Assembly: GCF_003287355.1 (NCBI RefSeq)
Contig: NZ_QMIM01000003.1
Coordinates: 1-64,000, forward strand
Length of the DNA: 64,000 nucleotides
From: Halorubrum sp. 48-1-W
Lineage (GTDB): Archaea; Halobacteriota; Halobacteria; Halobacteriales; Haloferacaceae
Direction: 5' to 3'
Shown: positions 1-64,000 of the stretch, in pieces
Position numbering within the stretch: the stretch's first letter is position 1
Layout of the letters: every line of letters starts with the position of its first letter
Translations under genes and position numbers: made by a program
The notes under the pieces: generated by a model
What the model was told of the DNA's origin: nothing
The model's input: the letters and a program-made list of their open reading frames with translations, nothing else
Databases searched by the model: none

Positions 1-420
1 ATGGAGGAAGACGACCAAGAGGTGGCTGTTGAGTCGGCTTCTATCCATGTGGAATCTGGATCGCATCCAATGCGGCTCCTGTACGTGCCGTCGACGAGTG
101 GGGAGGGAACGGCCGTCTTCGCGACGAATCTCCGAGTGGGACCCGACGAGGCCGAGGCGTTCTGTCGACGCTACAGCCGTCGGTGGCAGATCGAGAGCGA
201 GTACAAATCGATCAAGGGCGACTTTCTCGCCAAGACCTCCTCGAAAGATTATCGTGTTCGCCTATTCTACTTCGTGTTCGCGGTTCTTTTATACAATATC
301 TGGCGGCTGACCGATTTTCTGCTGAAAGCAGGCGTCGACGACGAGATGGACTACGCACCAGTGTTGACTGCGGGCGAGTGTGCTGAGCTCGTTGCCTCGG
401 CGTTGATTCCGTACGACTAA
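1..420 (+). CDS. IS4-like transposase, C-terminal part (cut by window edge)
   Basis: This is the last 139 residues of a DDE transposase; the rest lies left of the window. The segment YSRRWQIESEYKSIK fits the IS4-family signature Y(2)R(3)E(6)K, which supplies the catalytic Glu. The protein is almost identical to the C-terminus of the complete copy ending at 29497, differing by only a few substitutions such as GVDDE versus DIDGE near the end. The Met at position 1 is an internal residue, not a start. It is the distal part of an insertion sequence whose right end follows at about 609. Confidence 0.9.
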   Translation: MEEDDQEVAVESASIHVESGSHPMRLLYVPSTSGEGTAVFATNLRVGPDEAEAFCRRYSRRWQIESEYKSIKGDFLAKTSSKDYRVRLFYFVFAVLLYNIWRLTDFLLKAGVDDEMDYAPVLTAGECAELVASALIPYD

Positions 421-609
421 CCCGCTGAGATCTCGCTGGGTCCGCCGCTCAAGAGTGACAACTGTATTCAGCAGCGCCAAAATCCGCGCAATTTCGTACG
501 CTCGTCCGGTAGTTCGAGAGTAAGGATTCAAAATCGATCCCCGAACGCTGAGAATAACCACGACTTGATGGCTATTCGATCCAAAACTAGCCTATCCTCC
601 GAAACTGTG
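1..609 (+). mobile_element. right part of an IS4-like insertion sequence (copy A)
   Basis: Sequence identity to the element ending at 29686 continues past the transposase stop codon. It stops at the shared terminal sequence AGCCTATCCTCCGAAACTGTG (20-base core ending near 609). After that the flanks differ. The same terminal sequence, slightly diverged, occurs alone at 24005-24037. The left half is outside the window. The orientation is the same as copy B at 27.9-29.7 kb. Confidence 0.75.
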
Positions 610-711
610 GGCAACTCAACCAGAAACAGAAGTTGAGACTGACCTTCTCAATGCATATGGGGTTCTGGCGTATTTCATAAATAGTATGAAGACGTAGTCT
701 GGGATAGAACG

Positions 712-1080
712 ATGGCACGAATCACTGGCTCCTATCCAGACGACCTCGACCTCCTCATCGAGGGTGCTGTTGAGGCTGGTGTGTTTGGTGGCAAGAGCGA
801 TGCATTGCGAGAGTTCGTGCGTGAATACTTCGAGGACCACGAGAACGAACGTATTGCAGCTGCGGTGGCCCTCTACGAACGCGAGCGTATCACGCTCGGT
901 GATGCCGCGAGACTCGCTGATGTCGATCGGTGGACGATGCGTGACATCCTCCGTGAGCACGGTGTTGAACCCCGCCTCGGACTTGTTGACGAAGACGACG
1001 CAGCGTACGAGGTGGAGGCAGCAAGCGAACTCAAATTCGATGATGAGGACTCAGGCAACGAGGGATCGTCTGCGAAATGA
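712..1080 (+). CDS. UPF0175-family antitoxin-like protein
   Basis: A 122-residue acidic protein. Its middle part (residues 60-95: ALYERERITLGDAARLA..DRWTMRDILREHG) matches the UPF0175 helical DNA-binding pattern, which is often the antitoxin of PIN toxins. The N-terminal part (SDALREFVREYFEDH) resembles the short helical lead of this family. It overlaps the downstream PIN-like gene by 4 bp (ATGA at 1077-1080), the typical coupling of a type II toxin-antitoxin pair. An AT-rich box near 675-690 lies at promoter distance, suggesting a leaderless or short-leader transcript. Function is inferred from family and context. Confidence 0.7.
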   Translation: MARITGSYPDDLDLLIEGAVEAGVFGGKSDALREFVREYFEDHENERIAAAVALYERERITLGDAARLADVDRWTMRDILREHGVEPRLGLVDEDDAAYEVEAASELKFDDEDSGNEGSSAK

Positions 1081-1583
1081 CCGGTGGTGATATTCCAGCG
1101 AATCCGAGCGTCCTGAACACGACTGTCCTCTCGAATTTTGCGTACATCGATCAGCTGTGGGTAGTTGCTGACCTCTCTGGAATCTGTACGGTACCAGTCG
1201 TTCGTGAGGAGCTCGAACACGGCGTTGATAACCACCCATATCTCCAGGAAGCACTCGATACGCTTGATAACGAAATCCCAGTCGCGACGATTTCGGATAC
1301 TGTCGCAAACAGAGAAGCCGTTGTTGGTGGACATCTCGATCCCGGGGAAGCACAGGCGTTCGCCCTCGCCGACGCACACGACGGTCGACTGCTGACAGAT
1401 GACGGCGATGCCCGATCGTTTGCGAAAGATCAAGGCGTGACCGTTGTCGGGTCGGTCGGAGTTCTGTTGGCTGCAATCGATGCTGGAAAGATTGATGAAG
1501 CGACTGCTGACGTGTGGCTGTCGACCTGGATCGATGAAATTGGGTACTACGTCCCGTATCGTACGATCTCGGAGTATCGATGA
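1077..1583 (+). CDS. PIN-like toxin (DUF3368/VapC type)
   Basis: A 168-residue protein with PIN-domain layout. It starts with LNTTVLSNFA where canonical PIN proteins have a D-T-S motif, has a central GEAQAFALA with the conserved Glu, and then LLTDDGDARSFAK with the later Asp cluster. The first acidic ligand is Asn here. Haloarchaeal DUF3368-type proteins may normally carry this change, so it need not mean loss of nuclease activity. The gene is translationally coupled to the UPF0175-like gene upstream. PIN toxins are Mg-dependent RNases; the target here cannot be told from sequence. Confidence 0.7.
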   Translation: MTGGDIPANPSVLNTTVLSNFAYIDQLWVVADLSGICTVPVVREELEHGVDNHPYLQEALDTLDNEIPVATISDTVANREAVVGGHLDPGEAQAFALADAHDGRLLTDDGDARSFAKDQGVTVVGSVGVLLAAIDAGKIDEATADVWLSTWIDEIGYYVPYRTISEYR

Positions 1584-1642
1584 CGGGCTTGATCGAAGTT
1601 CGAAACGCCTGATTAGTGTGACCGTGAACACGTCTATTACCA

Positions 1643-2551
1643 ATGAGTGAAGCCGACAGACGGCTGTCCGAAGAGAGTGAACAACGGTTTCTTGACCTGT
1701 ACGCCCACCTATTGGTGTATGTCAACGATCGGTTCGATGTCATCGAAGAGATCGAAACAGTCGCTGACCTCGAACAGCACTATACTGACGAGCTTCTGCC
1801 GCTCCGAAACACGCTGTACAACGAGTCAACGACGGACCTGATAGAGGATTTCGTTGAACAGAACCCTGCTGACCTGTCGGAAGCTGATCTCGAGCAGGTC
1901 GCAGCATGGACGGACTTCATCACTGGGGAGTTCGTCGTCGTCCGCTATCGTGAAGACGACGCGATCTTCCTGGATTGGACAGAACCGGCGAAAACATACG
2001 CAGTCCGCCCAGCTCGGCTACCGTTCGCCGACCTGTGGGATGAATCCGCACTTCCAGTCCCGGTTTCGAGTGTCGCTCTGTTACCGTTCGAGGATCAGAT
2101 CGTCTACGACGGGTGGATCGGAATTAAGAATATCATTTTCGGGGGCTCGCTCAGTACTGACATTGACGACGAGTACGAGGAGGCCAAACATCGCTTCGGC
2201 ATAATCGACTCGCTTCCAGCACCCGAGGAAGACGAAAAGACGGACGCCGAGGAGTTGCGCTTCTACATGAAGAACAAGCGTAACCGAGAGCGATACGCGT
2301 CGGAGATCGAGCATTTACGAGAGAAATCCGACGAATTGGAGCGGATTTACCACCAGGAGATGGGGAAGGCCAGAGCTCGAAGCTTGGGTCGCGAACTGCG
2401 CGAGTTGGGACTCAACGAATCCCATGTAGCGATTTACGATGATCGGATCATCACCAGTGCCCCCTCCGAATCCGAGGTTCGCAAGCTACTCGAAGAGATT
2501 ATGCCCGCTGGGAAGGCTGACCACCCCTACATCTACCACTTCGATCCCTAA
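1643..2551 (+). CDS. uncharacterised acidic protein with C-terminal coiled coil
   Basis: 302 residues, soluble, no signal peptide or membrane segment. Residues about 85-175 alternate hydrophobic strands (GEFVVVRYREDDAIFLDW, SVALLPFEDQIVYDGWI). Residues about 205-250 are charged and likely helical or coiled coil (NRERYASEIEHLREKSDELERIYHQ). The region from about 255 to the end reads as a small alpha/beta unit ending in YIYHFDP. I do not recognise the family. It lies directly downstream of the toxin-antitoxin pair, 60 bp apart and on the same strand, and could be co-transcribed. Confidence 0.6.
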   Translation: MSEADRRLSEESEQRFLDLYAHLLVYVNDRFDVIEEIETVADLEQHYTDELLPLRNTLYNESTTDLIEDFVEQNPADLSEADLEQVAAWTDFITGEFVVVRYREDDAIFLDWTEPAKTYAVRPARLPFADLWDESALPVPVSSVALLPFEDQIVYDGWIGIKNIIFGGSLSTDIDDEYEEAKHRFGIIDSLPAPEEDEKTDAEELRFYMKNKRNRERYASEIEHLREKSDELERIYHQEMGKARARSLGRELRELGLNESHVAIYDDRIITSAPSESEVRKLLEEIMPAGKADHPYIYHFDP

Positions 2552-2565
2552 ACGAGAGTCCACAG

Positions 2566-2925
2566 CTACGACTGGAGTTGCGTGACAGTCGACGCGATTT
2601 CACTCTTGGTCGGTTCGCTTGAGAACTCAAACACGCTGTCCCCGACACCGAAGGCGTACCTCTGGTAGGAGACGTCGACGTGAATCCAGCATTCGACATC
2701 GCTGTCTGTCGACTCATACTCGGATGCCCCTGTATTCTCTCCGCGTTTCAGCACGTCGAGCAGGTATTCTTCGATACGTGGCGCATTCGCGATTCGTAGG
2801 AGATGGTCGGCAGCGACGTTATCCAACACGTCTGCTGGGGTTCCGTATCCCTCGCCGATGAGATCGAACTCGCCATCGTACTCGTGTGACTCGATCTGAA
2901 CACGGAGTGCGTACGTCTCAGCCAT
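2566..2925 (-). CDS. small uncharacterised protein
   Basis: 119 residues starting at MAETYALRVQIESHEYDGEF; an upstream in-frame Met exists, but the extension does not look coding. The N-terminal stretch looks like a beta hairpin, followed by helices (GTPADVLDNVAADHLLRIA). It is convergent with the preceding gene and divergent from the gene at 3033. No family recognised. Confidence 0.5.
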   Translation of the reverse strand: MAETYALRVQIESHEYDGEFDLIGEGYGTPADVLDNVAADHLLRIANAPRIEEYLLDVLKRGENTGASEYESTDSDVECWIHVDVSYQRYAFGVGDSVFEFSSEPTKSEIASTVTQLQS

Positions 2926-3032
2926 ATCGGTAATTCCGAAGAGCCACGTATCAGACTGTCTGTTACAGAGACTGCCTGCCAGTGGCGGCGTCGTGAACAA
3001 GATTTAGTCGGAATGGCTCGCAACCACTGTAT

Positions 3033-4004
3033 ATGTCTTTCACCGCCAGCTGGCACACGCTTCTCGAGGAGGTTGACGACCTCCCCGAGAGTGCAACGCT
3101 CATTACGCCACTCTCCCATCGGCGATTTCGTATTACTGACGTACAGGACGCTCGCGTCATCATTCAGTTCGAAGACAGAGACGAGACGCGGCCGCTCCAG
3201 CGTGACCAGTTCGAAACGCTCTATCGCCGAATCGAGGACGCTCCGGACGGGTTTGATCTTGACCGTCTCCCGGCGGATGCCGATCCATACCCTGCGGTGT
3301 TGAGTGTCCATCCACGATTCGAGGTTAATGAGGACGCTGGCGTCATCACACAATCAGAGGTCGCGACGGCGACGCAGGTGGTGGGCGCGGAACAGGAACC
3401 CACAGACCAAGAACGAACAGAACCCGACGGACTGGATGTCTACTCGGACGCGCTCCTCCTCATCGACGCACTCGAACGTCACGATGTGACAGATCTCCCT
3501 GAACTAGAGACGAACGCGTTGGTGAATCTTTACACACTGCTTTCGGATGTCCAGCGAGATGCCAATGATTTCCGCCAAGAGGTCGCGGATGTCCTCCTCG
3601 CTCGACTCCATCACGACCGTCCAGTGTCCGGGCAGTACGGTTCTGTCCAACGGACGAGTCGCCGCAATCGCTCGCTCAAAGACGACGAGCAGGTGCTGGA
3701 ACGGCTCGAGAACGCTGGCATCGACCGTGAGCGTGTACTGAGCGTCGACCGCTCGAAAGTCGATGAAGCACTTGAAGTCACTACGCTCTCCGACTCCGAT
3801 GTGTACGAGGTCGGAGAAAGCGAATACGTTCGCAAAGCGGAGGTCGATGAAGATGTGAAAGAATCCCGGCTCCAGGGGCTGAAGGACCGACTCGCTGCTA
3901 GCGAGGATGATGAGGCGAACCAGCTCCGAGCGGAGACCGAAGAGCTCGAACAGCGTATCGACGATCTCACCAGTTTCCGCACAGGTACGGAGATGCAAGG
4001 ATGA
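3033..4004 (+). CDS. uncharacterised protein, partner of pRiA4b ORF-3-like gene
   Basis: 323 residues. The N-terminal 90 residues are compact (SWHTLLEEVDDLPESATLITP, then strands with RRFRITDVQDARVIIQFED). The C-terminal third is highly charged and predicted coiled coil (SRLQGLKDRLAASEDDEANQLRAE split over residues about 275-310). It overlaps the next gene by 4 bp (ATGA at 4001-4004), so the two are translationally coupled and probably act together. Family not recognised. Confidence 0.55.
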   Translation: MSFTASWHTLLEEVDDLPESATLITPLSHRRFRITDVQDARVIIQFEDRDETRPLQRDQFETLYRRIEDAPDGFDLDRLPADADPYPAVLSVHPRFEVNEDAGVITQSEVATATQVVGAEQEPTDQERTEPDGLDVYSDALLLIDALERHDVTDLPELETNALVNLYTLLSDVQRDANDFRQEVADVLLARLHHDRPVSGQYGSVQRTSRRNRSLKDDEQVLERLENAGIDRERVLSVDRSKVDEALEVTTLSDSDVYEVGESEYVRKAEVDEDVKESRLQGLKDRLAASEDDEANQLRAETEELEQRIDDLTSFRTGTEMQG

Positions 4005-4885
4005 CTGCCTACCGCTTTCGCGTCAAGTTCGACCCCGATCCGACGTCACTGTGGCGGGATCTCGTTGTCGGCGCGGATAGAACGATCACTGAGTTTCAGT
4101 CGGCGATCAACCCTGCAGTCGGGCTTGACCAGGGCCACCTCTGGTTCGTCGGAGAGGGTGAAGACTACTGGGACAGCGCCGTCAAATACCAGTGCCCGCA
4201 AGAGTACGAGGAGTCGCTTGGTGGCGATCCGGTATTGCGTACGGAACGGATTGAGAATGCCGGTGAGGTGACGATCGGCGAGATGACCCGCCAGCTCGGT
4301 CTCGAACAGTACGATCGCATCTGCTATCTCTACGACTACGGTGATGAATGGCGGTTCTACGCCATCTTGAAGGAGGTTCTCAGTGATGAGTCGAGCGACA
4401 AAGAACCGGAGATCGTGAAAGAGAAAGGCGATCCTATTGACGACCAGTACGCCTCTCCGGGAACCACTGAAAGCGATCCGCCGCTCCCTGATCCACTCTA
4501 TTCAGTGCTCCCTGAAACTGCGGTCCCCGTTGCGGATCTTCGTGAGTTGGAGAAGCGCGATGATATCGTCCACGTCATTCCACTACTCAGTCTCGAAACC
4601 GGGTTCGGGGCGGTTTGCGAGCGGTTTGCGATTCAGTTCGAGGAAACGGGGTACGTCCTCGAAAACTTCCAGCCGGGGTGGCAGGTCGTTGAGGAAGTCG
4701 ATGGGGTAGACAAGACGGACGAAGGACTCCTCGCGGCCCTTGCGGACGCAGTACGTGAGTGGCACGCTGAAATCGCAGAGATATCAGGTGCCATGACGGG
4801 ACAGCATTTCGGTGAAGAGACGGTTGAAGCGATGCACGTCGAATTGGAAGCAGAACTCGAACGGAAGGGATACGGCCACCTGTAG
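4001..4885 (+). CDS. plasmid pRiA4b ORF-3-like protein
   Basis: 294 residues. The N-terminal half carries the pRiA4b ORF-3 (PF07929) pattern: YRFRVKFDPDPTSLWRDLVV, then ITEFQSAINPAVGLDQGHLW, SAVKYQ, and YDRICYLYDYGDEWRFYAIL. The family is common on plasmids and transposons; its molecular role is unknown. The C-terminal 150 residues (PLYSVLPETAVPVADLRELEK and onward) are not part of the usual domain. The gene is coupled to the one upstream and followed 66 bp later by an IS4-like transposase gene. Confidence 0.75.
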   Translation: MTAYRFRVKFDPDPTSLWRDLVVGADRTITEFQSAINPAVGLDQGHLWFVGEGEDYWDSAVKYQCPQEYEESLGGDPVLRTERIENAGEVTIGEMTRQLGLEQYDRICYLYDYGDEWRFYAILKEVLSDESSDKEPEIVKEKGDPIDDQYASPGTTESDPPLPDPLYSVLPETAVPVADLRELEKRDDIVHVIPLLSLETGFGAVCERFAIQFEETGYVLENFQPGWQVVEEVDGVDKTDEGLLAALADAVREWHAEIAEISGAMTGQHFGEETVEAMHVELEAELERKGYGHL

Positions 4886-4950
4886 TCTGCTCTCTTGACT
4901 GTCCGTCGAAGAGAACGAGTTCTTGGCTGTGAAATGTCCAGCGTCCCGTA

Positions 4951-6627
4951 GTGGCACCAACCTGTGAGTCTCGCCGGAGTGTCTTTCGTCGGATCGCACA
5001 CCAGCAGCACGTCGAGTGGCCCACATATGACTCGACACCGCTGTACGATCGAACCTCGCTCGCCGGGGTAGAATCGGACGTTCGAGTCGTCTCAAGTGTC
5101 TGGTTTACGCACCCTGATCATGACTCACTCGAACAGTTCGTCTGCTCGATTCCTCTGGCCTACTTCCGCTTCGAGGTCCACGACTGCTACGGAAGTTCGA
5201 CACACTACAAGATGGATACCCTCTTTCGCGTGTTCGTGCTGAAAGAACTCCACGGATGGAAGCACGAAACATCTCTCGTCGAGTACCTCGATAGCCACCC
5301 CGGACTCTGCGGACGCCTAGAGTTGGGGACGGTGCCCGATCAATCGACACTGTGGCGCAGCTGGAACGAGCGCTTCACGCGAGATCTCCGCGAGACGGTC
5401 CAGAAAGCGGCTCGAACGATCCTCATCAAAGCGCAAAACGCGGATGTCTCCGTACCACACGAACCAGAACGAAACCTCCCGCATCGAGGCCACGACGCCG
5501 CTGAATCGAACCCTGACGACCAGGCCATCCTCAACAAGACAGGGACGATTACCAAGCACGTCAGTCGCGTTGTGTTCCCCGCGTTCTCGCTCAACCGAGG
5601 CGAGGGCTGTGAGATTCCCGAGAACGCCTACTGGGGCTTACAGACCTACTTAGGACTCCGTGAGAACTTGGCCGCCAACGAGGGCGCTCGCAGCTTCATC
5701 CACGAGTCAACACGTGATCGAACACCACTCGGGCATGGTCATCGTGACCAGATTCGTAATCTCCCTATCGAGCAGATTCGTGAGATGTACCGACAGGCAA
5801 TCCGGCAACTCATCAACGAGCTCGCGGAGACGGAGGAGTTCTTCCGCGTAGGTATCGTTGCCATCGACATCACCGAGGACGATCCCTTCACGGGCGATAG
5901 GACGGACCACGAGGACGAGATTATCGGAACGAAGGAGAAGAACGACGAGTACGCCTACCAGTGGGCGACAGTCCAGCTGGTCGGCAACGCTGTCCCACTC
6001 GTGCTCGATGCGCGACCAGTTCGACGAGGCGAGTCACGTAAGGAAATTGTTGAAGATCTGCTTGACTCTGCAGAGGAACTCGTTCACGTCGATAACGTCC
6101 TGATGGACAGGGAGTTCGACAGTCAGCACGTCCTGGAGATGATCAGCCAGCGCGGGCTCTCCTACGTCGTCCCAAAGCGGATGCAGACCAGCGAGAAAGC
6201 CCAAGCCAAGCGCCTTCTCAAGCGAGGGAAAGATCGCTACGAGACCGATCGGAAGCTCCACCTCGGCAAGAATGAGTGGCACGAGACGACGCTGATCTAC
6301 CGACGGAAAGAGGACTCCGAGCACGACGATCACCGGCAGTACTCGGTGTTCATGACGAATTGTGGGAGTGGGCACCTCACTGAGTACGGGTATCGGTGGG
6401 AAATCGAGAGCGGGTACAGATCGATAAAGCGGTTCATGGCTGCTACCACGTCGAAGAATTTCGGGCTTCGTTTCTTCTACTTCGCGTTCGCGTGCCTGCT
6501 GTACTCGATCTGGCGAGCCGTCGACTTGCTCGTCCAGGTCGCGTTGACCGGCGAGTACGAGCACTCGCCGATGGTGACGGCAGATAACACACTGACGCTG
6601 CTGAAGAAGGAGACCGGAATCGGATAG
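4951..6627 (+). CDS. IS4-like DDE transposase
   Basis: 558 residues from a GTG start; the exact start is uncertain. DDE residues can be seen: the first Asp in VAIDITEDDPF, the second in VLMDREFDSQH, and the Glu in YGYRWEIESGYRSIK, which fits Y(2)R(3)E(6)K. It is related to, but clearly distinct from, the transposase ending at 29497. The C-terminus (LRFFYFAFACLLYSIWRAVD) is similar in both. The reading frame is intact, so the element may be active. I could not identify terminal inverted repeats on either side. Confidence 0.88.
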   Translation: MAPTCESRRSVFRRIAHQQHVEWPTYDSTPLYDRTSLAGVESDVRVVSSVWFTHPDHDSLEQFVCSIPLAYFRFEVHDCYGSSTHYKMDTLFRVFVLKELHGWKHETSLVEYLDSHPGLCGRLELGTVPDQSTLWRSWNERFTRDLRETVQKAARTILIKAQNADVSVPHEPERNLPHRGHDAAESNPDDQAILNKTGTITKHVSRVVFPAFSLNRGEGCEIPENAYWGLQTYLGLRENLAANEGARSFIHESTRDRTPLGHGHRDQIRNLPIEQIREMYRQAIRQLINELAETEEFFRVGIVAIDITEDDPFTGDRTDHEDEIIGTKEKNDEYAYQWATVQLVGNAVPLVLDARPVRRGESRKEIVEDLLDSAEELVHVDNVLMDREFDSQHVLEMISQRGLSYVVPKRMQTSEKAQAKRLLKRGKDRYETDRKLHLGKNEWHETTLIYRRKEDSEHDDHRQYSVFMTNCGSGHLTEYGYRWEIESGYRSIKRFMAATTSKNFGLRFFYFAFACLLYSIWRAVDLLVQVALTGEYEHSPMVTADNTLTLLKKETGIG

Positions 6628-7153
6628 AGAGACACTCAGTTCTGGGTTAGCGCGCGGTCTGAGTGGCTACACTGTTGGATGTCTCGAAAATTCGCCCTTA
6701 CGATTGGAAGTGTGACAAGAATGGCCGCTTGGAGAGAGAATTGAGGTAGTTTCCGCTGACCCAATCGGCAAAATACACGCATTACAGCCCTGCTATACCC
6801 GTTGTAGTCTCAACTTCCACAACTTCGGAAGATGGATTTGATGCGTGCCTTCTGTCTTCTCCGCTCCAACAAGATACGTCACAAGCTTCCGACTAACCCT
6901 GATATTCGCTTCAGCAACACTCGACAATTTCGAAGTAACTCGGTGTCTCCTAGAGTGCCGGTATCCCACTATCCTGAGAGGGCATATCCATAATCACTGG
7001 CTCTGTTGAAATCCTCAACTGATGATATGTTTCTGTTGTCGTGCTGAATATAGAGTATAGATTCAGCAATCGACGACGTGATGGTCGAGCCGTTTAGCTT
7101 CGTACAGTACGAGGAAAACGGAACGACCGGGAATCATCAGCAAATGACTAGTT
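6628..7153. other. intergenic region after the IS4-like transposase
   Basis: About 525 bases without a convincing gene on either strand. The left part probably belongs to the downstream end of the insertion sequence. CACAACTTCGGAAGATGG near 6826 loosely resembles the terminal sequence of the other IS4-like element in inverted orientation, but the match is too weak to define a border. Nothing else is recognisable. Confidence 0.4.
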
Positions 7154-7693
7154 CTATCTTCGGGCCAAGTACCATTCGTATCCGTATCCTACAATAGCCC
7201 CTATTGGGGCGATAACGGGGAGAGTAATCATACCCCCGAAGACAGCGATGAGAGCAGTGAGGAACACGAACTCGGAGAGCGCACCAGCGAGTCCGCCAGC
7301 GGGAACCTGACTCAGAGAGAACATGAAGCCTATCAAAGCTGCGAATATGAAGAGCGACCCGACCGCTGTAACGACGCCTGCTACAGCGCCGTAGAGCGGA
7401 TCCGGCTCATCCGACATCACCACACGCCAGACAACGGTCGCTACGATGAGAGCGACGACCGGTGTGACAATCATCCCAAGGAAGATAATCTCACTTCCTC
7501 GCCGATACTCCGCTATGCTAGCGGAGTCGAATCCTCGGGCCCTGAACGTCTGAAAAAAGTTCCAGAGATTAATCAGAACGGCACCGAGGAGTGCCGACCC
7601 GCCGGCGGCGAGGCCCGCCCCGGCATCACGTCGGGACAGCCCCAGATAGTCGCTCATGTTCCGATCAACGACCAGTTGCGGCCACTCAGACAT
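7154..7693 (-). CDS. multispanning membrane protein of unknown function
   Basis: 179 residues from the ATG of MSEWPQLVV; a GTG at 7729 would add 12 residues. Four hydrophobic segments can be seen: AGGSALLGAVLINLWNFF, FLGMIVTPVVALIVATVVW, AVAGVVTAVGSLFIFAALIG and FVFLTALIAVFGGMITLPVIA. A Gly-rich last helix ends in GYGYEWYLARR. The pattern is of a small integral membrane protein. No transport signature recognised. It stands alone, facing the IS element. Confidence 0.6.
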   Translation of the reverse strand: MSEWPQLVVDRNMSDYLGLSRRDAGAGLAAGGSALLGAVLINLWNFFQTFRARGFDSASIAEYRRGSEIIFLGMIVTPVVALIVATVVWRVVMSDEPDPLYGAVAGVVTAVGSLFIFAALIGFMFSLSQVPAGGLAGALSEFVFLTALIAVFGGMITLPVIAPIGAIVGYGYEWYLARR

Positions 7694-7950
7694 AAAGATT
7701 CGACGCCCGATTATGTTGGCTGACACCACTCATGACCGACTCGCGCGTTGTATCTCGCACGCCAGTCCTATCAGTTCCTAAGGATTTCACGTATGGAAAC
7801 GCTGCTAGCTAGCCAAACAACGGCTAACAACAAAATGATTACGCCGTCTGGGGATCTGCTTCTTCCACAGCCGGTAGGCGGTCGAAACGTGTGTGCGGTG
7901 CGGTCGCTGTCTAGCGATAGCAGATGCTAAAGAAGGGCCCCGACCGACCG

Positions 7951-7979
7951 CTGAGGGCCGCCGATTTGGCGGCCCTCAG
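7951..7979. repeat. perfect 12-bp stem-loop
   Basis: CTGAGGGCCGCC and its exact reverse complement GGCGGCCCTCAG are separated by GATTT. There is no T-run typical of terminators. It could be a REP-like element, a transcription stop or a transposon end. Confidence 0.6.
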
Positions 7980-8083
7980 CTCCCTCGTCTGTCTGCCCGG
8001 CCAGTGGTCATCATCATTCGGAGAGGCGATCTTGTGACTCGGGACGCCAGCACGTGAAGCAGAGATTCACGTATTCGGGCTTT

Positions 8084-8112
8084 CCCGGATGCCGCGCGCC
8101 GCGGCATCCGGG
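8084..8112. repeat. perfect 13-bp stem-loop
   Basis: CCCGGATGCCGCG and its exact reverse complement are separated by only CGC, giving a very stable hairpin preceded by TTT. It is the second such structure within 160 bases and does not border a recognised gene end. Confidence 0.6.
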
Positions 8113-8325
8113 CTGTAGCGCCCATGACTCGACTTCTTTCGCGCATGGACCAGTCAACAGAACGTGCTCTATGGCACGGAATCCTTATCGGTCTCTTGCG
8201 CCCCATATCTTGGTTCACGTTCTCTAGGGATAGCAGCGTTTCCATCGAGTCAACAGAGCCTAATCACTGTAATGCCGCAGCTGAAAATGATAATTCTTAA
8301 TATTTCTCGTAGTCCATATTGTTAT

Positions 8326-8754
8326 ATGAGTGTGGTCAGCGTCTCGATGCCGGAGGAATTGCTTAACCGAATCGACCAGTTCGCCGACGACCACGGCTAT
8401 ACTGGTCGCAGTGAGGTACTTCGTGAAGCAAGCCGGAATCTCCTCGGTGAGTTCGAGGATAAGAAACTCGAAGATCGAGACTTGATGGGCGTCGTCACGG
8501 TGGTTTTCGACTACGAAACGACGAGCGTCGAGGAGAAGATGATGCGCCTCCGCCACGAGCACGAGGACATCGTCGCATCGAACTTCCACAGCCACGTCGG
8601 CGGCCATCATTGCATGGAACTGTTCGTACTCGAAGGGTCGCTCGAAGAGATCTCGACGTTCGTCGGGAAGATCCGAGCGACGAAGGACACGCTCACGATC
8701 GACTACTCAGTGCTACCCGTCGACGACTTCGGCCCGCTGGCCGATATGAACTGA
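8326..8754 (+). CDS. nikR: NikR-type nickel-responsive regulator (paralog 1, canonical site)
   Basis: 142 residues. The N-terminal ribbon-helix-helix ([32 protein letters not shown]) is followed by the ACT-like metal-binding domain. Aligned to E. coli NikR, all four nickel ligands are present: His in MRLRHEHED (H76 equivalent), His-x-His in [11 protein letters not shown] (H87, H89) and Cys95. The ATG at 8326 is chosen because the ribbon begins there and the sequence upstream is AT-rich and non-coding. NikR binds palindromic operators when loaded with Ni. The neighbouring ABC transporter genes are the obvious target. Confidence 0.9.
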
Positions 8755-8979
8755 TACTGTTCTGCCCATTCCGGCGAGCCCGCTTCCTTCCGCTCGTTCC
8801 ACTCGCTCCAGTCAGTGGGCTCGCAGACATCCCACTCGCTCCCTGCGGTCGCTCGCGGGATTCTCGCTGAATTCACGCCGACTCTAGCAACATCTATGAT
8901 CTCCATCCTCCATCAGTATTAACTACCTTTGCTAGAATCACAGGTATTATTAGAATTGCTTCTAGAGTTAGCAACACTG

Positions 8980-10005
8980 ATGGTTCAAATCTCGCGCCGA
9001 AGTCTACTCCAGAAGGCAGGTGCAACCACGACTGCTGCGACGGGAATTGCTGGCTGTCTCGGTCAGGGAGGTGCATCACTTGATTCCGTTACGGTCGCGT
9101 ACGTCCCGATTTACCCGAACATGCAACACTACGTGATGGAGCAAGAGGGGGACTACGAGAACGTTCCGGCAGATGTCTCAATAGAGCGGTTCAGCTCCGG
9201 CCCCAGTGTTGTCAAGGCGTTCGCGAGTGGGGACGTCGACGTTGCGCTTTTCGGGATCACTCCTGCAATGGTCCTCGTTGACAAAGGGACCAACGCCGGT
9301 ATCCTCGCGGCGAATTCGAGAAATGGCTTCAAGATCATGGGGACGACCGAACTCGCCGATCTCTACGAACAGGAAGGGGCTGCCACGTTCGAGCGCTTCG
9401 AAGAAGAGCACGGGCGGAAGGTCCGGTTTGGAGCACCGCCGGACGGGAGCGTCCCCGACATCGTTCTCCGGTACTGGATTCAGGAGGACCTCGACGTCGG
9501 TGAGATGGACTCCACCATCAACAAGTCCAAGGTACCGCCGGCGAAGGCGGTCCAGACCATCCAGTCGGGCGACATCGACGCGACGATCATCCAGGAACCG
9601 TTCGCGACGATCATCAGCCAAGCTGACGGGTTCGAGGAACTCGCCTGGTCCGGGAACATCCTGGACAACCACCCCGTCACGGTGCTGTTCGCGAACCAGC
9701 GAGTGCTCGACGACGATGAGGTCGCCCAATCACTCGTCGAACAGCACGTCGCGGCGACCGAGTTCACGGGGAACTCCCCGGATGCCGCCGCCAGCCACGC
9801 TGCCTCGGTCATCGGCTCCGGCGTGAGTGAAGACCTCGCGACGGCCGCCGTGGATTCGAAGGCGTCGGAGTTCATCTCGGACCCGCACGCGATCACCGAT
9901 CAAGCCGCGACGATGGGCGAGTTTGTCGCGAGTGTCGGAAACATCGAGGAGCCGGTCGTGACGGAGAACCTCTTCGCGTTCGATCCCTACGACGCACTCC
10001 AGTAA
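8980..10005 (+). CDS. ABC transporter substrate-binding lipoprotein, NMT1/TauA-like
   Basis: 341 residues. A Tat lipoprotein signal is visible: SRRSLLQKAG, then GIAGC with the lipidated Cys. The mature part has the fold signature of NMT1/TauA-type binding proteins: VTVAYVPIYPNMQHYVM, SGPSVVKAFASGDVDVALFG, VRFGAPPDGSVPDIVLRYWI and IQSGDIDATIIQEPFA. Such proteins usually bind nitrate, sulfonates, taurine, riboflavin or pyrimidine precursors. Placement between NikR-type regulators suggests a metal or a metal chelate instead; this is inference. It is cotranscribed with the permease (1-nt overlap). AT-rich boxes TATTAAC and TATTATTAG lie upstream. Confidence 0.82.
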   Translation: MVQISRRSLLQKAGATTTAATGIAGCLGQGGASLDSVTVAYVPIYPNMQHYVMEQEGDYENVPADVSIERFSSGPSVVKAFASGDVDVALFGITPAMVLVDKGTNAGILAANSRNGFKIMGTTELADLYEQEGAATFERFEEEHGRKVRFGAPPDGSVPDIVLRYWIQEDLDVGEMDSTINKSKVPPAKAVQTIQSGDIDATIIQEPFATIISQADGFEELAWSGNILDNHPVTVLFANQRVLDDDEVAQSLVEQHVAATEFTGNSPDAAASHAASVIGSGVSEDLATAAVDSKASEFISDPHAITDQAATMGEFVASVGNIEEPVVTENLFAFDPYDALQ

Positions 10006-10847
10006 TGAGTACGCAGACCGACACCAGTTCCAGCGCAGTGGTCGCCGGTAGCTTCGAGGGGGACCTGCAGCGGTATCTTCGCGGCCTCGGCGGTCTCGTC
10101 GTGTTCCTGCTCGTCTGGTGGGTTGGCGCGATGACGACCCAGCCGTCGTATCTGGTGCCGGGCCCCCTCGAATCAGTGCACGCGTTTATCGACCTGTTTG
10201 CGACCTCGACGGCAATTGTAGTTCCCGTTCTGGGGTCGAGTGTCGTACTCCCGACTGGGCTCGCACACCTCGCACAGACGCTGTTCCACTACGTGCCGGG
10301 GCTCCTCCTCGGCGCACTCTGTGGCATCAGTCTCGGCCTTGCGATGGGTTGGAACGGTGCGCTCGACGACTGGCTGCGACCACTCGTCCGGGTACTGCGA
10401 CCGATCCCGCCGCTGGCGTGGGTCGTCTTCGCCATCGTCTGGTTCGGCATCTACCACACTGGCGCGGCGTTCATCGTCTTCGTCGGCGCGTTCTGGATCA
10501 ACTTCTACGGCGCGTATGGCGGCGTCGAGGGCGTTTCGACCGAACTGACCGATGCCGCATCGACGCTCGGAGTCGAGCGCGACCTCTCGATGCTGAAACT
10601 CGTCGCGCTCCCGAGTGCGGCACCCCAAGTGCTGACTGGGTTCCGGACGAGCATTGGTCGCTGCTGGATGATCGTCGTCGGTGCCGAGCTGTTCGGCGCA
10701 CCAGGCGTCGGCTACGAGATTATCAACGCCTCGAACAACCTCGCGATGGCGACCAGCGTCGCCTACATGTTCCTGATCAGCCTGGCGTTCCTCTGTATGG
10801 ACGTCGGGTTCCGACTACTCGAACGGAGGGTCCTCGCATGGCGCTGA
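10005..10847 (+). CDS. ABC transporter permease (TauC/SsuC-type)
   Basis: 280 residues with about six membrane segments ([63 protein letters not shown] and a C-terminal pair). The cytoplasmic EAA-type loop is [33 protein letters not shown], the contact site for the ATPase. The start overlaps the binding-protein stop by one base, and the end overlaps the ATPase start by 10 bases. Confidence 0.88.
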
Positions 10848-11626
10848 GTTCGGACTCGTCTACCGGTCGAGACTCACGTGAGAAGATCACTATCCAGAAC
10901 GTCAGCCGGTCATACGAGTCGACACAGGCGCTCGATGACGTCTCGTTTTCGGTGTCGGAGGGCGAGTTCTGCTGTGTCGTCGGTCCGTCCGGGTGTGGGA
11001 AGACGACGCTGTTGCGAGCAATCGCCGGGCTTGACGGTCCGGATGGTGGGTCGATACTGGTCGGTGGAGACCCGGTTACCGGTCCTGGGCTGGACAGGGG
11101 AATGGTCTTTCAGGAGTACGCGCTGTTCCCGTGGCGAACCGTCCGCGGGAATATCCGGTTTGGTCTTGACCGGCCCGCCTGTGACTGTCCCGACTGCGAG
11201 GAACGGGTCCGGGAGTTAATCGACCTGGTAGGGCTCGACGGCTTCGAGGACGCGTACCCGAAGGAGCTGTCCGGCGGCATGAAACAGCGCGTCGGTATCG
11301 CTCGCGCGCTCGCCCCCGATCCGGAAATCCTCTTGATGGACGAACCGTTCGGGAGTGTCGACGCTCGGACGCGCGACCGCTTGCACGCCGAATTGCTCGA
11401 TATCTGGACGCAAACCGGACAGACCGTCGTGTTCGTCACCCACGACATCGACGAGGCAGTGACCCTCGCTGATCGCGTGGTCGTTATGGATGCCGACCCG
11501 GGAACCGTGCAGTCGACGTTCTCTATCGACTTAGAGCGCCCACGTGAACGGACCTCTCGTGACTTCGTGGACCACGTCGCGCGAATTAGGGATGCGCTCG
11601 GAAGTCCTGTCGACACTAGCCACTGA
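10838..11626 (+). CDS. ABC transporter ATPase (TauB/SsuB-type)
   Basis: 262 residues. Walker [11 protein letters not shown]-loop [11 protein letters not shown], signature [15 protein letters not shown], Walker [13 protein letters not shown] and the switch His in [10 protein letters not shown] are all present, so the ATPase should be active. The ATG at 10838 lies inside the end of the permease gene. After the Q-loop there is an unusual Cys cluster, ACDCPDC, where related ATPases have an ordinary linker; it could bind a metal. Confidence 0.9.
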
Positions 11627-11642
11627 TACGCTCTTACAGCAA

Positions 11643-11652
11643 TATTATTAAC
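11643..11652. promoter_or_regulatory. TATTATTAAC AT-rich box upstream of nikR paralog 2
   Basis: The same ten bases TATTATTAAC occur at 17596-17605 before the zinc transport operon. Relatives (TATTATTAG at 8945, CTGTTATTAA at 26446, GTTATTAG near 13004) lie before the other metal genes of the island. It may be an operator or only promoter AT-richness. Confidence 0.35.
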
Positions 11653-11703
11653 AACGAGTTACTAGACTGCTATATCTATTATCTCCGAGACAATTTTTAA
11701 TAT

Positions 11704-12147
11704 ATGCCCATCGTGAGCTCCTCGATGACGGAGCGACTCCGGGACGATCTCGATACGTTTGCGGAAGAACACGGCTACACCGGACGAAGTGAGGTCATCC
11801 GCGAAGCGTGCCAGTCGCTACTCGAAGAATACCAAGAGACAGACGGCGAGGATCGGCGGGTATTGGCGACAGTTACGGCTGTCTTCGGATACGACGAGCC
11901 GGAGATCGAACGCCGGATGATGGATATCCGCCACGAATTCGAAGCGTCAATCCGGTCGAACTCCCACAACTGCCTCGAAGGCAACGCCGGCTGTGTCGAG
12001 ACGTTCGTCATCGAAGCCGCGTACGACAATATCCTGCGATTCATCGGAACCGTTCGAGGAGCAGACGAGTCAGTTTCAGTCGAATATACGGTCGTACCTG
12101 TCGATGTCATGAAGGCACAAATCAACGAACGACAGAATGTGAATTAA
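11704..12147 (+). CDS. NikR-like regulator (paralog 2, altered metal site)
   Basis: 147 residues. The N-terminal ribbon-helix-helix is clear (VSSSMTERLRDDLDTFAEEH, YTGRSEVIREACQSLLEE). The ACT-like domain keeps the H76 equivalent in DIRHEFEA, but the second ligand stretch reads SHNCLEGNAGCVE instead of HxHxxxxxC. The second His is replaced by Cys, and the final Cys is shifted by one residue. The site would be His2Cys2, which could favour zinc or cobalt. It lies 77 bp after the ABC ATPase on the same strand and is followed by another NikR-like gene. Confidence 0.82.
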   Translation: MPIVSSSMTERLRDDLDTFAEEHGYTGRSEVIREACQSLLEEYQETDGEDRRVLATVTAVFGYDEPEIERRMMDIRHEFEASIRSNSHNCLEGNAGCVETFVIEAAYDNILRFIGTVRGADESVSVEYTVVPVDVMKAQINERQNVN

Positions 12148-12153
12148 CACACG

Positions 12154-12543
12154 ATGCGCACGAGCTTCAACATCCCTGACAACCTCCTGTCCGAGTTCGA
12201 TGAAACGTGGCAAGCAGAGGGGTTAGATTCACGTTCCCGTGGCGCCCGCGAAGCGATGCAGGAGTACATCGAGTCACACACCAGACTAGAGGATATTGAA
12301 GGCGACGTCGTCGTCATCATCGCTTTCGATTATGAACATAAAGCAGTTATCGAAGACATCCACGACGTACAACACCAGTTTCAGGACGTCATCACGACCA
12401 CGAATCATATCCATGAAGGAGAGTGGTGTCTCGAGACGCTCTTTTGTAACGGGCCAGCCTCGCGCGTCCGGACTCTCACCTATCGCTTGCGCGATTTCGA
12501 TACGGTGAGTCGAGTGAAACTGATGCTCCTCGCCGAGCACTGA
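12154..12543 (+). CDS. NikR-like regulator (paralog 3, shortened loop)
   Basis: 129 residues. The DNA-binding part is diverged (TSFNIPDNLLSEFDETWQAEG, SRSRGAREAMQEYI). The ACT-like domain has VQHQFQD (H76 equivalent) and TNHIHEGEWCLE, with both His of the HxH pair and the Cys but one residue fewer between them. It starts 6 bases after paralog 2 and is surely in the same transcript. Two different subunits made together could form mixed tetramers; that is a guess. Confidence 0.78.
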   Translation: MRTSFNIPDNLLSEFDETWQAEGLDSRSRGAREAMQEYIESHTRLEDIEGDVVVIIAFDYEHKAVIEDIHDVQHQFQDVITTTNHIHEGEWCLETLFCNGPASRVRTLTYRLRDFDTVSRVKLMLLAEH

Positions 12544-12550
12544 GCGGTGT

Positions 12551-12982
12551 TCAAGACTTGATGCGCTGATCGATGTGAGCATCGCCCAGTGAGGCGATCG
12601 AGTAATCCACCGCTTGGACATTCGGCACTGCTCGAACGCTGTTGACGAATCCAGACAGTGCCTCTGTGGTCCCCTCTAAAACGTACAACTCCATACAGTA
12701 CTGGTCTTGGACGTGTGTGTGGGTCGTCGCGGAGACAATATCATCGTACTCGTGGCGTACTCCCGTGAGACGCTGTTGAACGGCGGGCTGACAGTACTCG
12801 AAGACGGCCGTTACTGTACACATATGCTTCTGTCCCTCGATATCTCGCTCTTGAAACTCTTCGAGTAGCGTACGTGTGCCTTCGCGTACGACTTCGCTTC
12901 GACCACTGTACCCGTGTTCTTCGGCGAACTTGTCGATGCGTTCAAGCAATGCCTCGGGCATCGAGATGCTAACGACGCTCAT
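12551..12982 (-). CDS. nikR: NikR-type regulator (paralog 4, canonical site)
   Basis: 143 residues, the closest relative of paralog 1 in this window (both begin MSVVS-SMPE-LL-RID). All four NikR ligands are present: GVRHEYDD, THTHVQDQYC. It is transcribed away from the cobW gene at 13081, sharing a 98-bp AT-rich spacer that holds GTTATTAG and GTTAT-N13-ATAAC repeats. It is therefore a good candidate for regulating itself and the CobW operon. Confidence 0.88.
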   Translation of the reverse strand: MSVVSISMPEALLERIDKFAEEHGYSGRSEVVREGTRTLLEEFQERDIEGQKHMCTVTAVFEYCQPAVQQRLTGVRHEYDDIVSATTHTHVQDQYCMELYVLEGTTEALSGFVNSVRAVPNVQAVDYSIASLGDAHIDQRIKS

Positions 12983-13080
12983 ATGCTAAGGCTCTGTTTA
13001 GAGTTATTAGTATCTGTTATGACTATTCGATCTATAACGTAATAATTAGTATTTTAGTATAGTGGATTCATAATTAGTGT
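12983..13080. promoter_or_regulatory. divergent promoter region between nikR paralog 4 and cobW1
   Basis: 98 bases, very AT-rich. An imperfect inverted repeat GTTAT-N13-ATAAC lies near 13016-13038, with TAATAATTAG and TATAGTGG nearby. It must carry the promoters of both divergent genes. Confidence 0.45.
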
Positions 13081-14298
13081 ATGCTGTCCAACGACGACCC
13101 GATCCCGGTAACGATCCTCAGCGGAAGCCTCGGTGCCGGCAAAACGACGACGCTCAACCACATTCTTAGTAGCGAACAAGAACTGAACGCCGCCGTCTTA
13201 GTCAACGACATGGGCGAAGTGAACGTCGACGCCGACCTCGTCGAACGCGAGTCGGATCTCACCCAGAACGACGACGAAATCATCGAGATGTCGAACGGGT
13301 GTATCTGCTGTCGGCTCCGCGGGGACATGCTTGACGAGGTAGGCCGATTAGCCGAGGAGCGAGACTTCGAGTATCTTCTCGTGGAGTCGTCCGGGATCAG
13401 CGAACCGATTCCGGTTGCACAGACGTTTGCTCGCGGATTCGAAGACGCGAATTTCGACCCCACGGGCGTCTACGAACTCGACACAATGGTCAGCGTCGTT
13501 GACGCGCACAGCTTCTGGAAAGGGTTTGATTCCGGCCAAGCTCTCACCGACGACTCCATCGATCCACAGGGTAACCGTGTCCCCGAGGAGGCGCTGATGG
13601 ATCAGATCGAGTTCTGCGATGTCCTCTTGTTGAACAAGTGCGATCTCGTCCCCGACGATGAGCTTGAAGAGATAGAGGGAGTGCTACGGGCGCTCCAACC
13701 GCGAGCAAATATTATCCGAACCGAACACGGGGCAATAGACCCCAGAGAGATCCTGAATACGGGTCGGTTCGATTTCGATCGCGCGAGTCAGTCCGCCGGT
13801 TGGAAGCGTGAACTCCAGCACGGCCACCACCACGAGTCGGCCGCCGACGAACACGGGGTCACCTCGTTCGTCTTCGAATCCCGCCGACCGTTCCACCCCG
13901 AGCGGATCGCTCGACTCTTCGCCGACCTCCCCGACGGTATCGTTCGCGCGAAGGGATTTTTTTGGTCCGCTGGTCGTGAAGACATCGCCATGGGTCTCGA
14001 CAAGGCAGGTCAGTCGGTCCGGGCCGGTCCGAAAGGGACGTGGATCGCCACGCTCCCAAAGGCCCAACAAGAGCGTTACTTCGCCGCTCGTCCCGGCATC
14101 AAAGAGGACTGGGACGACCAGTGGGGCGACCGCGGGTCAGAGCTCGTATTCATCGGCCGCGAATTCGATCAGGAGACACTGATCGAGCGACTGGAAGGCT
14201 GTGTCCTCTCGGACGCGGAGATGGAGGAGAACTGGAACGAGTATCCGGACCCGTTTACCGCCGAAGAACAGCGCGAACTCGCACTGGCTGACGACTGA
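13081..14298 (+). CDS. CobW/COG0523 metallochaperone GTPase 1
   Basis: 405 residues. Walker A GSLGAGKTT at residues 15-23, the family metal motif GCICC (C74, C76, C77), the Walker B region YLLVESSGISEP and the base-recognition motif NKCD are present. A CobW C-terminal domain follows (TSFVFESRRPFHPERIARLF). A short His cluster, HGHHHESAADEHG, sits between the domains. COG0523 proteins insert Zn, Co or Ni into client proteins using GTP. This is the first gene of a tightly packed operon; its stop and the next start share one base (TGATG). Confidence 0.9.
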   Translation: MLSNDDPIPVTILSGSLGAGKTTTLNHILSSEQELNAAVLVNDMGEVNVDADLVERESDLTQNDDEIIEMSNGCICCRLRGDMLDEVGRLAEERDFEYLLVESSGISEPIPVAQTFARGFEDANFDPTGVYELDTMVSVVDAHSFWKGFDSGQALTDDSIDPQGNRVPEEALMDQIEFCDVLLLNKCDLVPDDELEEIEGVLRALQPRANIIRTEHGAIDPREILNTGRFDFDRASQSAGWKRELQHGHHHESAADEHGVTSFVFESRRPFHPERIARLFADLPDGIVRAKGFFWSAGREDIAMGLDKAGQSVRAGPKGTWIATLPKAQQERYFAARPGIKEDWDDQWGDRGSELVFIGREFDQETLIERLEGCVLSDAEMEENWNEYPDPFTAEEQRELALADD

Positions 14299-15629
14299 TG
14301 ACCGTCGACGAGCAACCCCCGGTCACGATCCTGAGTGGCGGTCTCGGCGCCGGAAAGACGACCCTGCTCAACCACCTCCTCACGGTTGGCGGCGAGGAGT
14401 ACGATATCGCCGTTCTCGTCAACGATGTCGGGGAAGTAAACGTCGACGCCAACCTCATCGAGAACGGCTCCGAACTCTCGATGGAAGACGGGGGCGTTAC
14501 TGAGCTTTCGAACGGCTGTATCTGTTGCGGCCTCCAGAACGAACTGGACCAAGAGCTGCTACGTCTCGCCTTCGACGAGGAGTTCGATTATCTAGTCATC
14601 GAAGCCTCGGGGATCAGCGATCCGGTTCCCATCGCCCAGCGGTTCGTCTCGCCCGCACGTGCGTCGACGCTGTACGATCTCGATACGACCGTCACGGTGG
14701 TCGACGCCGCACAGTTCCATCAGGCGTTCGTCGACGGTCGTCCGATCAAGTCGACGGATGACGGCTCTCGACCGCTTTCGGACCTCCTCGCCGAGCAGGT
14801 CGAGTTCTGCGACGTACTCGTCCTCAACAAGTGCGATCTCGTCTCCGAAGACGAGCGCGAGGCGGTCGAACGCGTGCTCGAAACGCTCCACCCCGGCATC
14901 AACATCGTCCGCACGACCCAGAGTACCGTCGAACCCGACAAGATTTTCGGAACTGGACGATTCGACAGAGAGCAAGCAAAACAGTCTGCCCGGTGGAAGC
15001 AGGTGCTCTCGAACGGCCACGGAGAAACTGGCGAGTCGAAATCGGCTAAGATCGACCACGGTGACGGTCATAGCAACGACGAGATTTCCGAGCGCGACAA
15101 CACTCACGACGATACCCACGATGGTCAGGGTGACGGCCACGATCACCTTCACCCGCCGGAGGAGTTCGGTGTCGACTCCTTCGTCTACGAGCGCCACCGG
15201 CCGTTCCATCCCGAACGGTTCAGCGAGTGGCTCCGCTCGTTCCCTGAGTCTGTCGTCCGAGCGAAGGGCCACTTGTGGGTCGCTGGACGTGAGCGATACG
15301 CGCTTGATCTAAGTCAAGCAGGCACACAAACGCATGTCGAAGTCAACGGCCGATGGGCGGTCACGGTCCCAAAGTTCCAGCGCGATTCCTACCGTGAGTC
15401 ACGACCGAATCTCCACTGGGACGAACAGTGGGGAGATCGTGAGGTAAAACTCGTCTTCATCGGCGCCGGAATGGACGACACAGATATTACTACCGCCCTT
15501 GATGACTGTCTCCTCTCAGAACCGGAGATGGCGGAGAACTGGGACGAGCTCAAGAATCCGTTTCCAGGAACGATGGATCGATCACAGCCACCGATGGAAC
15601 AGCGTCTCGTAGTCGGTGAAGGGCAGTGA
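14298..15629 (+). CDS. CobW/COG0523 metallochaperone GTPase 2 with His/Asp-rich linker
   Basis: 443 residues. Walker A GGLGAGKTT, the GCICC motif at C74-C77, and NKCD are conserved. It differs from copy 1 by a long interdomain insert of about 45 residues rich in His and Asp (GHGETGESKSAKIDHGDGHS, then THDDTHDGQGDGHDHLH), a likely metal-storage or metal-scavenging loop. It overlaps the MoaB-like gene by 4 bp (GTGA). Two different chaperones in one operon suggest distinct metals or clients. Confidence 0.9.
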   Translation: MTVDEQPPVTILSGGLGAGKTTLLNHLLTVGGEEYDIAVLVNDVGEVNVDANLIENGSELSMEDGGVTELSNGCICCGLQNELDQELLRLAFDEEFDYLVIEASGISDPVPIAQRFVSPARASTLYDLDTTVTVVDAAQFHQAFVDGRPIKSTDDGSRPLSDLLAEQVEFCDVLVLNKCDLVSEDEREAVERVLETLHPGINIVRTTQSTVEPDKIFGTGRFDREQAKQSARWKQVLSNGHGETGESKSAKIDHGDGHSNDEISERDNTHDDTHDGQGDGHDHLHPPEEFGVDSFVYERHRPFHPERFSEWLRSFPESVVRAKGHLWVAGRERYALDLSQAGTQTHVEVNGRWAVTVPKFQRDSYRESRPNLHWDEQWGDREVKLVFIGAGMDDTDITTALDDCLLSEPEMAENWDELKNPFPGTMDRSQPPMEQRLVVGEGQ

Positions 15630-16198
15630 CCGGGGATCACTCGGAACTCCCGTCGCGGGCGGACCGACGGACGACGGATACAGACGGTCACGACTGCGTT
15701 GATCCGCTCGGTGTCGCAATCGTGACCGTCTCGTCGTCCCGAGGAACCGCCACGGAGGCAGACCCAACTGATCCCGGCGGTGACGCCGTCGCAAACACTC
15801 TCGTCGACGCAGGTCACGTCGTCACGTCACGCCGGACGGTTCCGGACGACTACGTCCGGATCAAGACCACCGTGAGTGAGTGTCTGGATCGGTCGGACGT
15901 TGACCTCGTCGTGACTACCGGCGGGACGGGAGTCACTGTCGATGACGTCAGTCCGGACGCGGTGAGCGAACTCTTCGACCGCGAGCTACCAGGCTTCGGC
16001 GAGGCGTTCAGGCGGCTCTCGTGGGAGGAGGTCGGAACCCGAGTCGTCGCGACCCGCGCGACGGCGGGTATCGCCCGTGAGGTCCCGGTATTCGTGCTGC
16101 CCGGAAGCGTGAACGCCGCTGAACTCGCTACGGCCGAAATTATCGCGGAGGAAGCCCCGCATCTCGCCGGACTCGCGACGCGACACAGGGTGGAGTAG
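15626..16198 (+). CDS. MoaB/MogA-type molybdopterin-binding protein
   Basis: 190 residues from a GTG that overlaps the cobW2 stop. The MoaB/MogA fold motifs are visible: VAIVTVSSSRG near residue 30, DAGHVVTSRRTVPDD, DLVVTTGGTGVTVDDVSPDA (the molybdopterin-binding TTGGTG) and AGIAREVPVFVLPGSVNAAE. Proteins of this family adenylylate molybdopterin before metal insertion. Here it sits in a metal-chaperone operon and not with moa or moe genes, so a changed substrate is possible. The N-terminal 25 residues are a charged extension. Confidence 0.85.
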   Translation: MTGDHSELPSRADRRTTDTDGHDCVDPLGVAIVTVSSSRGTATEADPTDPGGDAVANTLVDAGHVVTSRRTVPDDYVRIKTTVSECLDRSDVDLVVTTGGTGVTVDDVSPDAVSELFDRELPGFGEAFRRLSWEEVGTRVVATRATAGIAREVPVFVLPGSVNAAELATAEIIAEEAPHLAGLATRHRVE

Positions 16199-16588
16199 AT
16201 GCAGGGTTCCAAAATGTATCAGGAGGTAATCCTGGATCACTACCGCAATCCTCGAAGGTGGGGGCGCCTCTCGCCAGCTACCGTCTCTCACACTGGCGAG
16301 AACGCTTCCTGTGGCGACGAACTCACCTTCGACCTCAGACTCGCCGAGGACGGTGAAACGATCGAAGAGGTCACGTTTACTGGAGAGGGCTGTGCGATCA
16401 GCATCGCGAGCGCGAGCCTGCTCGCCGAAGAGCTCCCGGGAATGACGCTCTCGGAGGTTCATGATCTCGACCGTGAGGACGCCCTCGATCTCTTGGGAAT
16501 CGAGCTGACGCCAATGCGCGTCCCGTGTGCTGTACTCGCGGAGAAGGTGGTTCAGGACGGCGTCAAGAACTATGAGGGGGGCACGTAA
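16199..16588 (+). CDS. SufU/IscU-type iron-sulfur scaffold protein
   Basis: 129 residues beginning MQGSKMYQEVILDHYRNPRR; MYQEV at 16214 is the more usual family start. The three scaffold Cys and the Asp are in place: ASCGDE (C38, D40), EGCAIS (C65) and RVPCAVL (C110). SufU-like proteins carry a zinc ion and accept sulfur from SufS, or serve as Fe-S scaffold. No cysteine desulfurase gene is nearby. The gene begins immediately after the moaB-like stop with no gap, so it belongs to the cobW operon. Confidence 0.88.
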   Translation: MQGSKMYQEVILDHYRNPRRWGRLSPATVSHTGENASCGDELTFDLRLAEDGETIEEVTFTGEGCAISIASASLLAEELPGMTLSEVHDLDREDALDLLGIELTPMRVPCAVLAEKVVQDGVKNYEGGT

Positions 16589-16591
16589 CCG

Positions 16592-17257
16592 ATGACACTG
16601 TACGGAATTGGGCTGGGGCCGGGCGCGACTGACCTGCTCACGGTTCGCGGCAAGCGACGGCTCGAATCGGCCGACATCGTCTACTCACCAGGACGACTGT
16701 CACGGCGCGTCGCAGCCGAGTACGTTTCCGAATCGAAACTGAGTGACCTCGAGTTCCCGATGACGACCGATCCCGAAGAACTCCAGGCAGCGTGGGAGAC
16801 GGCGGCCGCGGAAGTCGCGCCGAAAGCGCGAGAGGCCGACGCGGCGTTCGTCACGCTCGGCGATCCCTGTATCTACTCGACGTTCGGGCACCTGCATCGG
16901 ACGCTTCGCGAGCAGCATCCCAGCGTCGACATCGAAGTCGTCCCCGGTGTCAGCAGTGTGACGGCGTTCGCTTCGGTCCTCGGGGTCGACATCGACGCTG
17001 GCGCTGAACTGACGCTATGCGAGGCGACTGACGGAGAAGCACCGATCGGTCCGAATCGGTTGATCCTGTTCAAAGTAACCGACGCACCGACGACCTACGA
17101 AAAGATGACTGAAGCAGGGTACGAGCTGACGTTCGGACGGCGACTCTTCATGGATTCGGAAGAGGCCCTCGTTACGAACGATCCCGGTGAGGTAACTGAT
17201 CGAGACTACTACACGCTCGCGTACGCAGAGAAACGAGAGGGGACCGGGTCTGCGTGA
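16592..17257 (+). CDS. cbiL: CbiL-type precorrin-2/cobalt-precorrin-2 C20-methyltransferase
   Basis: 221 residues of the tetrapyrrole SAM methyltransferase family. GIGLGPGATDLLTVRGKRRL at the N-terminus, FVTLGDPCIYSTFGHL and VVPGVSSVTAFASVLG are typical of CbiL/CobI. It is the only corrin-pathway gene in the window. Its place as last gene of the cobW-cobW-moaB-sufU run, 3 bases after the scaffold gene, is odd: either a spare cobalamin gene kept for cobalt supply, or a methyltransferase recruited for another tetrapyrrole. Confidence 0.88.
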   Translation: MTLYGIGLGPGATDLLTVRGKRRLESADIVYSPGRLSRRVAAEYVSESKLSDLEFPMTTDPEELQAAWETAAAEVAPKAREADAAFVTLGDPCIYSTFGHLHRTLREQHPSVDIEVVPGVSSVTAFASVLGVDIDAGAELTLCEATDGEAPIGPNRLILFKVTDAPTTYEKMTEAGYELTFGRRLFMDSEEALVTNDPGEVTDRDYYTLAYAEKREGTGSA

Positions 17258-17304
17258 TGGGCGGACGCTGTCGGTCGTCCGGGTAGGACCAACGTGAACT
17301 AGCC

Positions 17305-17439
17305 TCAGGCGATAACGCCGAGGGTTTCTAGTTCTTCCGTGGAGTATTCCGCGCGGAGTTCTTCCGTCGAGTGTTCTTCGAGAACCTCCGCTCGCTGTTC
17401 GTCACTCATCTCGGTCAACTCGCTGAAGCAGTGGCACAT
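17305..17439 (-). CDS. 44-residue Cys/His mini-protein
   Basis: A short open frame starting MCHCFSELTEMSDEQR and ending LETLGVIA. The N-terminus holds Cys-His-Cys within four residues. The rest is acidic and helical with the repeated phrase STEEL. It lies in the 400-base gap between cbiL and znuA on the opposite strand. Codon use (many GAA/CGA/CTC) looks haloarchaeal. A zinc-linked small protein is possible, but there is no family evidence. Confidence 0.45.
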   Translation of the reverse strand: MCHCFSELTEMSDEQRAEVLEEHSTEELRAEYSTEELETLGVIA

Positions 17440-17595
17440 TGCAACCGTATCTGGGTGCCACAGCTACTAAATGCCTGTTAGCACGCTTCTCGGGCTTATG
17501 TAATACGGAATCTGAGGTAGCAACGATTAGCAATTCCAGAGCCTACGTTAGTTATCCCGGCAACGGTTAGTAAGTCCCCATCTCACTTAGGGAGA

Positions 17596-17605
17596 TATTA
17601 TTAAC
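17596..17605. promoter_or_regulatory. TATTATTAAC AT-rich box upstream of the zinc transport operon
   Basis: Identical to the ten bases at 11643-11652 and set 55 bases before the znuA start. A second element, GTGTTAACAAC, lies at about 17648. Candidate operator or core promoter. Confidence 0.35.
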
Positions 17606-17659
17606 TTCACCACACAAAATCATATCTCTTATTATCTAGTCTGCCAGTGTTAACAACAG

Positions 17660-19237
17660 ATGCCTCGATACACCCGACGACGACTCGTCGCAACTGGAAT
17701 CGGATTCACCACCATCGGCTCCCTCGCTGGCTGTCTCTCGAACGACGCCAGCTCTAATGATTCAGGTGGAGCCGGGCCGGAAGCCCAGTCTTCGTTCTTC
17801 GTATTCGGGGACTTGGCCAGTCAGGTTGCAGGCGACACTGCGACCGCAGAGACGCTCGTCCCGATCGGCCAACACGGCCACGGGTGGGAGCCTGGCTCCA
17901 AAATACAGGGAACGATCCTCGAATCGGATCTCTTCCTCTACGGGATGGAGGGATTCCAGCCTTGGGCTGACGACCTCGTGACGAGTCTCCGTGACGACGA
18001 CACCGATGTCGACATCGTCGCTGCCGGTGCTGGTATCGACCTCATCGAAGGCGGACACGACCACGGTCACGAAGAAGACCACGAGGGGGAACACGAGGAA
18101 GGCCACGACGGCGAAGGAGAACACGGCCACGATGAACACGAAGAGGGAGACCACGAGGAGCACCACGGCGAATCGGCCCCGTGGGAGTGGGCTGGTCTCT
18201 ACCACCTCGAAGCTGGCACCTACACGTACACGTTCCACGAGGGCCCTGATCCGAAGATGCAGCTAGCCGTTATCGGAACCGAAGAGGGCGGCGACCACGG
18301 CATTCACCACGTCGAGGAGACCGCAACCACCCTCTACGGCGACCACGACACGCACACACCGGTAGAAGGCGGAGAGACACTCACGCCGTCCAGTGAGTCA
18401 CTCTACCACCTCCAGTTCGCGGATTCCGGCGAGACGACGTTCTCCCTCGATATCGAAACGGAGGGCCACTACGTACTCTTCGCCCAGCACGCTCCCGCGG
18501 AGTTCGACGCGACGCTCACCAACGGCAGTGGGTCGGCCATCGAACCCGAAGTGACCGAGACTGCCGGCGAACACGGACACGAGGGCGATGGCGAGCACGA
18601 AGGTGAACACGACCATGAGAGTGGAGAGGAACACGAAGACGAGCACGAGGGAGAAAACGAACACGAAGGCGAGGAGGGACACAACCACGACCACTCCGGC
18701 GGAACGGACCCGCACTTCTGGCTAGACCCGGAGCGAGCGAAGCAGGCGGTCGACAACATCCGGAGCGGGTTCGTCGATGTCGACAGCGACAATGCCAGTG
18801 CCTACGCCGAGAACGCCGAGTCGTACCGTAATCGTCTAGACGAACTCGACGAGTCGTTCCAGTCCGCGCTGGAGGGCGCCTCGAAAGACGTCGTGTTTGT
18901 CGCGGGTCACAACGCCTTCCAGTATCTCGGCCAGCGCTACGGATTCGAAGTACAGACGCTGACGGGACTGTCACCGGACGACCAGCCGACGCCGAAGGAT
19001 ATCGAGCGGGCCCAGGAGATCATTGCCGAGCACGACCTCCAGTACGTCTGTGCGGATCCGCTCGAATCCCAGACCGCGGCGAACCAGCTCGTCGAAGAAA
19101 CCGACGCCACCGAAGTCCTGCCGCTGACGCCGATTCCCGGACAGACCCAGGAGTGGGCCGACGAGGACTGGGGCTATGTCGAGATCATGGAAAACATCAA
19201 TCTCGAGACGCTGAAGCAGGCCCTCGACGCAGAATGA
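17660..19237 (+). CDS. znuA: ZnuA-type zinc-binding lipoprotein with an inserted beta domain
   Basis: 525 residues, far longer than the usual 300. A Tat lipoprotein signal (TRRRLV; lipobox LAGC, C25) starts it. The two ZnuA lobes are split. Residues about 45-130 hold QHGHGWEP. Residues 350-525 hold DPHFWLDP (H352), AGHNAFQYLGQRYGF and CADPLESQ, the expected zinc ligands. Between them are a first His/Glu/Asp loop (133-172), a beta-rich domain (about 175-296: WEWAGLYHLEAGTYTYTF, YVLFAQHAPAEFDATL) and a second His/Glu loop (303-346). The inserted domain is not part of standard ZnuA. The stop overlaps the next start by 4 bp. Confidence 0.9.
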   Translation: MPRYTRRRLVATGIGFTTIGSLAGCLSNDASSNDSGGAGPEAQSSFFVFGDLASQVAGDTATAETLVPIGQHGHGWEPGSKIQGTILESDLFLYGMEGFQPWADDLVTSLRDDDTDVDIVAAGAGIDLIEGGHDHGHEEDHEGEHEEGHDGEGEHGHDEHEEGDHEEHHGESAPWEWAGLYHLEAGTYTYTFHEGPDPKMQLAVIGTEEGGDHGIHHVEETATTLYGDHDTHTPVEGGETLTPSSESLYHLQFADSGETTFSLDIETEGHYVLFAQHAPAEFDATLTNGSGSAIEPEVTETAGEHGHEGDGEHEGEHDHESGEEHEDEHEGENEHEGEEGHNHDHSGGTDPHFWLDPERAKQAVDNIRSGFVDVDSDNASAYAENAESYRNRLDELDESFQSALEGASKDVVFVAGHNAFQYLGQRYGFEVQTLTGLSPDDQPTPKDIERAQEIIAEHDLQYVCADPLESQTAANQLVEETDATEVLPLTPIPGQTQEWADEDWGYVEIMENINLETLKQALDAE

Positions 19238-19455
19238 GCGACACCACGTCTGGCGACACGGAACCGGAGTGGGACGGGAACGCCGAGCCCGGTCCGTCCG
19301 AGAGCCCTCGTTCGGGATTGATGGCACTGGTTGTCGGCCCTGCGGAGAGACCCGTCTGTACGATCTATCCGCCGGACGTGGCTGTTCCGTATCGGACGAC
19401 GACCTGGATTACGGCGTACGGGAACTCGTTCGTCGACCTCGACGACTACCGATGA
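19234..19455 (+). CDS. small conserved protein within the znu operon (DUF7511-like)
   Basis: 73 residues. A flexible acidic N-terminus precedes MALVVGPAERPVCTIYP, then TTTWITAYGNSFVDLDDYR. This pattern resembles a small haloarchaeal family I know as DUF7511; function unknown. It overlaps znuA by 4 bp and znuC by 4 bp (ATGA both times), so it is firmly part of the operon. Confidence 0.65.
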   Translation: MSDTTSGDTEPEWDGNAEPGPSESPRSGLMALVVGPAERPVCTIYPPDVAVPYRTTTWITAYGNSFVDLDDYR

Positions 19456-20225
19456 CGACAGCAACGACGGAGAGGGAACGGGCGGGAGACCCTCTCATCA
19501 GCGTCGACGACGTCACATTCGGCTACGGAGAGATCCCGGTTCTCGAGTCGGTGTCGATCGACGTCGAACCCGGATCCTTCCTCGGACTGGTCGGGCCGAA
19601 CGGCAGCGGCAAGAGCACGCTGCTCGACCTGATGCTCGGTCTCCGACGGCCCGACAGTGGAACGGTTTCGCTGTTCGGCGAACCCGCCCACGAGTTCGAC
19701 GCCGGTGAGCGAATCGGATACGTCGCACAGGACGCGACGAAGGCGGCGCGTGATATGCCGATCACGGTTCGAGAGGTTGTCGAGATGGGGCGGTACCCGC
19801 GGCGGCTTTTCGGTCGATTCTCGGCAGCGGACCGGCAAGCGATCGAAGACGCGCTGGAACAAGTGGGAATCACAGACCTCGCGTCTCGTCGAGTCGGCCG
19901 ACTGTCCGGTGGCCAACGACAACGGGTCTTCATCGCCCGTGCGCTCGCCTCGGAGGCCGACCTGCTCGCACTCGACGAACCGACGGTCGGCGTCGATGCC
20001 GAATCCAGAGAGGAGTTCTACAGCCTCCTGCACGACCTGAATGCGACCGGGCTGACCGTCATCCTCATCGAACACGACATCGGCGTCGTCACCACCTACG
20101 CGACGGATATCGCGTGTCTCAACCGCGAACTGTACTTCGACGGTGACCCGAGTACGTTCGTCGAAACGGACGCCCTCGCGCAAGCGTACGGGACCGATCA
20201 GCACGTCCTCCACCACGACCACTGA
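19452..20225 (+). CDS. znuC: ZnuC-type zinc ABC transporter ATPase
   Basis: 257 residues. Walker A GPNGSGKST, Q-loop YVAQDA, signature LSGGQRQRVFIARALA, Walker B LLALDEPTVGVD and the switch His (LIEHDIGVV) are present. VREVVEMGRYPRRLFGRFS is typical of the Zn/Mn ATPase group. The ATG at 19452 overlaps the previous stop. The C-terminus ends in HVLHHDH, a possible metal tail. Two bases separate it from znuB. Confidence 0.92.
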   Translation: MTTATTERERAGDPLISVDDVTFGYGEIPVLESVSIDVEPGSFLGLVGPNGSGKSTLLDLMLGLRRPDSGTVSLFGEPAHEFDAGERIGYVAQDATKAARDMPITVREVVEMGRYPRRLFGRFSAADRQAIEDALEQVGITDLASRRVGRLSGGQRQRVFIARALASEADLLALDEPTVGVDAESREEFYSLLHDLNATGLTVILIEHDIGVVTTYATDIACLNRELYFDGDPSTFVETDALAQAYGTDQHVLHHDH

Positions 20226-20227
20226 CC

Positions 20228-21283
20228 ATGATGCAATCCTCCTCTCTTGACGCAGGCGTGCCGTTCGACGAAGTGACCGCTGTCCTATGGATCGGTGGCA
20301 TACTCATCGACGGCGTCGAGTGGTTCCTCGACCACATCTTCGGTCCCGGAATGGACGTGTTGGCCGACCTGCTCGGCACACCGATGCTTGGATATCCCTA
20401 CATGCAGCGAGCCTACCTCGCTGCGGTATGTATCGCTGTCATCGGCCCGATCGTCGGGACGTTCCTCGTCCATCGAGAGATGGCGATGATCGGCGACACC
20501 CTCGCACACACAGCCTTTGCCGGCGTCGCCGTCGGATTGTTCCTCAATTCGGCCCTCTCGCTCACGCTTTCCCCGCTGCTCACCGCGTTCGTGGTCGCAG
20601 TCGTCACGGCGCTACTCGTAGAGTTACTCGTCGAACACGCCGGGGCGTACAGCGACACCTCGCTGGCGATCGTCCTGACGGGCGGGTTCGCCGTCGGCAG
20701 TATTCTCATCACTGCAACCGACGGTGGCATTGCGGTCGGCATCGACGCCTACCTCTTCGGCAGTCTGGCGACCGTCTCGACGGAGAACGTCGGGATCCTC
20801 GTGTTGATGAGCGTCATCGTCGGCAGTCTCGTCACGCTGGCGTATCGGCCACTCCTGTACGTCACGTTCGACGCGACGGCCGCCCGCGCGGCGCGACTGA
20901 ATGTCCGCCTGTACAAACGCCTCATGGTCGTGCTCACGGTGCTGGTCGTCGTCAGCGCGATGCAGATCATGGGCGTCATCCTCGTCGCTGCGATGCTCGT
21001 CGTTCCGGTCGCCGCTGCGGCGCAAGTCGCCAAGAGCTTCAAGCAATCCATCTTGCTGGCGATCCTCGCCGCCGAGTTCGCGGCGATAGCCGGTGTGACG
21101 CTGTCGTACGTCTACGGAATTGCGGCCGGCGGCTCGATCGTCGTCGCGGCGATTGCCGTGTACGCCGTCGCGCTTAGTAGTCGAAAGTTGGGCTATCGGC
21201 TCCCGATCGTACAACGGTTCAGTGATCGTCAGTCCAAGCACCACCGAAAAGAACTGGAAGTCGACGGAGGAAAACGAGAGTGA
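20228..21283 (+). CDS. znuB: ZnuB-type zinc ABC transporter permease
   Basis: 351 residues with about eight to nine hydrophobic segments. The ABC-3 family pattern is clear: FLVHREMAMIGDTLAHTAFAG near residue 80, LAIVLTGGFAVGS, and MGVILVAAMLVVPVAAAAQVA. It forms the membrane channel of the ZnuABC uptake system. The last bases overlap the GTG of the flavoprotein gene by 4 bp. Confidence 0.92.
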   Translation: MMQSSSLDAGVPFDEVTAVLWIGGILIDGVEWFLDHIFGPGMDVLADLLGTPMLGYPYMQRAYLAAVCIAVIGPIVGTFLVHREMAMIGDTLAHTAFAGVAVGLFLNSALSLTLSPLLTAFVVAVVTALLVELLVEHAGAYSDTSLAIVLTGGFAVGSILITATDGGIAVGIDAYLFGSLATVSTENVGILVLMSVIVGSLVTLAYRPLLYVTFDATAARAARLNVRLYKRLMVVLTVLVVVSAMQIMGVILVAAMLVVPVAAAAQVAKSFKQSILLAILAAEFAAIAGVTLSYVYGIAAGGSIVVAAIAVYAVALSSRKLGYRLPIVQRFSDRQSKHHRKELEVDGGKRE

Positions 21284-22572
21284 CAGTCGGTAGGTTGACC
21301 GCTGATCACCCACTGAGTGGTGATCCCCCCTACGAGTACGTAATTGTTGGCGGCGGAATTCACGGCACTTGCCTCGCAAACCACCTCATTACGGAGGGTG
21401 AATACACGCGCGACGAGATTCGTATCCTCGACCCGCGCGAGGAGTTACTCGCTTCGTTCGCCAAGAAGGCCAATCAGTGCGGCATGGAGACCCTCCGATC
21501 GACGTTCGTCCACCACATCGACACCGAGTCGTTCTCGCTCGAGTCGTTCGCGGAAGGACACCACCGAGCGAACGAACTCGTGTCGACGAAGAACTACCCA
21601 GACCGACCGACTCTCGGCCTGTTTCTCGACCACGCTCGCGACGTTATCGAGCGCCGTGAGCTTTCCGGCTGTCATCATCGGTCGAAGGTAACCGATGTTA
21701 CCCGGTCTGCGGGCACAGAGACGTATCTGGTGGAAACGGGCGCGGGAGCGATTGAGACTCACCGCGTCGTCTTGGCCGTCGGGCTCGGGGCGACACCGAC
21801 GCTCCCAGAGTGGACGGCGTCGCTCCCGGACGACGCGCCCCTCGCACACGTCTGGGACGAAGCGTTCGACCCGGCGACGCCCGGCCCGTTCGAGGGGCGA
21901 ACGTTCGTCGTCGGAGGCGGTATCACTGCCGGGCACCTCGCCTGCCGTCTGGCAGAATGGACCGCGGTGACGCTCCTGTCGCGTCACGAACTCGAAATCG
22001 AACTGACCGAGGCCGACCCGCACTGGATCAACTGGCGTCACATCGGCAAAGAGATCCACACGCTCCCGCCGGGATCGGAGGCCCGTCTCGATCGGGTCCG
22101 AGCCGCCCGCAACGACGCCACGATCCCACCGTACGTCGAACGACGACTGGCCGAAGCGCGTGACGGTGGTGCGCTTGAACACCGGCAAGGCGAAATCACG
22201 TCTGCGAACGCGACAGACGAGGGGCTGTCCCTCCGCTTCGACGGCGGCACGAAAGCGACGGCCGCACGCGTCGTCCTCGCGACCGGACTCGAACCGGTTC
22301 CCAAGCAGCCGTTGGTCGGCCGCGTCAGCGAGTCACTGTCGCTCGCACGCGGGGTCGAGGGATTCCCCGTTCTCAACGATCAAACCCTCGCGTGGAGACG
22401 GACCGACGGTACTGAGTCCGCGGTGTACATTTCGGGCGCGCTCGCGGAGCCCAGCGTCGGTCCTTTCGCTCGCAATATCGTCGGTGCCCGCCGGGCCGCA
22501 GAACGGATTCTCGACCCACCAGATCAGGCGCAGACAGGCCCGCTCCCGATGAGCTCTCGAGGAGGATCGTGA
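21280..22572 (+). CDS. FAD/NAD(P)-binding oxidoreductase of the znu operon
   Basis: 430 residues from a GTG. An N-terminal dinucleotide fold (YVIVGGGIHGTCLANHLI) and a second one (TFVVGGGITAGHLACRLAE) give the two-domain layout of lysine/ornithine-monooxygenase-like flavoproteins. ATGLEPVPKQPL and GFPVLNDQTLAW are late FAD-contact regions. Coupling to znuB suggests a role in zinc limitation, perhaps in making or reducing a metal ligand; the substrate is unknown. Confidence 0.8.
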   Translation: MTVGRLTADHPLSGDPPYEYVIVGGGIHGTCLANHLITEGEYTRDEIRILDPREELLASFAKKANQCGMETLRSTFVHHIDTESFSLESFAEGHHRANELVSTKNYPDRPTLGLFLDHARDVIERRELSGCHHRSKVTDVTRSAGTETYLVETGAGAIETHRVVLAVGLGATPTLPEWTASLPDDAPLAHVWDEAFDPATPGPFEGRTFVVGGGITAGHLACRLAEWTAVTLLSRHELEIELTEADPHWINWRHIGKEIHTLPPGSEARLDRVRAARNDATIPPYVERRLAEARDGGALEHRQGEITSANATDEGLSLRFDGGTKATAARVVLATGLEPVPKQPLVGRVSESLSLARGVEGFPVLNDQTLAWRRTDGTESAVYISGALAEPSVGPFARNIVGARRAAERILDPPDQAQTGPLPMSSRGGS

Positions 22573-22573
22573 C

Positions 22574-22957
22574 GTGGCTTCGACCGATCTCACGCTCGCT
22601 GTCTCGCTTGGCGCACTCAATCGACTCGCACGGCCCGCCCACGCCCTCGAAGACGCCACTACCTGGAGCAGCTACGTCGGGATCGTCTCCTCGGAGCCGT
22701 CGTACATCGAACGACGACGGGTGCGAGAGGCCGGATACCACCAAGAGTTCCTGTCCGGACCACGTTCGATAGCGGAGGCGCTGACGGCGGTCCGAGGACA
22801 CTTCGAGACGGAACGGTACGTATTCGTCGGGACAGACGAGACCGCGAGGGTGGTAGAGACAGTACCCGACTGGACGTTTCAATTAGTGACCGACGCTGCG
22901 GGCACTGCGGACTGGGAGATTGAGACTACGTCCTCAACTGGCGGCAACTGGCCGTAG
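22574..22957 (+). CDS. small conserved haloarchaeal protein (DUF7124-like)
   Basis: 127 residues from a GTG two bases after the flavoprotein stop. LTLAVSLGALNRLARPAHAL, WSSYVGIVSSEPSYI, FLSGPRSIAEALTAVRGHF and YVFVGTDE match a small haloarchaeal family that I recall as DUF7124. No catalytic motif is visible. It is the last gene of the zinc operon. Confidence 0.6.
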   Translation: MASTDLTLAVSLGALNRLARPAHALEDATTWSSYVGIVSSEPSYIERRRVREAGYHQEFLSGPRSIAEALTAVRGHFETERYVFVGTDETARVVETVPDWTFQLVTDAAGTADWEIETTSSTGGNWP

Positions 22958-23073
22958 CGAGATGAATGAAGCTGAATATATAAAGCGCTCGCCTGTCGCG
23001 GTAAGACAACTCGTTTGTAGGACTGGAAACTCACTCAGAATATCCACGAGTAGCGACCGGGAATTGACCTCCT

Positions 23074-23392
23074 CCTCCGCGTAAACGCGGAGGAATCCGA
23101 CCATCGGATTCGGGCGGTCGTCGCCATTTGGTTCCAACCCGCACTCGGAGGGAACCGGCGACACACCGGGGAAACTCTCGTTTGTCTCCCTCGTAGGGCT
23201 GTGGCCCGGCCAATGAGGCCCCGTCGGAATCCGTGTCATTGCCGTGTGGACCACCGTTAGTTCACCACCCCTTGTGGTTCGGGGACGGCCTCTCACCGAT
23301 TCCGTAGCATCCGTGACAACTGGAGGCCACAGGGTTCAAACTACCGGAACAAACGAGCCGAGTGTCGCTCGACCTCCGCCTGAAGACGGAGG
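23074..23392 (-). mobile_element. MITE-like IS200/IS605 remnant with hairpin ends
   Basis: A gene-free stretch bounded by CCTCCGCG-TAAA-CGCGGAGG (23074-23093) and CCTCCG-N8-CGGAGG (23373-23392). Such GC-rich subterminal hairpins are typical of IS1341-type ends. The interior has no TnpA or TnpB frame. In the minus-strand frame a Pro/Thr/Arg-rich tail resembles the non-conserved C-terminal and end region of haloarchaeal TnpB elements. It is probably a deletion derivative; a structured RNA such as a TnpB guide scaffold is possible. Confidence 0.45.
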
Positions 23393-23410
23393 TATGCACT
23401 TGTATCTTTA

Positions 23411-23989
23411 TCAGAGAAACCGCTTGTCGGCCTGTTCTGATCGGATCGTCGATTCCGACGCATCGAGCCAGCCTGTCTCCACCTCGGACGGAATATCGAA
23501 CTCGGGAACGAACGGTTTGATATCAAGCAATGGTGTCCCGTCGACGACGTCGATACCGCTCACGGTCAGTTCTTGTTCTGTGACGGACTCGATTGCCACA
23601 ACGGAGAGGCCAATCGGATTCGGACGTTGTGGCGCCCGTGTCGAGAAGACTCCTCGCTGTTCGTCATCGAGAAACGGTTCGATCCGTAGGGGAGCTTCAT
23701 CGCTAGATGCGTGAAAATGGTACAACAGCATACAGTGCGAGAACTCGGCAAGATCCGCTAATCCGTCCGCATACGACGCCTCGATTTCGACAGTTCCTGT
23801 GACTGAATCTGCCCCGATCGGTTGAATCGGCATTCCTTCTGCTGATTCGAACGGCGTCCGAATCACTCCAATCGATTCGTAGCTGAATGTGTCTTTGGGC
23901 ACATTCGTTGCTTCGTCTTCTACCGAAAAATCAGTATCGTGACCGAGACAGATATTTTCCGCGGCGTAGTGATTGGTGAATAGCACCAC
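23411..23989 (-). CDS. trmO: TrmO/TsaA-like tRNA methyltransferase
   Basis: 192 residues from the ATG; a GTG at 23902 would start just before the conserved domain and may be the true start. The TrmO (VirR/UPF0066) pattern is clear: YESIGVIRTPFES, GLADLAEFSHCMLLYHFH, GVFSTRAPQRPNPIGLSVV (the SAM-binding RxPxRPNxIG) and LLDIKPFVPEFD. TrmO adds the N6-methyl group to t6A37 in tRNA-Thr. An orphan IS end lies just upstream of the longer start, so the N-terminal 30 residues may be non-native. Confidence 0.85.
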   Translation of the reverse strand: MVLFTNHYAAENICLGHDTDFSVEDEATNVPKDTFSYESIGVIRTPFESAEGMPIQPIGADSVTGTVEIEASYADGLADLAEFSHCMLLYHFHASSDEAPLRIEPFLDDEQRGVFSTRAPQRPNPIGLSVVAIESVTEQELTVSGIDVVDGTPLLDIKPFVPEFDIPSEVETGWLDASESTIRSEQADKRFL

Positions 23990-24004
23990 AAGTCAATAGA
24001 TATT

Positions 24005-24037
24005 GGACACAAAACCAGCCTATCCTCCGAAACAGTG
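24005..24037. mobile_element. orphan end of the IS4-like element
   Basis: AAAACCAGCCTATCCTCCGA and following bases match the terminal sequence at about 577-609 and 29654-29686 with few changes. No transposase adjoins it, so it is a relic of an excised or deleted copy, or a solo end. Confidence 0.5.
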
Positions 24038-24103
24038 GACAGCTGATTCCCACGATGCTATATAATAACGTTCACTTTTATATGTTCAGATAGTATTGTG
24101 TGT

Positions 24104-24511
24104 ATGGGTACGAACCATACAACAAAGTCAGACAGTATGCTTCAGTGGCCGTCGGAATCGATCGGGTATGTGGCGGTTCTTTTGGCCCTCATTACGGGAC
24201 TCATCCATCTCGTGGCGACGACGCGAGCGATTGAAATGAGCGTTGTGCTGGCGGTTCTCTTCGTGCTTAACGGACTAGGTTTCCTTGGCGGAGCAGCACT
24301 GTATTTCACCCGGTTTTGGCGACGCTCATTTTTCCTGGTGGCTGCAGTGTACTCGTTGGTGACAATTCTTGCGCTATTCCCGTTCCGGGGTTGGGGGATT
24401 GAAGCATTCTACATGAACGGGGCGATTAATCCAATTGTCACCATCACGAAGGTTGCGGAAGCTTTCCTCGCGATCGTGTCGGTTTACCTGTACAGCAGCA
24501 CAAGCGATTAA
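24104..24511 (+). CDS. small four-helix membrane protein
   Basis: 135 residues from the ATG. Four hydrophobic helices: VAVLLALITGLIHLVAT, MSVVLAVLFVLNGLGFLGGA, FFLVAAVYSLVTILALF and ITKVAEAFLAIVSVYLY. This is the usual layout of small haloarchaeal membrane proteins (DUF7475-like); no transport motif. A TATA-like TTTTATATG lies 20-30 bases upstream. Confidence 0.65.
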   Translation: MGTNHTTKSDSMLQWPSESIGYVAVLLALITGLIHLVATTRAIEMSVVLAVLFVLNGLGFLGGAALYFTRFWRRSFFLVAAVYSLVTILALFPFRGWGIEAFYMNGAINPIVTITKVAEAFLAIVSVYLYSSTSD

Positions 24512-24562
24512 CAGCTTCACCGGTTCGAATTTGCTCTGCGGTTCAATTCCCTTTGACATTCC

Positions 24563-24582
24563 CCTCGCGCTGAAGCGCGAGG
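24563..24582. terminator. hairpin between convergent genes
   Basis: CCTCGCGC-TGAA-GCGCGAGG is followed by CTTTCT. It sits between the stop codons of two convergent genes and may terminate either; it also resembles IS1341 end hairpins. Confidence 0.5.
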
Positions 24583-24598
24583 CTTTCTCCTTGATCGC

Positions 24599-24751
24599 TC
24601 AGTGGTTCTCGTGGATGTGGTTGCGCAACGAATCGGTGTCGTCGAAATTCTCGTCGCACTCGGCACACGTGTTGTGGTGAAGCGCGACATGCTGGGTCAC
24701 GCCGGCAGCGCTCTGGAACTGTGCATCGCAGCTGGAGCAGGTGTACGACAT
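24599..24751 (-). CDS. 50-residue protein with two C2H2 zinc fingers
   Basis: Short frame starting MSYTCSSCDAQFQS. The first finger is C-x2-C ... H-x3-HH, and the second is CAECDENFDDTDSLRNHIHENH with C-x2-C-x12-H-x4-H. Together they fill the whole protein. Haloarchaea have many such mini zinc-finger proteins. Upstream (to the right) lie TTGTATATATGG and GTTGTTAATG boxes, the same AT-rich style as the metal genes. Its place in a zinc island is suggestive. Confidence 0.75.
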   Translation of the reverse strand: MSYTCSSCDAQFQSAAGVTQHVALHHNTCAECDENFDDTDSLRNHIHENH

Positions 24752-24889
24752 TACATTAACAACTCAGGACCATATATACAAGAGTGTTATTAAAAAACGG
24801 AGTGTGAAAACTGCTTTAGAATATTAAATTGGAACACTTACTAACTAAGTTCCGAGCTCAAAACGAGATTTGACCAACCGCATCGAGCG

Positions 24890-25156
24890 CTAGCGAAGCT
24901 GGTCCGCCCGCTCTCGGAGCGCTGTCGGTAGGCTTGCGTCGTCGACCAGCGCACCGAGTTCTGTCGTCGCTCGGCATCGACCGAGCGCGTTCAACGCGTT
25001 CCGGCGGAACGACCCGTTGAGGCCGTCTGCGACGACGATAACGCGAAGCTGTGTCGTCGCGTCTATCTCGGCGAGCTCACCGATCGCCGCTTTACGGGTC
25101 TCGTGTGGTGCGTTCTTGTTGACGACAGTCCGGAAGAGGGATCGTGGCGAGGACAT
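24890..25156 (-). CDS. small HEAT-repeat-like protein
   Basis: 88 residues of paired helices: HETRKAAIGELAEIDATTQL, then SFRRNALNALGRCRATTELG and PTALRERADQLR, each resembling a HEAT/PBS-lyase repeat. It begins 2 bases after the stop of the upstream CobW gene, so the two form an operon. A scaffold or binding role is likely; the partner may be the CobW protein. Confidence 0.6.
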   Translation of the reverse strand: MSSPRSLFRTVVNKNAPHETRKAAIGELAEIDATTQLRVIVVADGLNGSFRRNALNALGRCRATTELGALVDDASLPTALRERADQLR

Positions 25157-25158
25157 CG

Positions 25159-26445
25159 TCAGTCCGCGAGGCCGACCTCCTCGGCGCCGTCGTCGGTCGT
25201 CTCGGTCGGCTCCTCGGTCCCCTCTTCAAGTGTGGCGGAGTCTCCGTCGTCCCACGTCGGGAACCGGTCGTCGAAGGCGGTCCAGTCGGCATCCATTTCC
25301 TCGTCGGTCAGCAGGGCCGCATCGAGGTCGGTGCGGAGCGCGTCGTGGTCCATGTCCGTACCAATGAGCACGAGCTGGGTCCCCCTGTCACCCCACTTGT
25401 CGTCCCATATCTCTTCGAGCTCCGGATTGGCCTCGAAGTAGCTCTCGCGCTCGTTCTCCGGCAGCGTCGCAATCCAATTACCGGCCGACCCAACTCGGAT
25501 CGACTGTCCCGCGACGTTCAATCCGAGTGCCATTTTTTCGCGACCCGCCAGCCAGAAGTGACCCTTCGAGCGGACGACGTTCGCGGGGAACGAGTCGAGC
25601 AGATCAGCGAACCGTTCAGAATGGAACGGACGGCGCGACGTGTAGACGAACGACGTGACGCCGTGTTCCTCTTGGGCGGACTCGTGCGGCTGCTGGAGTT
25701 CCCGTAGCCACCCCGCGGACTGGCTCGCCGCTTCGAAGTCGAACCGTCCTGTATCGAGGATCTCGCCGGGATCGACCGCGCCGTGTTCGGTTCGGATGAT
25801 CTTCGCGCGCGGTTGTAGCACTTCGATCATCTCTTCGATCTCGCCGAGCGTCTCCTCGTCGACGAGGTCGCACTTGTTCAACAGCAGGACATCACAGAAC
25901 TCGATCTGTTCGATCAAGAGGCTTCCGAGGTCCTTCTCGGTGTCACCGTCCATCAGCGATTCCTTCGAATCGAACGTTGTCCAGAACTGGTGGGCGTCGA
26001 CCACAGTGACGGTCGTGTCGAGTTCGTAGTAGTCCATCACTTCGATGCCGGTCTCCTCGTAGAACTCCGTGGGATCGAGGTCGCCTTGATCGAATCCCAT
26101 GGTGAGCGTCTGGGCGACCGGCAACGGTTCGGCGACGCCCGTCGATTCGATTACCAGGTAGTCGAACTCGCGGGCTTGTGCGAGCTTCGCGAGCGCGTCC
26201 AGCAGGTCGCCGCGTAGCTCACAGCAGATACAGCCGTTCGACAGTTCGATCAGGTCCTCGTCGTCCTCCGAGATGTCCGAGTGTTCGGCGACGCGCTCGG
26301 CGTCGACGTTCACCTCGCCCATGTCGTTGACGAGGACCGCGACGTCCAGGTCCGTTCGCGTGTTCAGGAGGTTGTTCAGCACGGTCGTCTTGCCCGCGCC
26401 GAGGTTGCCGCTCAGCACGGTGACGGGAATCGTCTCTCGACTCAT
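25159..26445 (-). CDS. CobW/COG0523 metallochaperone GTPase 3
   Basis: 428 residues. GNLGAGKTT, GCICC (C72, C74, C75), VIESTGVAEP and NKCD are conserved. The C-terminal CobW domain is full length (TSFVYTSRRPFHSERFADLL), followed by an acidic tail of about 40 residues. It differs from copies 1 and 2 by lacking a His-rich linker (only PHESAQEEHG). Divergent from the flavoprotein fragment and the S14 paralog, it fits the known link between COG0523 proteins and zinc-free ribosomal protein copies. Confidence 0.9.
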   Translation of the reverse strand: MSRETIPVTVLSGNLGAGKTTVLNNLLNTRTDLDVAVLVNDMGEVNVDAERVAEHSDISEDDEDLIELSNGCICCELRGDLLDALAKLAQAREFDYLVIESTGVAEPLPVAQTLTMGFDQGDLDPTEFYEETGIEVMDYYELDTTVTVVDAHQFWTTFDSKESLMDGDTEKDLGSLLIEQIEFCDVLLLNKCDLVDEETLGEIEEMIEVLQPRAKIIRTEHGAVDPGEILDTGRFDFEAASQSAGWLRELQQPHESAQEEHGVTSFVYTSRRPFHSERFADLLDSFPANVVRSKGHFWLAGREKMALGLNVAGQSIRVGSAGNWIATLPENERESYFEANPELEEIWDDKWGDRGTQLVLIGTDMDHDALRTDLDAALLTDEEMDADWTAFDDRFPTWDDGDSATLEEGTEEPTETTDDGAEEVGLAD

Positions 26446-26509
26446 CTGTTATTAAGACTAGAGCATATATTATTTATAATTAGCTATCTACTATCCTATA
26501 TTGTTAACA
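26446..26509. promoter_or_regulatory. divergent promoter with facing CTGTTA boxes
   Basis: CTGTTATTAA directly follows the cobW3 start on one side, and the reverse complement of CTGTTAACAA abuts the start on the other. The pair forms an inverted arrangement around a TATATTATTTATAATTAG core. Candidate operator of a zinc or nickel regulator. Confidence 0.45.
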
Positions 26510-26842
26510 GTGACATCCGAAGAAGCCCGTAAACACGAGTCGCTCGACGTAGCGATTGTCGGGGCAGGTGCCGCAGGCGTCGGTCATGGGGCCGTCCTCG
26601 CGGATCTAGGTCTCGACTCCTACGCCATCCTCGAGCGAGGCGAAGTCGGGGCGGCGTTCCTACAGTGGCCAGAAGAAATGCGCCTCATCACGCCATCGTT
26701 TCCTAGCAACAGCTTCGGCTGCCGCGACCTCAACGCCGTCACCACTAACACCTCGCCCGCATTTGCGCTCGAAGAGTATCCTGACAAGAACATGTTCCTC
26801 GAGGACTTGTCCTACTGCGAATCCGACATGTGCGACTGCTAA
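26510..26842 (+). pseudogene. truncated FAD-dependent oxidoreductase N-terminus
   Basis: About 110 residues from GTG (a TTG at 26501 is also in frame). VAIVGAGAAGVGHGAVLADL and GAAFLQWPEEMRLITPSF are the N-terminal FAD fold of a CzcO/flavoprotein family that normally exceeds 350 residues. The frame leaves the family after FALEEYP and ends in an unrelated Cys-rich tail, [16 protein letters not shown]. An internal deletion has probably joined two genes. It sits just before the S14 paralog. Confidence 0.7.
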
Positions 26843-26844
26843 TC

Positions 26845-27027
26845 ATGACACGAGATACTCCGCAGAAAGAGAGTGGGATCGATCAGCTGAACGATTCGAG
26901 AGACGACCGACACGTCTGCCGCATGACGGGACGCGAACAAGGTCTCGTCGGTAAGTACGACATCTGGCTCTGCCGACAATCGTTTCGGGAACTGGCTCCG
27001 AAGATGGGGTTCAAAAAATATGACTGA
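26845..27027 (+). CDS. ribosomal protein S14 (uS14) paralog lacking two zinc Cys
   Basis: 60 residues. The C-terminal 35 residues ([20 protein letters not shown], then MGFKKYD) are unmistakable archaeal uS14. The usual zinc finger is C-x2-C...C-x2-C. Here the pairs read C25-R-M-T28 and C43-R-Q-S46, so two of four ligands are gone. The protein therefore should not hold zinc in the normal way. In bacteria, Cys-free ribosomal paralogs next to COG0523 genes replace the zinc forms during zinc starvation; the context here (CobW, ZnuABC) is the same. It overlaps the next reading frame by 8 bases. Confidence 0.85.
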
Positions 27028-27349
27028 CGCACGGAACTTCCCTGACAACGTCCCATCGACCGAGAACGACGGGAAGGAATCTGTCGTGGTCGTCGGCAAG
27101 GAGAATGTCGGGAAGTCGGAACTCGTCGCTGGACTCTCCGGGACGATGCCGACAACCGGAAACGTCCGTGGGACGACCGTCGACGTCGAGCGATACGAGT
27201 CTGACGAGTCAGGTGACGTACTAGATATTCGATATATCTACAACCGAAGAATGAATCCTTTCAGCAGGTGGAGACCGCAAGAGCCGACGACGCAGTCGGG
27301 TGACAGAGGATCATCCGTGGAATCCAGTGAGGTTCCAAGCATCATCTGA
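27020..27349 (+). pseudogene. truncated FeoB-like GTPase
   Basis: 109 residues. VVVVGKENVGKSELVAGLSG is a G1 motif and GNVRGTTVDVERYE a G2 region as in FeoB. After SGDVLDI the expected DTPG motif is missing, and the frame runs into unrelated residues. G3-G5 and the membrane domain are lost. The upstream coupling to S14 suggests that an intact S14-GTPase pair existed before deletion. It is convergent with and overlaps the cupin gene. Confidence 0.65.
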
Positions 27350-27688
27350 ACTTTCGGAGGAATCGAATTTGGGAGCGCTAATCAGCACGAAGGCACTTAC
27401 CCCCTCACCGTTCCTGATCTGCCTCGTTGCCTCGGGCGCAATCCAGACAGCATCTCCTTCTTCAACAGGAACCGATTCTTGATCAACTCGAACTTCGGCA
27501 GTCCCACTGACCAACACGTAGACTTCCTCGTGCTCGTCATCGACGTGGTCGTGTGGTTCGCTGTTCCATCCTGGTGGACATCGGGAGAAGGTTACGCCGA
27601 CCTGTCGACAGCCGAGCGGTTCACTCAGGAAATGCTTCGCATCTGAAACCTGTTCGACGTCCTCGCAATTCACCTTCCGATAGCTCAT
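27311..27688 (-). CDS. cupin-fold protein
   Basis: 125 residues. The cupin motifs are visible: PHDHVDDEHEEVYVLVSGTA (metal ligands His, His and Glu) and VPVEEGDAVWIAPEATRQIR. These small single-domain cupins bind a metal and often a sugar, acid or sulfur compound; the substrate is unknown. Its 3' end overlaps the truncated GTPase frame on the other strand. Confidence 0.8.
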   Translation of the reverse strand: MSYRKVNCEDVEQVSDAKHFLSEPLGCRQVGVTFSRCPPGWNSEPHDHVDDEHEEVYVLVSGTAEVRVDQESVPVEEGDAVWIAPEATRQIRNGEGVSAFVLISAPKFDSSESSDDAWNLTGFHG

Positions 27689-27849
27689 ACCAGAAGTTCC
27701 GAGATGAAAGTATTAATACTCTATGTCGAATTGGCTATTATTGATAATAGTGATGGCAATAATAACATTCGCTTTTCTAGTAGTCCGAGATCGTCGTGTA
27801 GACGAGCAGTATCTAAATCCGCGGGTAGCGCCACAGAACAGACGTTTCC

Positions 27850-29686
27850 GCGGCCACTTTTGTCGAACCAATCTTATCGAGAATTAATGGCGGAGTCACT
27901 GGACCCGCTTTCTGACCGTGCCTGCCGGATGACCGACGCCTACAACACAGGAATCGAAATCACTGAACAGTTGCGAGAAGGTGACTCCCTGCTATTGAGC
28001 GTTGCAGATAGTTCAATCCAGACAGAATACCTCAACGATAGCTATCCAGAGTGGCATCCTGCTCCACACTCCTTTCTCGGGATGGTTCGGCTCCTCATCT
28101 ACCGAGAGGCCACAGGTGAGAGCTATCAAGCGCTGGCTCGGTATCAAGAACTCGCCGAGCCACTCGATTTGGAACACATCCCTGATGAATCCGTGTTGTC
28201 CCGAACGTGGCGGAAACGCTTCGACGACGGCGTTCGGGAGTTCGTCCAGATTGCTTCGCACTTCGTCATTAAACAATCTCACGACCGCGAGTTTTCAGCT
28301 CCCGCTGTCCGGCCGAAAGCAGATATCGTCGACGAAGTGGACCCCTCTACTGATGATGAGACGGCTGGGTGTGAATTCTCCGACAAGCAAATCTACCGGA
28401 CGACTCGACTCACTCGTTATCACGGCTTCGATGAGTTTGATTCCGGTCGCGCTGCGAACACGACCTACGAAGACACGCAGTTCTTCGAATTGCAGACGTT
28501 CATGGGAATGGTCAACTGCGGGACGCCGCAAGGAGCGGCTCGGTTTCAGTATCGACACGGCTCGGACAGCAGTCCACACGGCGATACGCATCTTAGAACG
28601 ATCAAACAGTTTGCGCCAGGGGAACTGATCGATGGATTCGACAGAGTGGCCGATCGGCTGCTTTCGGTTATCGAATCCGAAGCATCGTTCCGTCGGCCGG
28701 TGACAGCTGCGATCGACATCACGACTATCCCCTATTACGGGGATGTCGAAGGGATGTCGATGGTCAGCGGTACGAAGGATAGAGACAGTCGGGCCTTCAA
28801 GTTCGCAACGCTCTCGATCATCGGACAGAATATCCCGCTCGTTCTTGCCGTGGAACCGGTTCGAGAAAGTTCTGGATGGGACGACAACCCGTCGAATCAG
28901 ATCCATCGTACTGTTCGGCGACTCGTTCGACGAGCGAAAAGACACGTTCCAATCGAGACAGTACTCTGTGACCGAGAGTTCGATTCGATACAAGTGTTCC
29001 AGACGCTCTCAAACCTCGATGTGAATTACCTCATTCCCAAGCGGATCTCCAGCTCTGAACGGGATGTACTCAAACACATGGAGGAAGACGACCAAGAGGT
29101 GGCTGTTGAGTCGGCTTCTATCCATGTGGAATCTGGATCGCATCCAATGCGGCTCCTGTACGTGCCGTCGACGAGTGGAGAGGGAACGGCCGTCTTCGCG
29201 ACGAATCTACGAGTCGGACCCGACGAGGCCGAGACGTTCTGTCAGCGCTACAGCCGCCGGTGGCAGATCGAGAGTGAGTATAAATCGATCAAAGGTGACT
29301 TTCTCGCCAAGACCTCCTCGAAAGACTACCGCGTTCGCCTGTTCTACTTCGTGTTCGCGGTCCTCTTGTACAATATCTGGCGGCTCACCGATTTCCTGCT
29401 GAAAGCGGACATCGACGGGGAGATGGACTACGCACCCGTGTTGACTGCGGGTGAGTGTGTTGAACTCGTTGCCTCGTCGTTGATTCCACACGACTAACCG
29501 GCTGATCCCCCACTGAGTCCGCCGTTTGGGAGTGACAACCCTATTCAGGAGCGGCAGAATCCACACAATTTCGCACGTTCGTCCGGTAGTTCGAGAGTAA
29601 GAATTCAAAATCGATCCCCGACTACTAAAAATCACCACGACTTGATGGCGATTCGATCCAAAACTAGCCTATCCTCCGAAACTGTG
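27850..29686 (+). mobile_element. IS4-like insertion sequence (copy B)
   Basis: The right end is defined by sequence shared with copy A, ending CCTCCGAAACTGTG at 29686. The left end is not resolved: no inverted copy of the right terminus was seen before 27887, so the start is approximate. It is in the same orientation as copy A, giving direct repeats about 29 kb apart. Confidence 0.6.
27887..29497 (+). CDS. IS4-like DDE transposase (copy B, complete)
   Basis: 536 residues from ATG 27887; an in-frame ATG at 27704 would add an unlikely 61 residues. Catalytic Asp in TAAIDITTIPYYGD, second Asp in VLCDREFDSIQ, and YSRRWQIESEYKSIK with the YREK signature and catalytic Glu. The last 139 residues repeat at 1-420. 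The frame is intact, so this copy could mobilise itself and act on the copy A end. Confidence 0.9.
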   Translation: MAESLDPLSDRACRMTDAYNTGIEITEQLREGDSLLLSVADSSIQTEYLNDSYPEWHPAPHSFLGMVRLLIYREATGESYQALARYQELAEPLDLEHIPDESVLSRTWRKRFDDGVREFVQIASHFVIKQSHDREFSAPAVRPKADIVDEVDPSTDDETAGCEFSDKQIYRTTRLTRYHGFDEFDSGRAANTTYEDTQFFELQTFMGMVNCGTPQGAARFQYRHGSDSSPHGDTHLRTIKQFAPGELIDGFDRVADRLLSVIESEASFRRPVTAAIDITTIPYYGDVEGMSMVSGTKDRDSRAFKFATLSIIGQNIPLVLAVEPVRESSGWDDNPSNQIHRTVRRLVRRAKRHVPIETVLCDREFDSIQVFQTLSNLDVNYLIPKRISSSERDVLKHMEEDDQEVAVESASIHVESGSHPMRLLYVPSTSGEGTAVFATNLRVGPDEAETFCQRYSRRWQIESEYKSIKGDFLAKTSSKDYRVRLFYFVFAVLLYNIWRLTDFLLKADIDGEMDYAPVLTAGECVELVASSLIPHD

Positions 29687-29770
29687 AACATCAGCATCAG
29701 AGAATCAGTATAGCAATATATGGTTTATTGGAAGTTTATGAAATGCTAAAACGTGGATATTCGGGGATAG

Positions 29771-29804
29771 ACTCTCTGTAACGCGCAATTAGCGTTTTGA
29801 GAGT
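29771..29804. repeat. nested stem-loop upstream of the recombinase
   Basis: ACTCTC...GAGAGT encloses AACGC...GCGTT around GCAATTA. It lies 12 bases left of the dif-like palindrome and may be an accessory site of the recombination region. Confidence 0.45.
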
Positions 29805-29815
29805 GCCGATTGCCT

Positions 29816-29847
29816 GTACGTACTCTTAGTTCGATAAGAGTACGTAC
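29816..29847. other. dif-like palindrome (recombinase core site candidate)
   Basis: Two perfect 13-bp arms, GTACGTACTCTTA and TAAGAGTACGTAC, flank a 6-bp centre GTTCGA. The 6-bp centre and the inner TTA/TAA ends match the layout of Xer dif sites. It is about 105 bp upstream of a tyrosine recombinase gene. Confidence 0.6.
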
Positions 29848-29885
29848 TTTCAAGCAGGTGGCCGCCCTGTATCAAAGCGAATCCC

Positions 29886-29960
29886 ATGACTCCACCCGAC
29901 ATCCCAGGTATTCCCGCCCAAATAGCCCTCGAAGCACGGTTCCAAGGAGGCGGTGAGTGA
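29886..29960 (+). CDS. 24-residue leader-like ORF before the recombinase
   Basis: A short frame MTPPDIPGIPAQ...GGGE whose stop overlaps the GTG start of the recombinase by 8 bases. It may couple translation. No other evidence that it is a real gene. Confidence 0.3.
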   Translation: MTPPDIPGIPAQIALEARFQGGGE

Positions 29961-31203
29961 GATGAGTTCTTCTGGCAACGGCGAGGGCCACACGGACGGC
30001 CAGGATGATCGGCCGGTCGAGGTCGCGGACGTCGTCGAGGATTACCTCACGGACAAGGGCAAAGGAGCGGAAGGAAAGAGTGGGACGTACCGCCGAGATG
30101 CAAAACGCGAACTCGACCGCTTTCTCACTTTCCTCGAAGATGAGCGCCCGCGTTCGCCCACGACATTCGAGGAGCTGACTATCCAGGATATCCGCCAATA
30201 CGCTCGCCATCTCGCGACGCAGGACTGGGCCGAAAGTACGATTCAGAACTATTACGCCCACATTTCGGCGTTCTGCGGTTGGGCAGTTCGCGAGGGATAC
30301 CTCGAGGAGAACCCGGCATTGAAATCACGGGCGAAAGAGCCACTCCCAGAAGACGACGGGCGGAAGACCGAGCGCCAACAGGCGTGGTCACCCGAGCAGC
30401 GAACGGCACTCCTGGAGTACGTCGACGAACAGGCACACGAAGCCATCGACGAAGTAGGTGAGAACCGCTACGAGGCGATCAAAGCGTGTCGTGACCGAGC
30501 GCTCGTCTATCTACTGTGCTTCTCAGGCGTCCGCGGCGCGGAAGTCCTGGCCGATGTCGCCGACGCCCGACGAGGTCGTGATGGGCTTCGCTGGTCGGAC
30601 GTTTCCCTCGAGGACAACACGATCACCGTCCTCGGGAAGAAGGGTGAATGGAGCGATAGGGCTGTCCCACCGTCTGCGATCCCGTCACTCGAACGCCTCC
30701 GATCAGTACTGAACCCACCGAGTGACGATTGGCCCGTGTTCACGACGCTGTCGTATCCCACCCTTATCGAGACGTTCAAAGACGAACTCGTTGAGCGGGA
30801 CTATACACGCGAAGAGGCTGAGAGTCTGCATCGCGAGCGCGTGAACGATGGGGACGTCTCGATGATCGAACTCTGTGTCGAGTACGATGTCGACCCTCCG
30901 GCGTTGACGACCCACAGCGCACGGCGGATTTTGCAGCGACTCACAGAGGACGCAGACATCGAGTTGGATGACGACAAACACGGCTATCTGGCGCCGCACG
31001 GCGCTCGTCGGGGAGCCGGCGAGGTGATGGTTCGGGAGTTCGGGTACACGGAGGCTGCACGACACCTGGATAACTCCGAGGAGGTTGTTCGTGAGCACTA
31101 CTCACATATCGAGGCGAGTGAACGCGCTCAGATGGCTGAGACGGCGTTTCAGAATCAGCGACCTAGCCAGAAAGATGTGCCCGACCAGGACTCCGACGGG
31201 TAG
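29953..31203 (+). CDS. tyrosine recombinase (XerC/D-like integrase)
   Basis: 416 residues. An N-terminal SAM-like core-binding domain (about 20-125: TYRRDAKRELDRFLTFLEDE, STIQNYYAHISAFCGW) precedes the catalytic domain. Catalytic residues seen: Arg in FSGVRGAEV (about R194), HGARR (His and Arg, about residue 350) and the nucleophile Tyr in VREHYSHIE (about 383). The start is GTG 29953 or ATG 29962. It probably resolves plasmid multimers or integrates the element, with the palindrome at 29816 as likely site. It is followed by the partition locus. Confidence 0.88.
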   Translation: MSEMSSSGNGEGHTDGQDDRPVEVADVVEDYLTDKGKGAEGKSGTYRRDAKRELDRFLTFLEDERPRSPTTFEELTIQDIRQYARHLATQDWAESTIQNYYAHISAFCGWAVREGYLEENPALKSRAKEPLPEDDGRKTERQQAWSPEQRTALLEYVDEQAHEAIDEVGENRYEAIKACRDRALVYLLCFSGVRGAEVLADVADARRGRDGLRWSDVSLEDNTITVLGKKGEWSDRAVPPSAIPSLERLRSVLNPPSDDWPVFTTLSYPTLIETFKDELVERDYTREEAESLHRERVNDGDVSMIELCVEYDVDPPALTTHSARRILQRLTEDADIELDDDKHGYLAPHGARRGAGEVMVREFGYTEAARHLDNSEEVVREHYSHIEASERAQMAETAFQNQRPSQKDVPDQDSDG

Positions 31204-31282
31204 TACTCATCTATCCACTGTGCCCCAGTCGGTAGCGATCTTAATGTCTGTCATAGTAGTGCTAACATGTTGAATGTTCAAA

Positions 31283-31566
31283 ATGTAGTTACCGTGAATA
31301 ATGAAAATAGTGTAACAAATAGTACTAACAGCAATAGCCTTTTTAACGGTAATATCGCTGATAACGGTACTACTGACCATAGTAGTAATAGTGGTAACAC
31401 CGCATATACTGTTAAAATCGGTATTACCGTTATTACTGTCGCATCAGAATAGGCTCTATACTGGGTGAAATGCCGAATTGGAGGAATAGAAGCAGATCAA
31501 TAATAGCATTATTAATGGTAGTACCGTTCTAAACGGTAATCGTCTGACGAACAATTATAACGGTAT
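31283..31566. repeat. iteron cluster upstream of parA (centromere candidate)
   Basis: Repeated TAACGGTA / TACCGTTA-like words: GTTACCGT (about 31288), TTAACGGTAAT (31343), ATAACGGTA (31361), GTGGTAACACC (31391), CGGTATTACCGTTATTAC (31419), GGTAGTACCGTTC and AAACGGTAAT (31518-31540), ATAACGGTATG (31558). They occur in both orientations and end 20 bases before parA. The stretch reads as an Asn/Thr-rich frame only because of the repeats. A likely parS-type binding site, possibly part of an origin. Confidence 0.7.
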
Positions 31567-31587
31567 GAATTCAATTTGAGGGTAGTT

Positions 31588-32472
31588 ATGACCGACACCT
31601 ACCCAGAAGTACTCGCCATCTCGTTTCAGAAGGGTGGCACTGGCAAGACATTCACCTCGTTGAACATTGCGGGCGGTCTTGCAGCTCGCGGCTTCAACGT
31701 GCTTGCCATCGACCTTGACCCACAGGGCACTCTCACCGCAAACCTTGGGAAGCGAGACCTCTACAAAGACCTGGACGCGCTCTCACTAGATGAAATCCTT
31801 TTAGATCCGAAAAGTTGGGATAATGTGAACGACCTCATCCACACCGATCACGAAGAGTTCGATCTTATCCCCAGCAACCAGAGTTATAATGGAAATAAAA
31901 CACCCCTAGACTCGGCTGATGCCGGCGAGAACCGATTGGGGCGACTCTTAGAACGACTTGAAGACGACTATCACTACGTTGTCTGTGATTGCCCACCGGA
32001 TTTCTCACCATACGCGAAAAACGCGGTCACGGCCGGCGAGAAGATCGTCGTGCCGATGGAGCCGGAGACGGAGATGCCGCATTCGACAGATCTGTTGTTC
32101 GACCAATATGAGGTCCTTGGAATGATGCACGATCTCGAGATTCAGTATCTCGCATTCCTGATGACGGTTAACTCGACGAAGATGACCAACGAGAACAAGC
32201 GAATGGTCGAGTGGTTCAATGAAACTTTCGACGAGAAGGGCGTTATTACTGACCATCGAGCGGCGTTCGCGAGGGCCAAAAAGAGCCAGCAGTCAATCTA
32301 CGCTCACCCAGAATCGCTCCGGAACGACGAAGTCGAACGATACGACGAACTCCTTCAATTGATTCTTAAGCAGACATCACCACCGACGCTCGGATTGGAT
32401 GTTGAAGCGGCAAAAGCGATGACCGTCGAAGATATTCGCGCTGCGGCGGCCGACCAAGAGGTGGAAGCATGA
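31588..32472 (+). CDS. parA: ParA-type partition ATPase
   Basis: 294 residues from MTDTYPEVLAISFQ; an upstream ATG 12 bases earlier is also possible. The deviant Walker A is KGGTGKTF, followed by AIDLDPQGTLT (Walker A') and VVCDCPPDFSPYAKNA (Walker B). ParA proteins form ATP-dependent gradients on the nucleoid that segregate plasmids. It is preceded by the iteron cluster and overlaps the partner gene by 4 bp (ATGA). Confidence 0.92.
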   Translation: MTDTYPEVLAISFQKGGTGKTFTSLNIAGGLAARGFNVLAIDLDPQGTLTANLGKRDLYKDLDALSLDEILLDPKSWDNVNDLIHTDHEEFDLIPSNQSYNGNKTPLDSADAGENRLGRLLERLEDDYHYVVCDCPPDFSPYAKNAVTAGEKIVVPMEPETEMPHSTDLLFDQYEVLGMMHDLEIQYLAFLMTVNSTKMTNENKRMVEWFNETFDEKGVITDHRAAFARAKKSQQSIYAHPESLRNDEVERYDELLQLILKQTSPPTLGLDVEAAKAMTVEDIRAAAADQEVEA

Positions 32473-32951
32473 GTGACGATCCCTCTGAAGACGACTTTGA
32501 GGCACAGATGAGCGATGTTTCAGAGCGGGCACAGAAGCTCGGAGTCTCCGGTTCGGACCCAAGCTCGAGTTCGGGCGCTGAATCGTTGCCCGAAAATACC
32601 ACGGGTGACACTGAGGAGATAGCCGAAGTGGATTCTGATGATCCATCGGCTGCTCAGCAGGCAGTTGAACAAGGGTCACGCACGACTGGAGGACCTGATA
32701 CCCACGAATACCCGAACCCAGATAGGGAGCTGGGAGCGCTTGCTGATGTCTATGCAAATAATAACGTATTCCTCTCACCCGAGGTCGTCGACGCCGTTGA
32801 GGGCCTCTGGGATGACATCGAGTATGAATGGAAGAAATCTCACGACACGGAACTCAACAAGAACTGGGACTTCTACATGGCCTGCTTCCGGGTCATCTTA
32901 GACAATCCCAATCTCATCCGCGACGAACTTGGTATGGACACTGAGGAGTAA
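32469..32951 (+). CDS. ParA partner protein, ParB-like adaptor candidate
   Basis: 160 residues. The first 90 are acidic and disordered. The C-terminal 70 (DRELGALADVYANNNVFLSP, then EVVDAVEGLWDDIEYEWKKS) are helical and may bind DNA or ParA. It lacks the classical ParB CTPase motifs. The position directly after parA, with 4-bp overlap, is that of a centromere-binding adaptor. A second set of iterons follows at 33012. Confidence 0.65.
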   Translation: MSDDPSEDDFEAQMSDVSERAQKLGVSGSDPSSSSGAESLPENTTGDTEEIAEVDSDDPSAAQQAVEQGSRTTGGPDTHEYPNPDRELGALADVYANNNVFLSPEVVDAVEGLWDDIEYEWKKSHDTELNKNWDFYMACFRVILDNPNLIRDELGMDTEE

Positions 32952-33011
32952 TCTCAGCGTTCTCTCCTGGCCAATAATATCACTTGTTTATGTGTTCGGT
33001 ATATAGGTGTG

Positions 33012-33066
33012 AACACTCATATTGGTAACAGTGGTAGTAACGTTAGTATGATTAATACCGTAGATA
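33012..33066. repeat. second iteron group downstream of the par genes
   Basis: ATTGGTAACAGTGGTAGTAACG and, further on, TAATACCGTAGATACCGC carry the same GGTAA/TACCG words as the cluster before parA. The par operon is therefore flanked on both sides. Confidence 0.5.
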
Positions 33067-33205
33067 CCGCAAACAACTATGCGGCCAGTGAGTTAGAGAC
33101 TTCGCGAATCGATATCAAGATCTCGGGTTGTAGAGGTGGCGATAGGCATTCTAAACGAAAAGCAGCGCGAGTTCCCTGCCCCATCGTGGGCGGGGGTGGG
33201 GCGCG

Positions 33206-33613
33206 TCACTCCGGCGCGTGTTCCGTCTCTTCGATATACCGCTCAACCACTTCCTCCGACACCGCACCTGTCGTTCCCACGTAGTACCCAACCTTCCAGA
33301 ATCCGCCACCCCAGAAATACGACTCCCGAATCTCGGGATACCGCTCCAGCAAGTGCTTACCCGAGTACGACTTGAACTGCCGAGCGAGGTCGGCTGGACT
33401 GTGTTTTGGGTCGCACTAGACGAACAGGTGTACGTGGTCGTCTGCAATCTCCAACGCCAGAATTTTGTGCCCGAAGTGGTCGGAAGTCTCACCAAACAAC
33501 TCTCGCACATCGTCTTCAACCACGTTGAGAACCGGGTGACGGTACTTGTGACACCAGACAAAATGATACTTACAGGAACTAACCGAATGTGCATGACTGC
33601 GGTACTCCTCTAT
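33206..33613 (-). pseudogene. tnpA: IS200-type TnpA (Y1 transposase), broken by a stop codon
   Basis: Reading on the minus strand gives YHFVWCHKYRHPVLNVVEDD, the HUH motif DDHVHLFV, then TAG, then CDPKHSPADLARQFKSYSGK with the nucleophilic Tyr, and a normal C-terminus ending EETEHAPE. The TAG at about 33416 lies one residue after the HUH motif, where relatives have Glu (GAG). The frame also begins at ATA GAG GAG TAC where an ATG is expected. So the gene has at least one, perhaps two, inactivating changes. It is divergent from an intact tnpB. Confidence 0.85.
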
Positions 33614-33657
33614 CTCTAATCCCTATATTTATGATGAGTTAGAACGATTGTCAAAGC

Positions 33658-34962
33658 ATGGGTGAAGAAGCCACGAAGACGATCCGGACGCGCCTCCACA
33701 TAGCGTCTGGTGAACGATCGTGGCTTCACAACGCCCGCCTCGCCTCACGCGAGATCTTCAACCAAACCATCCGCCTCAAACAACAAGGGTACAATCGCAC
33801 CGAGATACAGAAGGGGGTTGACCGCAACGACTTCCTACGGAACAACAAGTGCGCGGTCGTCGGCAAAGCCCTCCAAACATGGGACTCCTACCAATCACTC
33901 AAAGACTGGTGGGAGAACCAAGACGACCCTGACGGAGGGAAGCCGACTCCGCCGAGTACGGACAAATCTGGTGCGTATCCACTTGTGATGGCGCACACGG
34001 AAGGCTACCGCCTCACCGTGGACGACGACACGAACCGCGTCCAGTTCCGCATCAGCCCGAAACCCTACAAGAACGTGAACGGACACCTGCGCGGCGAACC
34101 GGACGCAATGGACGAACTGCGAGACGCCCTCACGTCGGACGAGGTGGATGTTGGGCAGGCCGAACTCCTGTACCGCGATGGCGTGTATTACTTACACGTC
34201 ACGGTTACACGCGTGTTCGACGTGCCCGAACCCGATACCGCCGATACGGTAGTCGGTGTGGACATCAACGAGCGCAACGTCGCACTCACCGCCTTCGACC
34301 GCGAGACGATGCGGACGAAGGGAACACTCGTCCTCGACTACGGATGGGTTAAGCAGGAACGCCAACGCTACCACACGATCACGAAACGCTGTCAGGAACA
34401 CGGCAAGACAAGTATTCATCGGAAACTCGGTGACAAGGAGGAGCGGTTCACCGAGTGGGTGTTGCATCGGCTTTCCCGTGCTGTCGTGGAGCTCGCAGAG
34501 CAGTTCTCGAATCCGGTTATCGTGTTCGAGGATATGAGCGGTATCCGCGACGAAATCAAGTACGGAACATATATGAACCGCCGGTTGCACAAACTGCCGT
34601 TCCACAAGTTCGAGAAGTTTGTCTCGTACAAGGCGACGTGGCGAGAGATTCCTACGGATACGGTAGACGCGTACTACAACTCGAAGACGTGTTCGTGCTG
34701 TGGTGAACGTGGCAGTCGGCAGGGACGGCGGTTTCGGTGTACGAACGACGAGTGTGATGTAGCGCAAGACCACGCCGACCGGAATGCCTCAGTGAACATC
34801 GCGTGGCGCGAGAAGGCGAAGCTCGACGGTGACGAATCGAATTACCGGACTCACAAAACCCAACCGCAGGTTCGGTTGGTGCGTCTGTCCGGGTCGGGGC
34901 GTGTAAGCCGCCCAACCTCATCCCGCTCGCTTGCCGAGCAGGGAGTGTTAGCGCACGACTGA
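33658..34962 (+). CDS. tnpB: TnpB RNA-guided nuclease (IS605 type)
   Basis: 434 residues, intact. RuvC motifs: Asp in VVGVDINERN (about D202), Glu in VIVFEDMSGI (about E291), and the final Asp in QDHADRNASVNIAW. A four-Cys zinc finger lies before it (KTCSCCGERG...RFRCTNDEC). TnpB proteins cut DNA guided by an RNA made from the element's 3' end. Since tnpA is broken, this TnpB persists without a working transposase, as often seen in archaea. Confidence 0.92.
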   Translation: MGEEATKTIRTRLHIASGERSWLHNARLASREIFNQTIRLKQQGYNRTEIQKGVDRNDFLRNNKCAVVGKALQTWDSYQSLKDWWENQDDPDGGKPTPPSTDKSGAYPLVMAHTEGYRLTVDDDTNRVQFRISPKPYKNVNGHLRGEPDAMDELRDALTSDEVDVGQAELLYRDGVYYLHVTVTRVFDVPEPDTADTVVGVDINERNVALTAFDRETMRTKGTLVLDYGWVKQERQRYHTITKRCQEHGKTSIHRKLGDKEERFTEWVLHRLSRAVVELAEQFSNPVIVFEDMSGIRDEIKYGTYMNRRLHKLPFHKFEKFVSYKATWREIPTDTVDAYYNSKTCSCCGERGSRQGRRFRCTNDECDVAQDHADRNASVNIAWREKAKLDGDESNYRTHKTQPQVRLVRLSGSGRVSRPTSSRSLAEQGVLAHD

Positions 34963-35312
34963 GGGAATTAGAAAAGCCTCGGGCGCGGTGGCCCGAGGCT
35001 GTTTACGTGAGTCCCACAATCATCAGCTGAGTCTCGTCGATCCTCCCCTGGAACAGCCTATCGGCTGTCGATTGGGCCAAAGGATATACCATGTGAGTCA
35101 GTATATTCAACTCCGACAGGACTACGACACCCGGTCAGGAACGTCTGCGCGGACGAGTGACAGGTTCGCTCCCGTTAGAATGAGAGTGGGCTTCGTCACT
35201 CAGGCACTTCTTGGAGGGTGTTCCCCTGTGGCCGGTGCTTTTGGAGGAGTACGGGCCACTACGCAGCAGACGTCTCCGGTAAGTGTCGTAGTTTTGAACC
35301 TGTTGGCATAAT
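34963..35312. other. gap after TnpB
   Basis: The first 40 bases hold the right-end hairpin of the IS605 element, where a guide RNA end would lie. In the remaining 300 bases I see no gene, repeat or clear promoter. Confidence 0.4.
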
Positions 35313-35858
35313 TTAACAGAGATCTGGTAAGAGTATCCTACTCTCGTCGAGGTCGTATCCTTCTGCAATGCTGACCTCCAGGAGGACCTCTACGAGGAAC
35401 TCGAGGTCATGGATCTCCTGGTCGAGCTGGGCGCGTTCGAGTTCGCGAGCGAGGAGGGCATCGAGAAGATGCTGTTTGAGGATAGTGGCTTCTGCTGACC
35501 GAATCGCGTGAATCTCTTCGTCGGTTAACGCTGATTGAGTGGTATTGGGGAGCTTCCCATCAGGTCTGGGGACGAGGCCGGCTTGAATGTCAGTACGAAC
35601 GCGTCGGTAGTGTTTGCAGCCACCTTCCGGTGGCTCATCGAGGCACGTACAGGTTCGTTGGAGTACGTCGACCTCGTAGATGCCCCCGGACGCCGATCGA
35701 ACCTCGTAGATGCCACCCTGTCGGAGCAACGAGACGTCCATCTCTTGAGTCTGTGCCCGGCCCTCACGTCGGATTGCGGCGTTCTCAATAGACGGTGTCG
35801 ATTCTTCTACTGGGTTGGAATCGGATGCTGCTGTTGCCATCGGGATATCGGTCTCCAT
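35313..35858 (-). CDS. SWIM zinc-finger protein 1
   Basis: 181 residues from METDIPMATAA. Residues about 50-90 have the SWIM pattern: a beta hairpin (IYEVRSASGGIYEVDVLQRT), then CTCLDEPPEGGCKHYRRV, i.e. C-x-C...C-x-H. SWIM domains bind DNA or protein. The C-terminal 70 residues are helical with a coiled coil (LLARELERAQLDQEIHDLEF). It lies behind an inverted repeat at 35983 and a C-rich leader hairpin at 35913. The plasmid codes a second SWIM protein at 59175. Confidence 0.75.
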   Translation of the reverse strand: METDIPMATAASDSNPVEESTPSIENAAIRREGRAQTQEMDVSLLRQGGIYEVRSASGGIYEVDVLQRTCTCLDEPPEGGCKHYRRVRTDIQAGLVPRPDGKLPNTTQSALTDEEIHAIRSAEATILKQHLLDALLARELERAQLDQEIHDLEFLVEVLLEVSIAEGYDLDESRILLPDLC

Positions 35859-35912
35859 GGGACGACGACACGTCGAGATGCTACACACGACTGGCAGGTG
35901 CCTCTAGTGTCG

Positions 35913-35942
35913 CCCCTCTACGCTCCGGGGGGAAAACAAAAA
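35913..35942 (-). promoter_or_regulatory. leader hairpin element, copy 1
   Basis: On the minus strand: TTTTGTTTTCCCCCCGGAGC, then GTAGAGGGG. T-rich box plus CCCC...GGGG stem, 54 bases before the SWIM gene start. Confidence 0.5.
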
Positions 35943-35982
35943 TGGCGGGTAGAACCAGCCGGTTCGGCTGGAGGGGTGATTT

Positions 35983-36030
35983 GTCCTACGTTACAATCTC
36001 GGCTATATCGTTTGGATAGTTACGTAGGAC
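35983..36030. promoter_or_regulatory. inverted repeat GTCCTACGTTAC/GTTACGTAGGAC, copy 1 (24-bp spacer)
   Basis: Half-sites at 35983-35994 and 36019-36030 with one mismatch to perfect symmetry. It lies between the divergent SWIM gene and the CoiA-like gene. Four more copies exist in the plasmid block. Confidence 0.75.
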
Positions 36031-36160
36031 AGTCGCCTACTGCGGCGAACGGACGGGTTTTCGGGGGGTTGTCGGGTTGATACCCCGAGTGCTATTTTAC
36101 CGCATGGCGCGAATTAGAACGTGAGCGATACCAGAAAACACCCCCGCCAAGAATCCCTTC

Positions 36161-37381
36161 ATGCCATACCTCGCCATGCGGCCGAACGGTGATCGGGTGC
36201 TCTCCTTAGACGTCGACGGCGACGACGACATTCTCTGTCCGCTGTGTGAAGAATCGCTGTTCCTCCGCCGATCGCATTACAACAATGGACGCTTCGTCTC
36301 GAAACACTTTGTCCACCACTCTGGGTCAGAGTGTCCGGGCGAGTCAAACCTCCACGCTAGATTCAAGACGATCGCGGCGATGAAACTCCGCGAGATTTTC
36401 GAGTCAGCAACCGTCAGTCACGAGTATACCATCCCGGGGACTGACCGAGTTGCGGATGTTGTCGCGACGTTTTCTGCGGAACTCTATCCGTTCGGGAAAG
36501 GCTTCATCGTCGAGATTCAGCACAAGCACGACGACAAGGAGATCGGCTCGCTCTCGTGGGACTACCTGGAAGCGGGATATTCGGTGTTCTGGGCGTATCA
36601 GTCTGACTTCGAGGGCCACGACATGAAGTTCGCCGAACATCGCGTGAAGAAACCGTGGCCCGATGCCGTCCCAATCGTCGAAGGTCTCGACGGCTACGCA
36701 GAGAGCGTGCGGCGGTTGATGAACCCGCCGGAACAGCCTGAGGTGAAGATGGAGATTCCGTTCCCAATGGAGTACCTGCGGGCCCACGCCCTCGAAGTGA
36801 TCCCGCCGCTTCGGGGGTACTACAATAAGGGCGTCTCACCTGAGGGATGGAAGAAGGTTGACGCAATTTCCCTCCACGAAAAGGGGCGCGAACGGGCGTG
36901 GGTCAACGTTCTCCGCTCACCCGCGAACCACATCTTTCTCGAGTGGTGGAAGAAGGATACCGAGCAGGGCAATTCGGAGTACATGATCGTCCACATCGGG
37001 AGCGAGTTTCCCGAGAGATTTGAAGCGTTCATGGAAGAAACAAAGGAGTGGTTTGACTCGGGGAGTGCAGACCAACAGGTTGCACACTGGGTCGGTGGCG
37101 CATCGCTGAGTTTCCGAGGGACGGAGTTGTGTGAGAGCTGGATCTCTATCGCCAAAGTGCCATACGGTCCAGTGAAAATTGTGGTCGCTCGACGCGACAA
37201 GAAGGGAAACACGCGGACGTGGGCAGTGAATTACCGAAAGGGAGACCTCGGACGTCTGGCGGCGCTGCGCCACCCGATCCGACGGCTCTTCGGTGAACCC
37301 GAGAGGGATGCAAAGGCGGCGAAGCCGTCGTCGGATAGGAAGCGGTCAACGAGCAACCCGCCAGAGATGGTATGGGACTAG
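36161..37381 (+). CDS. CoiA-like nuclease-domain protein
   Basis: 406 residues. An N-terminal Cys pair (CPLCEESLFLRR) and a HFVHHSGSECPGESNLHARFK segment resemble competence protein CoiA. A PD-(D/E)xK core follows: Asp in DRVADVVATF and ExQ in GFIVEIQHKHDD, then LSWDYLEAGYSVFWAYQ. The family acts on DNA during uptake or repair. The C-terminal 200 residues are not recognised; they contain a second possible domain (SANHIFLEWWKK-type strands). Confidence 0.7.
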   Translation: MPYLAMRPNGDRVLSLDVDGDDDILCPLCEESLFLRRSHYNNGRFVSKHFVHHSGSECPGESNLHARFKTIAAMKLREIFESATVSHEYTIPGTDRVADVVATFSAELYPFGKGFIVEIQHKHDDKEIGSLSWDYLEAGYSVFWAYQSDFEGHDMKFAEHRVKKPWPDAVPIVEGLDGYAESVRRLMNPPEQPEVKMEIPFPMEYLRAHALEVIPPLRGYYNKGVSPEGWKKVDAISLHEKGRERAWVNVLRSPANHIFLEWWKKDTEQGNSEYMIVHIGSEFPERFEAFMEETKEWFDSGSADQQVAHWVGGASLSFRGTELCESWISIAKVPYGPVKIVVARRDKKGNTRTWAVNYRKGDLGRLAALRHPIRRLFGEPERDAKAAKPSSDRKRSTSNPPEMVWD

Positions 37382-37404
37382 CGAGACGAACTGTTTTGAC
37401 TACG

Positions 37405-38025
37405 TTACGAACATTCTGACCAGCCGCAGGCTCGGCAGGTTTTGCATCCCTCCGAGTAATACAGGGATATTGACCCACACTCTGGACACTCGGGAGATTC
37501 GCCGGCTTCGAGGAGTTCAGCAGTGCCATCTTCCTGCTTATCGTCTTCCCGGTCACTATCGTTATCGTTGGCGCCCGTATTCAAGTTCGCATCGTGATCA
37601 GCGACCGTGCCACCGTCGGCAGTGTGTGCGGCTGTGGCGTCTTCTTCGACTGCTTCCGCGAGGTTCTGCTGATGGGGGTAGTCGAGGTGGGGATCACCCT
37701 CAAGATAGCGCGCCATCGCGAGGCCGATGGCGTCCGGGATGGATTGCGTCTTGTCACCTTTATCCCACCCAACCTTCGGTGAGCGAATGCCTCGGAGTTC
37801 GCTGGCGATCTCCTCGGGATCAAAACCGGAACGGAGCCAGGTTGAGACAGTCTTCGCGAGTGCCTCGGTAAAGGAAGCGGTGAATCCGCCGGAGTTCCCG
37901 ATATTCGCGAAGAGTTCGAACGGCCGGCCGTCGGCGTCCTCGTTGATAATGACGTAGAATTTGCCGTAGCCGGTCTGAACGCGCTGCGTGACGCCAGTGA
38001 GAACGTCTGGACATGGTTGCTTCAC
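37405..38025 (-). CDS. stand-alone TSCPD domain protein with zinc ribbon
   Basis: 206 residues from a GTG. Residues 10-75 (TGYGKFYVIINEDADGRPFE, GNSGGFTASFTEALAK, LRSGFDPEEIASELRGI) are the TSCPD domain otherwise found at the C-terminus of B12-dependent ribonucleotide reductase NrdJ. An acidic linker follows, then a four-Cys ribbon at the end (CPECGS...CKTCRACGWSEC). No catalytic reductase domain is present. The start overlaps the 44-residue upstream gene by 4 bp (GTGA). Confidence 0.8.
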   Translation of the reverse strand: MKQPCPDVLTGVTQRVQTGYGKFYVIINEDADGRPFELFANIGNSGGFTASFTEALAKTVSTWLRSGFDPEEIASELRGIRSPKVGWDKGDKTQSIPDAIGLAMARYLEGDPHLDYPHQQNLAEAVEEDATAAHTADGGTVADHDANLNTGANDNDSDREDDKQEDGTAELLEAGESPECPECGSISLYYSEGCKTCRACGWSECS

Positions 38026-38156
38026 GGCCAGTTTTCAGGGGATTTGGAGTCGGTTTCGGTTGGTTCTGTGGTGTCAACCTGGTTGTGTTTCATGGGGTTG
38101 AGTTCTGTTTTGTTGTAGGTCGTCTGATGATGTTTCGCTGTGACGACGGTCGACAT
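38022..38156 (-). CDS. 44-residue protein coupled to the TSCPD gene
   Basis: Frame MSTVVTAKHHQTTYNKTELN...ENWP. Its TGA lies inside the GTGA that starts the next gene, which argues for real translation. Low complexity, rich in Thr and His; no family recognised. A leader hairpin element lies about 100 bases upstream. Confidence 0.5.
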   Translation of the reverse strand: MSTVVTAKHHQTTYNKTELNPMKHNQVDTTEPTETDSKSPENWP

Positions 38157-38240
38157 GTCTCACCGTTCACCTAGGCAAAGATAGGGGCAGAATGAGGTTA
38201 AGAACATACGGAGAAATCGCCGGATAGGGCGGTTCTATGT

Positions 38241-38276
38241 GCGTATCCCCACGGGATGTCGGGGGTGACAAACGAG
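38241..38276 (-). promoter_or_regulatory. leader hairpin element, copy 2
   Basis: Minus strand: CTCGTTTGTCACCCCCGACA, then TCCCGTGGGG. TTTGTC box followed by a CCCC...GGGG stem. It lies between the gene ending at 38279 and the small gene starting at 38156. Confidence 0.55.
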
Positions 38277-38278
38277 AG

Positions 38279-38689
38279 TTAGAGCTCATCCCACGTGGGT
38301 GGCGCGGGCGACGAAGCAATCTCGTCGTCTGACTCATTCCCGAGGCCGTGGATGTACGCAAGCAGCTCTTCCGGTGGCGACATCGGTGAGACCGTCTCGG
38401 CATCGGCGGTGGACATGTTGTCTCCTTCGTGTTCGCCTTCCGACTCCTGTTCCTGGTCCTTTTCTCCGGGCGGGATCTCGCCGTTTTCCTCGTAGATGAC
38501 GTCAATTTGCTCGGTGAAGTGGCGGACGATACCCGGCCGATCACGGTTCGCCCGCTCGTGTTCGAGGTATAGTTCAACGGTCGCGACCTCTTCCATCATC
38601 TCGATCGCGGGCGTGATGACCCGCGTGTTCCGTGTATCGAGGAGTTTCTCGGGCGGAAGCTGTTCGAGGAGCGATTCATCGCCACTCAT
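38279..38689 (-). CDS. uncharacterised acidic protein
   Basis: 136 residues from MSGDESLLEQLPPEKLLDTR; this start overlaps the previous stop by 4 bp, which is why it is chosen over an upstream Met. The first 75 residues are helical (ITPAIEMMEEVATVELYLEH). The rest is an acidic, flexible tail. No family recognised. Confidence 0.5.
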   Translation of the reverse strand: MSGDESLLEQLPPEKLLDTRNTRVITPAIEMMEEVATVELYLEHERANRDRPGIVRHFTEQIDVIYEENGEIPPGEKDQEQESEGEHEGDNMSTADAETVSPMSPPEELLAYIHGLGNESDDEIASSPAPPTWDEL

Positions 38690-39030
38690 GCTTGTCCTGG
38701 GAGTGTCGGTGGCTCGAAGCGGTTCCACTCGTCGAGATGGGAACAGATGTCTGCGACGACGTATTCAATGGCTTCTACCGTCGACGAGTCGAGAGGTGGT
38801 GTCTCGACGATTACAGCGAGCTCGAGGGCATCCTCGAATCGGATGTGAGGGTGTGCGTCGTAGAGTACTTTGACGACAGCCTTCGCAAGTGTGTCTCCAT
38901 CGAGGGATCTGGGATCGTCGATAGCGTCTCGGGCGACGGCGGTGAGATGGTGCACACGGCGGGTGGCGGCGATACTGGCGTCGATGTCGCTGCTGGTGGA
39001 GATGCGCTGTGCGGTCGTGATAGTGTTCAT
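38686..39030 (-). CDS. uncharacterised helical protein
   Basis: 114 residues from MNTITTAQRISTSS. Helical throughout (SLDGDTLAKAVVKVLYDAHP, FEDALELAVIVETPP, STVEAIEYVVADICSHL). Its start lies about 10 bases from a leader hairpin (39041-39071) and about 57 bases from an inverted repeat (39087-39121). First gene of a two-gene operon. Confidence 0.55.
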   Translation of the reverse strand: MNTITTAQRISTSSDIDASIAATRRVHHLTAVARDAIDDPRSLDGDTLAKAVVKVLYDAHPHIRFEDALELAVIVETPPLDSSTVEAIEYVVADICSHLDEWNRFEPPTLPGQA

Positions 39031-39040
39031 CGGAATGAAT

Positions 39041-39071
39041 CCCTCCACCGAAGCGGGGGACGACAAACGAG
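39041..39071 (-). promoter_or_regulatory. leader hairpin element, copy 3
   Basis: Minus strand: CTCGTTTGTCGTCCCCCGCT, then TCGGTGGAGGG. The stem pairs TCCC-CCGC with GGTGG-A-GGGA. It ends 10 bases before the ATG at 39030. Confidence 0.6.
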
Positions 39072-39086
39072 GAGTGGTGATCCGGC

Positions 39087-39121
39087 CCTACGTTACATTA
39101 TTAGTACGAAGGTAGCGTAGG
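39087..39121. promoter_or_regulatory. inverted repeat CCTACGTTAC/GTAGCGTAGG, copy 2 (15-bp spacer)
   Basis: Half-sites at 39087-39096 and 39112-39121. It separates the divergent genes starting at 39030 (minus) and 39129 (plus), so it may control both. Confidence 0.75.
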
Positions 39122-39128
39122 ATGATAC

Positions 39129-39605
39129 ATGCCCGAACCTGACCCCGACGCTGGCGCTCCCGCCAGTCCTGAAGAGCGGGGCGAAGCAATGCCTACACCC
39201 CCGGAAGGGCTAGCAAAGCGCGTGTGGGAGCCCCTGCAGGTACAGACCGTGTACGATCTAGAGCGAGTCATCGACTACTGCGATGAACTCATCGAGCACA
39301 AGGAGCGACCGGTGTCTCCGGATGAGAAGGTCGGAGCGGGTGAGGTCGCAGTCGAGAAGCCACCGCAGAACCTATCCCGCGAAAAGCGGCGTGCAGCGAA
39401 AGAAGAGTTTGAGGAAATGAGTACGGAACAGCTAAAGGAACTGTCAGACGAGGAGTTAACTCGATATGGACACCTTCAGAAACGGAAGCTCCCGTGTGGG
39501 CCAGGATGCGATGGTTGCCCACATGGTCCGTATCGCTACACTGTCTATCGGGATCTTCGAGGAAAGGTGACCTCGAGGTATGCGGGGAAGGCTGATGGCG
39601 AGTAG
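39129..39605 (+). CDS. DUF6788-like small protein
   Basis: 158 residues. The last 40 residues, LPCGPGCDGCPHGPYRYTVY then VTSRYAGK, match the DUF6788 pattern (Cys cluster followed by GPY and YxGK), a family linked to mobile elements. The middle is a charged helix (SREKRRAAKEEFEEMSTEQL). It starts 7 bases after an inverted repeat. Confidence 0.6.
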   Translation: MPEPDPDAGAPASPEERGEAMPTPPEGLAKRVWEPLQVQTVYDLERVIDYCDELIEHKERPVSPDEKVGAGEVAVEKPPQNLSREKRRAAKEEFEEMSTEQLKELSDEELTRYGHLQKRKLPCGPGCDGCPHGPYRYTVYRDLRGKVTSRYAGKADGE

Positions 39606-39844
39606 CACGATCGCGTCGACGAGGCCACTTCTGAGGCTGTGAACATCTTGCTGAGCCCGTCGGATGTCGTCCTTTGACTCGCCTCGATGGTGTAGTCCCT
39701 TCGACGTGCTGAAAGGCTGGTACAAGAAGAAGCGTTGCGTAGCTATTACGCAACTCGGTTATTTTAACTTTCATCCGGTCTGATATACTACCACAAAACG
39801 GCAACTCGACATGATCGTCTTCAGTTCCTTGTTCAAAATCTGCC

Positions 39845-40921
39845 ATGCCTGATGCAACTGATTCGGAACACTGTCCGAAGTGTTCATTCGACCAGCTAGA
39901 GGCATTATACCAGATCAACGTTGAAGCGAAGAAGTACGCTGAGTCGGCAAGCAATAATTACTCCGGGGGAGCTAAAGCGCGAGCGCGGCATCACAGTATT
40001 CGGAAAAAGGCACTGTATGCGTTCAAACAGTCAATTCTCGAATCGTTAGTTGAGCGAGACTGCGTCGATGAGGTTCGCCTTCACAAAATCGACAACAGAG
40101 AATACTACTGCCTGTATATTGGTGAGTTCTCGTTCCATTCTCCGGTCGATGACTGGAGCGATCCGCCAGCTGATGACTTGTCTGCATCTCCGACGGAGTT
40201 GGATTCATTTGAGTCCGCAGCCGGTAGTCGAAGTGACTCTCTTTCGGAGCGTGAAGCACTCACTCGTCTGAGCGATGTGTTTGGGACGCCAAACGACTAT
40301 CTTTCAGCGCCGTTTGTTGAGTACCATCACCCCGAATTTGCTGGCTGGTCGTATCTCCCGGGAGCGATTGAAGAAGGTGACAAAGTTGACGGGCGTTTCG
40401 GTCGAGATACACAGAGTCCGTATGAAGAGTTTCTGTTTGTCGCTGGGGACGAATTTGACACGCAGAACGGACACTGCCGTATTCGTGACCGATACGAGGC
40501 GTGGCTGACACCACTCTGGGACCAATCTCCAATCACCCCAAGACCAGTCTACGACGTAGAACTTGATGGAGAGTTGCGAGAAGGCGTTCGACAGCGACGG
40601 CTTGTTGATGACTGGTATATTCTCGCTGAAACTCTGCATGACCCGCTTCCCGACGTAGAAGGGAGACAGGCGGAACTCGCAGGCAGCTCCTATGAACAAC
40701 CCGTCGAGTTCGACCTCGGTGATATTGTCGAAATTGATCCTGACAGGGACGAAAGCGGGCCATATTACTGGAGGATTGTCCAAGCGTCCATCTCCTACAA
40801 CTTGGTTCTCTGCAAGTTCGAGCCCGTTGGACCAACTGAACACTCCGAACCGTCACTTGCAGTCGAGGAGTTTGCTGATGACGTTGTCGCAGTCCATGAT
40901 TCCCCACCAGCCTTGGAGTGA
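39845..40921 (+). CDS. uncharacterised 358-residue protein
   Basis: Soluble protein. An N-terminal CPKCSFDQLEALYQINVEAK segment has a Cys pair. The middle contains aromatic-rich stretches (FVEYHHPEFAGWSYLPGAIE), and the C-terminal part has strand patterns (FDLGDIVEIDPDRDESGPYY). The base composition is less GC-rich than the neighbours, which hints at separate acquisition. No family recognised. Confidence 0.5.
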   Translation: MPDATDSEHCPKCSFDQLEALYQINVEAKKYAESASNNYSGGAKARARHHSIRKKALYAFKQSILESLVERDCVDEVRLHKIDNREYYCLYIGEFSFHSPVDDWSDPPADDLSASPTELDSFESAAGSRSDSLSEREALTRLSDVFGTPNDYLSAPFVEYHHPEFAGWSYLPGAIEEGDKVDGRFGRDTQSPYEEFLFVAGDEFDTQNGHCRIRDRYEAWLTPLWDQSPITPRPVYDVELDGELREGVRQRRLVDDWYILAETLHDPLPDVEGRQAELAGSSYEQPVEFDLGDIVEIDPDRDESGPYYWRIVQASISYNLVLCKFEPVGPTEHSEPSLAVEEFADDVVAVHDSPPALE

Positions 40922-40945
40922 CTCAGACAGACGCCCCGTTCGTAT

Positions 40946-41536
40946 TCAGCCGTGGGTTGCAGTATCGACGATACGCCCGGAGTCACGAGACGCGGCGAGC
41001 CACCCATTTTGGTAGCCGATCCCCGCGAGGTCGTCGAAGGGGAATCGGATCGTTACGTGATCGGGTGTAATGTCGGGGAGTTGCACACGGAGCGAGTGTT
41101 CATCCTGGTCGGTGGCCTCGAGGTAGTCACTTCCAGCAAGCGCATATAGCTCCCAGACGATGTCCCGACCGTCCTTGGTCGTCTCGGGCCACTCCACATT
41201 AGAGAGCACCGTGCGGACGTCCTCGACCCACTGAGCGGTGTCCACATCGTCGTCGGTGATGGCGACATCGTAATCGTCGATGACGCGGTCGGGATCAAGC
41301 AGTCCGAATTTCGCAGAAAGGATCCACCAGCGAGCACAGAGTGTCTCAGCGAAATCGCGCTTGAGGCCGAAGTATGTCGAACGGTATTTTTCGCGAGCAG
41401 GAAGCAAGCCGTCGTGTTTCGCGTCGCCACACCCGACGAGGGCAGTTCGGCGAACGAGGAGATCACTTCGATCACTATCCTCACGGCCTCCACCGTCAGT
41501 CTGAATCGTCTCGATTGTGGTCTGTCTCGTTGGCAT
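40946..41536 (-). CDS. DUF6884-like protein
   Basis: 196 residues from MPTRQTTIETIQ. TALVGCGDAKHDGLLPAREK, YRSTYFGLKRDFAE, RWWILSAKFGLLDPDRVIDDYDV match the DUF6884 pattern seen in viruses and plasmids and near 7-deazaguanine-related proteins. The C-terminal part holds YALAGSDYLEAT. The reaction is unknown. Confidence 0.65.
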   Translation of the reverse strand: MPTRQTTIETIQTDGGGREDSDRSDLLVRRTALVGCGDAKHDGLLPAREKYRSTYFGLKRDFAETLCARWWILSAKFGLLDPDRVIDDYDVAITDDDVDTAQWVEDVRTVLSNVEWPETTKDGRDIVWELYALAGSDYLEATDQDEHSLRVQLPDITPDHVTIRFPFDDLAGIGYQNGWLAASRDSGRIVDTATHG

Positions 41537-41703
41537 CTGTCGTCTCGGAGCGGCGTGAGTCACCCCCGCCACGAACCTGTGTGCATCAGTCGGTGCGATT
41601 TTGACACCCGCTGGGGATGAATCTACCTCCGCGGGACACTCAGCGTCATTAGTAATCGGGTGACTCTGATTGTACCTAGGATTCGCTTGATATGGGAGCC
41701 GGA

Positions 41704-42291
41704 TTAATAGTGGACGTCGACTGGCGTCACGTAGAACGAGGTCTCGTCGTTCCCTGTATCATCGGTCGCAATCTCGTCGAGAAGTTGATCGAATTCGGCT
41801 TGGCTCCGAATCGCGGTTCCGTATTCGTTGTAGAGGTAGTAGACCGGGCCGGCGTATTCACCGACAGAGTACATCGCATACCGGACGTCGATTGAGTAGG
41901 AGTCGATGAACTCCTCTTCGCTTCGGGTTGGGCCGAGAGGGTTCCACGGTTCGACGTCGGCTTTAATACGGGGGCTTTCGAGGAGTTCCTTGTCGGTGTA
42001 CTCTTCGAATCCCTTGCGGATGACGGCCATTCTTCGAGCGAGTTCGCGAGTGGTTGATACCCAGGCGCCCTCGAGAAGATCGTTCCCGATCTCGGAGTCG
42101 GCACGAGCGGAGCCCTCTTCACGGAAGATTTCAGGGAGTGACTCGCTCCAGCGACCACCATCGGTCATGAGTGTGCCGTAGTCGAACGTCGGGTAGAGCG
42201 GCGCGTCAACGCCCTCAAAGAGGCCGTGGGCGATGCCGGTCGCGTCTTCGGCGTCGTAGGCTTCGGAGACGACTCTGATGAGCATGTGCAT
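41704..42291 (-). CDS. uncharacterised haloarchaeal plasmid protein
   Basis: 195 residues from MHMLIRVVSEAYDAEDATGI. The C-terminal half (EFIDSYSIDVRYAMYSVGEY, AGPVYYLYNEYGTAIRSQAEFDQLL) resembles the C-terminal half of the protein at 51345 (DIYLYDEDGTAICRAGQFIDLID), so the two may share a domain. It is 11 bases behind the gene ending at 42303. Confidence 0.5.
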   Translation of the reverse strand: MHMLIRVVSEAYDAEDATGIAHGLFEGVDAPLYPTFDYGTLMTDGGRWSESLPEIFREEGSARADSEIGNDLLEGAWVSTTRELARRMAVIRKGFEEYTDKELLESPRIKADVEPWNPLGPTRSEEEFIDSYSIDVRYAMYSVGEYAGPVYYLYNEYGTAIRSQAEFDQLLDEIATDDTGNDETSFYVTPVDVHY

Positions 42292-42302
42292 AATGAATTT
42301 GG

Positions 42303-42536
42303 TCAGGGGTAGAGGGCGAATGCGGTATCGTCGGCGTCGATGCCGAATATCGCTCCAGGAGCGTTTCCTTCGGGATCAGTAGATGGATAGAGGATCGTCC
42401 CGGACTCGAGTTCGAGAACGACTGTCGATTGCCAATCATGGGCTTGCCAGCCTTCGCGTTCAAGTTCTTCGCTGGTCATTGCACGGACGGCAACAATACG
42501 CTGTCCGGCGATATTGTCGTCTGTGGTGGATTCCAT
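42303..42536 (-). CDS. small uncharacterised protein
   Basis: 77 residues from MESTTDDNIAGQRIVAVRAM. TSEELEREGW and VVLELESGTILYPSTDPEGN look like a small beta-rich domain. The ATG at 42536 follows a leader hairpin element by 5 bases. First gene of an operon with the gene at 41704. A longer upstream frame is only a shadow of the neighbouring gene. Confidence 0.55.
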   Translation of the reverse strand: MESTTDDNIAGQRIVAVRAMTSEELEREGWQAHDWQSTVVLELESGTILYPSTDPEGNAPGAIFGIDADDTAFALYP

Positions 42537-42541
42537 TTTGA

Positions 42542-42579
42542 GTGGGCCTCCACCGCGTGGGGGCCCGACAAACGAGCAC
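42542..42579 (-). promoter_or_regulatory. leader hairpin element, copy 4
   Basis: Minus strand: CTCGTTTGTCGGGCCCCCAC, then GCGGTGGAGGCCCAC. Stem GGGCC-CCAC pairs with GGTGG-A-GGCCC. It ends 5 bases before the ATG at 42536. Confidence 0.65.
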
Positions 42580-42582
42580 GAG

Positions 42583-44082
42583 TTAGTCCGCCGCGTCCTC
42601 GTTCTCGTTTTGCGAGTGCTGCACGGGAATCTCGAATATGATGTGACTCTCCGTATCCGTGGTGAGTTCGTCCACCTCGGTCCAGGTGTACCAGGCTTCT
42701 TCGAGGAGATCGGTTCGGTTGGGTGTCTCGGAGATGGCGTAGACCGAGGCGCTAATGCCTTCGGTGGCGAAGCGAATATCGACGGTGAGTTGGTCGGTGT
42801 CATCAGGTGAGACACCCATCTGACGGGTTTTGCTATCCGGGACATCGTCACTGCCGCTGTCCTGGTCGTCGAGATCGCCCCGGTAGCGGTGGGGGAGAAC
42901 GTGGTCGGGGATATCGTTCTGCTCGATCACCGCGTCCTCCCGCTCATCGAGTGTCTCCGTCAGGTCCGTGAGCTTCTCCTCGGCTGTCTCGATTGCGGTC
43001 TTCTTCCGGGCGTAGGTCTCATCCATGAAGTGGTACTTCCGGGTGTCGTCGTAGAAACGGATGCCCTCCGACCGCTCCCGTCGCTTGGTCCCCAGTATAC
43101 CGTAGCCCGCCAGATAGTCAGTCCGATACTCGGCATGGGTGTCACTCACGGTCTGCTCCCGGAGCCGAAAGCGCCCGATTGTTTCAGGCCAGTCGATATC
43201 TTCCTGCTCGGCCTGCTGTTCGGCCCGGTCGCGCTCCTCGGCCCGAACCTCCTTGATGTGCGGAACGAGTTCGTCGAGCGCGTCCTGGGCGCTCTCGTGG
43301 AACTGCCCGCTCCCGTCCCGCCGGGTCCCCACCGGGTCGACGTATTCGATGTCCCACTCACCGGCGCCGGATGAGACGTCGTCGTCCCGAAGCCACATTT
43401 CGGCCAAGTAGCCGTCCGGATGCTCAACGAGGATCGAGGGCTCTTGCTCGGCGTCCTCGTGCTCATCGACGATTGTCCAGTGTTCGGGAACGTCCAGAGA
43501 GTCAACGATCCCCTCCATGACCGTCTGTTCGGTCACACTCTCGACGCCCTCGAGCTCATCGACGTCGCCGCCGGCATCCTCGATTGCCTGGGCATTGACG
43601 TTGATGGGGAGACCGTGGCGGGTGATTCCACGGGCCTTTAATTTCGGTATCGTTGTCCGGATCGATTTGGCCGAAGCGTCCCCGATTCCCGGCCACTCCG
43701 ATAGGTCCTCGGTGTTATCTTCGACTTTCAGGACGTGACTGGCACCCGAACCCATCTCTTTGATCGAGTTGGCGACGTTTCCAGTGACTTCGAAGGCTCG
43801 AGTGATCGTGGAGGGGGTCCATGAGCCGTTGGCCAGCGCATCGAGCGCACTCTCCCGAGTTCCACCATCGAGGTATTCCGGGTCCTCGGTCGCCTGGCTG
43901 CCGGTGAGATCCGTCTGCCCCTCGATCACCTCGGAAGCGAGGCTGGCCTGCTCGCCGGGGTTAGCAGGCGGGTCGCACACGTCGTTTCGGTTGTCGACGA
44001 ACTCGTCACTCCTGTCCACGACCTCTCCAGTGGAGTTCGTCGAATTGTTGCTACTCGCGTCGGTCGGCGGTGGTGAGGGCAT
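42583..44082 (-). CDS. large uncharacterised protein with helix-hairpin-helix-like motif
   Basis: 499 residues from MPSPPPTDASS. EDLSEWPGIGDASAKSIRTTI near residue 125 resembles a helix-hairpin-helix DNA-binding motif. VDEFVDNRND-type N-terminal residues recall the protein at 52194. A coiled coil lies near residue 350 (ARKKTAIETAEEKLTDLTET), and a beta-rich C-terminal domain ends in SHIIFEIPVQHSQNENE. It has both an inverted repeat and a leader hairpin upstream. Confidence 0.55.
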   Translation of the reverse strand: MPSPPPTDASSNNSTNSTGEVVDRSDEFVDNRNDVCDPPANPGEQASLASEVIEGQTDLTGSQATEDPEYLDGGTRESALDALANGSWTPSTITRAFEVTGNVANSIKEMGSGASHVLKVEDNTEDLSEWPGIGDASAKSIRTTIPKLKARGITRHGLPINVNAQAIEDAGGDVDELEGVESVTEQTVMEGIVDSLDVPEHWTIVDEHEDAEQEPSILVEHPDGYLAEMWLRDDDVSSGAGEWDIEYVDPVGTRRDGSGQFHESAQDALDELVPHIKEVRAEERDRAEQQAEQEDIDWPETIGRFRLREQTVSDTHAEYRTDYLAGYGILGTKRRERSEGIRFYDDTRKYHFMDETYARKKTAIETAEEKLTDLTETLDEREDAVIEQNDIPDHVLPHRYRGDLDDQDSGSDDVPDSKTRQMGVSPDDTDQLTVDIRFATEGISASVYAISETPNRTDLLEEAWYTWTEVDELTTDTESHIIFEIPVQHSQNENEDAAD

Positions 44083-44085
44083 TCT

Positions 44086-44121
44086 GTGGGCCTCCGCCGT
44101 GCGGGGGCCGGACAAATCGAG
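44086..44121 (-). promoter_or_regulatory. leader hairpin element, copy 5
   Basis: Minus strand: CTCGATTTGTCCGGCCCCCG, then CACGGCGGAGGCCCAC. Stem GGCC-CCCGC with GCGG-A-GGCC. Starts 3 bases before the ATG at 44082. Confidence 0.65.
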
Positions 44122-44168
44122 CCCTACGCAACATACGGACACCGACAGTTCGCACCGTAACGTAGGAC
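44121..44168. promoter_or_regulatory. inverted repeat GCCCTACGCAAC/GTAACGTAGGAC, copy 3 (24-bp spacer)
   Basis: Half-sites at 44121-44132 and 44157-44168. It directly abuts leader copy 5 and precedes the gene starting at 44082. Confidence 0.75.
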
Positions 44169-44178
44169 CGGGCGACCG

Positions 44179-44939
44179 TTACGGCCGCTCGTCCACGACC
44201 TCGTCCCAGAGCCCTTCGTGGTATTCGACGTAGTTGCGCTCGGTCTGTGTCCGATATGCGAAAGTGCGCCCGTCTTCGTAGGTGACGATGATGGCCTGCT
44301 CGATGGGATAGGGGCCATCTTCGTCCTCGTAGTCCACTAGTTCTGCCCACTCATCGGGTGACCCAAGCGGATCGGGATCGCTGAGATCCCCTCCGTTGGC
44401 AGCCCAGATCGGGTCGTCCGGTTCTTTGACGGCGGGCTCGAGGCGTTCGATTGGCGTCTTCCCCTCGGCGGGCCACACTCCACGTTCCTCCCAGAATGCT
44501 CGCATCTCACGGAGGCTTCGACGGACGGTCTCGCGGATGGTGAGGAAGTCAGCGTCTTGCCACCCGTCGCGTGACCAGGATTCGCCTTTGTAGGCGATAC
44601 CCTGCGGGCCGTTCCAATCGAGACCGATGATGTCCGCAGGCGGGTCCCCTGTGAGATTCGGTTGGGTGAGCTCCTGGATGACGCGCCATTGCTTCGTCGG
44701 GCTGGCTCCAAGGAGATGCACACGGTGACCGCGCCAGTTGGCGATATCCGAGAAGTGCCACGCTTTGATGTTTGAACGCCCCATCGCGTATCCGAGGACG
44801 AGCGATTCCCCGGGGATATCAGCGTTGGCGACGATATCGATGGCCTCGCGACACTTCGGGACGATGATGATGGTCGCGTCTGGGTAGTCGGATTTGAGTT
44901 CGCGGGCGGCGTCGACAAACGTGTGTGCTTCCTCAGGAG
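44179..44939 (-). pseudogene. DUF6610-like gene, C-terminal part (split by IS6 insertion)
   Basis: Continuation of the gene at 45638-46087. The frame runs EEAHTFVDAARELKSDYPDA, IIIVPKCREAIDIVANADIP, SLVLGYAMGRSNIKAWHFSD and on to the stop at 44179. Joining the two parts across one copy of the 8-bp duplication restores a 400-residue frame (VGDARTPE-EAHTFVDAAREL). A Met inside this part could start a 201-residue fragment, but without the N-terminal domain. Confidence 0.8.
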
Positions 44940-45637
44940 GGTCGTGTCAAGTTAAGCGTGAAGAGTGAGGCGTGCTGATTTCTGAGTGTCTATGCCCGAA
45001 ATCACACGCCTCAGCGATGGTAGCGACTGGATCGAATTAGATTTTGTGGAGCGCCAGCGGACACCCGAGTTCGCGATGCGGCTCGGTATTCAGATGCACG
45101 TGGCAGGACTATCACTTTCAAATACCATCTCAATTCTTGATAGGTTGGGTGTCGAACGCTCTCGAACAGCCGTCCACAACTGGGTGCACAAGGCCGATCT
45201 ACAGCCCGATGGCGGGGCGAGCCCGAATCACGTTGCGCTCGACGAAACCGTGATTCGAATCAACGATCAACAATACTGGCTGTATGCCGCCATCGATCCT
45301 GAAACGAACACATTCCTCCATATTCGGCTCTTTAGCACGTATACGACCGGTCTCACCGAAATCTTCCTGAGCGAATTACGCGAGAAACACGATGTCGAAA
45401 CCGCCGTGTTTCTCGTCGACGATGCTCAGTGGCTCAAAACCGCCCTCGACCGACACGGCCTCGATTGCAGATATGAACGCCATGGCAATCGGAATGCCGT
45501 CGAACGTATATTTAGAGAAGTAAAACGACGAACTTCTTCGTTTTCAAATACGTTCAGTCACGTGGAGCCAACGACAGCAGAATCGTGGCTCCAAGCCCTC
45601 GCTGTCTGGTGGAATCGATGCCAAAGTTAACGCGACC
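44940..45637 (+). mobile_element. IS6-family insertion sequence with 8-bp target duplication
   Basis: 698 bp. The left end is GGTCGTGTCAAGTTAAGC and the right end reads inward GGTCGCGTTAACTTTGGC. CTCAGGAG flanks it on both sides (44932-44939 and 45638-45645), an exact 8-bp duplication as expected for IS6. The intact duplication suggests a recent insertion. Confidence 0.85.
44992..45630 (+). CDS. IS6-family transposase
   Basis: 212 residues (a GTG at 44986 would add two). The DDE residues are HVALDETVIRIN (first Asp), AVFLVDDAQWLK (second Asp) and NRNAVERIFREVKRR (Glu), with the typical C-terminal WLQALAVWWN. The short length and the layout match haloarchaeal ISH14/ISH15-type proteins. Intact. 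Confidence 0.9.
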   Translation: MPEITRLSDGSDWIELDFVERQRTPEFAMRLGIQMHVAGLSLSNTISILDRLGVERSRTAVHNWVHKADLQPDGGASPNHVALDETVIRINDQQYWLYAAIDPETNTFLHIRLFSTYTTGLTEIFLSELREKHDVETAVFLVDDAQWLKTALDRHGLDCRYERHGNRNAVERIFREVKRRTSSFSNTFSHVEPTTAESWLQALAVWWNRCQS

Positions 45638-46087
45638 CTCAGGAGTGCGGGCATCGCCAACGACACCGATTTCGGGCTCAACCTCACGGAAGCGGGTGAG
45701 ATACCGATCGAGGTCGGGCCGATTGAAATCGTTGTCGAGCATGAGGATCGGGACGTCAACGTTGCGGAGATGGCTATCCTGAATCCGACAGTCCTCGCGA
45801 GCGCCGGTAACGAATCCGAGGGCGTATGCCTCAGTCGCAAACGGGGCTCGATGAAGGAACCCGATGTACTCGGCACGACGAGCGACTTCGATAGGAAGCG
45901 CGTCCTCTTCGCGTTCTCGTTCGGTGTTGCTGTCGGCCTCGATCTCGGACCGGTGGTCGGAATGCTCGCCTCCCGATGCCTGGTGTCTGTCCTCGAGTGT
46001 GTCAAGAGTCGCCGGCGAGAGGTACGTGGAGAGGTCGAGTTGGCCGTGGCCGATGCTCTCGGCTGAACTGGTATTGGAACTCACCAT
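45638..46087 (-). pseudogene. DUF6610-like gene, N-terminal part (split by IS6 insertion)
   Basis: 150 residues: MVSSNTSSAESIGHGQLDLS, then RRAEYIGFLHRAPFATEAYA, VPILMLDNDFNRPDLDRYLT and EIGVVGDARTPE, where the insertion occurs. This pattern resembles haloarchaeal DUF6610 proteins. Beyond the insertion the frame would read into IS sequence. The gene begins behind a leader hairpin element (46115-46147). Confidence 0.8.
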
Positions 46088-46114
46088 AGGAAGTGGCCGT
46101 CAGGATGGTCAGCT

Positions 46115-46147
46115 GGCGGCGCACGGCTCCGCCGCCGACAAAACTGG
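46115..46147 (-). promoter_or_regulatory. leader hairpin element, copy 6 (variant stem)
   Basis: Minus strand: CCAGTTTTGTCGGCGGCGGA, then GCCGTGCGCCGCC. Same TTTGTC box, but the stem is GGCGGCG/CGCCGCC. 27 bases before the start at 46087. Confidence 0.5.
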
Positions 46148-46162
46148 CGGACGAAACCTCGC

Positions 46163-47563
46163 CTACGCGGAAGACACAGAAGGGGAGCTCGACGACGATG
46201 ATGCTCGTTCGGATGGCTCCACGGATGGGTCACGAAGATGGTCGTAGTCTATCTCGAGGCCAGCGATTCCCTCGACTGCGGCGGTCGCGACGTTTCCGGT
46301 GAGGCAGTTCTCGACAGTCGCGTAGCCGTGGAGCCGAGCCCACTCACAGGCGTCGGCGATGAGTCCCCGGAGAACGTTCACCGGGTAGGCGAAGGCGTCG
46401 GTCTGGGCGCCCGCTGTGGACAGCGTGACGGCTTCGGTGTTGTCCCGAGGGTTCTGCTCCTCGGAGTGGTCTCGAAGGCAGAGCGCGGCAACCAAGGCGT
46501 CTTCTGGAGTTCGGTAGGCGAAGCACGCGACGAGCGGTGCGGTGTCGTCAGGTTCGCCACAGTCGTACTCATCGAGGAACGCCTGGGCGTCGGTGGTGAG
46601 GGTGGTTTCTCGACGAGCCGGGTGCTCCTCGCGGGTCTGGACAAGTTCACCCTGGGCGACCGTGCGGGGAGAGGCACATGCGGGTCTGACTGGTGTGTTC
46701 TGGTCGGTGAGGCGGGCCTGATCGGGACTGACGCGACCGGCGGGCCGTCGGGCCTCGATCGAATGACTGGCGAGGACGTATCTGTAGCGACACTTCCGGT
46801 ACGTTCCACCCCCGGCGCGGCCCTCACGAGAGTGCCATTCACTCCGGTCAGCTATCGTCGTCCCGAGGAGCTCGAACCCAGCGGCCTGATACATGGTTCC
46901 CTCGTTGCCGTTCTGGACACCGGCGTACGTGAGCAGGCGATCGTATCCTTCGAGGCGACTCCACGCACAGCAGCGTGAGAGGAGCCACGATCCGGTATTC
47001 GCGGGCCGGTCGGGATGGGCAGCGAAGCGATACAGTTCGACCGTCCGACCGTCGGCGTTGTGTCGCCCCCGCGGGCGTCCGAGGACCGCCATCGCAACCT
47101 CTCGGTCCTGGTAGGTGGCAGTGAGTGCGATTCGGAAGGGCGTGGTCACTGGGTCGTGCTGATACGCGACGTCGGGGTGCTTCAGGAAGCCGTTGACACG
47201 CTCACGGACTCTGGACCCACGCTCAGCGCGGAGCGATAGGTGCCCCGTTGACGACGCACCACCGGGCGAGACGAGACGGGGGTCACAGTCGCGGTATGTC
47301 CGATAGGCGTGGTAGGCGGCAAGGGAGTCGAATTCCGTCTCGAGTATGACGATCTCCCCGGAGTCGATCATCGCATCAGTCTCGTCTTGATTGGGGAGGC
47401 GACCGATACTAAGTGGGCCCCCTGGCGGGACGTACCAGTTGAAGGATCCGATGGAGTCATCCCCAGTGCATCGCCCGATAGCGTTGAGGTAGGGGAACGC
47501 GATGATGTCGCCGGCGCGAAGCGGCCGTATCACTCTGGACCAGGGGTGGTGACGAGTACTCAC
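46163..47563 (-). CDS. GNAT-like protein (Mom/XF1762-like) with C-terminal extension
   Basis: 466 residues. Residues about 130-245 form an acyltransferase-like fold: PFRIALTATYQDREVAMAVL, GRPRGRHNADGRTVELYRF, GSWLLSRCCAWSRLEGYDRL and MYQAAGFELLGTTIADRSEW. This resembles phage XF1762 and Mom-type proteins; phage Mu Mom modifies adenine in DNA. The N-terminal 75 residues (LRAGDIIAFPYLNAIGR, ETEFDSLAAYHAYRTY) and the C-terminal 170 residues are of unknown type. DNA modification is a possibility, not shown. Confidence 0.65.
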   Translation of the reverse strand: MSTRHHPWSRVIRPLRAGDIIAFPYLNAIGRCTGDDSIGSFNWYVPPGGPLSIGRLPNQDETDAMIDSGEIVILETEFDSLAAYHAYRTYRDCDPRLVSPGGASSTGHLSLRAERGSRVRERVNGFLKHPDVAYQHDPVTTPFRIALTATYQDREVAMAVLGRPRGRHNADGRTVELYRFAAHPDRPANTGSWLLSRCCAWSRLEGYDRLLTYAGVQNGNEGTMYQAAGFELLGTTIADRSEWHSREGRAGGGTYRKCRYRYVLASHSIEARRPAGRVSPDQARLTDQNTPVRPACASPRTVAQGELVQTREEHPARRETTLTTDAQAFLDEYDCGEPDDTAPLVACFAYRTPEDALVAALCLRDHSEEQNPRDNTEAVTLSTAGAQTDAFAYPVNVLRGLIADACEWARLHGYATVENCLTGNVATAAVEGIAGLEIDYDHLRDPSVEPSERASSSSSSPSVSSA

Positions 47564-47578
47564 GGGAAAGGAGAGGCG

Positions 47579-47830
47579 TTAGGCGGATGCCCAGCCAAAG
47601 AACAGGTACGTGTCTTCTTCGACGTGAATACATCCAGCAGGGCCCCACTTGCTGTCGATTCGAGAGTCCTGTTCGTCGATAAGCTGGCTGGCGTACTCGG
47701 CGGGGTCGGTGTCGCCTACTTCGTCGTCGGGAATACGGGTGAACGAGGTTTTCTCCGCGATGGTCCCGGTGTATCCACCTTGGCCGTAGTGGTACTGGGC
47801 GTCCTCGACGGCGTCGCTAAACGCGCACAA
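47579..47830 (-). CDS. small uncharacterised protein
   Basis: 83 residues, MCAFSDAVEDAQYHYGQGGY...YLFFGWASA. It contains GYTGTIAEKTSF and DPAEYASQLIDEQDSRIDSK, a pattern I associate with small phage or plasmid proteins without function. It ends 15 bases before the GNAT-like gene and is probably cotranscribed. The true start could lie upstream if the N-terminus has been lost. Confidence 0.5.
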   Translation of the reverse strand: MCAFSDAVEDAQYHYGQGGYTGTIAEKTSFTRIPDDEVGDTDPAEYASQLIDEQDSRIDSKWGPAGCIHVEEDTYLFFGWASA

Positions 47831-48027
47831 AAAATCATCGGGACACTACAAAATGACCGCGGAATGTTCGTCCACGAAACCCTCTTGTCACTACTGGCGA
47901 CGTGGAGCCAGCAGTGGTACAATCCCTACGAGGAACTCAAGCAGGTTGTACGAGACAATGAGATGATTTCACGGGCTCGCACTGTACCTGCTGTCGAATC
48001 CGACAGCTAAACAAATACTCTATACCT

Positions 48028-48603
48028 ATGGCAGAATATCTAAGTGGTATGACTGAACAGGAGCGTGCTGTTTCTCCAGTTATTTCAACCGTTCTTATGG
48101 TTGCTATCGTTGTAATAATTGCAGCGACAATTTCGGTGTTCGTGCTAGGATTTGCGGAAGACATTCAAGATCCTGGCCCGGTTGTGGCTGAATCCACGGG
48201 TGAGTTTGTTGCTGGCAGCGCCGGTGATGAACAAGTGGTTCGAATTACTCACCTGGCGGGTGATACAGTAAATATTGAAAATATAGAGATAGTTGTCAAA
48301 GCACCCGACTGTGGCAAACAAGCGCGGTTAGTTGATCTGCCAGGTGATGGATACTTTGATTACACCTTATCTGATGAAAATATACAGGGAAATAAAAATC
48401 TCATCAGTCAGGGATTTGCTGCTGAGAACGATGGTCCAATTTATATCGAAGAAGATAACAAGTGGACAGCGGGCGAAACGATTTCGTTTCGGATTGCTGT
48501 CGGGGGATGTGACTTCAGAAAGCCTGAGAACTCTGAGTTAGACGTTCTAGTAATACATACACAATCGAATAAAATATTGATTGAGGAGCACTTTCTTGTT
48601 TGA
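48028..48603 (+). CDS. archaeal type IV pilin-like protein
   Basis: 191 residues; an internal ATG at 48049 is an alternative start. The pilin signal is clear: ERAVSPVISTVLMVAIVVII with a class III cleavage site before VSPVIS and a single N-terminal helix. The beta-rich rest holds two Cys. Such pilins are cut by PibD and assembled into adhesion pili. The low GC content differs from the flanking block. Confidence 0.85.
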   Translation: MAEYLSGMTEQERAVSPVISTVLMVAIVVIIAATISVFVLGFAEDIQDPGPVVAESTGEFVAGSAGDEQVVRITHLAGDTVNIENIEIVVKAPDCGKQARLVDLPGDGYFDYTLSDENIQGNKNLISQGFAAENDGPIYIEEDNKWTAGETISFRIAVGGCDFRKPENSELDVLVIHTQSNKILIEEHFLV

Positions 48604-48750
48604 TTAACCGAGTTTCTGTATAGGTTCATTATACTGAGTGACCCGAAGGGATGGAAGAATAGGTATGTGAAGCCCTCTATGACACCCTATCAACCACTTA
48701 GCGCATATCGATACTATTTATACCTATAAACAAGTAGAAAAACCCATTCA

Positions 48751-51003
48751 ATGGCTCGGGATTCGGCGGAGCAGGCTGCTATTATCGATGACTTAGCGAC
48801 AACAAAAAAAGAATATGAGACAATGTTCGATGCGGTCTCCGAAGCCATTTTTTTGCTAGATGTCGGAGAAGATGAAACCATCCGGTTTCAACGATTTAAT
48901 CAACGCGAAGAGGAGTTCACCGGGAAATCAACCGAAGAAGTTCGCGGCAAAACTCCTATCGAGGTGTTTGGTGAGGATCTCGGCAAACGTCTACGAAACA
49001 ACTATCGGCGATGTATCGAACAAAAGGAGACAGTCACATACGAAGAGACAATTCAAATTGATGTGGAACCGACAGTCTGGCAGACAACGCTCACTCCAAT
49101 TGTTAAAAATGGCCAGGTTCAGCGCATCGTTGGGAGTGGTCGAGAAATCACCGAACTGCGGAACTCAAAACAGGAACTTGACCGCCGACTCTCGTTCCTT
49201 GAGAATATCTCCGAAGTCATCGCAGTACTCGATGAAACCGGGATCGTCCAGTATCAGAATCATTGTCGGGAACATCTCCCCGGGCAAGACGTCTTCGATC
49301 TAACCGGGTCGGAGCCCTCTGAGTATATTCATCCCGATGATCGCGAGAAGGCGATGGAAACGTTTAGCTCAGTGCTCGAAAGCCCTGGTAAGACTGCACA
49401 TAACGAACTCCGCATCGAGCAGAGCAACGGCGAGTTTGAGTGGTACGAACAACGAGTTGTCAACCTCGTAGACGATCCAGCAGTCCAAGGGGTGCTTGTC
49501 AGCAGTCGAAACATCTCTGATCGAAAAGCCAAACAAGCCAAACTCGAAGGGATCTTCGAGGCTGCTCGAGATGTTTCATTCGTGATCGCGAAACCAACAG
49601 CAGACGGGACGGACGCTCGTATTCAAGAATTTAGCCCCGGTGCTGAACGGCTATTTGGATACAATCGTAAGGAAGCTATCGGTGAATCAATCGGGCTGCT
49701 TCACCAGCAGCACGAGATTGAGCAGATCCCAGAAATTACGTACCTCATCGAATCAGGCGAGTCTTGGTATGACGAAGTTGAACACGTACGGAAAGATGGA
49801 TCGGCGTTTGCTGCCTTGCTATCTGTTCACCCAATCAAACTTAATGGACAAACCTGTTTTTTGGGCGTGTCTATCGATATCTCTGAGCGAAAAGAACGTG
49901 AACGCGCGTTGAAGGAATTACACGGCTCGACCCGAGATCTGATGACCGCGACTACCACTGAGGAAGTGGCGAAGATCGGGTCCGAAGCCGCTGCACAAGT
50001 GCTTAATCAGGTTATAAATGGCATCCACCTCTATGAACCGGATGAGGATGCGCTTGTGCCCGTGGCTTGGACAGATAATTCAGAAGAATTACTTGGCGAG
50101 GCACCACCGACACTGTGCATTACAAATAGTTTGGCAGGTCAAGTCTATCGAACCGGTGTTTCTGAGTATTACCCTGATCTCACGAATGAATCAAGGCGGT
50201 TTGCAACTGACACACCGTTCGGTAGCGAACTCGTTCTTCCACTTGATGATCATGGAGTCTTTATTCTCAGCTCGACGACTACTGAGGCATTCAGTCAGAT
50301 TGATAAAACACTCGCACAAGTACTGGCTACCAATATCAAAACGGCACTTGACCGCGTTGAGCAGCGACAAGAAATTGAACGCCAGAACGAACGACTCAAC
50401 GAATTCGCGAGTGTACTCTCGCATGATCTCCGGAACCCACTAAATGTGGCTTCAGGGCGATTAGAACTCGCCCAGTCGGAGTCCGATAGTACGCATCTTG
50501 ATGCAGTTAGCCAGGCACATACTCGAATGGAGACGTTAATCGACGATCTGTTGACTCTTGCTCGGGAGGGGAACAGCGTAGGCGAGCTAGAGTCAGTTAG
50601 ACTAGACTCATTAGCTGAGGGATGCTGGCGGAATGTCGACACAGAGGAAGCGACGATCCAAATCGAGGCCGACCGGATGATCCGAGCTGACCGAAGCCGT
50701 CTCCAACAACTGCTTGAGAATCTCTTTCGGAACACTGTCGAACATAGCAGTTCAAATGTGAGTATTACAGTCGGCGTGTCAGATAGAGGGTTTTATATAG
50801 AAGATGATGGGCCAGGGATTCCTCCAGAGGAGCGTGACAGGGTGTTTGATATCGGGTACTCGACAGCGGACGAAGGAACTGGATTTGGACTCGCGATCGT
50901 CAGACGAATCGCTGAGGCTCACGGGTGGAACGTTTCTGTCGTTGAGGGAAGTACTGGTGGTGCTAGGTTCGAGATTGCGGGTGTCGACACCGTCAGTGGG
51001 TGA
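48751..51003 (+). CDS. PAS-PAS-PAS-GAF sensor histidine kinase
   Basis: 750 residues, no membrane segment. PAS domains at about 20-135, 145-255 and 262-385 (each ending in a phrase such as GREITELR, SRNISDRK, SIDISERK), then a GAF-like domain (390-535). A HisKA helix carries SHDLRNPL (phospho-acceptor His about 558), and an ATPase domain has EDDGPGIPP and GTGFGLAIV. It probably senses a cytoplasmic signal. No response regulator is adjacent. It follows the pilin gene, and both are AT-richer than the block. Confidence 0.92.
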   Translation: MARDSAEQAAIIDDLATTKKEYETMFDAVSEAIFLLDVGEDETIRFQRFNQREEEFTGKSTEEVRGKTPIEVFGEDLGKRLRNNYRRCIEQKETVTYEETIQIDVEPTVWQTTLTPIVKNGQVQRIVGSGREITELRNSKQELDRRLSFLENISEVIAVLDETGIVQYQNHCREHLPGQDVFDLTGSEPSEYIHPDDREKAMETFSSVLESPGKTAHNELRIEQSNGEFEWYEQRVVNLVDDPAVQGVLVSSRNISDRKAKQAKLEGIFEAARDVSFVIAKPTADGTDARIQEFSPGAERLFGYNRKEAIGESIGLLHQQHEIEQIPEITYLIESGESWYDEVEHVRKDGSAFAALLSVHPIKLNGQTCFLGVSIDISERKERERALKELHGSTRDLMTATTTEEVAKIGSEAAAQVLNQVINGIHLYEPDEDALVPVAWTDNSEELLGEAPPTLCITNSLAGQVYRTGVSEYYPDLTNESRRFATDTPFGSELVLPLDDHGVFILSSTTTEAFSQIDKTLAQVLATNIKTALDRVEQRQEIERQNERLNEFASVLSHDLRNPLNVASGRLELAQSESDSTHLDAVSQAHTRMETLIDDLLTLAREGNSVGELESVRLDSLAEGCWRNVDTEEATIQIEADRMIRADRSRLQQLLENLFRNTVEHSSSNVSITVGVSDRGFYIEDDGPGIPPEERDRVFDIGYSTADEGTGFGLAIVRRIAEAHGWNVSVVEGSTGGARFEIAGVDTVSG

Positions 51004-51344
51004 ATGCCTCTATTTTGTGTATTTGTTCAGGATTCGGGCAAGTGTACTCGTATATTGATCAACACTCTTGCGTAGAAGATTGTTAATAGAGCTACGGCTG
51101 GCGAGTTCGAGCCGTGATCACCGTTCTAGGTCTCTCTACGTGGTATTTCAAATAAAACATACGGAGCAAAATTACTAAACATCAGTTTATCATCGGTGTG
51201 TTACTCATAAGCGATTGACCAATTTGAACAGCCAATTCCTATAGACCTCTGTGCAGAATATTCGCATTGTATCTTGTAGGCGGATCTTGACAAGATTTGG
51301 ATAGACAGAGAGCGCGGAGCTTTCTATAACAGGCTCTCTCGTAA
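51004..51344. other. intergenic region
   Basis: About 340 bases between the kinase and a convergent gene. AT-rich, no supported gene, repeat or terminator recognised. Confidence 0.4.
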
Positions 51345-52109
51345 TCAATCGGCGGTAGTAGGATGGACACTCAGGGTGAATGCCGGGACGATCCATAGCT
51401 CCTCGTCAGTACTGCCGTACTCGGGCTGAGTGTAGTCGCTGGGATCATCAGGGACGGTGTAGCTGTCGATGAGGTCTATGAACTGCCCGGCGCGGCAGAT
51501 TGCGGTTCCGTCCTCGTCGTAGAGGTAGATGTCAGGTTCGGGTTCGAAGTCAACTTCAGGGCCTTCAGAGAGGTGATCACCCCAGTTGGTGCGGTTGTGG
51601 GCTTTATTAAATAGTTCGAGGCCGCGTTCGCTCGCGACGGGCACGGCTTCAGGGAGTGCGCCCCAGCCGATATTGAAAGGACGGATATCCGGGTCGTCGG
51701 CTTCGTGGAGGAGCTCAAAGGTCATCCCGTCGAAGCCGGCGGGCTTCTTGGGGGCGTTCTCTCGAGCATCGAATGCAAGGGTGGCCTTGACGATCGCCTC
51801 GAAGCGAGATTTCGCCGGCACGACGGCGAACGCGAGTGCGTCAATTCGTTTCTCGTAGGTCACGGTGACGTCGTCGTGAATAGGTCCATAGGGATTCTCC
51901 GATTCGAGTTCCGTGTCGCGCTCACATTCCTTGCAGAGGGCCCGATCGGGATCGACGGGGCGATCACACTGGGTACACCGCGGGGCTTCGTCGACGGTGA
52001 ATTCGCCGGCGTCATTTGGGCCGTAATGCTCGTCTTCAAAAGATGTGTCTCCGAAGTCGTCCTTGCCGTAGAATCTCCGGTCGTCGTCCCAAGGGCTTTC
52101 GGCGTTCAT
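51345..52109 (-). CDS. zinc-ribbon protein of unknown function
   Basis: 254 residues. A four-Cys ribbon near residue 45 (CTQCDRPVDPDRALCKEC) is followed by an alpha/beta region (TYEKRIDALAFAVVPAKSRF, AIVKATLAFDAREN). The C-terminal part (DIYLYDEDGTAICRAGQFID) resembles the protein at 41704. A perfect 7-bp hairpin touches the ATG. Confidence 0.55.
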   Translation of the reverse strand: MNAESPWDDDRRFYGKDDFGDTSFEDEHYGPNDAGEFTVDEAPRCTQCDRPVDPDRALCKECERDTELESENPYGPIHDDVTVTYEKRIDALAFAVVPAKSRFEAIVKATLAFDARENAPKKPAGFDGMTFELLHEADDPDIRPFNIGWGALPEAVPVASERGLELFNKAHNRTNWGDHLSEGPEVDFEPEPDIYLYDEDGTAICRAGQFIDLIDSYTVPDDPSDYTQPEYGSTDEELWIVPAFTLSVHPTTAD

Positions 52110-52127
52110 GGAGGGATTCCTCCCTCC
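52110..52127 (-). promoter_or_regulatory. hairpin abutting the start codon
   Basis: GGAGGGA and TCCCTCC pair around four bases and end exactly at the ATG of the gene at 52109. It holds the only Shine-Dalgarno-like bases, so pairing could block translation. Confidence 0.5.
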
Positions 52128-52193
52128 TTCATAGATTGTTCTCTAATATAAACGAGCGCAAGCACTAGCGGCGAGCTTGAAGCAAAAGGGGGT

Positions 52194-52622
52194 TCATTGA
52201 TAGGGTACGCGAGACGCGTCCTGGCAGCGAGAGTCCGCTTGTTGGCGGCGCTGGTCGGCCTCGAACATGAAGCGAGCGCTGGCTTTGTCCCCATCGAGGG
52301 TGCGCTGATCGACGGCGGTATCTGCAAACAGCGTCCTCTGGCGTCCGGACGCGTCCTCGGGAACCGTCTTCTCACCGTTCTGAGCACGGATAGCGGAGAG
52401 AGAACGGTTGTCGACGAACTCGTCGGAGCCGCCGGTCTCGATTCGTGAAGCTCGCTCCCGGGTATCAACGTTGACTCCGTGGTGAAAGAGCGTGGTCTCG
52501 AAGGGTTCGTCATCGAGGGCAAGCAAACCGGCCCCGTCGATGGTCTTCGTCTCGGTATTTTCGGGGTCATCTTGAGCTTCGTCTTCGTGTTCAGTTGTCA
52601 CGAAAACAGACTGGTGATGCAC
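52194..52622 (-). CDS. uncharacterised protein next to a TnpB element
   Basis: 142 residues: GGSDEFVDNRSLSAIRAQNG and GRQRTLFADTAVDQRTLDGD suggest a conserved plasmid domain also hinted at in the protein starting at 44082 (DEFVDNR). The N-terminus (MHHQSVFVTTEHEDE) lies at the edge of the TnpB element and may have been altered by that insertion. Confidence 0.45.
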   Translation of the reverse strand: MHHQSVFVTTEHEDEAQDDPENTETKTIDGAGLLALDDEPFETTLFHHGVNVDTRERASRIETGGSDEFVDNRSLSAIRAQNGEKTVPEDASGRQRTLFADTAVDQRTLDGDKASARFMFEADQRRQQADSRCQDASRVPYQ

Positions 52623-52701
52623 AGTGAACGAGCGGTGTCGGTATCAGTACTCGTCAACAACCCCAATCTCAAGCGCCGGGGCTTGTCAGTGAGCTCACGC
52701 T

Positions 52702-53928
52702 CTAACTGCGAAGCGCAGTAGGCCTGAAATGACCGTTCGCGTTCACTACTCCTGACTTCAGGGCCAGTTGACCGGTGGCCCGTCCAGAACCAGACTTGAG
52801 CCAGTTCTGGACAAGACGCCACGCCACGTTCCGCGCAGCATTATAATCGGCGTGCAGCTTCTTCCCGCATTTCAGACATTCGAACTTATCACTATCCCGA
52901 TTATGATTGTGGATGTATCCACACTCACCGAGACTACACCGTTGTGACGTGTATTGGGGAGCGACTTTTTCCACTCCGATATTGTATTCTTCGGCCTTGT
53001 ACTCGACTTGTCGCTGGAGTTTACGAAACGCCCACTGTTGGAACTTCGAGGCATTCGAGATACGCGTCCAAACGTACGTCAATCGCTCAAACGCGATGTA
53101 CGTACAGTCGTGTTCAATAGCTTCTTGAATAATATCGTTTGACACGTTGTGCAGACGATGCCGACTCCACTCGGCAAACCTATCACCAATTGACTGGATA
53201 GTAAGGTGCGCTGAGCGAGTACCTGTCTGTTGTAGATCTCCGCGGCGACGTTCGTATTCGTCGCGTTTGTGGTTCAACTCGTTCGCGTTCCCGAGAAACG
53301 CTCCCGTGCTGGTAACGGCGAGGTAGCCATCTACGTTCAAATCGACGCCGAGAACCACTCCGTTCTCGGTCGAATCATCACTAGAATTAGTATCGCCTAC
53401 GTGGTCAACGGCAACGTGGAGATAGTATTCACCGTCGCGCTTGTGAAGCGTGGCCTCTTTTTTTACCCACTCATTTTCGTTCCAATACTCCTCAAACGGC
53501 GTTCCCATATCTTCATGTGGGAACACGTATTCGGCACGGATTCGTCCGTCTACCGTCGAGAGGGTACAGTGATCGTCATTATACGTTATCGTATTGGAAT
53601 TGTATGTAACAACCGTTCCTTTGAATCCTGGCTTACTCGTACTCTTCCTGTCTTCAAGCAAGCGCTTGCCGTTCGAGAGAGCGTTAGCCGCGAGGTTTCG
53701 AGCAGATTGAACGTGTCCCCCTGTAAGCGGTGAGTCCTCGCGGATTTCACGGTACGTAGCTTCGTTGAGTTGGTTTTTGTTGGTGATAATGTCGTCAGGG
53801 TCGTTGCTCCAACCGTAATCAATGACGGGTTCGGTGACTCGTTGAAACTCTTCAAACGTGGCATCCACTGTCGAGTGGTTTTCCTTGGTAATATCGAGTT
53901 TGACCTGAATGTTCCTGACGATGGTCAT
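52702..53928 (-). CDS. tnpB: TnpB RNA-guided nuclease (IS1341 type)
   Basis: 408 residues, intact. RuvC Asp in VVLGVDLNVDGYL, Glu in YIAFERLTYV, and last Asp in HADYNAARNVAWR. Zinc-finger Cys lie in QRCSLGECGY and FECLKCGKK. No TnpA is adjacent, as usual for IS1341 elements. A CCCC...GGGG hairpin at about 52662-52682 probably marks the right end. It is inserted between a leader element (54131) and the gene at 52194. Confidence 0.9.
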   Translation of the reverse strand: MTIVRNIQVKLDITKENHSTVDATFEEFQRVTEPVIDYGWSNDPDDIITNKNQLNEATYREIREDSPLTGGHVQSARNLAANALSNGKRLLEDRKSTSKPGFKGTVVTYNSNTITYNDDHCTLSTVDGRIRAEYVFPHEDMGTPFEEYWNENEWVKKEATLHKRDGEYYLHVAVDHVGDTNSSDDSTENGVVLGVDLNVDGYLAVTSTGAFLGNANELNHKRDEYERRRGDLQQTGTRSAHLTIQSIGDRFAEWSRHRLHNVSNDIIQEAIEHDCTYIAFERLTYVWTRISNASKFQQWAFRKLQRQVEYKAEEYNIGVEKVAPQYTSQRCSLGECGYIHNHNRDSDKFECLKCGKKLHADYNAARNVAWRLVQNWLKSGSGRATGQLALKSGVVNANGHFRPTALRS

Positions 53929-53983
53929 ATTCCGTAGTCCATAGGATTATTAATTGTGTCTGGATCGTAGCACGTGCGTTACG

Positions 53984-54094
53984 TCATCTCGTAATGGGCT
54001 TCATCCTTGAGACCAAGTCTCGGAGTTCCCGCCCTACATCGCCGATAGATTGTAGTTCCTGCAGAACGGGTGATTCGACTGATATGATTCTCAC
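53984..54094 (-). CDS. 36-residue ORF behind an orphan leader element
   Basis: From GTG: VRIISVESPVLQELQSIGDV...SRMKPITR. A regular helix pattern and leader copy 7 just upstream favour a real small gene. Alternatively it is the start of a gene cut by the TnpB insertion. Confidence 0.35.
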   Translation of the reverse strand: MRIISVESPVLQELQSIGDVGRELRDLVSRMKPITR

Positions 54095-54130
54095 GTCGTG
54101 CGGATTAGTGGGGTTGATGAGGCAGGCGAT

Positions 54131-54162
54131 CCCCGCACCGCGTCCGGGGGCGACAAACGAGT
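54131..54162 (-). promoter_or_regulatory. leader hairpin element, copy 7
   Basis: Minus strand: CTCGTTTGTCGCCCCCGGAC, then GCGGTGCGGGGA. TTTGTC box and CCCCG...CGGGG stem, without a large gene directly after it. Confidence 0.55.
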
Positions 54163-54219
54163 AGGCCGTGGGCAGGCCGGTCTTGGATTTATATTGATGA
54201 GTTTAGCCATGACGGACCA

Positions 54220-55083
54220 CTATATCCCAAATTCCATCGTGTCTGTAGAATCAAACTCGCCGAGGTTCTCGTTCCCGTTGAGGAGGATGATACGAAGCGT
54301 GTCGAAGTCTCCATCGAGGCTCCCCGTCACCGTAACAGGCCCGTACCAATACCCCCCTTCGTCGCGAACCTCACTCTCGGAGCAGGCAGGGTCGTGGCTG
54401 TACGCGAGGTAGATCGTCGCGGTGGGCCCCCTAACATAGAGATGATTGACGCCAAAGTATCCGCACTTGTTTCTGTAGTGGAAGCCGCCCTCTGCCGTGA
54501 ACGCACCGTCGCCGTCGACGGTGAGCTCGAGGCCGTCCACCCGGTGCATCGTGTGGGGCGGGCTCACGACCCAGTCCTCGATGGTCGAATTGTGGACGGC
54601 AACGTCGGCGAGTTTCTTCCCAGGCTCGGGATCGTCGTAATGCGGATTCCAGTCGTTCGTGGCGGGCGAGGTGATCGGCCCGACATAGACGCGGTCAATT
54701 GGGTCGAAGCGTTCAGGATATCTGGTGTACGAAGGGGGGAGGTCGCCAGGCATCACGCTGGGACCGTTCGGTAGTCCACCAGGTCTATCGTCGTCAGGGT
54801 CAGGCTCGGACGTTGGTTCGGGGGTTCCGTCGCTGGTGTCGGGTTGGTTCGTCGTCGTGGACGTTCGAGCAGGAGTCTGCCCACCACCGCTCCCGGGTCC
54901 GTCTTCGTCAGTCGCGTTCTGCTCGCTGTTGACGGGTTCTGCGCCGAAGACGCCGAGACATCCGGCGAGGCTGGCGAGGCAAAGTGTCCCAATACCGCCG
55001 AGAGCAGTCCGACGGGTTACTCGCCGAGTGCTGCCGGGAGTGACTGCTTTCGATTGGGAGAGCGGATCTTGAGGGGTCATCAT
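54220..55083 (-). CDS. Tat-exported lipoprotein of unknown function
   Basis: 287 residues. A Tat lipoprotein signal (RRVTRRTALGG, lipobox LAGC) is followed by an acidic Thr/Pro/Ser-rich linker of about 65 residues. The mature domain of about 180 residues has a conserved-looking SPATNDWNPHYDDPEPGKKL and three Cys (RNKCGYFG, DPACSES). No family recognised. It is probably cotranscribed with the gene at 55101, 17 bases upstream. Confidence 0.65.
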   Translation of the reverse strand: MMTPQDPLSQSKAVTPGSTRRVTRRTALGGIGTLCLASLAGCLGVFGAEPVNSEQNATDEDGPGSGGGQTPARTSTTTNQPDTSDGTPEPTSEPDPDDDRPGGLPNGPSVMPGDLPPSYTRYPERFDPIDRVYVGPITSPATNDWNPHYDDPEPGKKLADVAVHNSTIEDWVVSPPHTMHRVDGLELTVDGDGAFTAEGGFHYRNKCGYFGVNHLYVRGPTATIYLAYSHDPACSESEVRDEGGYWYGPVTVTGSLDGDFDTLRIILLNGNENLGEFDSTDTMEFGI

Positions 55084-55100
55084 AGAGAGCGGTCCCGCTT

Positions 55101-55445
55101 CTACACCTGTTCGCGTTCGTCGTCGGACTGTTCTCCTTCTCGTGCTCGTTTCGCTCGGAGCTGTCGAGCCTCACATTCGGTGAGGGCTTCTTCTGGGACA
55201 CTGAGATAATCGAGCGCCCACTCTTCGACCTCAGGGAGCGTCATCGGGTGAGGGAGTTCGTGATGCCCGACGGGGCGGGCGAGGAATGAGCCATCATCGT
55301 CGCGAAGGTCCTCATCATAGTACCCGAGAAAGTATCGCTCGAGGCCGTTCACCCCTGGACCATCCATGATGGTAATCATGGTGAAAGAGTCCGCCTCGAA
55401 CTCTGATTCGAGGCTGAGGGTCGGATATTTGGAGGTGATATTCAC
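55101..55445 (-). CDS. uncharacterised small protein
   Basis: 114 residues, MNITSKYPTLSLESEFEADS...DDEREQV. The centre LERYFLGYYDEDLRDDDGSF and LPHPMTLPEVEEWALDYLSV look folded; the tail is charged. A degenerate half-site GTCCTACTGTAC of the plasmid inverted repeat lies immediately before the start (55448-55459). Confidence 0.5.
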   Translation of the reverse strand: MNITSKYPTLSLESEFEADSFTMITIMDGPGVNGLERYFLGYYDEDLRDDDGSFLARPVGHHELPHPMTLPEVEEWALDYLSVPEEALTECEARQLRAKRAREGEQSDDEREQV

Positions 55446-55502
55446 AGGTACAGTAGGACGGGTCTGGTCATAAGTGAGACTGAATCACATCAAATGTGGC
55501 GG

Positions 55503-55934
55503 CTACAGTTCTTTCGAAGGGTATGGCTCGTCTGTCTCGACGCCGTCGGTGTCATCGTCATCTTCGACCTTGACTTCCTCACGGAGACGAGTTTTTTCAG
55601 CACAGTGGTCAGAGAGGACCTGACAGAGGCGTTGGCGCTGGCTCTCAAGAGTCGTCTGGGCGCTCCGTACTCGGCGAGCTCGGTCGAACGCGAACGGGTC
55701 GCGATACTGCAGATGCGTCGGGATACTGACTTTGGCGAGGTCACCCCCGGATGAGACACCGAGTTCTCTAAGATAGCGTCGGAGCAGCGCCTCCGTAGAG
55801 CCGATTTTCGACCGCAGTGCTCGAAGCGTGCGCTCGTGACCGGATGAGAGACCGTCACGCGCCTCGTAGTCGATAGCATCGAGGTCGATATCCTCCCACC
55901 GAGGCACGTTATTGGGCGTAGAGTCACCGGTCAT
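55503..55934 (-). CDS. uncharacterised helical protein
   Basis: 143 residues, mostly helical and charged (SSGHERTLRALRSKIGSTEA, LLRRYLRELG, RVRSAQTTLESQRQRLCQVL). Overlaps the upstream gene by 4 bp (ATGA). No family recognised. Confidence 0.5.
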   Translation of the reverse strand: MTGDSTPNNVPRWEDIDLDAIDYEARDGLSSGHERTLRALRSKIGSTEALLRRYLRELGVSSGGDLAKVSIPTHLQYRDPFAFDRARRVRSAQTTLESQRQRLCQVLSDHCAEKTRLREEVKVEDDDDTDGVETDEPYPSKEL

Positions 55935-56266
55935 GCACTGGCTTGCGCTTCGTCCGGGATATTCGCGCTCGGTGCGTCTGGGGTGATGGGTGCGCAGACG
56001 GCGGGCGGGTCGGGATCGGTGTCGTTGTTGTTCTGAAAGCGACGGGCGATTCGGTCGTGGAGTGTTGTGCGCTCCCGATCGTCGTCCGTGTCATCGTACG
56101 GACGGCCGGTAGGGAGGGCGATTCGACCGGAGATCGTCCCGTCGCCGTGAGCGGTGAAGAGGACGTGGTCGGTGGCGTAGCCAAACGTGTTGACCGCGAG
56201 TTCGTGGAGCTGTTCTACTTCACTACGGGTGCGTTCAGGCGCGTCTTCTGCGACTTCATAGGTCAT
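55931..56266 (-). CDS. uncharacterised small protein
   Basis: 111 residues: VEQLHELAVNTFGYATDHVL and FTAHGDGTISGRIALPTGRP form a small compact N-terminal part, followed by a flexible tail. First gene of a two-gene operon with a leader hairpin and an inverted repeat upstream. Confidence 0.5.
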   Translation of the reverse strand: MTYEVAEDAPERTRSEVEQLHELAVNTFGYATDHVLFTAHGDGTISGRIALPTGRPYDDTDDDRERTTLHDRIARRFQNNNDTDPDPPAVCAPITPDAPSANIPDEAQASA

Positions 56267-56277
56267 GTTTGTACGTC

Positions 56278-56307
56278 CCTCACCGGCACGGGGGGCGACA
56301 AAACTGG
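56278..56307 (-). promoter_or_regulatory. leader hairpin element, copy 8
   Basis: Minus strand: CCAGTTTTGTCGCCCCCCGT, then GCCGGTGAGGG. It lies 11 bases before the ATG at 56266 and touches the inverted repeat at 56307. Confidence 0.6.
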
Positions 56308-56345
56308 TCCTACGCTACGCTCGCGTCCGTACTGTAACGTAGGAC
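56307..56345. promoter_or_regulatory. inverted repeat GTCCTACGCTAC/GTAACGTAGGAC, copy 4 (15-bp spacer)
   Basis: Half-sites at 56307-56318 and 56334-56345, 11 of 12 bases symmetric. Upstream of the operon starting at 56266. Confidence 0.78.
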
Positions 56346-56418
56346 GCTGAACGCCGGAAGAACGATTCAAAATGCTCCGATCGAGACCTGTTCGTTGACT
56401 TCCTCCCACAACTGAAGT

Positions 56419-57814
56419 CGTGGAATTCCTCCGTTGGGATGTCGGGCTATGCCGATTCCACGGAGGCAAGATTCCCCACCGTGCGGTGGGTACTTCGGTT
56501 TGTGCGCTCCTCGTTGGGACTTGCCCTCTCGAGAGAGTGTGGTATCTCCGACCAGTGATGGTCGTCCCACTTGAGGCGCACCGGCTGAGCCATCAGCCCC
56601 ACTTCCGTCCCAGTCTCACGTTCGAGGAACACCTGACTCGCTTTGAGATCGGCGTGTCCCTCGTACCCACAGACGCAGCGGAACAAGTCACCGTTCCGCT
56701 CCGTCTCTTCACGTTCACCGCACCCTGGACACTCCTGTGTCGTCCACGCCTCAGATTCCTCAAGCAGGTCGATGCCGTACTCCTCGCAGACACACTCCAG
56801 CCGGTGGATGAACCGTCGGTACGCCCAGAAGTTGTGCGTCTTCGCGTTCACTTCGGCCTTCCAGTGGGTCGAGAGGACGTCTCGAATGTCGCCGACATAC
56901 ACTGTGGATACGCCGTCAACGTACAGCCGTTCGACGAGGTCGCGAACGAGTGCGTCTTGAGCGTGATCACGCCGCCCGTACATCTGGTCATACAATCGGT
57001 CGATCCGCTTGCTTGTTCGCCGCTGGTCGTCGAGTTTTGACTGGAGTTCTGCGATTCGGTTGGCTGCCTCGCGGAACTGCTCAAACGGCTGTGAGCCGTC
57101 GTACAGGAACTGCTCACCGGTTGTGGTGGTACAGGCGACAAGGTTGTTGGCACCGATGTCCAGAGCGGCTGTTTCATCAGCCAGTGGAGTTGCCCGTGTG
57201 TCGTCAGGAATGGTCACGGGCTGCGAAGCTCTGAATGTGCCATCAGTTTCGTCGTACCACAGTTCCAATCGACCTTGGTCCTCATAATCGGGCCAGTTCA
57301 GTTCGCCCACGATTTCCAACCGGAGGCGGCTTTTCGGACTGTTGTGTCTGTCTCGTAGTTCTTCTCCGACGATCATCTCGAGTCGGGAACGCGTGCCCCA
57401 CTCGACACTGTATGCGTCCTTTCGAATGACTCCTTTCAGAACACGGCCGTCGTCTTTGTTGCCACGAAACCCGGGCGGACTGGGGTGTTCCGTGACGGAG
57501 TCGTCTGATTGGTCGTGGTACTGCTGTTTGTTTCTGAAGAACGCAGTCCACGCGTTGGAGTTCTTCTGGATCACTTGCTGGGCGGTGGACGCACCGAGGA
57601 CTGGTTTGTATTGGCCTTCGAGTGAGCCGGTGTCGGCGTCCCAGACACTCTCGTCTTCGAGGCCGTCTTCGTCGTTGTACCGCATGAGGCGCTCGTAGTT
57701 GACCTCGTTCCAGAGTGCAGCTGACGCATCCAACAGATCCCGCAGTACGCGCTCTCCAGCCTGTGAGAGCGGTCGCACGGCGAACGTGTTGGTGCGCTTC
57801 ATCGCTGTACGCAC
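56419..57814 (-). mobile_element. IS1341-type TnpB element
   Basis: A right-end hairpin, CGTGGAAT (56419-56426) with ATTCCACG (56455-56462), overlaps the tnpB stop at 56447. The left border lies at or beyond 57814. No tnpA is present. The small helical gene at 57859 may belong to the element. Confidence 0.6.
56447..57814 (-). CDS. tnpB: TnpB RNA-guided nuclease (IS1341 type), second
   Basis: 455 residues, intact. First RuvC Asp in AALDIGANNLVA, Glu replaced or located in the VYVGDIRDVL region, zinc-finger Cys in QECPGCGERE and FRCVCGYEGHADLKASQVF with the last Asp. The second acidic position reads Asp (GDIRD) rather than the usual Glu (FEDL) and should be checked. The C-terminal tail beyond the nuclease core covers the likely guide RNA. 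Confidence 0.88.
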   Translation of the reverse strand: MRTAMKRTNTFAVRPLSQAGERVLRDLLDASAALWNEVNYERLMRYNDEDGLEDESVWDADTGSLEGQYKPVLGASTAQQVIQKNSNAWTAFFRNKQQYHDQSDDSVTEHPSPPGFRGNKDDGRVLKGVIRKDAYSVEWGTRSRLEMIVGEELRDRHNSPKSRLRLEIVGELNWPDYEDQGRLELWYDETDGTFRASQPVTIPDDTRATPLADETAALDIGANNLVACTTTTGEQFLYDGSQPFEQFREAANRIAELQSKLDDQRRTSKRIDRLYDQMYGRRDHAQDALVRDLVERLYVDGVSTVYVGDIRDVLSTHWKAEVNAKTHNFWAYRRFIHRLECVCEEYGIDLLEESEAWTTQECPGCGEREETERNGDLFRCVCGYEGHADLKASQVFLERETGTEVGLMAQPVRLKWDDHHWSEIPHSLERASPNEERTNRSTHRTVGNLASVESA

Positions 57815-57858
57815 CTAGAACCTATAGATATGAATATCTATGCTATTTCTATTGAGGT

Positions 57859-57996
57859 ATGACGAACAATATTCACATCCAAGTGGACGACGACGAGCAG
57901 TTCGAGAAGATGAAGGAGTTGAAGGACAAGTACGGATTGACGTCGAAAGGTCTGCTGGTACAGGGGATGAAGCGGGTGGAGGAAGGAGAACTGTAA
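57859..57996 (+). CDS. 45-residue ribbon-helix-helix-like protein beside TnpB
   Basis: MTNNIHIQVDDDEQFEKMKE...VEEGEL. A short N-terminal strand followed by two helices (LKDKYGLTSKGLLVQGMKR) resembles a mini ribbon-helix-helix DNA-binding protein. It is divergent from tnpB with 45 bases between. Similar tiny genes are known next to haloarchaeal TnpB genes. It may regulate the element. Confidence 0.65.
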   Translation: MTNNIHIQVDDDEQFEKMKELKDKYGLTSKGLLVQGMKRVEEGEL

Positions 57997-58048
57997 CGTG
58001 GGACATCCCGCGGGCAGGCGACGTTGAACGGGTTCTGAACTGGCGGAT

Positions 58049-58276
58049 TCACCCCACGACAGAAGTCATGGGCTCTCTCCTGCATTCTCTGTAGTGGCCT
58101 TCGTCGACAGCGAGGCGGTCACGCTTTCCGTGAGGATGAACGAAATTACCGGCGTGCCCCGACGGGCGCTTGCACTTAGTGCCGATAGGAGCGCTACACG
58201 ATGGGCACCCTACCTCAAGCACGGGATCGCGGGGCCACGTTCGATCACAGCCGTCGCGATTGCAGGAGAGGGTCAT
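58049..58276 (-). CDS. small phage-type zinc-finger protein
   Basis: 75 residues. CNRDGCDRTWPRDP and CPSCSAPIGTKCKRPSGHAG, then HPHGKRDRLA, match the short zinc finger known from phage proteins (CPxCxAxxGxxCxxxxG...H...R). It overlaps the methylase-like gene by 4 bp and is the last gene of a three-gene operon. Confidence 0.65.
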   Translation of the reverse strand: MTLSCNRDGCDRTWPRDPVLEVGCPSCSAPIGTKCKRPSGHAGNFVHPHGKRDRLAVDEGHYRECRREPMTSVVG

Positions 58277-59178
58277 ACGAACTCGTCGAAACCAGCCTGG
58301 GAGGTGTCACTCGGGTCGAGCGTGACATCGAGGTTCGGTGCGAGTGTTGGTTCTTCGGGTGTTGGTTCCGGGTCGACGTCCAGCTCAGATTCGGTGTCCG
58401 GTTCCTCTTGTGCGGCGCCGGCGTCGGTGTCGTCGTCGATGAGGGATACACCGAAGAATCGGGCGAGGACGCGGTCACGCTCGCTCGTGTCGAGTTCTCG
58501 CACAGGATGGTCGCCCCCGATGAGCTGGGCAGTGCTGATGAACCATACCCGTCGGGCATCGAGTTTCAAGGCGTCACCGAGTAGGACGTACCCGGTCATA
58601 GCGTTGAGAACGAAGTTGAGAACGGCCATCTTCGCGCAGAGAGGATCTTTGTCGTATCCGAGATAGACGGCTGGAGTCTCTGGTGCGAGGTTCTGGAGTC
58701 GATGGGCACTGTCGACGATGAGTCGACCGCTCCCGCACCCAGAGACATCACCGATCACCAGAGGGTCGTCCGGCGTGGCCTCACGGAGGCTATCGGTGTC
58801 GGGGAGGTTCATCTGGGCCATCGCTCGGCTCACCGCTCCGGGCGTGAAGTACTGGGCGAAGTGCTCGCTGGTGAGGCCGTAGTGTTCGTAGACGCCGCCG
58901 AGGACATCTTCTTGCGTTTCCTCCATCGCAAGGACGAGACCCCCGAGGGCGTTGGCGTGCAGCGTCGCGAACTCTCGAACCGTCTCCTCGTCCCGACCAT
59001 CATTTCGATACCGGTCGAGCGGTTTCTGATAGGCGTCTTCGTCGCCGGAGAAGCTGGCGACCGCCATACTGATCCAATCGGAGAAGACCCGGTAGGTGGA
59101 TTTACCCGTCTGCTGACTGATGTCGTCGAGCGAGTCAGTGACGAGTTCGCGGTGTTCGGGTTCCAAGAGTGTCGTCAT
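58273..59178 (-). CDS. HsdM-like N6-methylase fold without NPPY motif
   Basis: 301 residues. The N-terminal half matches type I methylase subunits: DVLGGVYEHYGLTSEHFAQY, FTPGAVSRAMAQMN, and a SAM motif DVSGCGSGRLIVDSA (canonical DPACGSGG). GYDKDPLCAKMAVLNFVLNA is also typical. The catalytic NPPY/NPPF motif is missing: after LLGDALKL the sequence goes to RRVWFIS. It may bind SAM without methylating, or act with another subunit. It overlaps both neighbours by 4 bp. Confidence 0.75.
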   Translation of the reverse strand: MTTLLEPEHRELVTDSLDDISQQTGKSTYRVFSDWISMAVASFSGDEDAYQKPLDRYRNDGRDEETVREFATLHANALGGLVLAMEETQEDVLGGVYEHYGLTSEHFAQYFTPGAVSRAMAQMNLPDTDSLREATPDDPLVIGDVSGCGSGRLIVDSAHRLQNLAPETPAVYLGYDKDPLCAKMAVLNFVLNAMTGYVLLGDALKLDARRVWFISTAQLIGGDHPVRELDTSERDRVLARFFGVSLIDDDTDAGAAQEEPDTESELDVDPEPTPEEPTLAPNLDVTLDPSDTSQAGFDEFV

Positions 59179-60191
59179 GGCGACGGGTGACCTCCCGCTG
59201 TTCGCGGCTGGTGAGAAACGGCGATCTCGGGACTAGCGAATCGACGAGCGCGGTGAGGGACGTGGATACCCCGGGTGAGAGGGATGAATATTGAGTCGTG
59301 GTCGCCACAGACGATGCTCGCGAGAAGTTCGTGTTTACACATCACGCGGAAGGGAGCGGATTGCTTGTACGGGCACGAACAGGTGAGGGCGTCCCCCCAC
59401 GGGATGAATGGGTACTGGCTCCCGCTGTCGTATTCTCCGACAAGGACGGGTGCGGGGAGTTCGATACCGTAGTCAGCGAGAGCCACTGGTTCGTCAGTGT
59501 TCGCGTGTGAGAGCACAGATTCCTGGAGGACGTACACCGAGTCGATGTCATGTTCTCGGGCGATTGCGTCGGGGTTGGTGTCGTCGTCAACGATGACCAT
59601 CCCCACGAAGGCGTTGTGCTCGAGGAGGTGGTTGGCGTCGGGAGTGGGTCCGATGCACTTCTCGATCAGCGACCCATAGGACGACTCCTTGAGGATCTGG
59701 CGGAGATTCGCGCCGGGGATGAGTTCCTGATACCACTTCTCCCGGTCCTTACGCACCTTACGGACGGCTTCGTGAGGGTCGGATTGCTCACTAGCTTCGC
59801 GGATACGTGCGGCAAGGTAGGCAGGTGCGTCGGCCAGAACAGTGTCATCGTCGGCGTGTTCGTAGAACTTCTCCTCTTCGCGAATCCGCACATCACACGA
59901 TGCTTCGGCGTAATCGAGGCCCCTCGGCTTCTGTTTTATTCCCCGCCAGGGATGGGTTGCGGGAGTCTCAGCCTTGTACGACCAGGGATTGTAGTTTCCA
60001 AGGAGTTGGTCGCGGCGGACAGGCCCACCGCGCATGAAGTCGAGGCGAATCTGGTGTTCGATGGGTTCGACGTTCGGTGGATCGCGATCAACTTCGTAGT
60101 CGTAGTCACGGTCTATGTGGGCGAGTGCGCCTGGTGGCAACGCCAGGTGGGGCACACTGCCGTTAGCTGAGTGGATGGTTCGACAGGACAT
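59175..60191 (-). CDS. SWIM zinc-finger protein 2
   Basis: 338 residues. A SWIM finger near the C-terminus: ALTCSCPYKQSAPFRVMCKH with C-x-C...C-x-H. The N-terminal 250 residues contain RRDQLLGNYNPWSYKAETPA and DPHEAVRKVRKDREKWYQEL, of unknown fold. It is the first gene of the SWIM - methylase-like - zinc-finger operon and has both the leader hairpin and the inverted repeat upstream. Confidence 0.7.
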   Translation of the reverse strand: MSCRTIHSANGSVPHLALPPGALAHIDRDYDYEVDRDPPNVEPIEHQIRLDFMRGGPVRRDQLLGNYNPWSYKAETPATHPWRGIKQKPRGLDYAEASCDVRIREEEKFYEHADDDTVLADAPAYLAARIREASEQSDPHEAVRKVRKDREKWYQELIPGANLRQILKESSYGSLIEKCIGPTPDANHLLEHNAFVGMVIVDDDTNPDAIAREHDIDSVYVLQESVLSHANTDEPVALADYGIELPAPVLVGEYDSGSQYPFIPWGDALTCSCPYKQSAPFRVMCKHELLASIVCGDHDSIFIPLTRGIHVPHRARRFASPEIAVSHQPRTAGGHPSP

Positions 60192-60234
60192 GATTGACGA
60201 AGGACGGAGTGCGGACGCCGGTCGTCTGCTGGAC

Positions 60235-60267
60235 GCCCCGCTACCGATACGGGGGGCAACAAACTGG
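60235..60267 (-). promoter_or_regulatory. leader hairpin element, copy 9
   Basis: Minus strand: CCAGTTTGTTGCCCCCCGTA, then TCGGTAGCGGGGC. GCCCC...GGGGC stem. 44 bases before the start at 60191. Confidence 0.55.
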
Positions 60268-60277
60268 CTCGGAAGAC

Positions 60278-60316
60278 GTCCTATGCAACGAACCGAGTGT
60301 CGTCGTGGCGTAGGAG
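60278..60316. promoter_or_regulatory. inverted repeat GTCCTATGCAAC/GTGGCGTAGGAG, copy 5 (15-bp spacer)
   Basis: Half-sites at 60278-60289 and 60305-60316, more diverged than the other copies but with the same spacer as copies 2 and 4. Confidence 0.65.
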
Positions 60317-60602
60317 TATGTCATCGTGGTACGCAGAAGTTCTCATACTTTCCAATACAGCAGATCCCCAACTGAATGAAATCACGTTGACCGATATAGA
60401 GGTTATATGCAGCAGACACCCTCGTACCGAGGCAATTCGTCAGTGATGATGCATACTGGTGACCTACCATGGAGTCAAACCCGCTACTCACCTCTCTCAC
60501 CCAGTTTAGTCACTTGGTTTCGGGTTGATTTACTAAAGCCATATTTCGGGGGTGCGTACTTGAATCAGGTCGAGCAACGAGAGAGCCACTGAGCGGGACG
60601 GC
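60317..60602. other. intergenic region upstream of the regulated operon
   Basis: Close to 290 bases between the inverted repeat and the end of the next minus-strand gene. No gene or repeat recognised. Confidence 0.4.
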
Positions 60603-62513
60603 TCAGTTCACGCTCTTCGAGAGTTCGGCCCCGGCTTTGAACTTCACGTCGTCGGAGGCGCTCGCTCCCGTGAAGTGGACAAGTCGCCCTTGCGCAGTCA
60701 TAGTTACAGGGACATCAGCGGCAGTCCCCTCCTCTTGCCGCGTCGTTCGTCCCGGCCGCTTCCGGAGGATGATGTCCTCTCCTTCTGCTTCTGAGAGGTG
60801 CCCTTCGGCAACCGCATCGGAAACAGCCCCATCGAACAGTCTCGCTCCTCGTCGCTCTCGTTCGCCAGACAGGCGGCGGGCCATCACGTCGCCGTACCCA
60901 TCTCCATCTAAATCACCAGCGCCAACACCGATGACTGCTGTTGGTTCTCCCACAGCCACGAGTGTGATTGAATCCACGTAGAGGCTGCCATCGTCGATGA
61001 CCCAGCCACCCGTGTAGATGTACTGATCAGCGTGCTTGCAGCGGCGTACGGACAGCAGCGCAGGGAACGGCGACGGACACTCCGGCGGTGCGATCATAAT
61101 CGGGCACACCAGCGTCGACGTGGTCGAACTCTCACCGAGTTCAGCACCCCACTCATCGAAGTCTGCAGGCTCGGACGAGGCCCCGTCTGCGCTGACCGCA
61201 AGAGCAGGCGTCGTTTCTGTGGCCTGCGGTGGGTCGTTCACTGGATTGACCGTGACTCGTCCGTCTACGACATCTGATTCGAGGTGGATTCCCGTGTCGA
61301 CTGGTCCAGAGACGGCGGAGAGGAACGTGTCCGAGTTGTACAGCGAATTATCGTCAGACATGAGTCCCCTGTTAAGGACGCTTTCACCGCCGACCGCGTC
61401 TCCCTCGTAAATCGGACTGGTGTTTCCACCTCCGTTCTCGACCTTGTTGTCGCCCCACGCGTAGACTTTCCCGTCAGTGTCGGCTCGTCCTGTCACGTAC
61501 TCGATGATGCGGCGCGGCGTGAGCTCGTCACCGACTGCAACGTCGCTTCCCGGGAGACTGGCATCAGGTACGGTGATAGTGAACTGCTCGCTGAGGACTG
61601 GCTCGCCAGCGAGGTACTCGTACAGGGCGGCGATGTCTTCGTCACTCGCTCCGGTCAAGTCCTGAAGCGGAGGGTTTTCGAGGACGTGTTCGGAGGTGTC
61701 CTGCAACGACTTTTCGAGTAGTTCGATGTCCCCCTCGACGATTCCTTGTATCTCTTGGAGTGCCTCGGCAGCGTGGCTCCATTCTCCATTGTCAACGTGC
61801 GTTGCCGCTTGCTGAGTCAGTTTTTTCCGTCCCTCGGCGTGTTCTCGGACGGTTACGCACACGTCGTCAGAGCAGCTTTCCAGCGTCTCCTGTATCTCAT
61901 TGATACTGCTCCTCATATTGTCGAAATATTCATCTATCTCCTTTGAATTTTTTCCACGGCCAGTTCGAGCACTACGCTTGCTGATGGATACTGCCTCCGT
62001 TGTCTGCGAGAGAAGCGTATTCTCCAAGTCTAACGCAGCCCGAAGAGCGTCATTGTAATCACGGTCGCCTAATCCGTCGCCATCCGAATCGGTGTCGTCC
62101 GACCGAATCTTCGACTTATTGCTCCGACTGTTGTTGTAGTTAGCTCGGGCGGTGTTAGCAGCATCCCCTGTGTAGGTTGTTTCTCCTTCGAGGTCGATGG
62201 CCGCGAGAGCTGTTGAGGTTACCCACGCTTCGAGTTCGACTTCGCCGGAGAGCAGTCCGGAACCAGCTGAGGCCGTCGGTGTCAGTTTGTACACGGTGGG
62301 TTCACTTGTCGGGGAGGGGCCAGTGTACGCGCCGACTCCTGCGAACACTGCTGCTGGAGACGCACCCGTATCCGTCACTTGCGACGCTACTCGACTCAGA
62401 CACCCACTCAGCCCACCAACCGCAACGGCACCGCTCACGGCGAGTAGCTTTCGACGGCTAATAATAGCACGTGTCACACTGTCTGCGTGACTGTCTCGTC
62501 TCCGTGAATTCAT
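60603..62513 (-). CDS. large Tat-exported lipoprotein
   Basis: 636 residues from MNSRRRDSHADS. The Tat lipoprotein signal is SRRKLLAVSG, lipobox LSGC. Residues about 120-165 have a DTDSDGDGLGDRDYND stretch like thrombospondin type 3 or EF-hand calcium sites. A helical region follows (EYFDNMRSSINEIQETLESC). Later GAGDLDGDGYGDVMARRL is an FG-GAP-like calcium repeat. Probably a cell-surface, Ca-binding protein; it may act with the vWA protein next door. Confidence 0.7.
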   Translation of the reverse strand: MNSRRRDSHADSVTRAIISRRKLLAVSGAVAVGGLSGCLSRVASQVTDTGASPAAVFAGVGAYTGPSPTSEPTVYKLTPTASAGSGLLSGEVELEAWVTSTALAAIDLEGETTYTGDAANTARANYNNSRSNKSKIRSDDTDSDGDGLGDRDYNDALRAALDLENTLLSQTTEAVSISKRSARTGRGKNSKEIDEYFDNMRSSINEIQETLESCSDDVCVTVREHAEGRKKLTQQAATHVDNGEWSHAAEALQEIQGIVEGDIELLEKSLQDTSEHVLENPPLQDLTGASDEDIAALYEYLAGEPVLSEQFTITVPDASLPGSDVAVGDELTPRRIIEYVTGRADTDGKVYAWGDNKVENGGGNTSPIYEGDAVGGESVLNRGLMSDDNSLYNSDTFLSAVSGPVDTGIHLESDVVDGRVTVNPVNDPPQATETTPALAVSADGASSEPADFDEWGAELGESSTTSTLVCPIMIAPPECPSPFPALLSVRRCKHADQYIYTGGWVIDDGSLYVDSITLVAVGEPTAVIGVGAGDLDGDGYGDVMARRLSGERERRGARLFDGAVSDAVAEGHLSEAEGEDIILRKRPGRTTRQEEGTAADVPVTMTAQGRLVHFTGASASDDVKFKAGAELSKSVN

Positions 62514-62676
62514 ACTCGAACGGTGGACGAAGAGGATTATCATAAGTCTTCTTATGATTGTGGTGTGGGAATAAAATCGACGGATAGCCGATTAGCGCGT
62601 TGTATTCAGCAAGCTGGATCTATCAGCCACTGAGGTAGATGGTGATAGAATGTCTGGATATTTTTGCTTCCTACTC

Positions 62677-64000
62677 TCACAGCCCGGCTAGCAGGCTCGC
62701 GAACTGGTCGAGTCTGTCGTCCAGACGATCGGGTGTGTAAACGGCTTTCTGGCGTTCATAGTAATGCGAGAGTTCAGAAGCACTGTCAGAGAGCGACCCG
62801 GGCTGGCAATCGGTCGCAATAGTGAGCGAGCACACGGGTGCGTGTGACCGCCGTATTTGGTCGATAACATCATCCGTCGAGGCGGGGTTGCCATCCGTCA
62901 CAGTGATTATCAGCGGCTCGTCGCGTTGTGCTTCGACGAGTTCACGGGCGAGGCTAACCGCATCCGAGAGGGGCGTCCCGCCACCACACGTCGTATCAAG
63001 CAGATTCGCCTGGACGTGGCGAGTGTCTATGCTGAACGGTTTCACGAGACGTGCCTCACCACGGTAGAAGTCGGTGATGGCGACACGAATACCGAGGTTC
63101 TCCGCGGCGAGTGCAAATCGAGCGAGTGCTTGCGTCGCGATCTCAATCTTCGGTGGTGACCCCCGACGCATCGACCCAGAACGATCGAGGACAAGGACGA
63201 GCGCGTACTGCTTTTCGTCCCCAAGGGTTCGGGATTTACACACGCGGGGGTCACCGATAGCGAGGCGATGACCGGCCCGCGGATCGTACGCCCCAGAAGA
63301 AAGACCACGTCGCACGTTTTTGCGGCGGTCGAGTCGAAGGTACATTTCGAGAGTTTCTGCGACCCGATCAGCCCCTTCTTCGATAGCGCCCCACTCGCGA
63401 TTGAGGGCGAGATTGTCGCTGATGGGGAGAATCTCGAGATCCTCGAGACTTCCAGGCCCACCGTATTGTCCACCCTCCCCATTGTTCTGATCTTTTCCGT
63501 TCTGTGCTTGCTGGCGGGCGGAGCGTTCGAGCTGGTCAGCTAGCGCGGAGAGTTCTTCTTCGAGGGCCTGTTCGTCGATACCTTCGCGCTCGGATTCACG
63601 GTGGGCAGCGCGTTCGTCTCCGGCTAGGGCATTCTCGTAGGTGGCTTCGTCTTCGTCGGGCGACCTCGTCGAACTCTCGGTATGGGCAGGTCCTTCCGGG
63701 ATGTCTTGCCCCGATTCAGAGTCTGATTCTGCTTCGGGTTCTGAACCGGACTCCGATTCCGAACGTGCGTCGGTGTCGATGTCTCCCGCCGCGCTGCTGC
63801 TCGCCGTCTCGAGCGTCGGGGTATCCGCTTGGTCCGACTGGCATGCCTCATCTAATCCGTCCGAGGAGTGCTCGTCGTCGGTCTCGCCTTCGCTCGTATC
63901 GGGATTTGTACCCTCGTGATTATCCTGGGAATCGCCGCCGAATTTCTCGAGAGTGAGCTGGTCTTGGTTCTGTTGCTGAGTGTCGATGGAACTCGAAGCG
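62677..64000 (-). CDS. CobT-like von Willebrand A domain protein (5' end beyond window)
   Basis: The frame is open from 63999 to the stop at 62677 (440 residues visible); the Met at 63345 is internal. The left, outer part is acidic and Ser/Glu-rich (SESESGSEPEAESDSESG) with a coiled coil (QALEEELSALADQLERSARQ). A conserved linker LALNREWGAIEEGADRVAET follows, then a vWA domain with MIDAS: LDRSGSM, GGGTPLSDAV and VTDGNPAS. This is the layout of CobT/BchD-like proteins that work with a MoxR/CobS-type AAA ATPase, which could lie just outside the window. Confidence 0.85.
   Translation of the reverse strand, partial: ASSSIDTQQQNQDQLTLEKFGGDSQDNHEGTNPDTSEGETDDEHSSDGLDEACQSDQADTPTLETASSSAAGDIDTDARSESESGSEPEAESDSESGQDIPEGPAHTESSTRSPDEDEATYENALAGDERAAHRESEREGIDEQALEEELSALADQLERSARQQAQNGKDQNNGEGGQYGGPGSLEDLEILPISDNLALNREWGAIEEGADRVAETLEMYLRLDRRKNVRRGLSSGAYDPRAGHRLAIGDPRVCKSRTLGDEKQYALVLVLDRSGSMRRGSPPKIEIATQALARFALAAENLGIRVAITDFYRGEARLVKPFSIDTRHVQANLLDTTCGGGTPLSDAVSLARELVEAQRDEPLIITVTDGNPASTDDVIDQIRRSHAPVCSLTIATDCQPGSLSDSASELSHYYERQKAVYTPDRLDDRLDQFASLLAGL

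Follow-up and report, generated by a model that had tools for sequence, protein, structure and literature searches.

Altered NikR paralogs of a mobile haloarchaeal island suggest the sensing of zinc or cobalt shortage in archaea without the bacterial Zur

What would a haloarchaeon do with four NikR paralogs within a few kilobases, when genomes elsewhere usually have 1 to 3 NikR_C proteins? The question is raised by the first 64,000 nucleotides of contig NZ_QMIM01000003.1 of Halorubrum sp. 48-1-W (the whole stretch analyzed, hereafter the window), in which the original prediction had placed four such genes between positions 8326 and 12982, and all of the respective open reading frames are there: R1 (8326..8754), R2 (11704..12147) and R3 (12154..12543) on the plus strand and R4 (12551..12982) on the minus strand. 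Each exceeds the Pfam NikR_C cut-off of 22 bits (80 for R1, 75 for R4, 72 for R3 and 38 for R2), and together they represent four of the five NikR_C proteins in the genome, with R1 being 79-82% identical to the core NikR of the same genome. A Pfam RHH_1 match was obtained for R1 and R4 and not for R2 and R3, the N-terminal regions of which align with solved NikR and contain the two ribbon-helix-helix (RHH) helices in structure models (RHH plus beta-alpha-beta-beta-alpha-beta, with the N-terminal strand modeled at low confidence), while a PDB fold search with the R2 model returned solved NikR chains as the best matches. Judged by homology (NikR_C plus an N-terminal RHH), all four are members of the NikR family, and the models, run for R2 and R3, corroborate the NikR-type fold and give no metal geometry. 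The scores against the NCBIfam nickel-responsive regulator models are more divided: R4 just reaches one cut-off (83.4 vs 83), R1 scores 82.2 vs 83 and R3 100.5 vs 111, and R2 falls far below (53.5 vs 119).

The paralog alignment, mapped to E. coli NikR for numbering, shows where the four proteins part. As in the NikR of E. coli, H. pylori and P. horikoshii, which share the RHH plus ACT-like NikR_C architecture, His76, His87 and Cys95 are kept in all of them, and the variation is confined to the position of His89, so that the nickel ligand set His76/His87/His89/Cys95 is complete in R1, R3 and R4 and broken in R2. R1 and R4 have the canonical ligands claimed for them (H,H,H,C with HxHx5C in both), whereas in R2 a cysteine does stand at the position of the second histidine, His89, and the loop is extended by one residue (H,H,C,C; HxCx6C), and the loop of R3 is indeed one residue shorter (HxHx4C), with all four ligands (H,H,H,C) retained; because of the latter, the “three different metal sites” of the original prediction stand as three sequence classes rather than as three proven geometries. 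R1, R2, R3 and R4 each form a separate clade, the HHCC set with the long loop being found in 36/38 of the R2 relatives and HHHC with the short loop in 40 of the 43 R3 relatives. The differences are thus genuine, and ligand misplacement through alignment error was ruled out, as the classes are fixed throughout the clades; the exceptions include a diverged R2 of Haladaptatus (L181) with Tyr at the Cys89 position and one other R2 with Arg at His76, and some of the island R3 copies are decaying (ligands or frame lost).

Elsewhere, an R3-type NikR outside the island adjoins NicO-like transporters, and another NikR clade adjoins CbiM. Given the separate clades, the fixed ligand classes and these different partners, the view of the paralogs as distinct conserved sensor types has good support, so that the proposal of sensors tuned to different metals holds as far as distinct conserved types within a metal island are concerned, and does not extend to assigning Ni, Co or Zn to each paralog. 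The H2C2 site of R2 would be compatible with zinc or cobalt, proving neither, and caution in reading such a set as zinc comes from InrS, a nickel sensor of the CsoR family and of an unrelated fold, whose ligand set is likewise H2C2 and holds planar nickel (PMC7055735).

It is the company kept by these regulators that points to a zinc/cobalt-starvation set rather than a nickel one. All of the following genes are on the plus strand unless indicated otherwise. Downstream of R1 lie an NMT1/Tau-like substrate-binding protein (8980..10005, from ATG 8980; a longer frame opens at TTG 8929), an ABC permease (10005..10847) and an ABC ATPase (10844..11626; the nearest NCBIfam models are of SaoA and Tau types, below cut-off). 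Beyond R4 come two ZigA-like COG0523 GTPases, cobW1 (13081..14298) and cobW2 (14298..15629), a MoaB-like protein (15626..16198), a NifU_N/SufU-like scaffold (16199..16588), the cobalt-factor II C20-methyltransferase CbiL (16592..17257), a ZnuA-type metal-binding protein (17660..19237), a ZnuC/AztA-type ATPase (19269..20225), a ZnuB/AztB-type permease (20228..21283), an FAD/NAD(P)-binding protein (21280..22572), a third ZigA-like COG0523 GTPase (25159..26445, minus strand) and a second ribosomal protein S14 (26845..27027) in which neither zinc CxxC motif is intact (CRMT...CRQS). A zinc importer, COG0523 proteins and a zinc-free ribosomal paralog are therefore present together in one locus, and it is ZnuACB, the three ZigA-like GTPases and the zinc-free S14, along with CbiL and the ECF CbiM found in relatives, that underlie the zinc-with-cobalt reading. 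Under an alternative reading, all four paralogs would sense nickel (or nickel/cobalt) as known NikR does, with differences in ligands and loops that do no more than tune affinity, and the island would serve Ni/Co uptake: characterized NikR proteins respond in vivo to nickel only, H2C2 sets can hold planar nickel, R3-type proteins occur next to NicO-like transporters, CbiL and CbiM point to cobalt, and an extra importer accompanied by the promoter element described below is of the Opp/Nik class. We nevertheless deem it unlikely, as the Znu importer, the GTPases and an S14 devoid of zinc ligands are difficult to fit into a nickel response, and no nickel enzyme is found among the annotated island genes, either in the window or in three annotated islands.

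The island is haloarchaeal, mobile and horizontally spread: its genes are flanked here by two transposases, and the NikR genes travel with it across families. In most relatives, it also carries an ECF CbiM-type transporter, an approximately 3 kb block between R2 and R3 that has been deleted here, with no CbiM found anywhere in this genome; R2 and R3, described as a tandem, are indeed adjacent in this genome, though only by virtue of that deletion, and a tandem as the native arrangement is ruled out. Islands of Haloferax have R1 and R2 but lack R3 and R4, and that of Haloferax gibbonsii has a HisI paralog, a protein known from bacterial Zur regulons (PMC2770081).

Which promoters might these regulators act upon? 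A gapped element, TATTAAC-N22-YTATTA, unlike the GTATGA-N16-TCATAC operator of NikR, has just three matches in the 3.58 Mb genome, all on the plus strand of the island: before the ABC importer (8917..8952), before R2 (11646..11681) and before znuA (17599..17634). Across islands, it precedes the genes for the substrate-binding protein, R2, CbiM (where present) and ZnuA; searched as TATTAAC-N21..23-YTATTA, it outscores 40 shuffles as well as 40 sets of control promoters, and it occurs in 18/22 R2-positive vs 0/22 R2-negative genomes (p 1.4e-8), although, the whole island being absent from the latter, this co-occurrence does not single out R2. The element also predicted the extra Opp/Nik-type importer in two further genomes. 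In motif searches, the N22 form was prominent in two complete islands (L188 and L189), while with the window's own promoters an N18 spacing led, at 27.12 vs a shuffle maximum of 27.03 (no clear excess), and inverted-repeat searches of single promoters yielded weak arms only. As the element is lacking from the cobW1, R1 and R3 promoters, the promoters of the island cannot all be served by one operator; the divergent R4/cobW1 promoter (12983..13080) has a strongly conserved element of its own, ACTAAAATACTAATTATTACG on the minus strand.

Control could also come from outside the island, with a DtxR/SirR-type protein controlling the zinc genes and the NikR paralogs adjusting local Ni/Co transporters or being mere passengers. 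Archaeal ZntR/SirR proteins, although of the DtxR family and not of that of NikR, have been proposed or reported to control znu-type and cbi-type importers, the control of zurMA by SirR being reported and that of cbiNMQ predicted in Halobacterium (PMC3600143); this genome encodes two DtxR-type regulators, both on other contigs and none in the island, and the decay of some island R3 copies would suit passengers. We find this distinctly improbable, since znuA has in its promoter the element that also precedes R2 and the two other importers, the strict element is nowhere else in the genome, the annotated genes from one transposase to the other include no further recognized regulator, and the NikR genes are carried along by the island from family to family. 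Alternatively, keeping the zinc/cobalt-starvation regulon, the element might be bound by R1, a near-copy of the core NikR, with R2 as a modulator, perhaps in mixed tetramers. The DNA-contact residues of R1, R2 and R4 are almost identical (V/I-S-S, as opposed to R-S-N in R3), R1 and R2 differing only by V/I at position 3, so R1 could be the binder, and the Haloferax islands, with R1 and R2 as their paralogs, retain the element. The element, however, stands before R2 and is missing from the R1 promoter, and the core NikR is nearly universal, yet the R2-negative genomes examined lack the element, which makes R1 as the binder very improbable.

Beyond the observed gene content, conserved ligand classes and island-bound element, we infer repression, R2 as the binder and a signal consisting of zinc (or of zinc together with cobalt), R2 most likely being an autoregulated zinc/cobalt-responsive repressor in place of Zur. 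With metal plentiful, metal-loaded NikR-family tetramers would bind AT-rich operators over leaderless promoters and shut import off, the gapped element letting R2 repress the ABC, ECF and ZnuACB importers as well as its own gene, R4 controlling its divergent promoter shared with the COG0523 chaperones, and R1 and R3 perhaps setting further thresholds or responding to Co/Ni; with metal scarce, the repressors would be released, importers and chaperones made, and the zinc-containing S14 replaced by the zinc-free one, thereby sparing zinc. Like known NikR, R1-R4 are predicted to be metal-dependent repressors of importers, the island context being zinc/cobalt instead of nickel. That the island is a mobile regulon of this kind for zinc (and cobalt) starvation, repressed by R2 through the shared element, seems to us somewhat better than an even bet; that R2 and its relatives are zinc- (or zinc/cobalt-) sensing NikR, the first non-nickel members and a haloarchaeal Zur counterpart, accompanied on a single mobile island by three more NikR paralogs, each with a metal threshold of its own, is put forward more tentatively, at slightly under even chances. 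If true, a change of one ligand and of one residue in the loop would have retuned a nickel sensor fold. A candidate regulator can now be named together with its target genes and likely operator. The literature searched contained no report on NikR paralogs in haloarchaea or on a NikR that senses zinc, an absence that is not proof.

The resemblance to the bacterial Zur regulon lies in ZnuABC, the COG0523 GTPases, the zinc-free ribosomal paralog and, in one relative, the HisI paralog, whereas the island regulators are not of the Fur family; Zur has been reported missing from archaea (PMC2770081), and no FUR match above the cut-off, Zur included, was found in this genome. Altered NikR proteins sensing zinc or cobalt shortage in archaea without the bacterial Zur are what this suggests. 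A second S14 of haloarchaea has been noted before, without a function (PMC8305020), and the proposed reading of the island offers a role for it: compared with the core copy, which is C4, the island S14 has one substitution per CxxC motif (C-to-T and C-to-S), and full-length S14 of this C-minus type is encoded by 10 of the 16 R2-positive vs 0/119 R2-negative genomes (Fisher p 2e-11).

The NikR-paralog island is real, conserved and more coherent than had been originally perceived, and it is most likely an archaeal zinc/cobalt-starvation island run by NikR-family sensors, one of which has an altered metal site. All four NikR_C proteins claimed by the original prediction, R1 (8326-8754, + strand), R2 (11704-12147, +), R3 (12154-12543, +) and R4 (12551-12982, -), are present in this draft haloarchaeal genome (3.58 Mb, 99.9% complete; the window is C24:1-64000), the fifth of the whole genome being the core NikR on contig C36; genomes of the family mostly have one to three NikR_C copies, and the genomes in which 5 to 11 were counted include several that carry the island. 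With E. coli NikR as the reference, all four canonical Ni ligands are kept in R1 and R4 (HxHx5C), Cys replaces His89 in R2, whose loop is longer (HxCx6C), and R3 retains all four ligands with a shorter loop (HxHx4C), which is how the paralogs had been described, correctly in every detail. The models of both R2 and R3 consist of an RHH and an ACT-like domain, and NikR chains are the top PDB matches of R2. Motifs in a set of 173 unique NikR-family proteins, all from related loci, sort into discrete classes: HHCC (i.e., Cys at the His89 position) with a ten-residue H-to-C segment is found in 36 of 38 R2 relatives (of the other two, one has Arg at His76 and one, from Haladaptatus, Tyr at the Cys position), and HHHC with an eight-residue segment in 40 of 43 R3 relatives. 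A tree from few columns, with many forks unresolved and used for its grouping alone, showed four separate groups, one per paralog, with the core NikR falling together with R1 (79% identity in the alignment). The R3 copies of islands L144, L153 and L154 are either frameshifted or have His76 or His87 replaced by Arg, suggesting that R3 is dispensable there.

The gene order of complete islands is R1, an ABC importer (SBP, permease, ATPase) and R2, an ECF block (CbiM, a small membrane protein, CbiQ-type and CbiO-type) and R3, the divergent R4 and cobW1 followed by cobW2, moaB, nifU and cbiL, and then znuA, znuC, znuB, an FAD protein and a third COG0523. The window island is without the ECF block, the R2-R3 gap being 6 bases, and no CbiM was found in its genome. 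The island GTPases score highest against the zinc chaperone ZigA, under its strict cut-off. Close relatives of R2 (62 to 96% identical) are spread across several families of the class, many on megaplasmids, a pattern expected from horizontal spread. ISH3-type transposases lie at both island flanks (4951-6627 and 27704-29497). The ECF CbiM of the complete island L188 (18571-19251) starts with M-A/P-H-I-H, not M-H-I, and the extra residue may alter its N-terminal metal site. At locus L110 (genome G378, 9840-13050), a diverged HHCC NikR closes an SBP-permease-ATPase cluster from which the island's remaining NikR genes are absent; this may be the system in minimal form.

The zinc signature includes a second ribosomal S14 (26845-27027) with neither CxxC pair intact (CRMT...CRQS, against CRRC...CRQC in the core S14 of the same genome). 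In a manual count over 135 genomes of the family with scores for S14 as well as R2, 10 of the 16 carrying R2 and none of the 119 lacking it had a full-length C-minus S14; shorter or more diverged versions occur in a few other genomes (e.g., G145 and G107). Zinc-regulated ribosomal paralogs are an established hallmark of bacterial Zur regulons (PMC9825181), and the Haloferax gibbonsii island contains a gene for HisI, a class known from Zur regulons (PMC2770081). Cobalt genes beside zinc genes are not contradictory, since in zinc-starved Cupriavidus cobalt can partly substitute for zinc and nickel cannot (PMC11340326). An S14 without zinc CxxC motifs also suggests what the as yet unexplained haloarchaeal rps14b may do. 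The FAD-dependent oxidoreductase upstream of S14 (26510-26842) is only ~110 aa long, versus full-length in the Haloferax gibbonsii island, and apparently arose by internal deletion.

A palindrome-constrained search of seven promoters of one complete island yielded TATTAAC-N22-NYTATTA upstream of the ABC importer, R2, cbiM and znuA, at a similar distance from the start codon and with its downstream half lying across the probable TATA box; it scored 28.8, versus maxima of 27.0 in 40 shuffled and 27.8 in 40 control promoter sets. A second island scored above all 20 of its shuffles, and the six window promoters alone not clearly above theirs. The strict element has three matches in the genome of the window (8917, 11646 and 17599), the reversed control pattern zero. 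Over 44 genomes, 18 of the 22 that have R2 contain the element and none of the 22 lacking R2 does (reversed control: 6 scattered matches), the within-island matches being partly circular, as the pattern was set after inspecting some of the promoters tested; because R2-lacking genomes miss the whole island, the element is tied to the island and not to R2 alone. It also precedes an Opp/Nik-type importer at the correct start distance in two other genomes, and these matches played no part in defining the pattern. Such importer genes lie close to the island in L261 (6302-7837) and L262 (5982-7505), and are likely further regulon members.

On NikR precedent, the metal-loaded tetramer would be the repressor. 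As R2's own promoter has the shared element, those of R1, R3 and cobW1 gave no match and those of R4 one in 26, and Haloferax islands with R1 and R2 as sole NikR paralogs retain it, R2 is the preferred candidate binder, with R1, equally present in those islands, as its rival. The H2C2 site of R2, the favoured binder, would fit Zn or Co, but H2C2 in InrS holds planar Ni (PMC7055735). The R4/cobW1 spacer holds a separate, strongly conserved block unlike the shared element; there are, therefore, at least two regulatory classes. The DNA-contact strand reads V-S-S in R1, R4 and the core NikR, I-S-S in R2 and R-S-N in R3, and it is for this reason that R3 probably recognises a site other than the shared element. 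NicO-like transporters, with Pfam scores under the cut-off, adjoin R3-type proteins elsewhere. At loci L127, L133 and L137, the widespread chromosomal R3-type NikR (HxHx4C) lies next to a NicO-like membrane protein that carries a GIEPGHGWPVAASYALDQ-type motif, and the pair may be a Ni/Co transporter and its dedicated sensor.

Follow-up and report, generated by a model that had tools for sequence, protein, structure and literature searches.

The recurrent box-hairpin element

Why does the same short motif recur on one strand of a haloarchaeal plasmid, in front of genes that appear unrelated? The question arises in the window analyzed here, a 64,000-nucleotide stretch of a 204 kb Halorubrum plasmid contig, for which an initial annotation had proposed nine minus-strand copies of a structured leader. 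All nine exist and exceed chance expectation: a loose form of the pattern, TTTGTYGNCCCCC, allowing at most two mismatches, matches the window 18 times, against 8.1 ± 3.1 in shuffled sequence, and 18 or more matches occurred in 0 of 100 shuffles. The element consists of a box, GTTTGT(C/T), followed by a GC hairpin, and precedes co-oriented plasmid genes. The box had been described as (C/A)NNTTTGT(C/T)G; it is present, but the shorter form fits it better. It is nearly invariant across the aligned copies and reads GUUUGUC in RNA letters, with the variants GUUUAUC and GUUUUUC. The hairpin starts 0–2 nt after the box, measures about 4–9 bp, includes a short inner stem, and frequently carries a small bulge on the 3' side. 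In the element alignment the 5' edge is sharp at the box: columns upstream show no conservation, and no aligned TATA or BRE is found there.

The nine copies, all on the minus strand, were scored with R1 and with R2, the latter a covariance model trained solely on plasmids of other types, which makes it a non-circular test. Seven of them are recovered by R2 at E ≤ 0.014. The copy at 60233–60264 (box GTTTGTT, hairpin GCCCC/GGGGC) precedes a hypothetical gene (59175–60191), scores 35.4 bits with R1 and E = 1.8e-5 with R2, and has orthologs in related plasmids L017 (8225), L018 (4087), L019 (5525), L092, and L093. The copy at 56272–56303 precedes the gene 55931–56266 with 36 nt from box to ATG (31.7 bits; E = 5e-4; orthologs in L017, L018, L019, and L034). 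The element at 54127–54158 is orphaned, cut off from its gene by an insertion at about 52650–54045 that is seen as breaks in the alignment (31.6 bits; E = 1.4e-6; orthologs in L017 and L019, both at 14424). Both copies missed by R2 have stems that are not C-runs: that at 46112–46143, with the stem GGCGGCG/CGCCGCC, lies before a DUF6610 gene (N-terminal part 45554–46087; 23.3 bits), and that at 44086–44117, with GGCC/GGCC, lies before a 499-aa gene (42583–44082; box to ATG 34 nt; 30.5 bits); each has orthologs in L017, L018, L019, and L033. The copy at 42542–42573 (GGGCC/GGCCC; 36.9 bits; E = 0.006) follows an upstream stop codon by 9 nt and precedes a 77-codon gene from about 42537; in its L018 ortholog the inner stem CCAC/GTGG has become CCGC/GCGG, both sides having changed. 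At 39037–39068 the stem is TCCC/GGGA, the downstream gene is 38686–39030, and box to ATG measures 37 nt (38.8 bits; E = 6e-4; orthologs in L017, L018, L019, L033, and L105). The copy at 38242–38273 sits a few nucleotides past an upstream stop codon, and the next ATG, at 38156, begins no more than a short frame (21.0 bits; E = 0.002); the last, at 35910–35941, has the stem CCCC/GGGG and precedes the gene 35313–35858 with 82 nt from box to ATG (24.5 bits; E = 0.014), both having orthologs in L017 and L018.

Conservation of pairing

The pairing of the element stem is under selection. An arm-swap test shows better pairing between the 5' and 3' arms of the same copy than after swapping (z = 7.3; 0 of 5000). 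The signal persists among the 27 copies that lack a plain C5 arm (z = 5.1) and appears separately in window-type plasmids and in other plasmids. The covariation score from pair counts is 0.191, compared with 0.058 ± 0.010 after shuffling (0 of 500) and at most 0.097 when slid, a value that leans towards the model because the alignment was fitted to it. Stems within one replicon are unrelated in sequence, and plasmid PHS1 of Halobacterium salinarum R1 contains an inverted G-rich/C-rich stem. The earlier proposal of compensatory change is borne out by the arm swaps, the pair counts, and the model trained on other plasmids, which also support a leader common to a set of unrelated plasmid genes; the possibility that covariance modeling would lend the pairing no support, raised at the outset, did not materialize. 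Conserved pairing with compensatory change and a sense orientation upstream of a gene, two general marks of structured cis-regulatory leaders, are both present.

Many single copies fold little better than shuffled sequence. The antisense strand folds about as well as the sense strand and, measured against shuffled composition, better. The alignment contains more C-A than G-U oppositions, chiefly at helix ends and the conserved bulge; the two core pairs show four U-G and no C-A. Pairing of the box with the linker before the ATG was considered and rejected: the longest complement averages 3.15 nt, against 2.95 ± 0.08 for shuffled linkers (1 of 300 as high), and linkers with at least five pairs to the box make up 7% versus 5% of shuffled ones, nominally above chance and too short to matter.

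Distribution across haloarchaeal plasmids

Six further copies lie on the same contig beyond the nine of the window, and across the whole 3.58 Mb assembly 14 of the 16 R1 matches at E < 0.3 map to this contig, each of them to its minus strand. Plasmids from over 20 named haloarchaeal genera carry the element, including PHS1 and Natrinema J7-2 pJ7-1, and all 17 exact-pattern matches in 257 Gb of prokaryote genomes were haloarchaeal; in the searches made, it is confined to haloarchaea and mostly to plasmids. Related plasmids carry orthologous copies of the window elements, and for a 125-aa plasmid protein the element is present at 30 of 30 fetched orthologs. Genes with the element include those for DNA methylases, a Mom-like protein, TFB, and possibly RPA.

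The suggestion that haloarchaeal plasmids and viruses should be searched paid off for plasmids; viral contigs gave 0 matches to the element pattern. Neither the 499-aa window protein nor the 125-aa protein had phage matches, and a viral origin was rejected on these two grounds. A role as a gene-cassette or transposon boundary was likewise rejected, as a nearby MITE-like insertion and IS elements ignore the element as a boundary. Rfam 15 yielded a single match in the window, sot2652 at 34841–35025, away from the element sites, and nothing at E ≤ 1 in seven element-bearing loci. Literature searches by words and by box found no description of the element.

A separate inverted repeat

An inverted repeat with the half-site CCTACGYWAC precedes five of the nine window copies. 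Its half-site centers are 34 bp apart at 35985–36028 and 44123–44166, and 25 bp apart at 39087–39121 (also just before the plus-strand ORF 39129–39605), 56309–56343, and 60280–60314, the last being imperfect. The repeat is absent before copies directly behind an upstream stop codon. Center-to-center spacings form two classes, 24–25 and 33–37 bp, about one helical turn apart. Own halves pair no better than swapped ones (295 vs 291.1 ± 4.3, p = 0.20), and a role as a second RNA hairpin or part of the RNA structure was rejected, as the halves lack covariation. Because the halves do not covary, the spacing classes differ by a helical turn, and the repeat is restricted to window-type plasmids, it is probably a DNA operator, separate from the leader. 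The notion of a two-part cis system therefore survives as a co-occurrence at five sites, but not as a unit: the leader element is widespread without the repeat.

Position relative to genes and alternative explanations

Box-to-ATG distances cluster at 34–37 nt (about 17 of 82 copies) and 46–64 nt. The element had been placed 3–45 bases from the start codon, which holds for several window copies but not for those at 35940 (about 82 nt), 38272 (about 116 nt), and 60263 (at least 72 nt), nor for 54157, whose gene is cut off. In the tables for L017, L018, and L023, a co-oriented annotated CDS follows nearly every copy, and within a module all copies share one strand (the significant copies on contig C24, L018/L023, L093/L094, and L101). 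In a set of 84 non-redundant copies, 33 are no more than 50 nt from the point where an open frame of 80 or more codons ends; three of the four window copies without the inverted repeat are within 20 nt of such a point. In the 34–37 nt class, the G-rich 3' arm sits where a Shine-Dalgarno sequence would be expected. Sequestration of that sequence was rejected as a general rule, since an SD-like 3' arm at 5–10 nt from the AUG is limited to this class and other copies lie 46–64 nt or more away.

We somewhat favor the view that the copies form a family of mRNA leader elements that act in cis and post-transcriptionally, at the level of the cistron. A rather unlikely alternative makes the box a promoter element peculiar to the plasmids, standing in for a TATA or initiator and perhaps recognized by the plasmid's own TFB/TBP, with the palindrome as a double-stranded DNA operator or initiator feature. 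Many haloarchaeal genes have leaderless transcripts, and a standard leaderless gene places BRE/TATA at a fixed position of about −27 from the start site. The 34–37 nt class is near this usual promoter distance, and there the hairpin fills the −27 region of the gene; the box is nearly invariant, and one window-type plasmid has TFB and TBP genes of its own, the TFB gene itself bearing the element. However, the standard layout is not seen, conserved columns being absent upstream of the box, and other copies lie 46–64 nt or more from the ATG or directly after upstream stop codons. Within a plasmid, moreover, stem sequence and loop length vary freely while pairing is kept, for which a single protein bound to double-stranded DNA is an inadequate explanation.

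We regard it as improbable that the hairpins act on single-stranded plasmid DNA at conjugative entry, as promoters or protein sites of early leading-region genes in the manner of Frpo. The specific version, in which they are archaeal single-stranded promoters that fire establishment genes (methylases, Mom-like protein, TFB) before second-strand synthesis, appears slightly more doubtful still. The single strand of each module, the gene set with its methylases, Mom-like protein, TFB, and possible RPA, the near-equal stability of the antisense (template) hairpins, and the MPF_T typing of some element-bearing plasmids would fit such a role, but adjacent genes are mostly on the same strand anyway, and MOB-suite types most element plasmids as non-mobilizable. 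In plasmid F, the stem loops of Frpo rebuild −35/−10 boxes, and two such sites are described (PMC9849209). Frpo resembles the element in placing hairpins ahead of co-oriented genes on a conjugative element; it differs in being few per plasmid and in carrying promoter boxes, whereas here small hairpins tag many cistrons of a module, and their 4–9 bp stems lack the length needed to rebuild a BRE+TATA promoter.

Cutting of a polycistronic transcript at the U-rich box, with the hairpin capping the new 5' end, would suit the copies that separate closely spaced cistrons and the position of the hairpin immediately 3' of a U-rich single strand, but is similarly improbable, as copies also stand at operon heads behind the inverted repeat. 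No shared cleavage motif has been reported for haloarchaeal internal processing sites, and the sole signature described has CGGCCG downstream of a stem-loop (PMC8303175).

Proposed mechanism and relation to known systems

Returning to the leader reading, the element likely acts as RNA within the transcript, and a tag common to unrelated plasmid genes suggests a shared gene-by-gene switch. Each tagged cistron would present a single-stranded box and a GC hairpin, mostly 34–64 nt before its start codon. We hypothesize that a host or plasmid RNA-binding factor, for which an Sm/Lsm-like protein is one candidate, recognizes the U-rich box beside the hairpin and sets the translation or stability of individual cistrons; acting per cistron, one factor could therefore tune a set of scattered genes. 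On plasmids of the window type, a regulator that probably binds the inverted repeat as DNA would add transcriptional control at some operon heads.

To our knowledge, few examples of structured leaders common to an entire set of genes are known from haloarchaea. Phage coat-protein operators of the MS2/PP7 type are small bulged hairpins close to the start codon, a likeness that extends to the G-rich 3' arm at the Shine-Dalgarno position in the 34–37 nt class; here, in contrast, many genes and varying stems are involved, and most hairpins lie too far away to hide the ribosome site. Translational regulation in haloarchaea has been shown to depend on 5'-UTR stem loops and is lost on altering them (Brenneis and Soppa 2009, PMC2636863). 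These share the 5' leader position and set translation, but concern two individual genes and cooperate with the 3'-UTR, whereas the present box and hairpin mark many unrelated plasmid genes. SmAP1 of haloarchaea has a preference for AU-rich transcripts and controls genes of mobile elements (PMC10134880). As at SmAP1 and Hfq sites, a U-rich heptamer lies directly beside a GC hairpin; however, it is a near-fixed GTTTGTC rather than a general U-run, and Sm/Lsm binding to it is putative.

One small element thus marks many plasmid cistrons across more than 20 named haloarchaeal genera. It provides a simple signature by which to locate the genes of this plasmid system, the majority of them without a known function. 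Should the element be a post-transcriptional tag, it would offer a way into the coordination of unrelated genes by archaeal plasmids and into the start of haloarchaeal translation without the usual Shine-Dalgarno site. The element is directly testable because laboratory species carry copies (H. salinarum R1 on PHS1, Natrinema J7-2 on pJ7-1). Copies were also observed between closely packed cistrons.

Leader copies in the window and in related plasmids

The nine minus-strand leader copies proposed in the initial annotation are all present in the window. They share the box GTTTGT(C/T), whose first base differs in a few, and their GC hairpins start 0–2 nt after it. When R1, a covariance model built from leader copies of the window's plasmid type, was run on the whole 3.58 Mb haloarchaeal assembly, 14 of the 16 matches with E < 0.3 fell on C24, the 204-kb contig whose positions 1–64000 make up the window, all on the minus strand between 35910 and 80810; weaker matches on this strand continue to 82542. 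R2, a second model whose 39 training copies all come from other plasmid types and whose structure was derived automatically, recovers seven of the nine window copies (E ≤ 0.014), missing those at 44086 and 46112, neither of which has C-run stems. Rfam contains no family matching the leader element. Broader-type copies on contigs C16 and C21 of the same assembly (L186 2477, L186 3575 and L187 1006) suggest a second plasmid with the leader system in this strain.

Through the 499-aa protein whose gene follows copy 44086, related plasmids were found in Haloplanus sp. HW8-1, Halobellus sp. DFY28 and Halorarius halobius; in them the leader occupies orthologous places with the same genes downstream; it also precedes genes for an AAA ATPase, a VWA protein, a DNA cytosine methyltransferase, a plasmid-encoded TFB and small unknown proteins. 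A search of 382 genomes of the order gave matches with E ≤ 0.01 in 59, several of which have one-contig clusters; some of the single matches are probably due to chance. An exact-pattern scan of 257 Gb of genomes yielded 17 hits, all haloarchaeal, and the same pattern had none in viral contigs; a short blastn query matched 122 plasmid records, all haloarchaeal among the 60 matches listed. A 125-aa unknown plasmid protein has relatives in 111 of 392 genomes, and the leader lies upstream of its gene in all 30 fetched orthologs, which are the closest relatives and not 30 independent cases.

Anatomy and pairing of the leader

Across 84 non-redundant copies, hand-filtered to remove matches resembling chance hits within coding sequence, the box is nearly invariant, an invariance partly imposed by the search model; the variants GTTTATC and GTTTTTC were read by eye in PHS1, a plasmid of Halobacterium salinarum R1, and elsewhere. 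The columns 5' of the box are nearly devoid of information, and an aligned TATA or BRE is absent from these copies. The box might itself be a promoter element, a reading that we consider unlikely. Distances from the box to the ATG cluster at 34–37 and 46–64 nt, with a longer tail that is less certain because starts were inferred by script (first ATG or GTG that opens at least 45 codons). For 33 of the 84 copies, an upstream open frame of 80 codons or more ends within 50 nt of the leader; some of these frames may have arisen by chance.

The compensatory change claimed for the stems was borne out by an arm-swap control: pairing of the copies' own arms reached 1172, against 1037 ± 18.6 with 3' arms swapped, and in the 27 copies that lack a plain C5 arm the two values were 368.5 and 300.8 ± 13.4 (0 of 5000 shuffles as high in either case), relatedness among copies being uncorrected and the effect being present in window-type and other plasmids taken separately. 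Pair counts, from an alignment fitted to the model, agree with this result. In one region of PHS1, the boxes of several cistrons are GTTTGTT, GTTTATC or T-runs; their stems are unrelated to one another, and one is inverted, with its G-rich arm first.

The simplest account of these sequences is that the leader is an mRNA element, proposed to work per cistron post-transcriptionally, with recognition via the U-rich box adjoining the hairpin. This putative action at the RNA level is supported by stems that vary freely with pairing kept inside one replicon, and by the position of copies between packed cistrons. There are haloarchaeal precedents: stem loops in 5'-UTRs take part in translational control (PMC2636863), and SmAP1 binds AU-rich transcripts (PMC10134880). 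Folding energies of leader copies do not single out the sense strand and wobble-pair counts are ambiguous. A single-stranded DNA promoter of a leading region, comparable to Frpo in plasmid F (PMC9849209), seems improbable to us. The reading as an RNA-processing site has an equally slight chance of being correct.

Inverted repeat

The leader had been combined with an inverted repeat into a two-part cis system. The repeat stands ahead of five of the nine window copies, and three of the four others lie directly behind an upstream cistron; we read it as a separate element, putatively the operator of a plasmid regulator. The 33 repeats from window-type plasmids have the half-site CCTACGYWAC, variable at positions 7–8, but the two halves of a repeat agree no better with each other than halves swapped among repeats do (p = 0.20). 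Half-site centres are 24–25 or 33–37 bp apart, two spacings that differ by about one DNA turn. All seven perfect repeats of the assembly are on C24.

Insertions and unusual leaders

Alignment breaks against related plasmids indicate a DUF6610 gene split by an insertion (44939–45637) and the leader at 54157 severed from its gene by another (52650–54045), which contains a TnpB gene. A MITE-like insertion in plasmid locus L033 (about 13305–13528), with terminal inverted repeats CATGCGTCTTTAGTTAA and repeated flank CTCGTGCTCG, lies after one cistron's stop codon and before the leader of the following cistron. The Rfam sense-overlapping transcript sot2652 was located at 34841–35025 on the plus strand of the window, where a TnpB gene (33658–34962) ends.

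The leader of the plasmid TFB gene (L023 33335–33384, L026 8572–8603) has consecutive C-, G- and C-runs, so that its two possible hairpins would be mutually exclusive; the annotated TFB start may be 90 nt too far downstream. In some DUF6166 leaders (L106 3999–4057; also L058, L124 and L126), a second possible hairpin, GCTCG/CGAGC or GTTCG/CGAAC, directly follows the first, whose C-run also has an alternative pairing. A conserved, apparently non-coding leader of about 290 nt, with indels, extends from hairpin to start codon at L023 37716 to 38035. The Halorarius plasmid (L023, L024, L025) encodes its own TFB, TBP, Orc1/Cdc6 and sliding clamp, together with two RPA-like genes and a BREX system.
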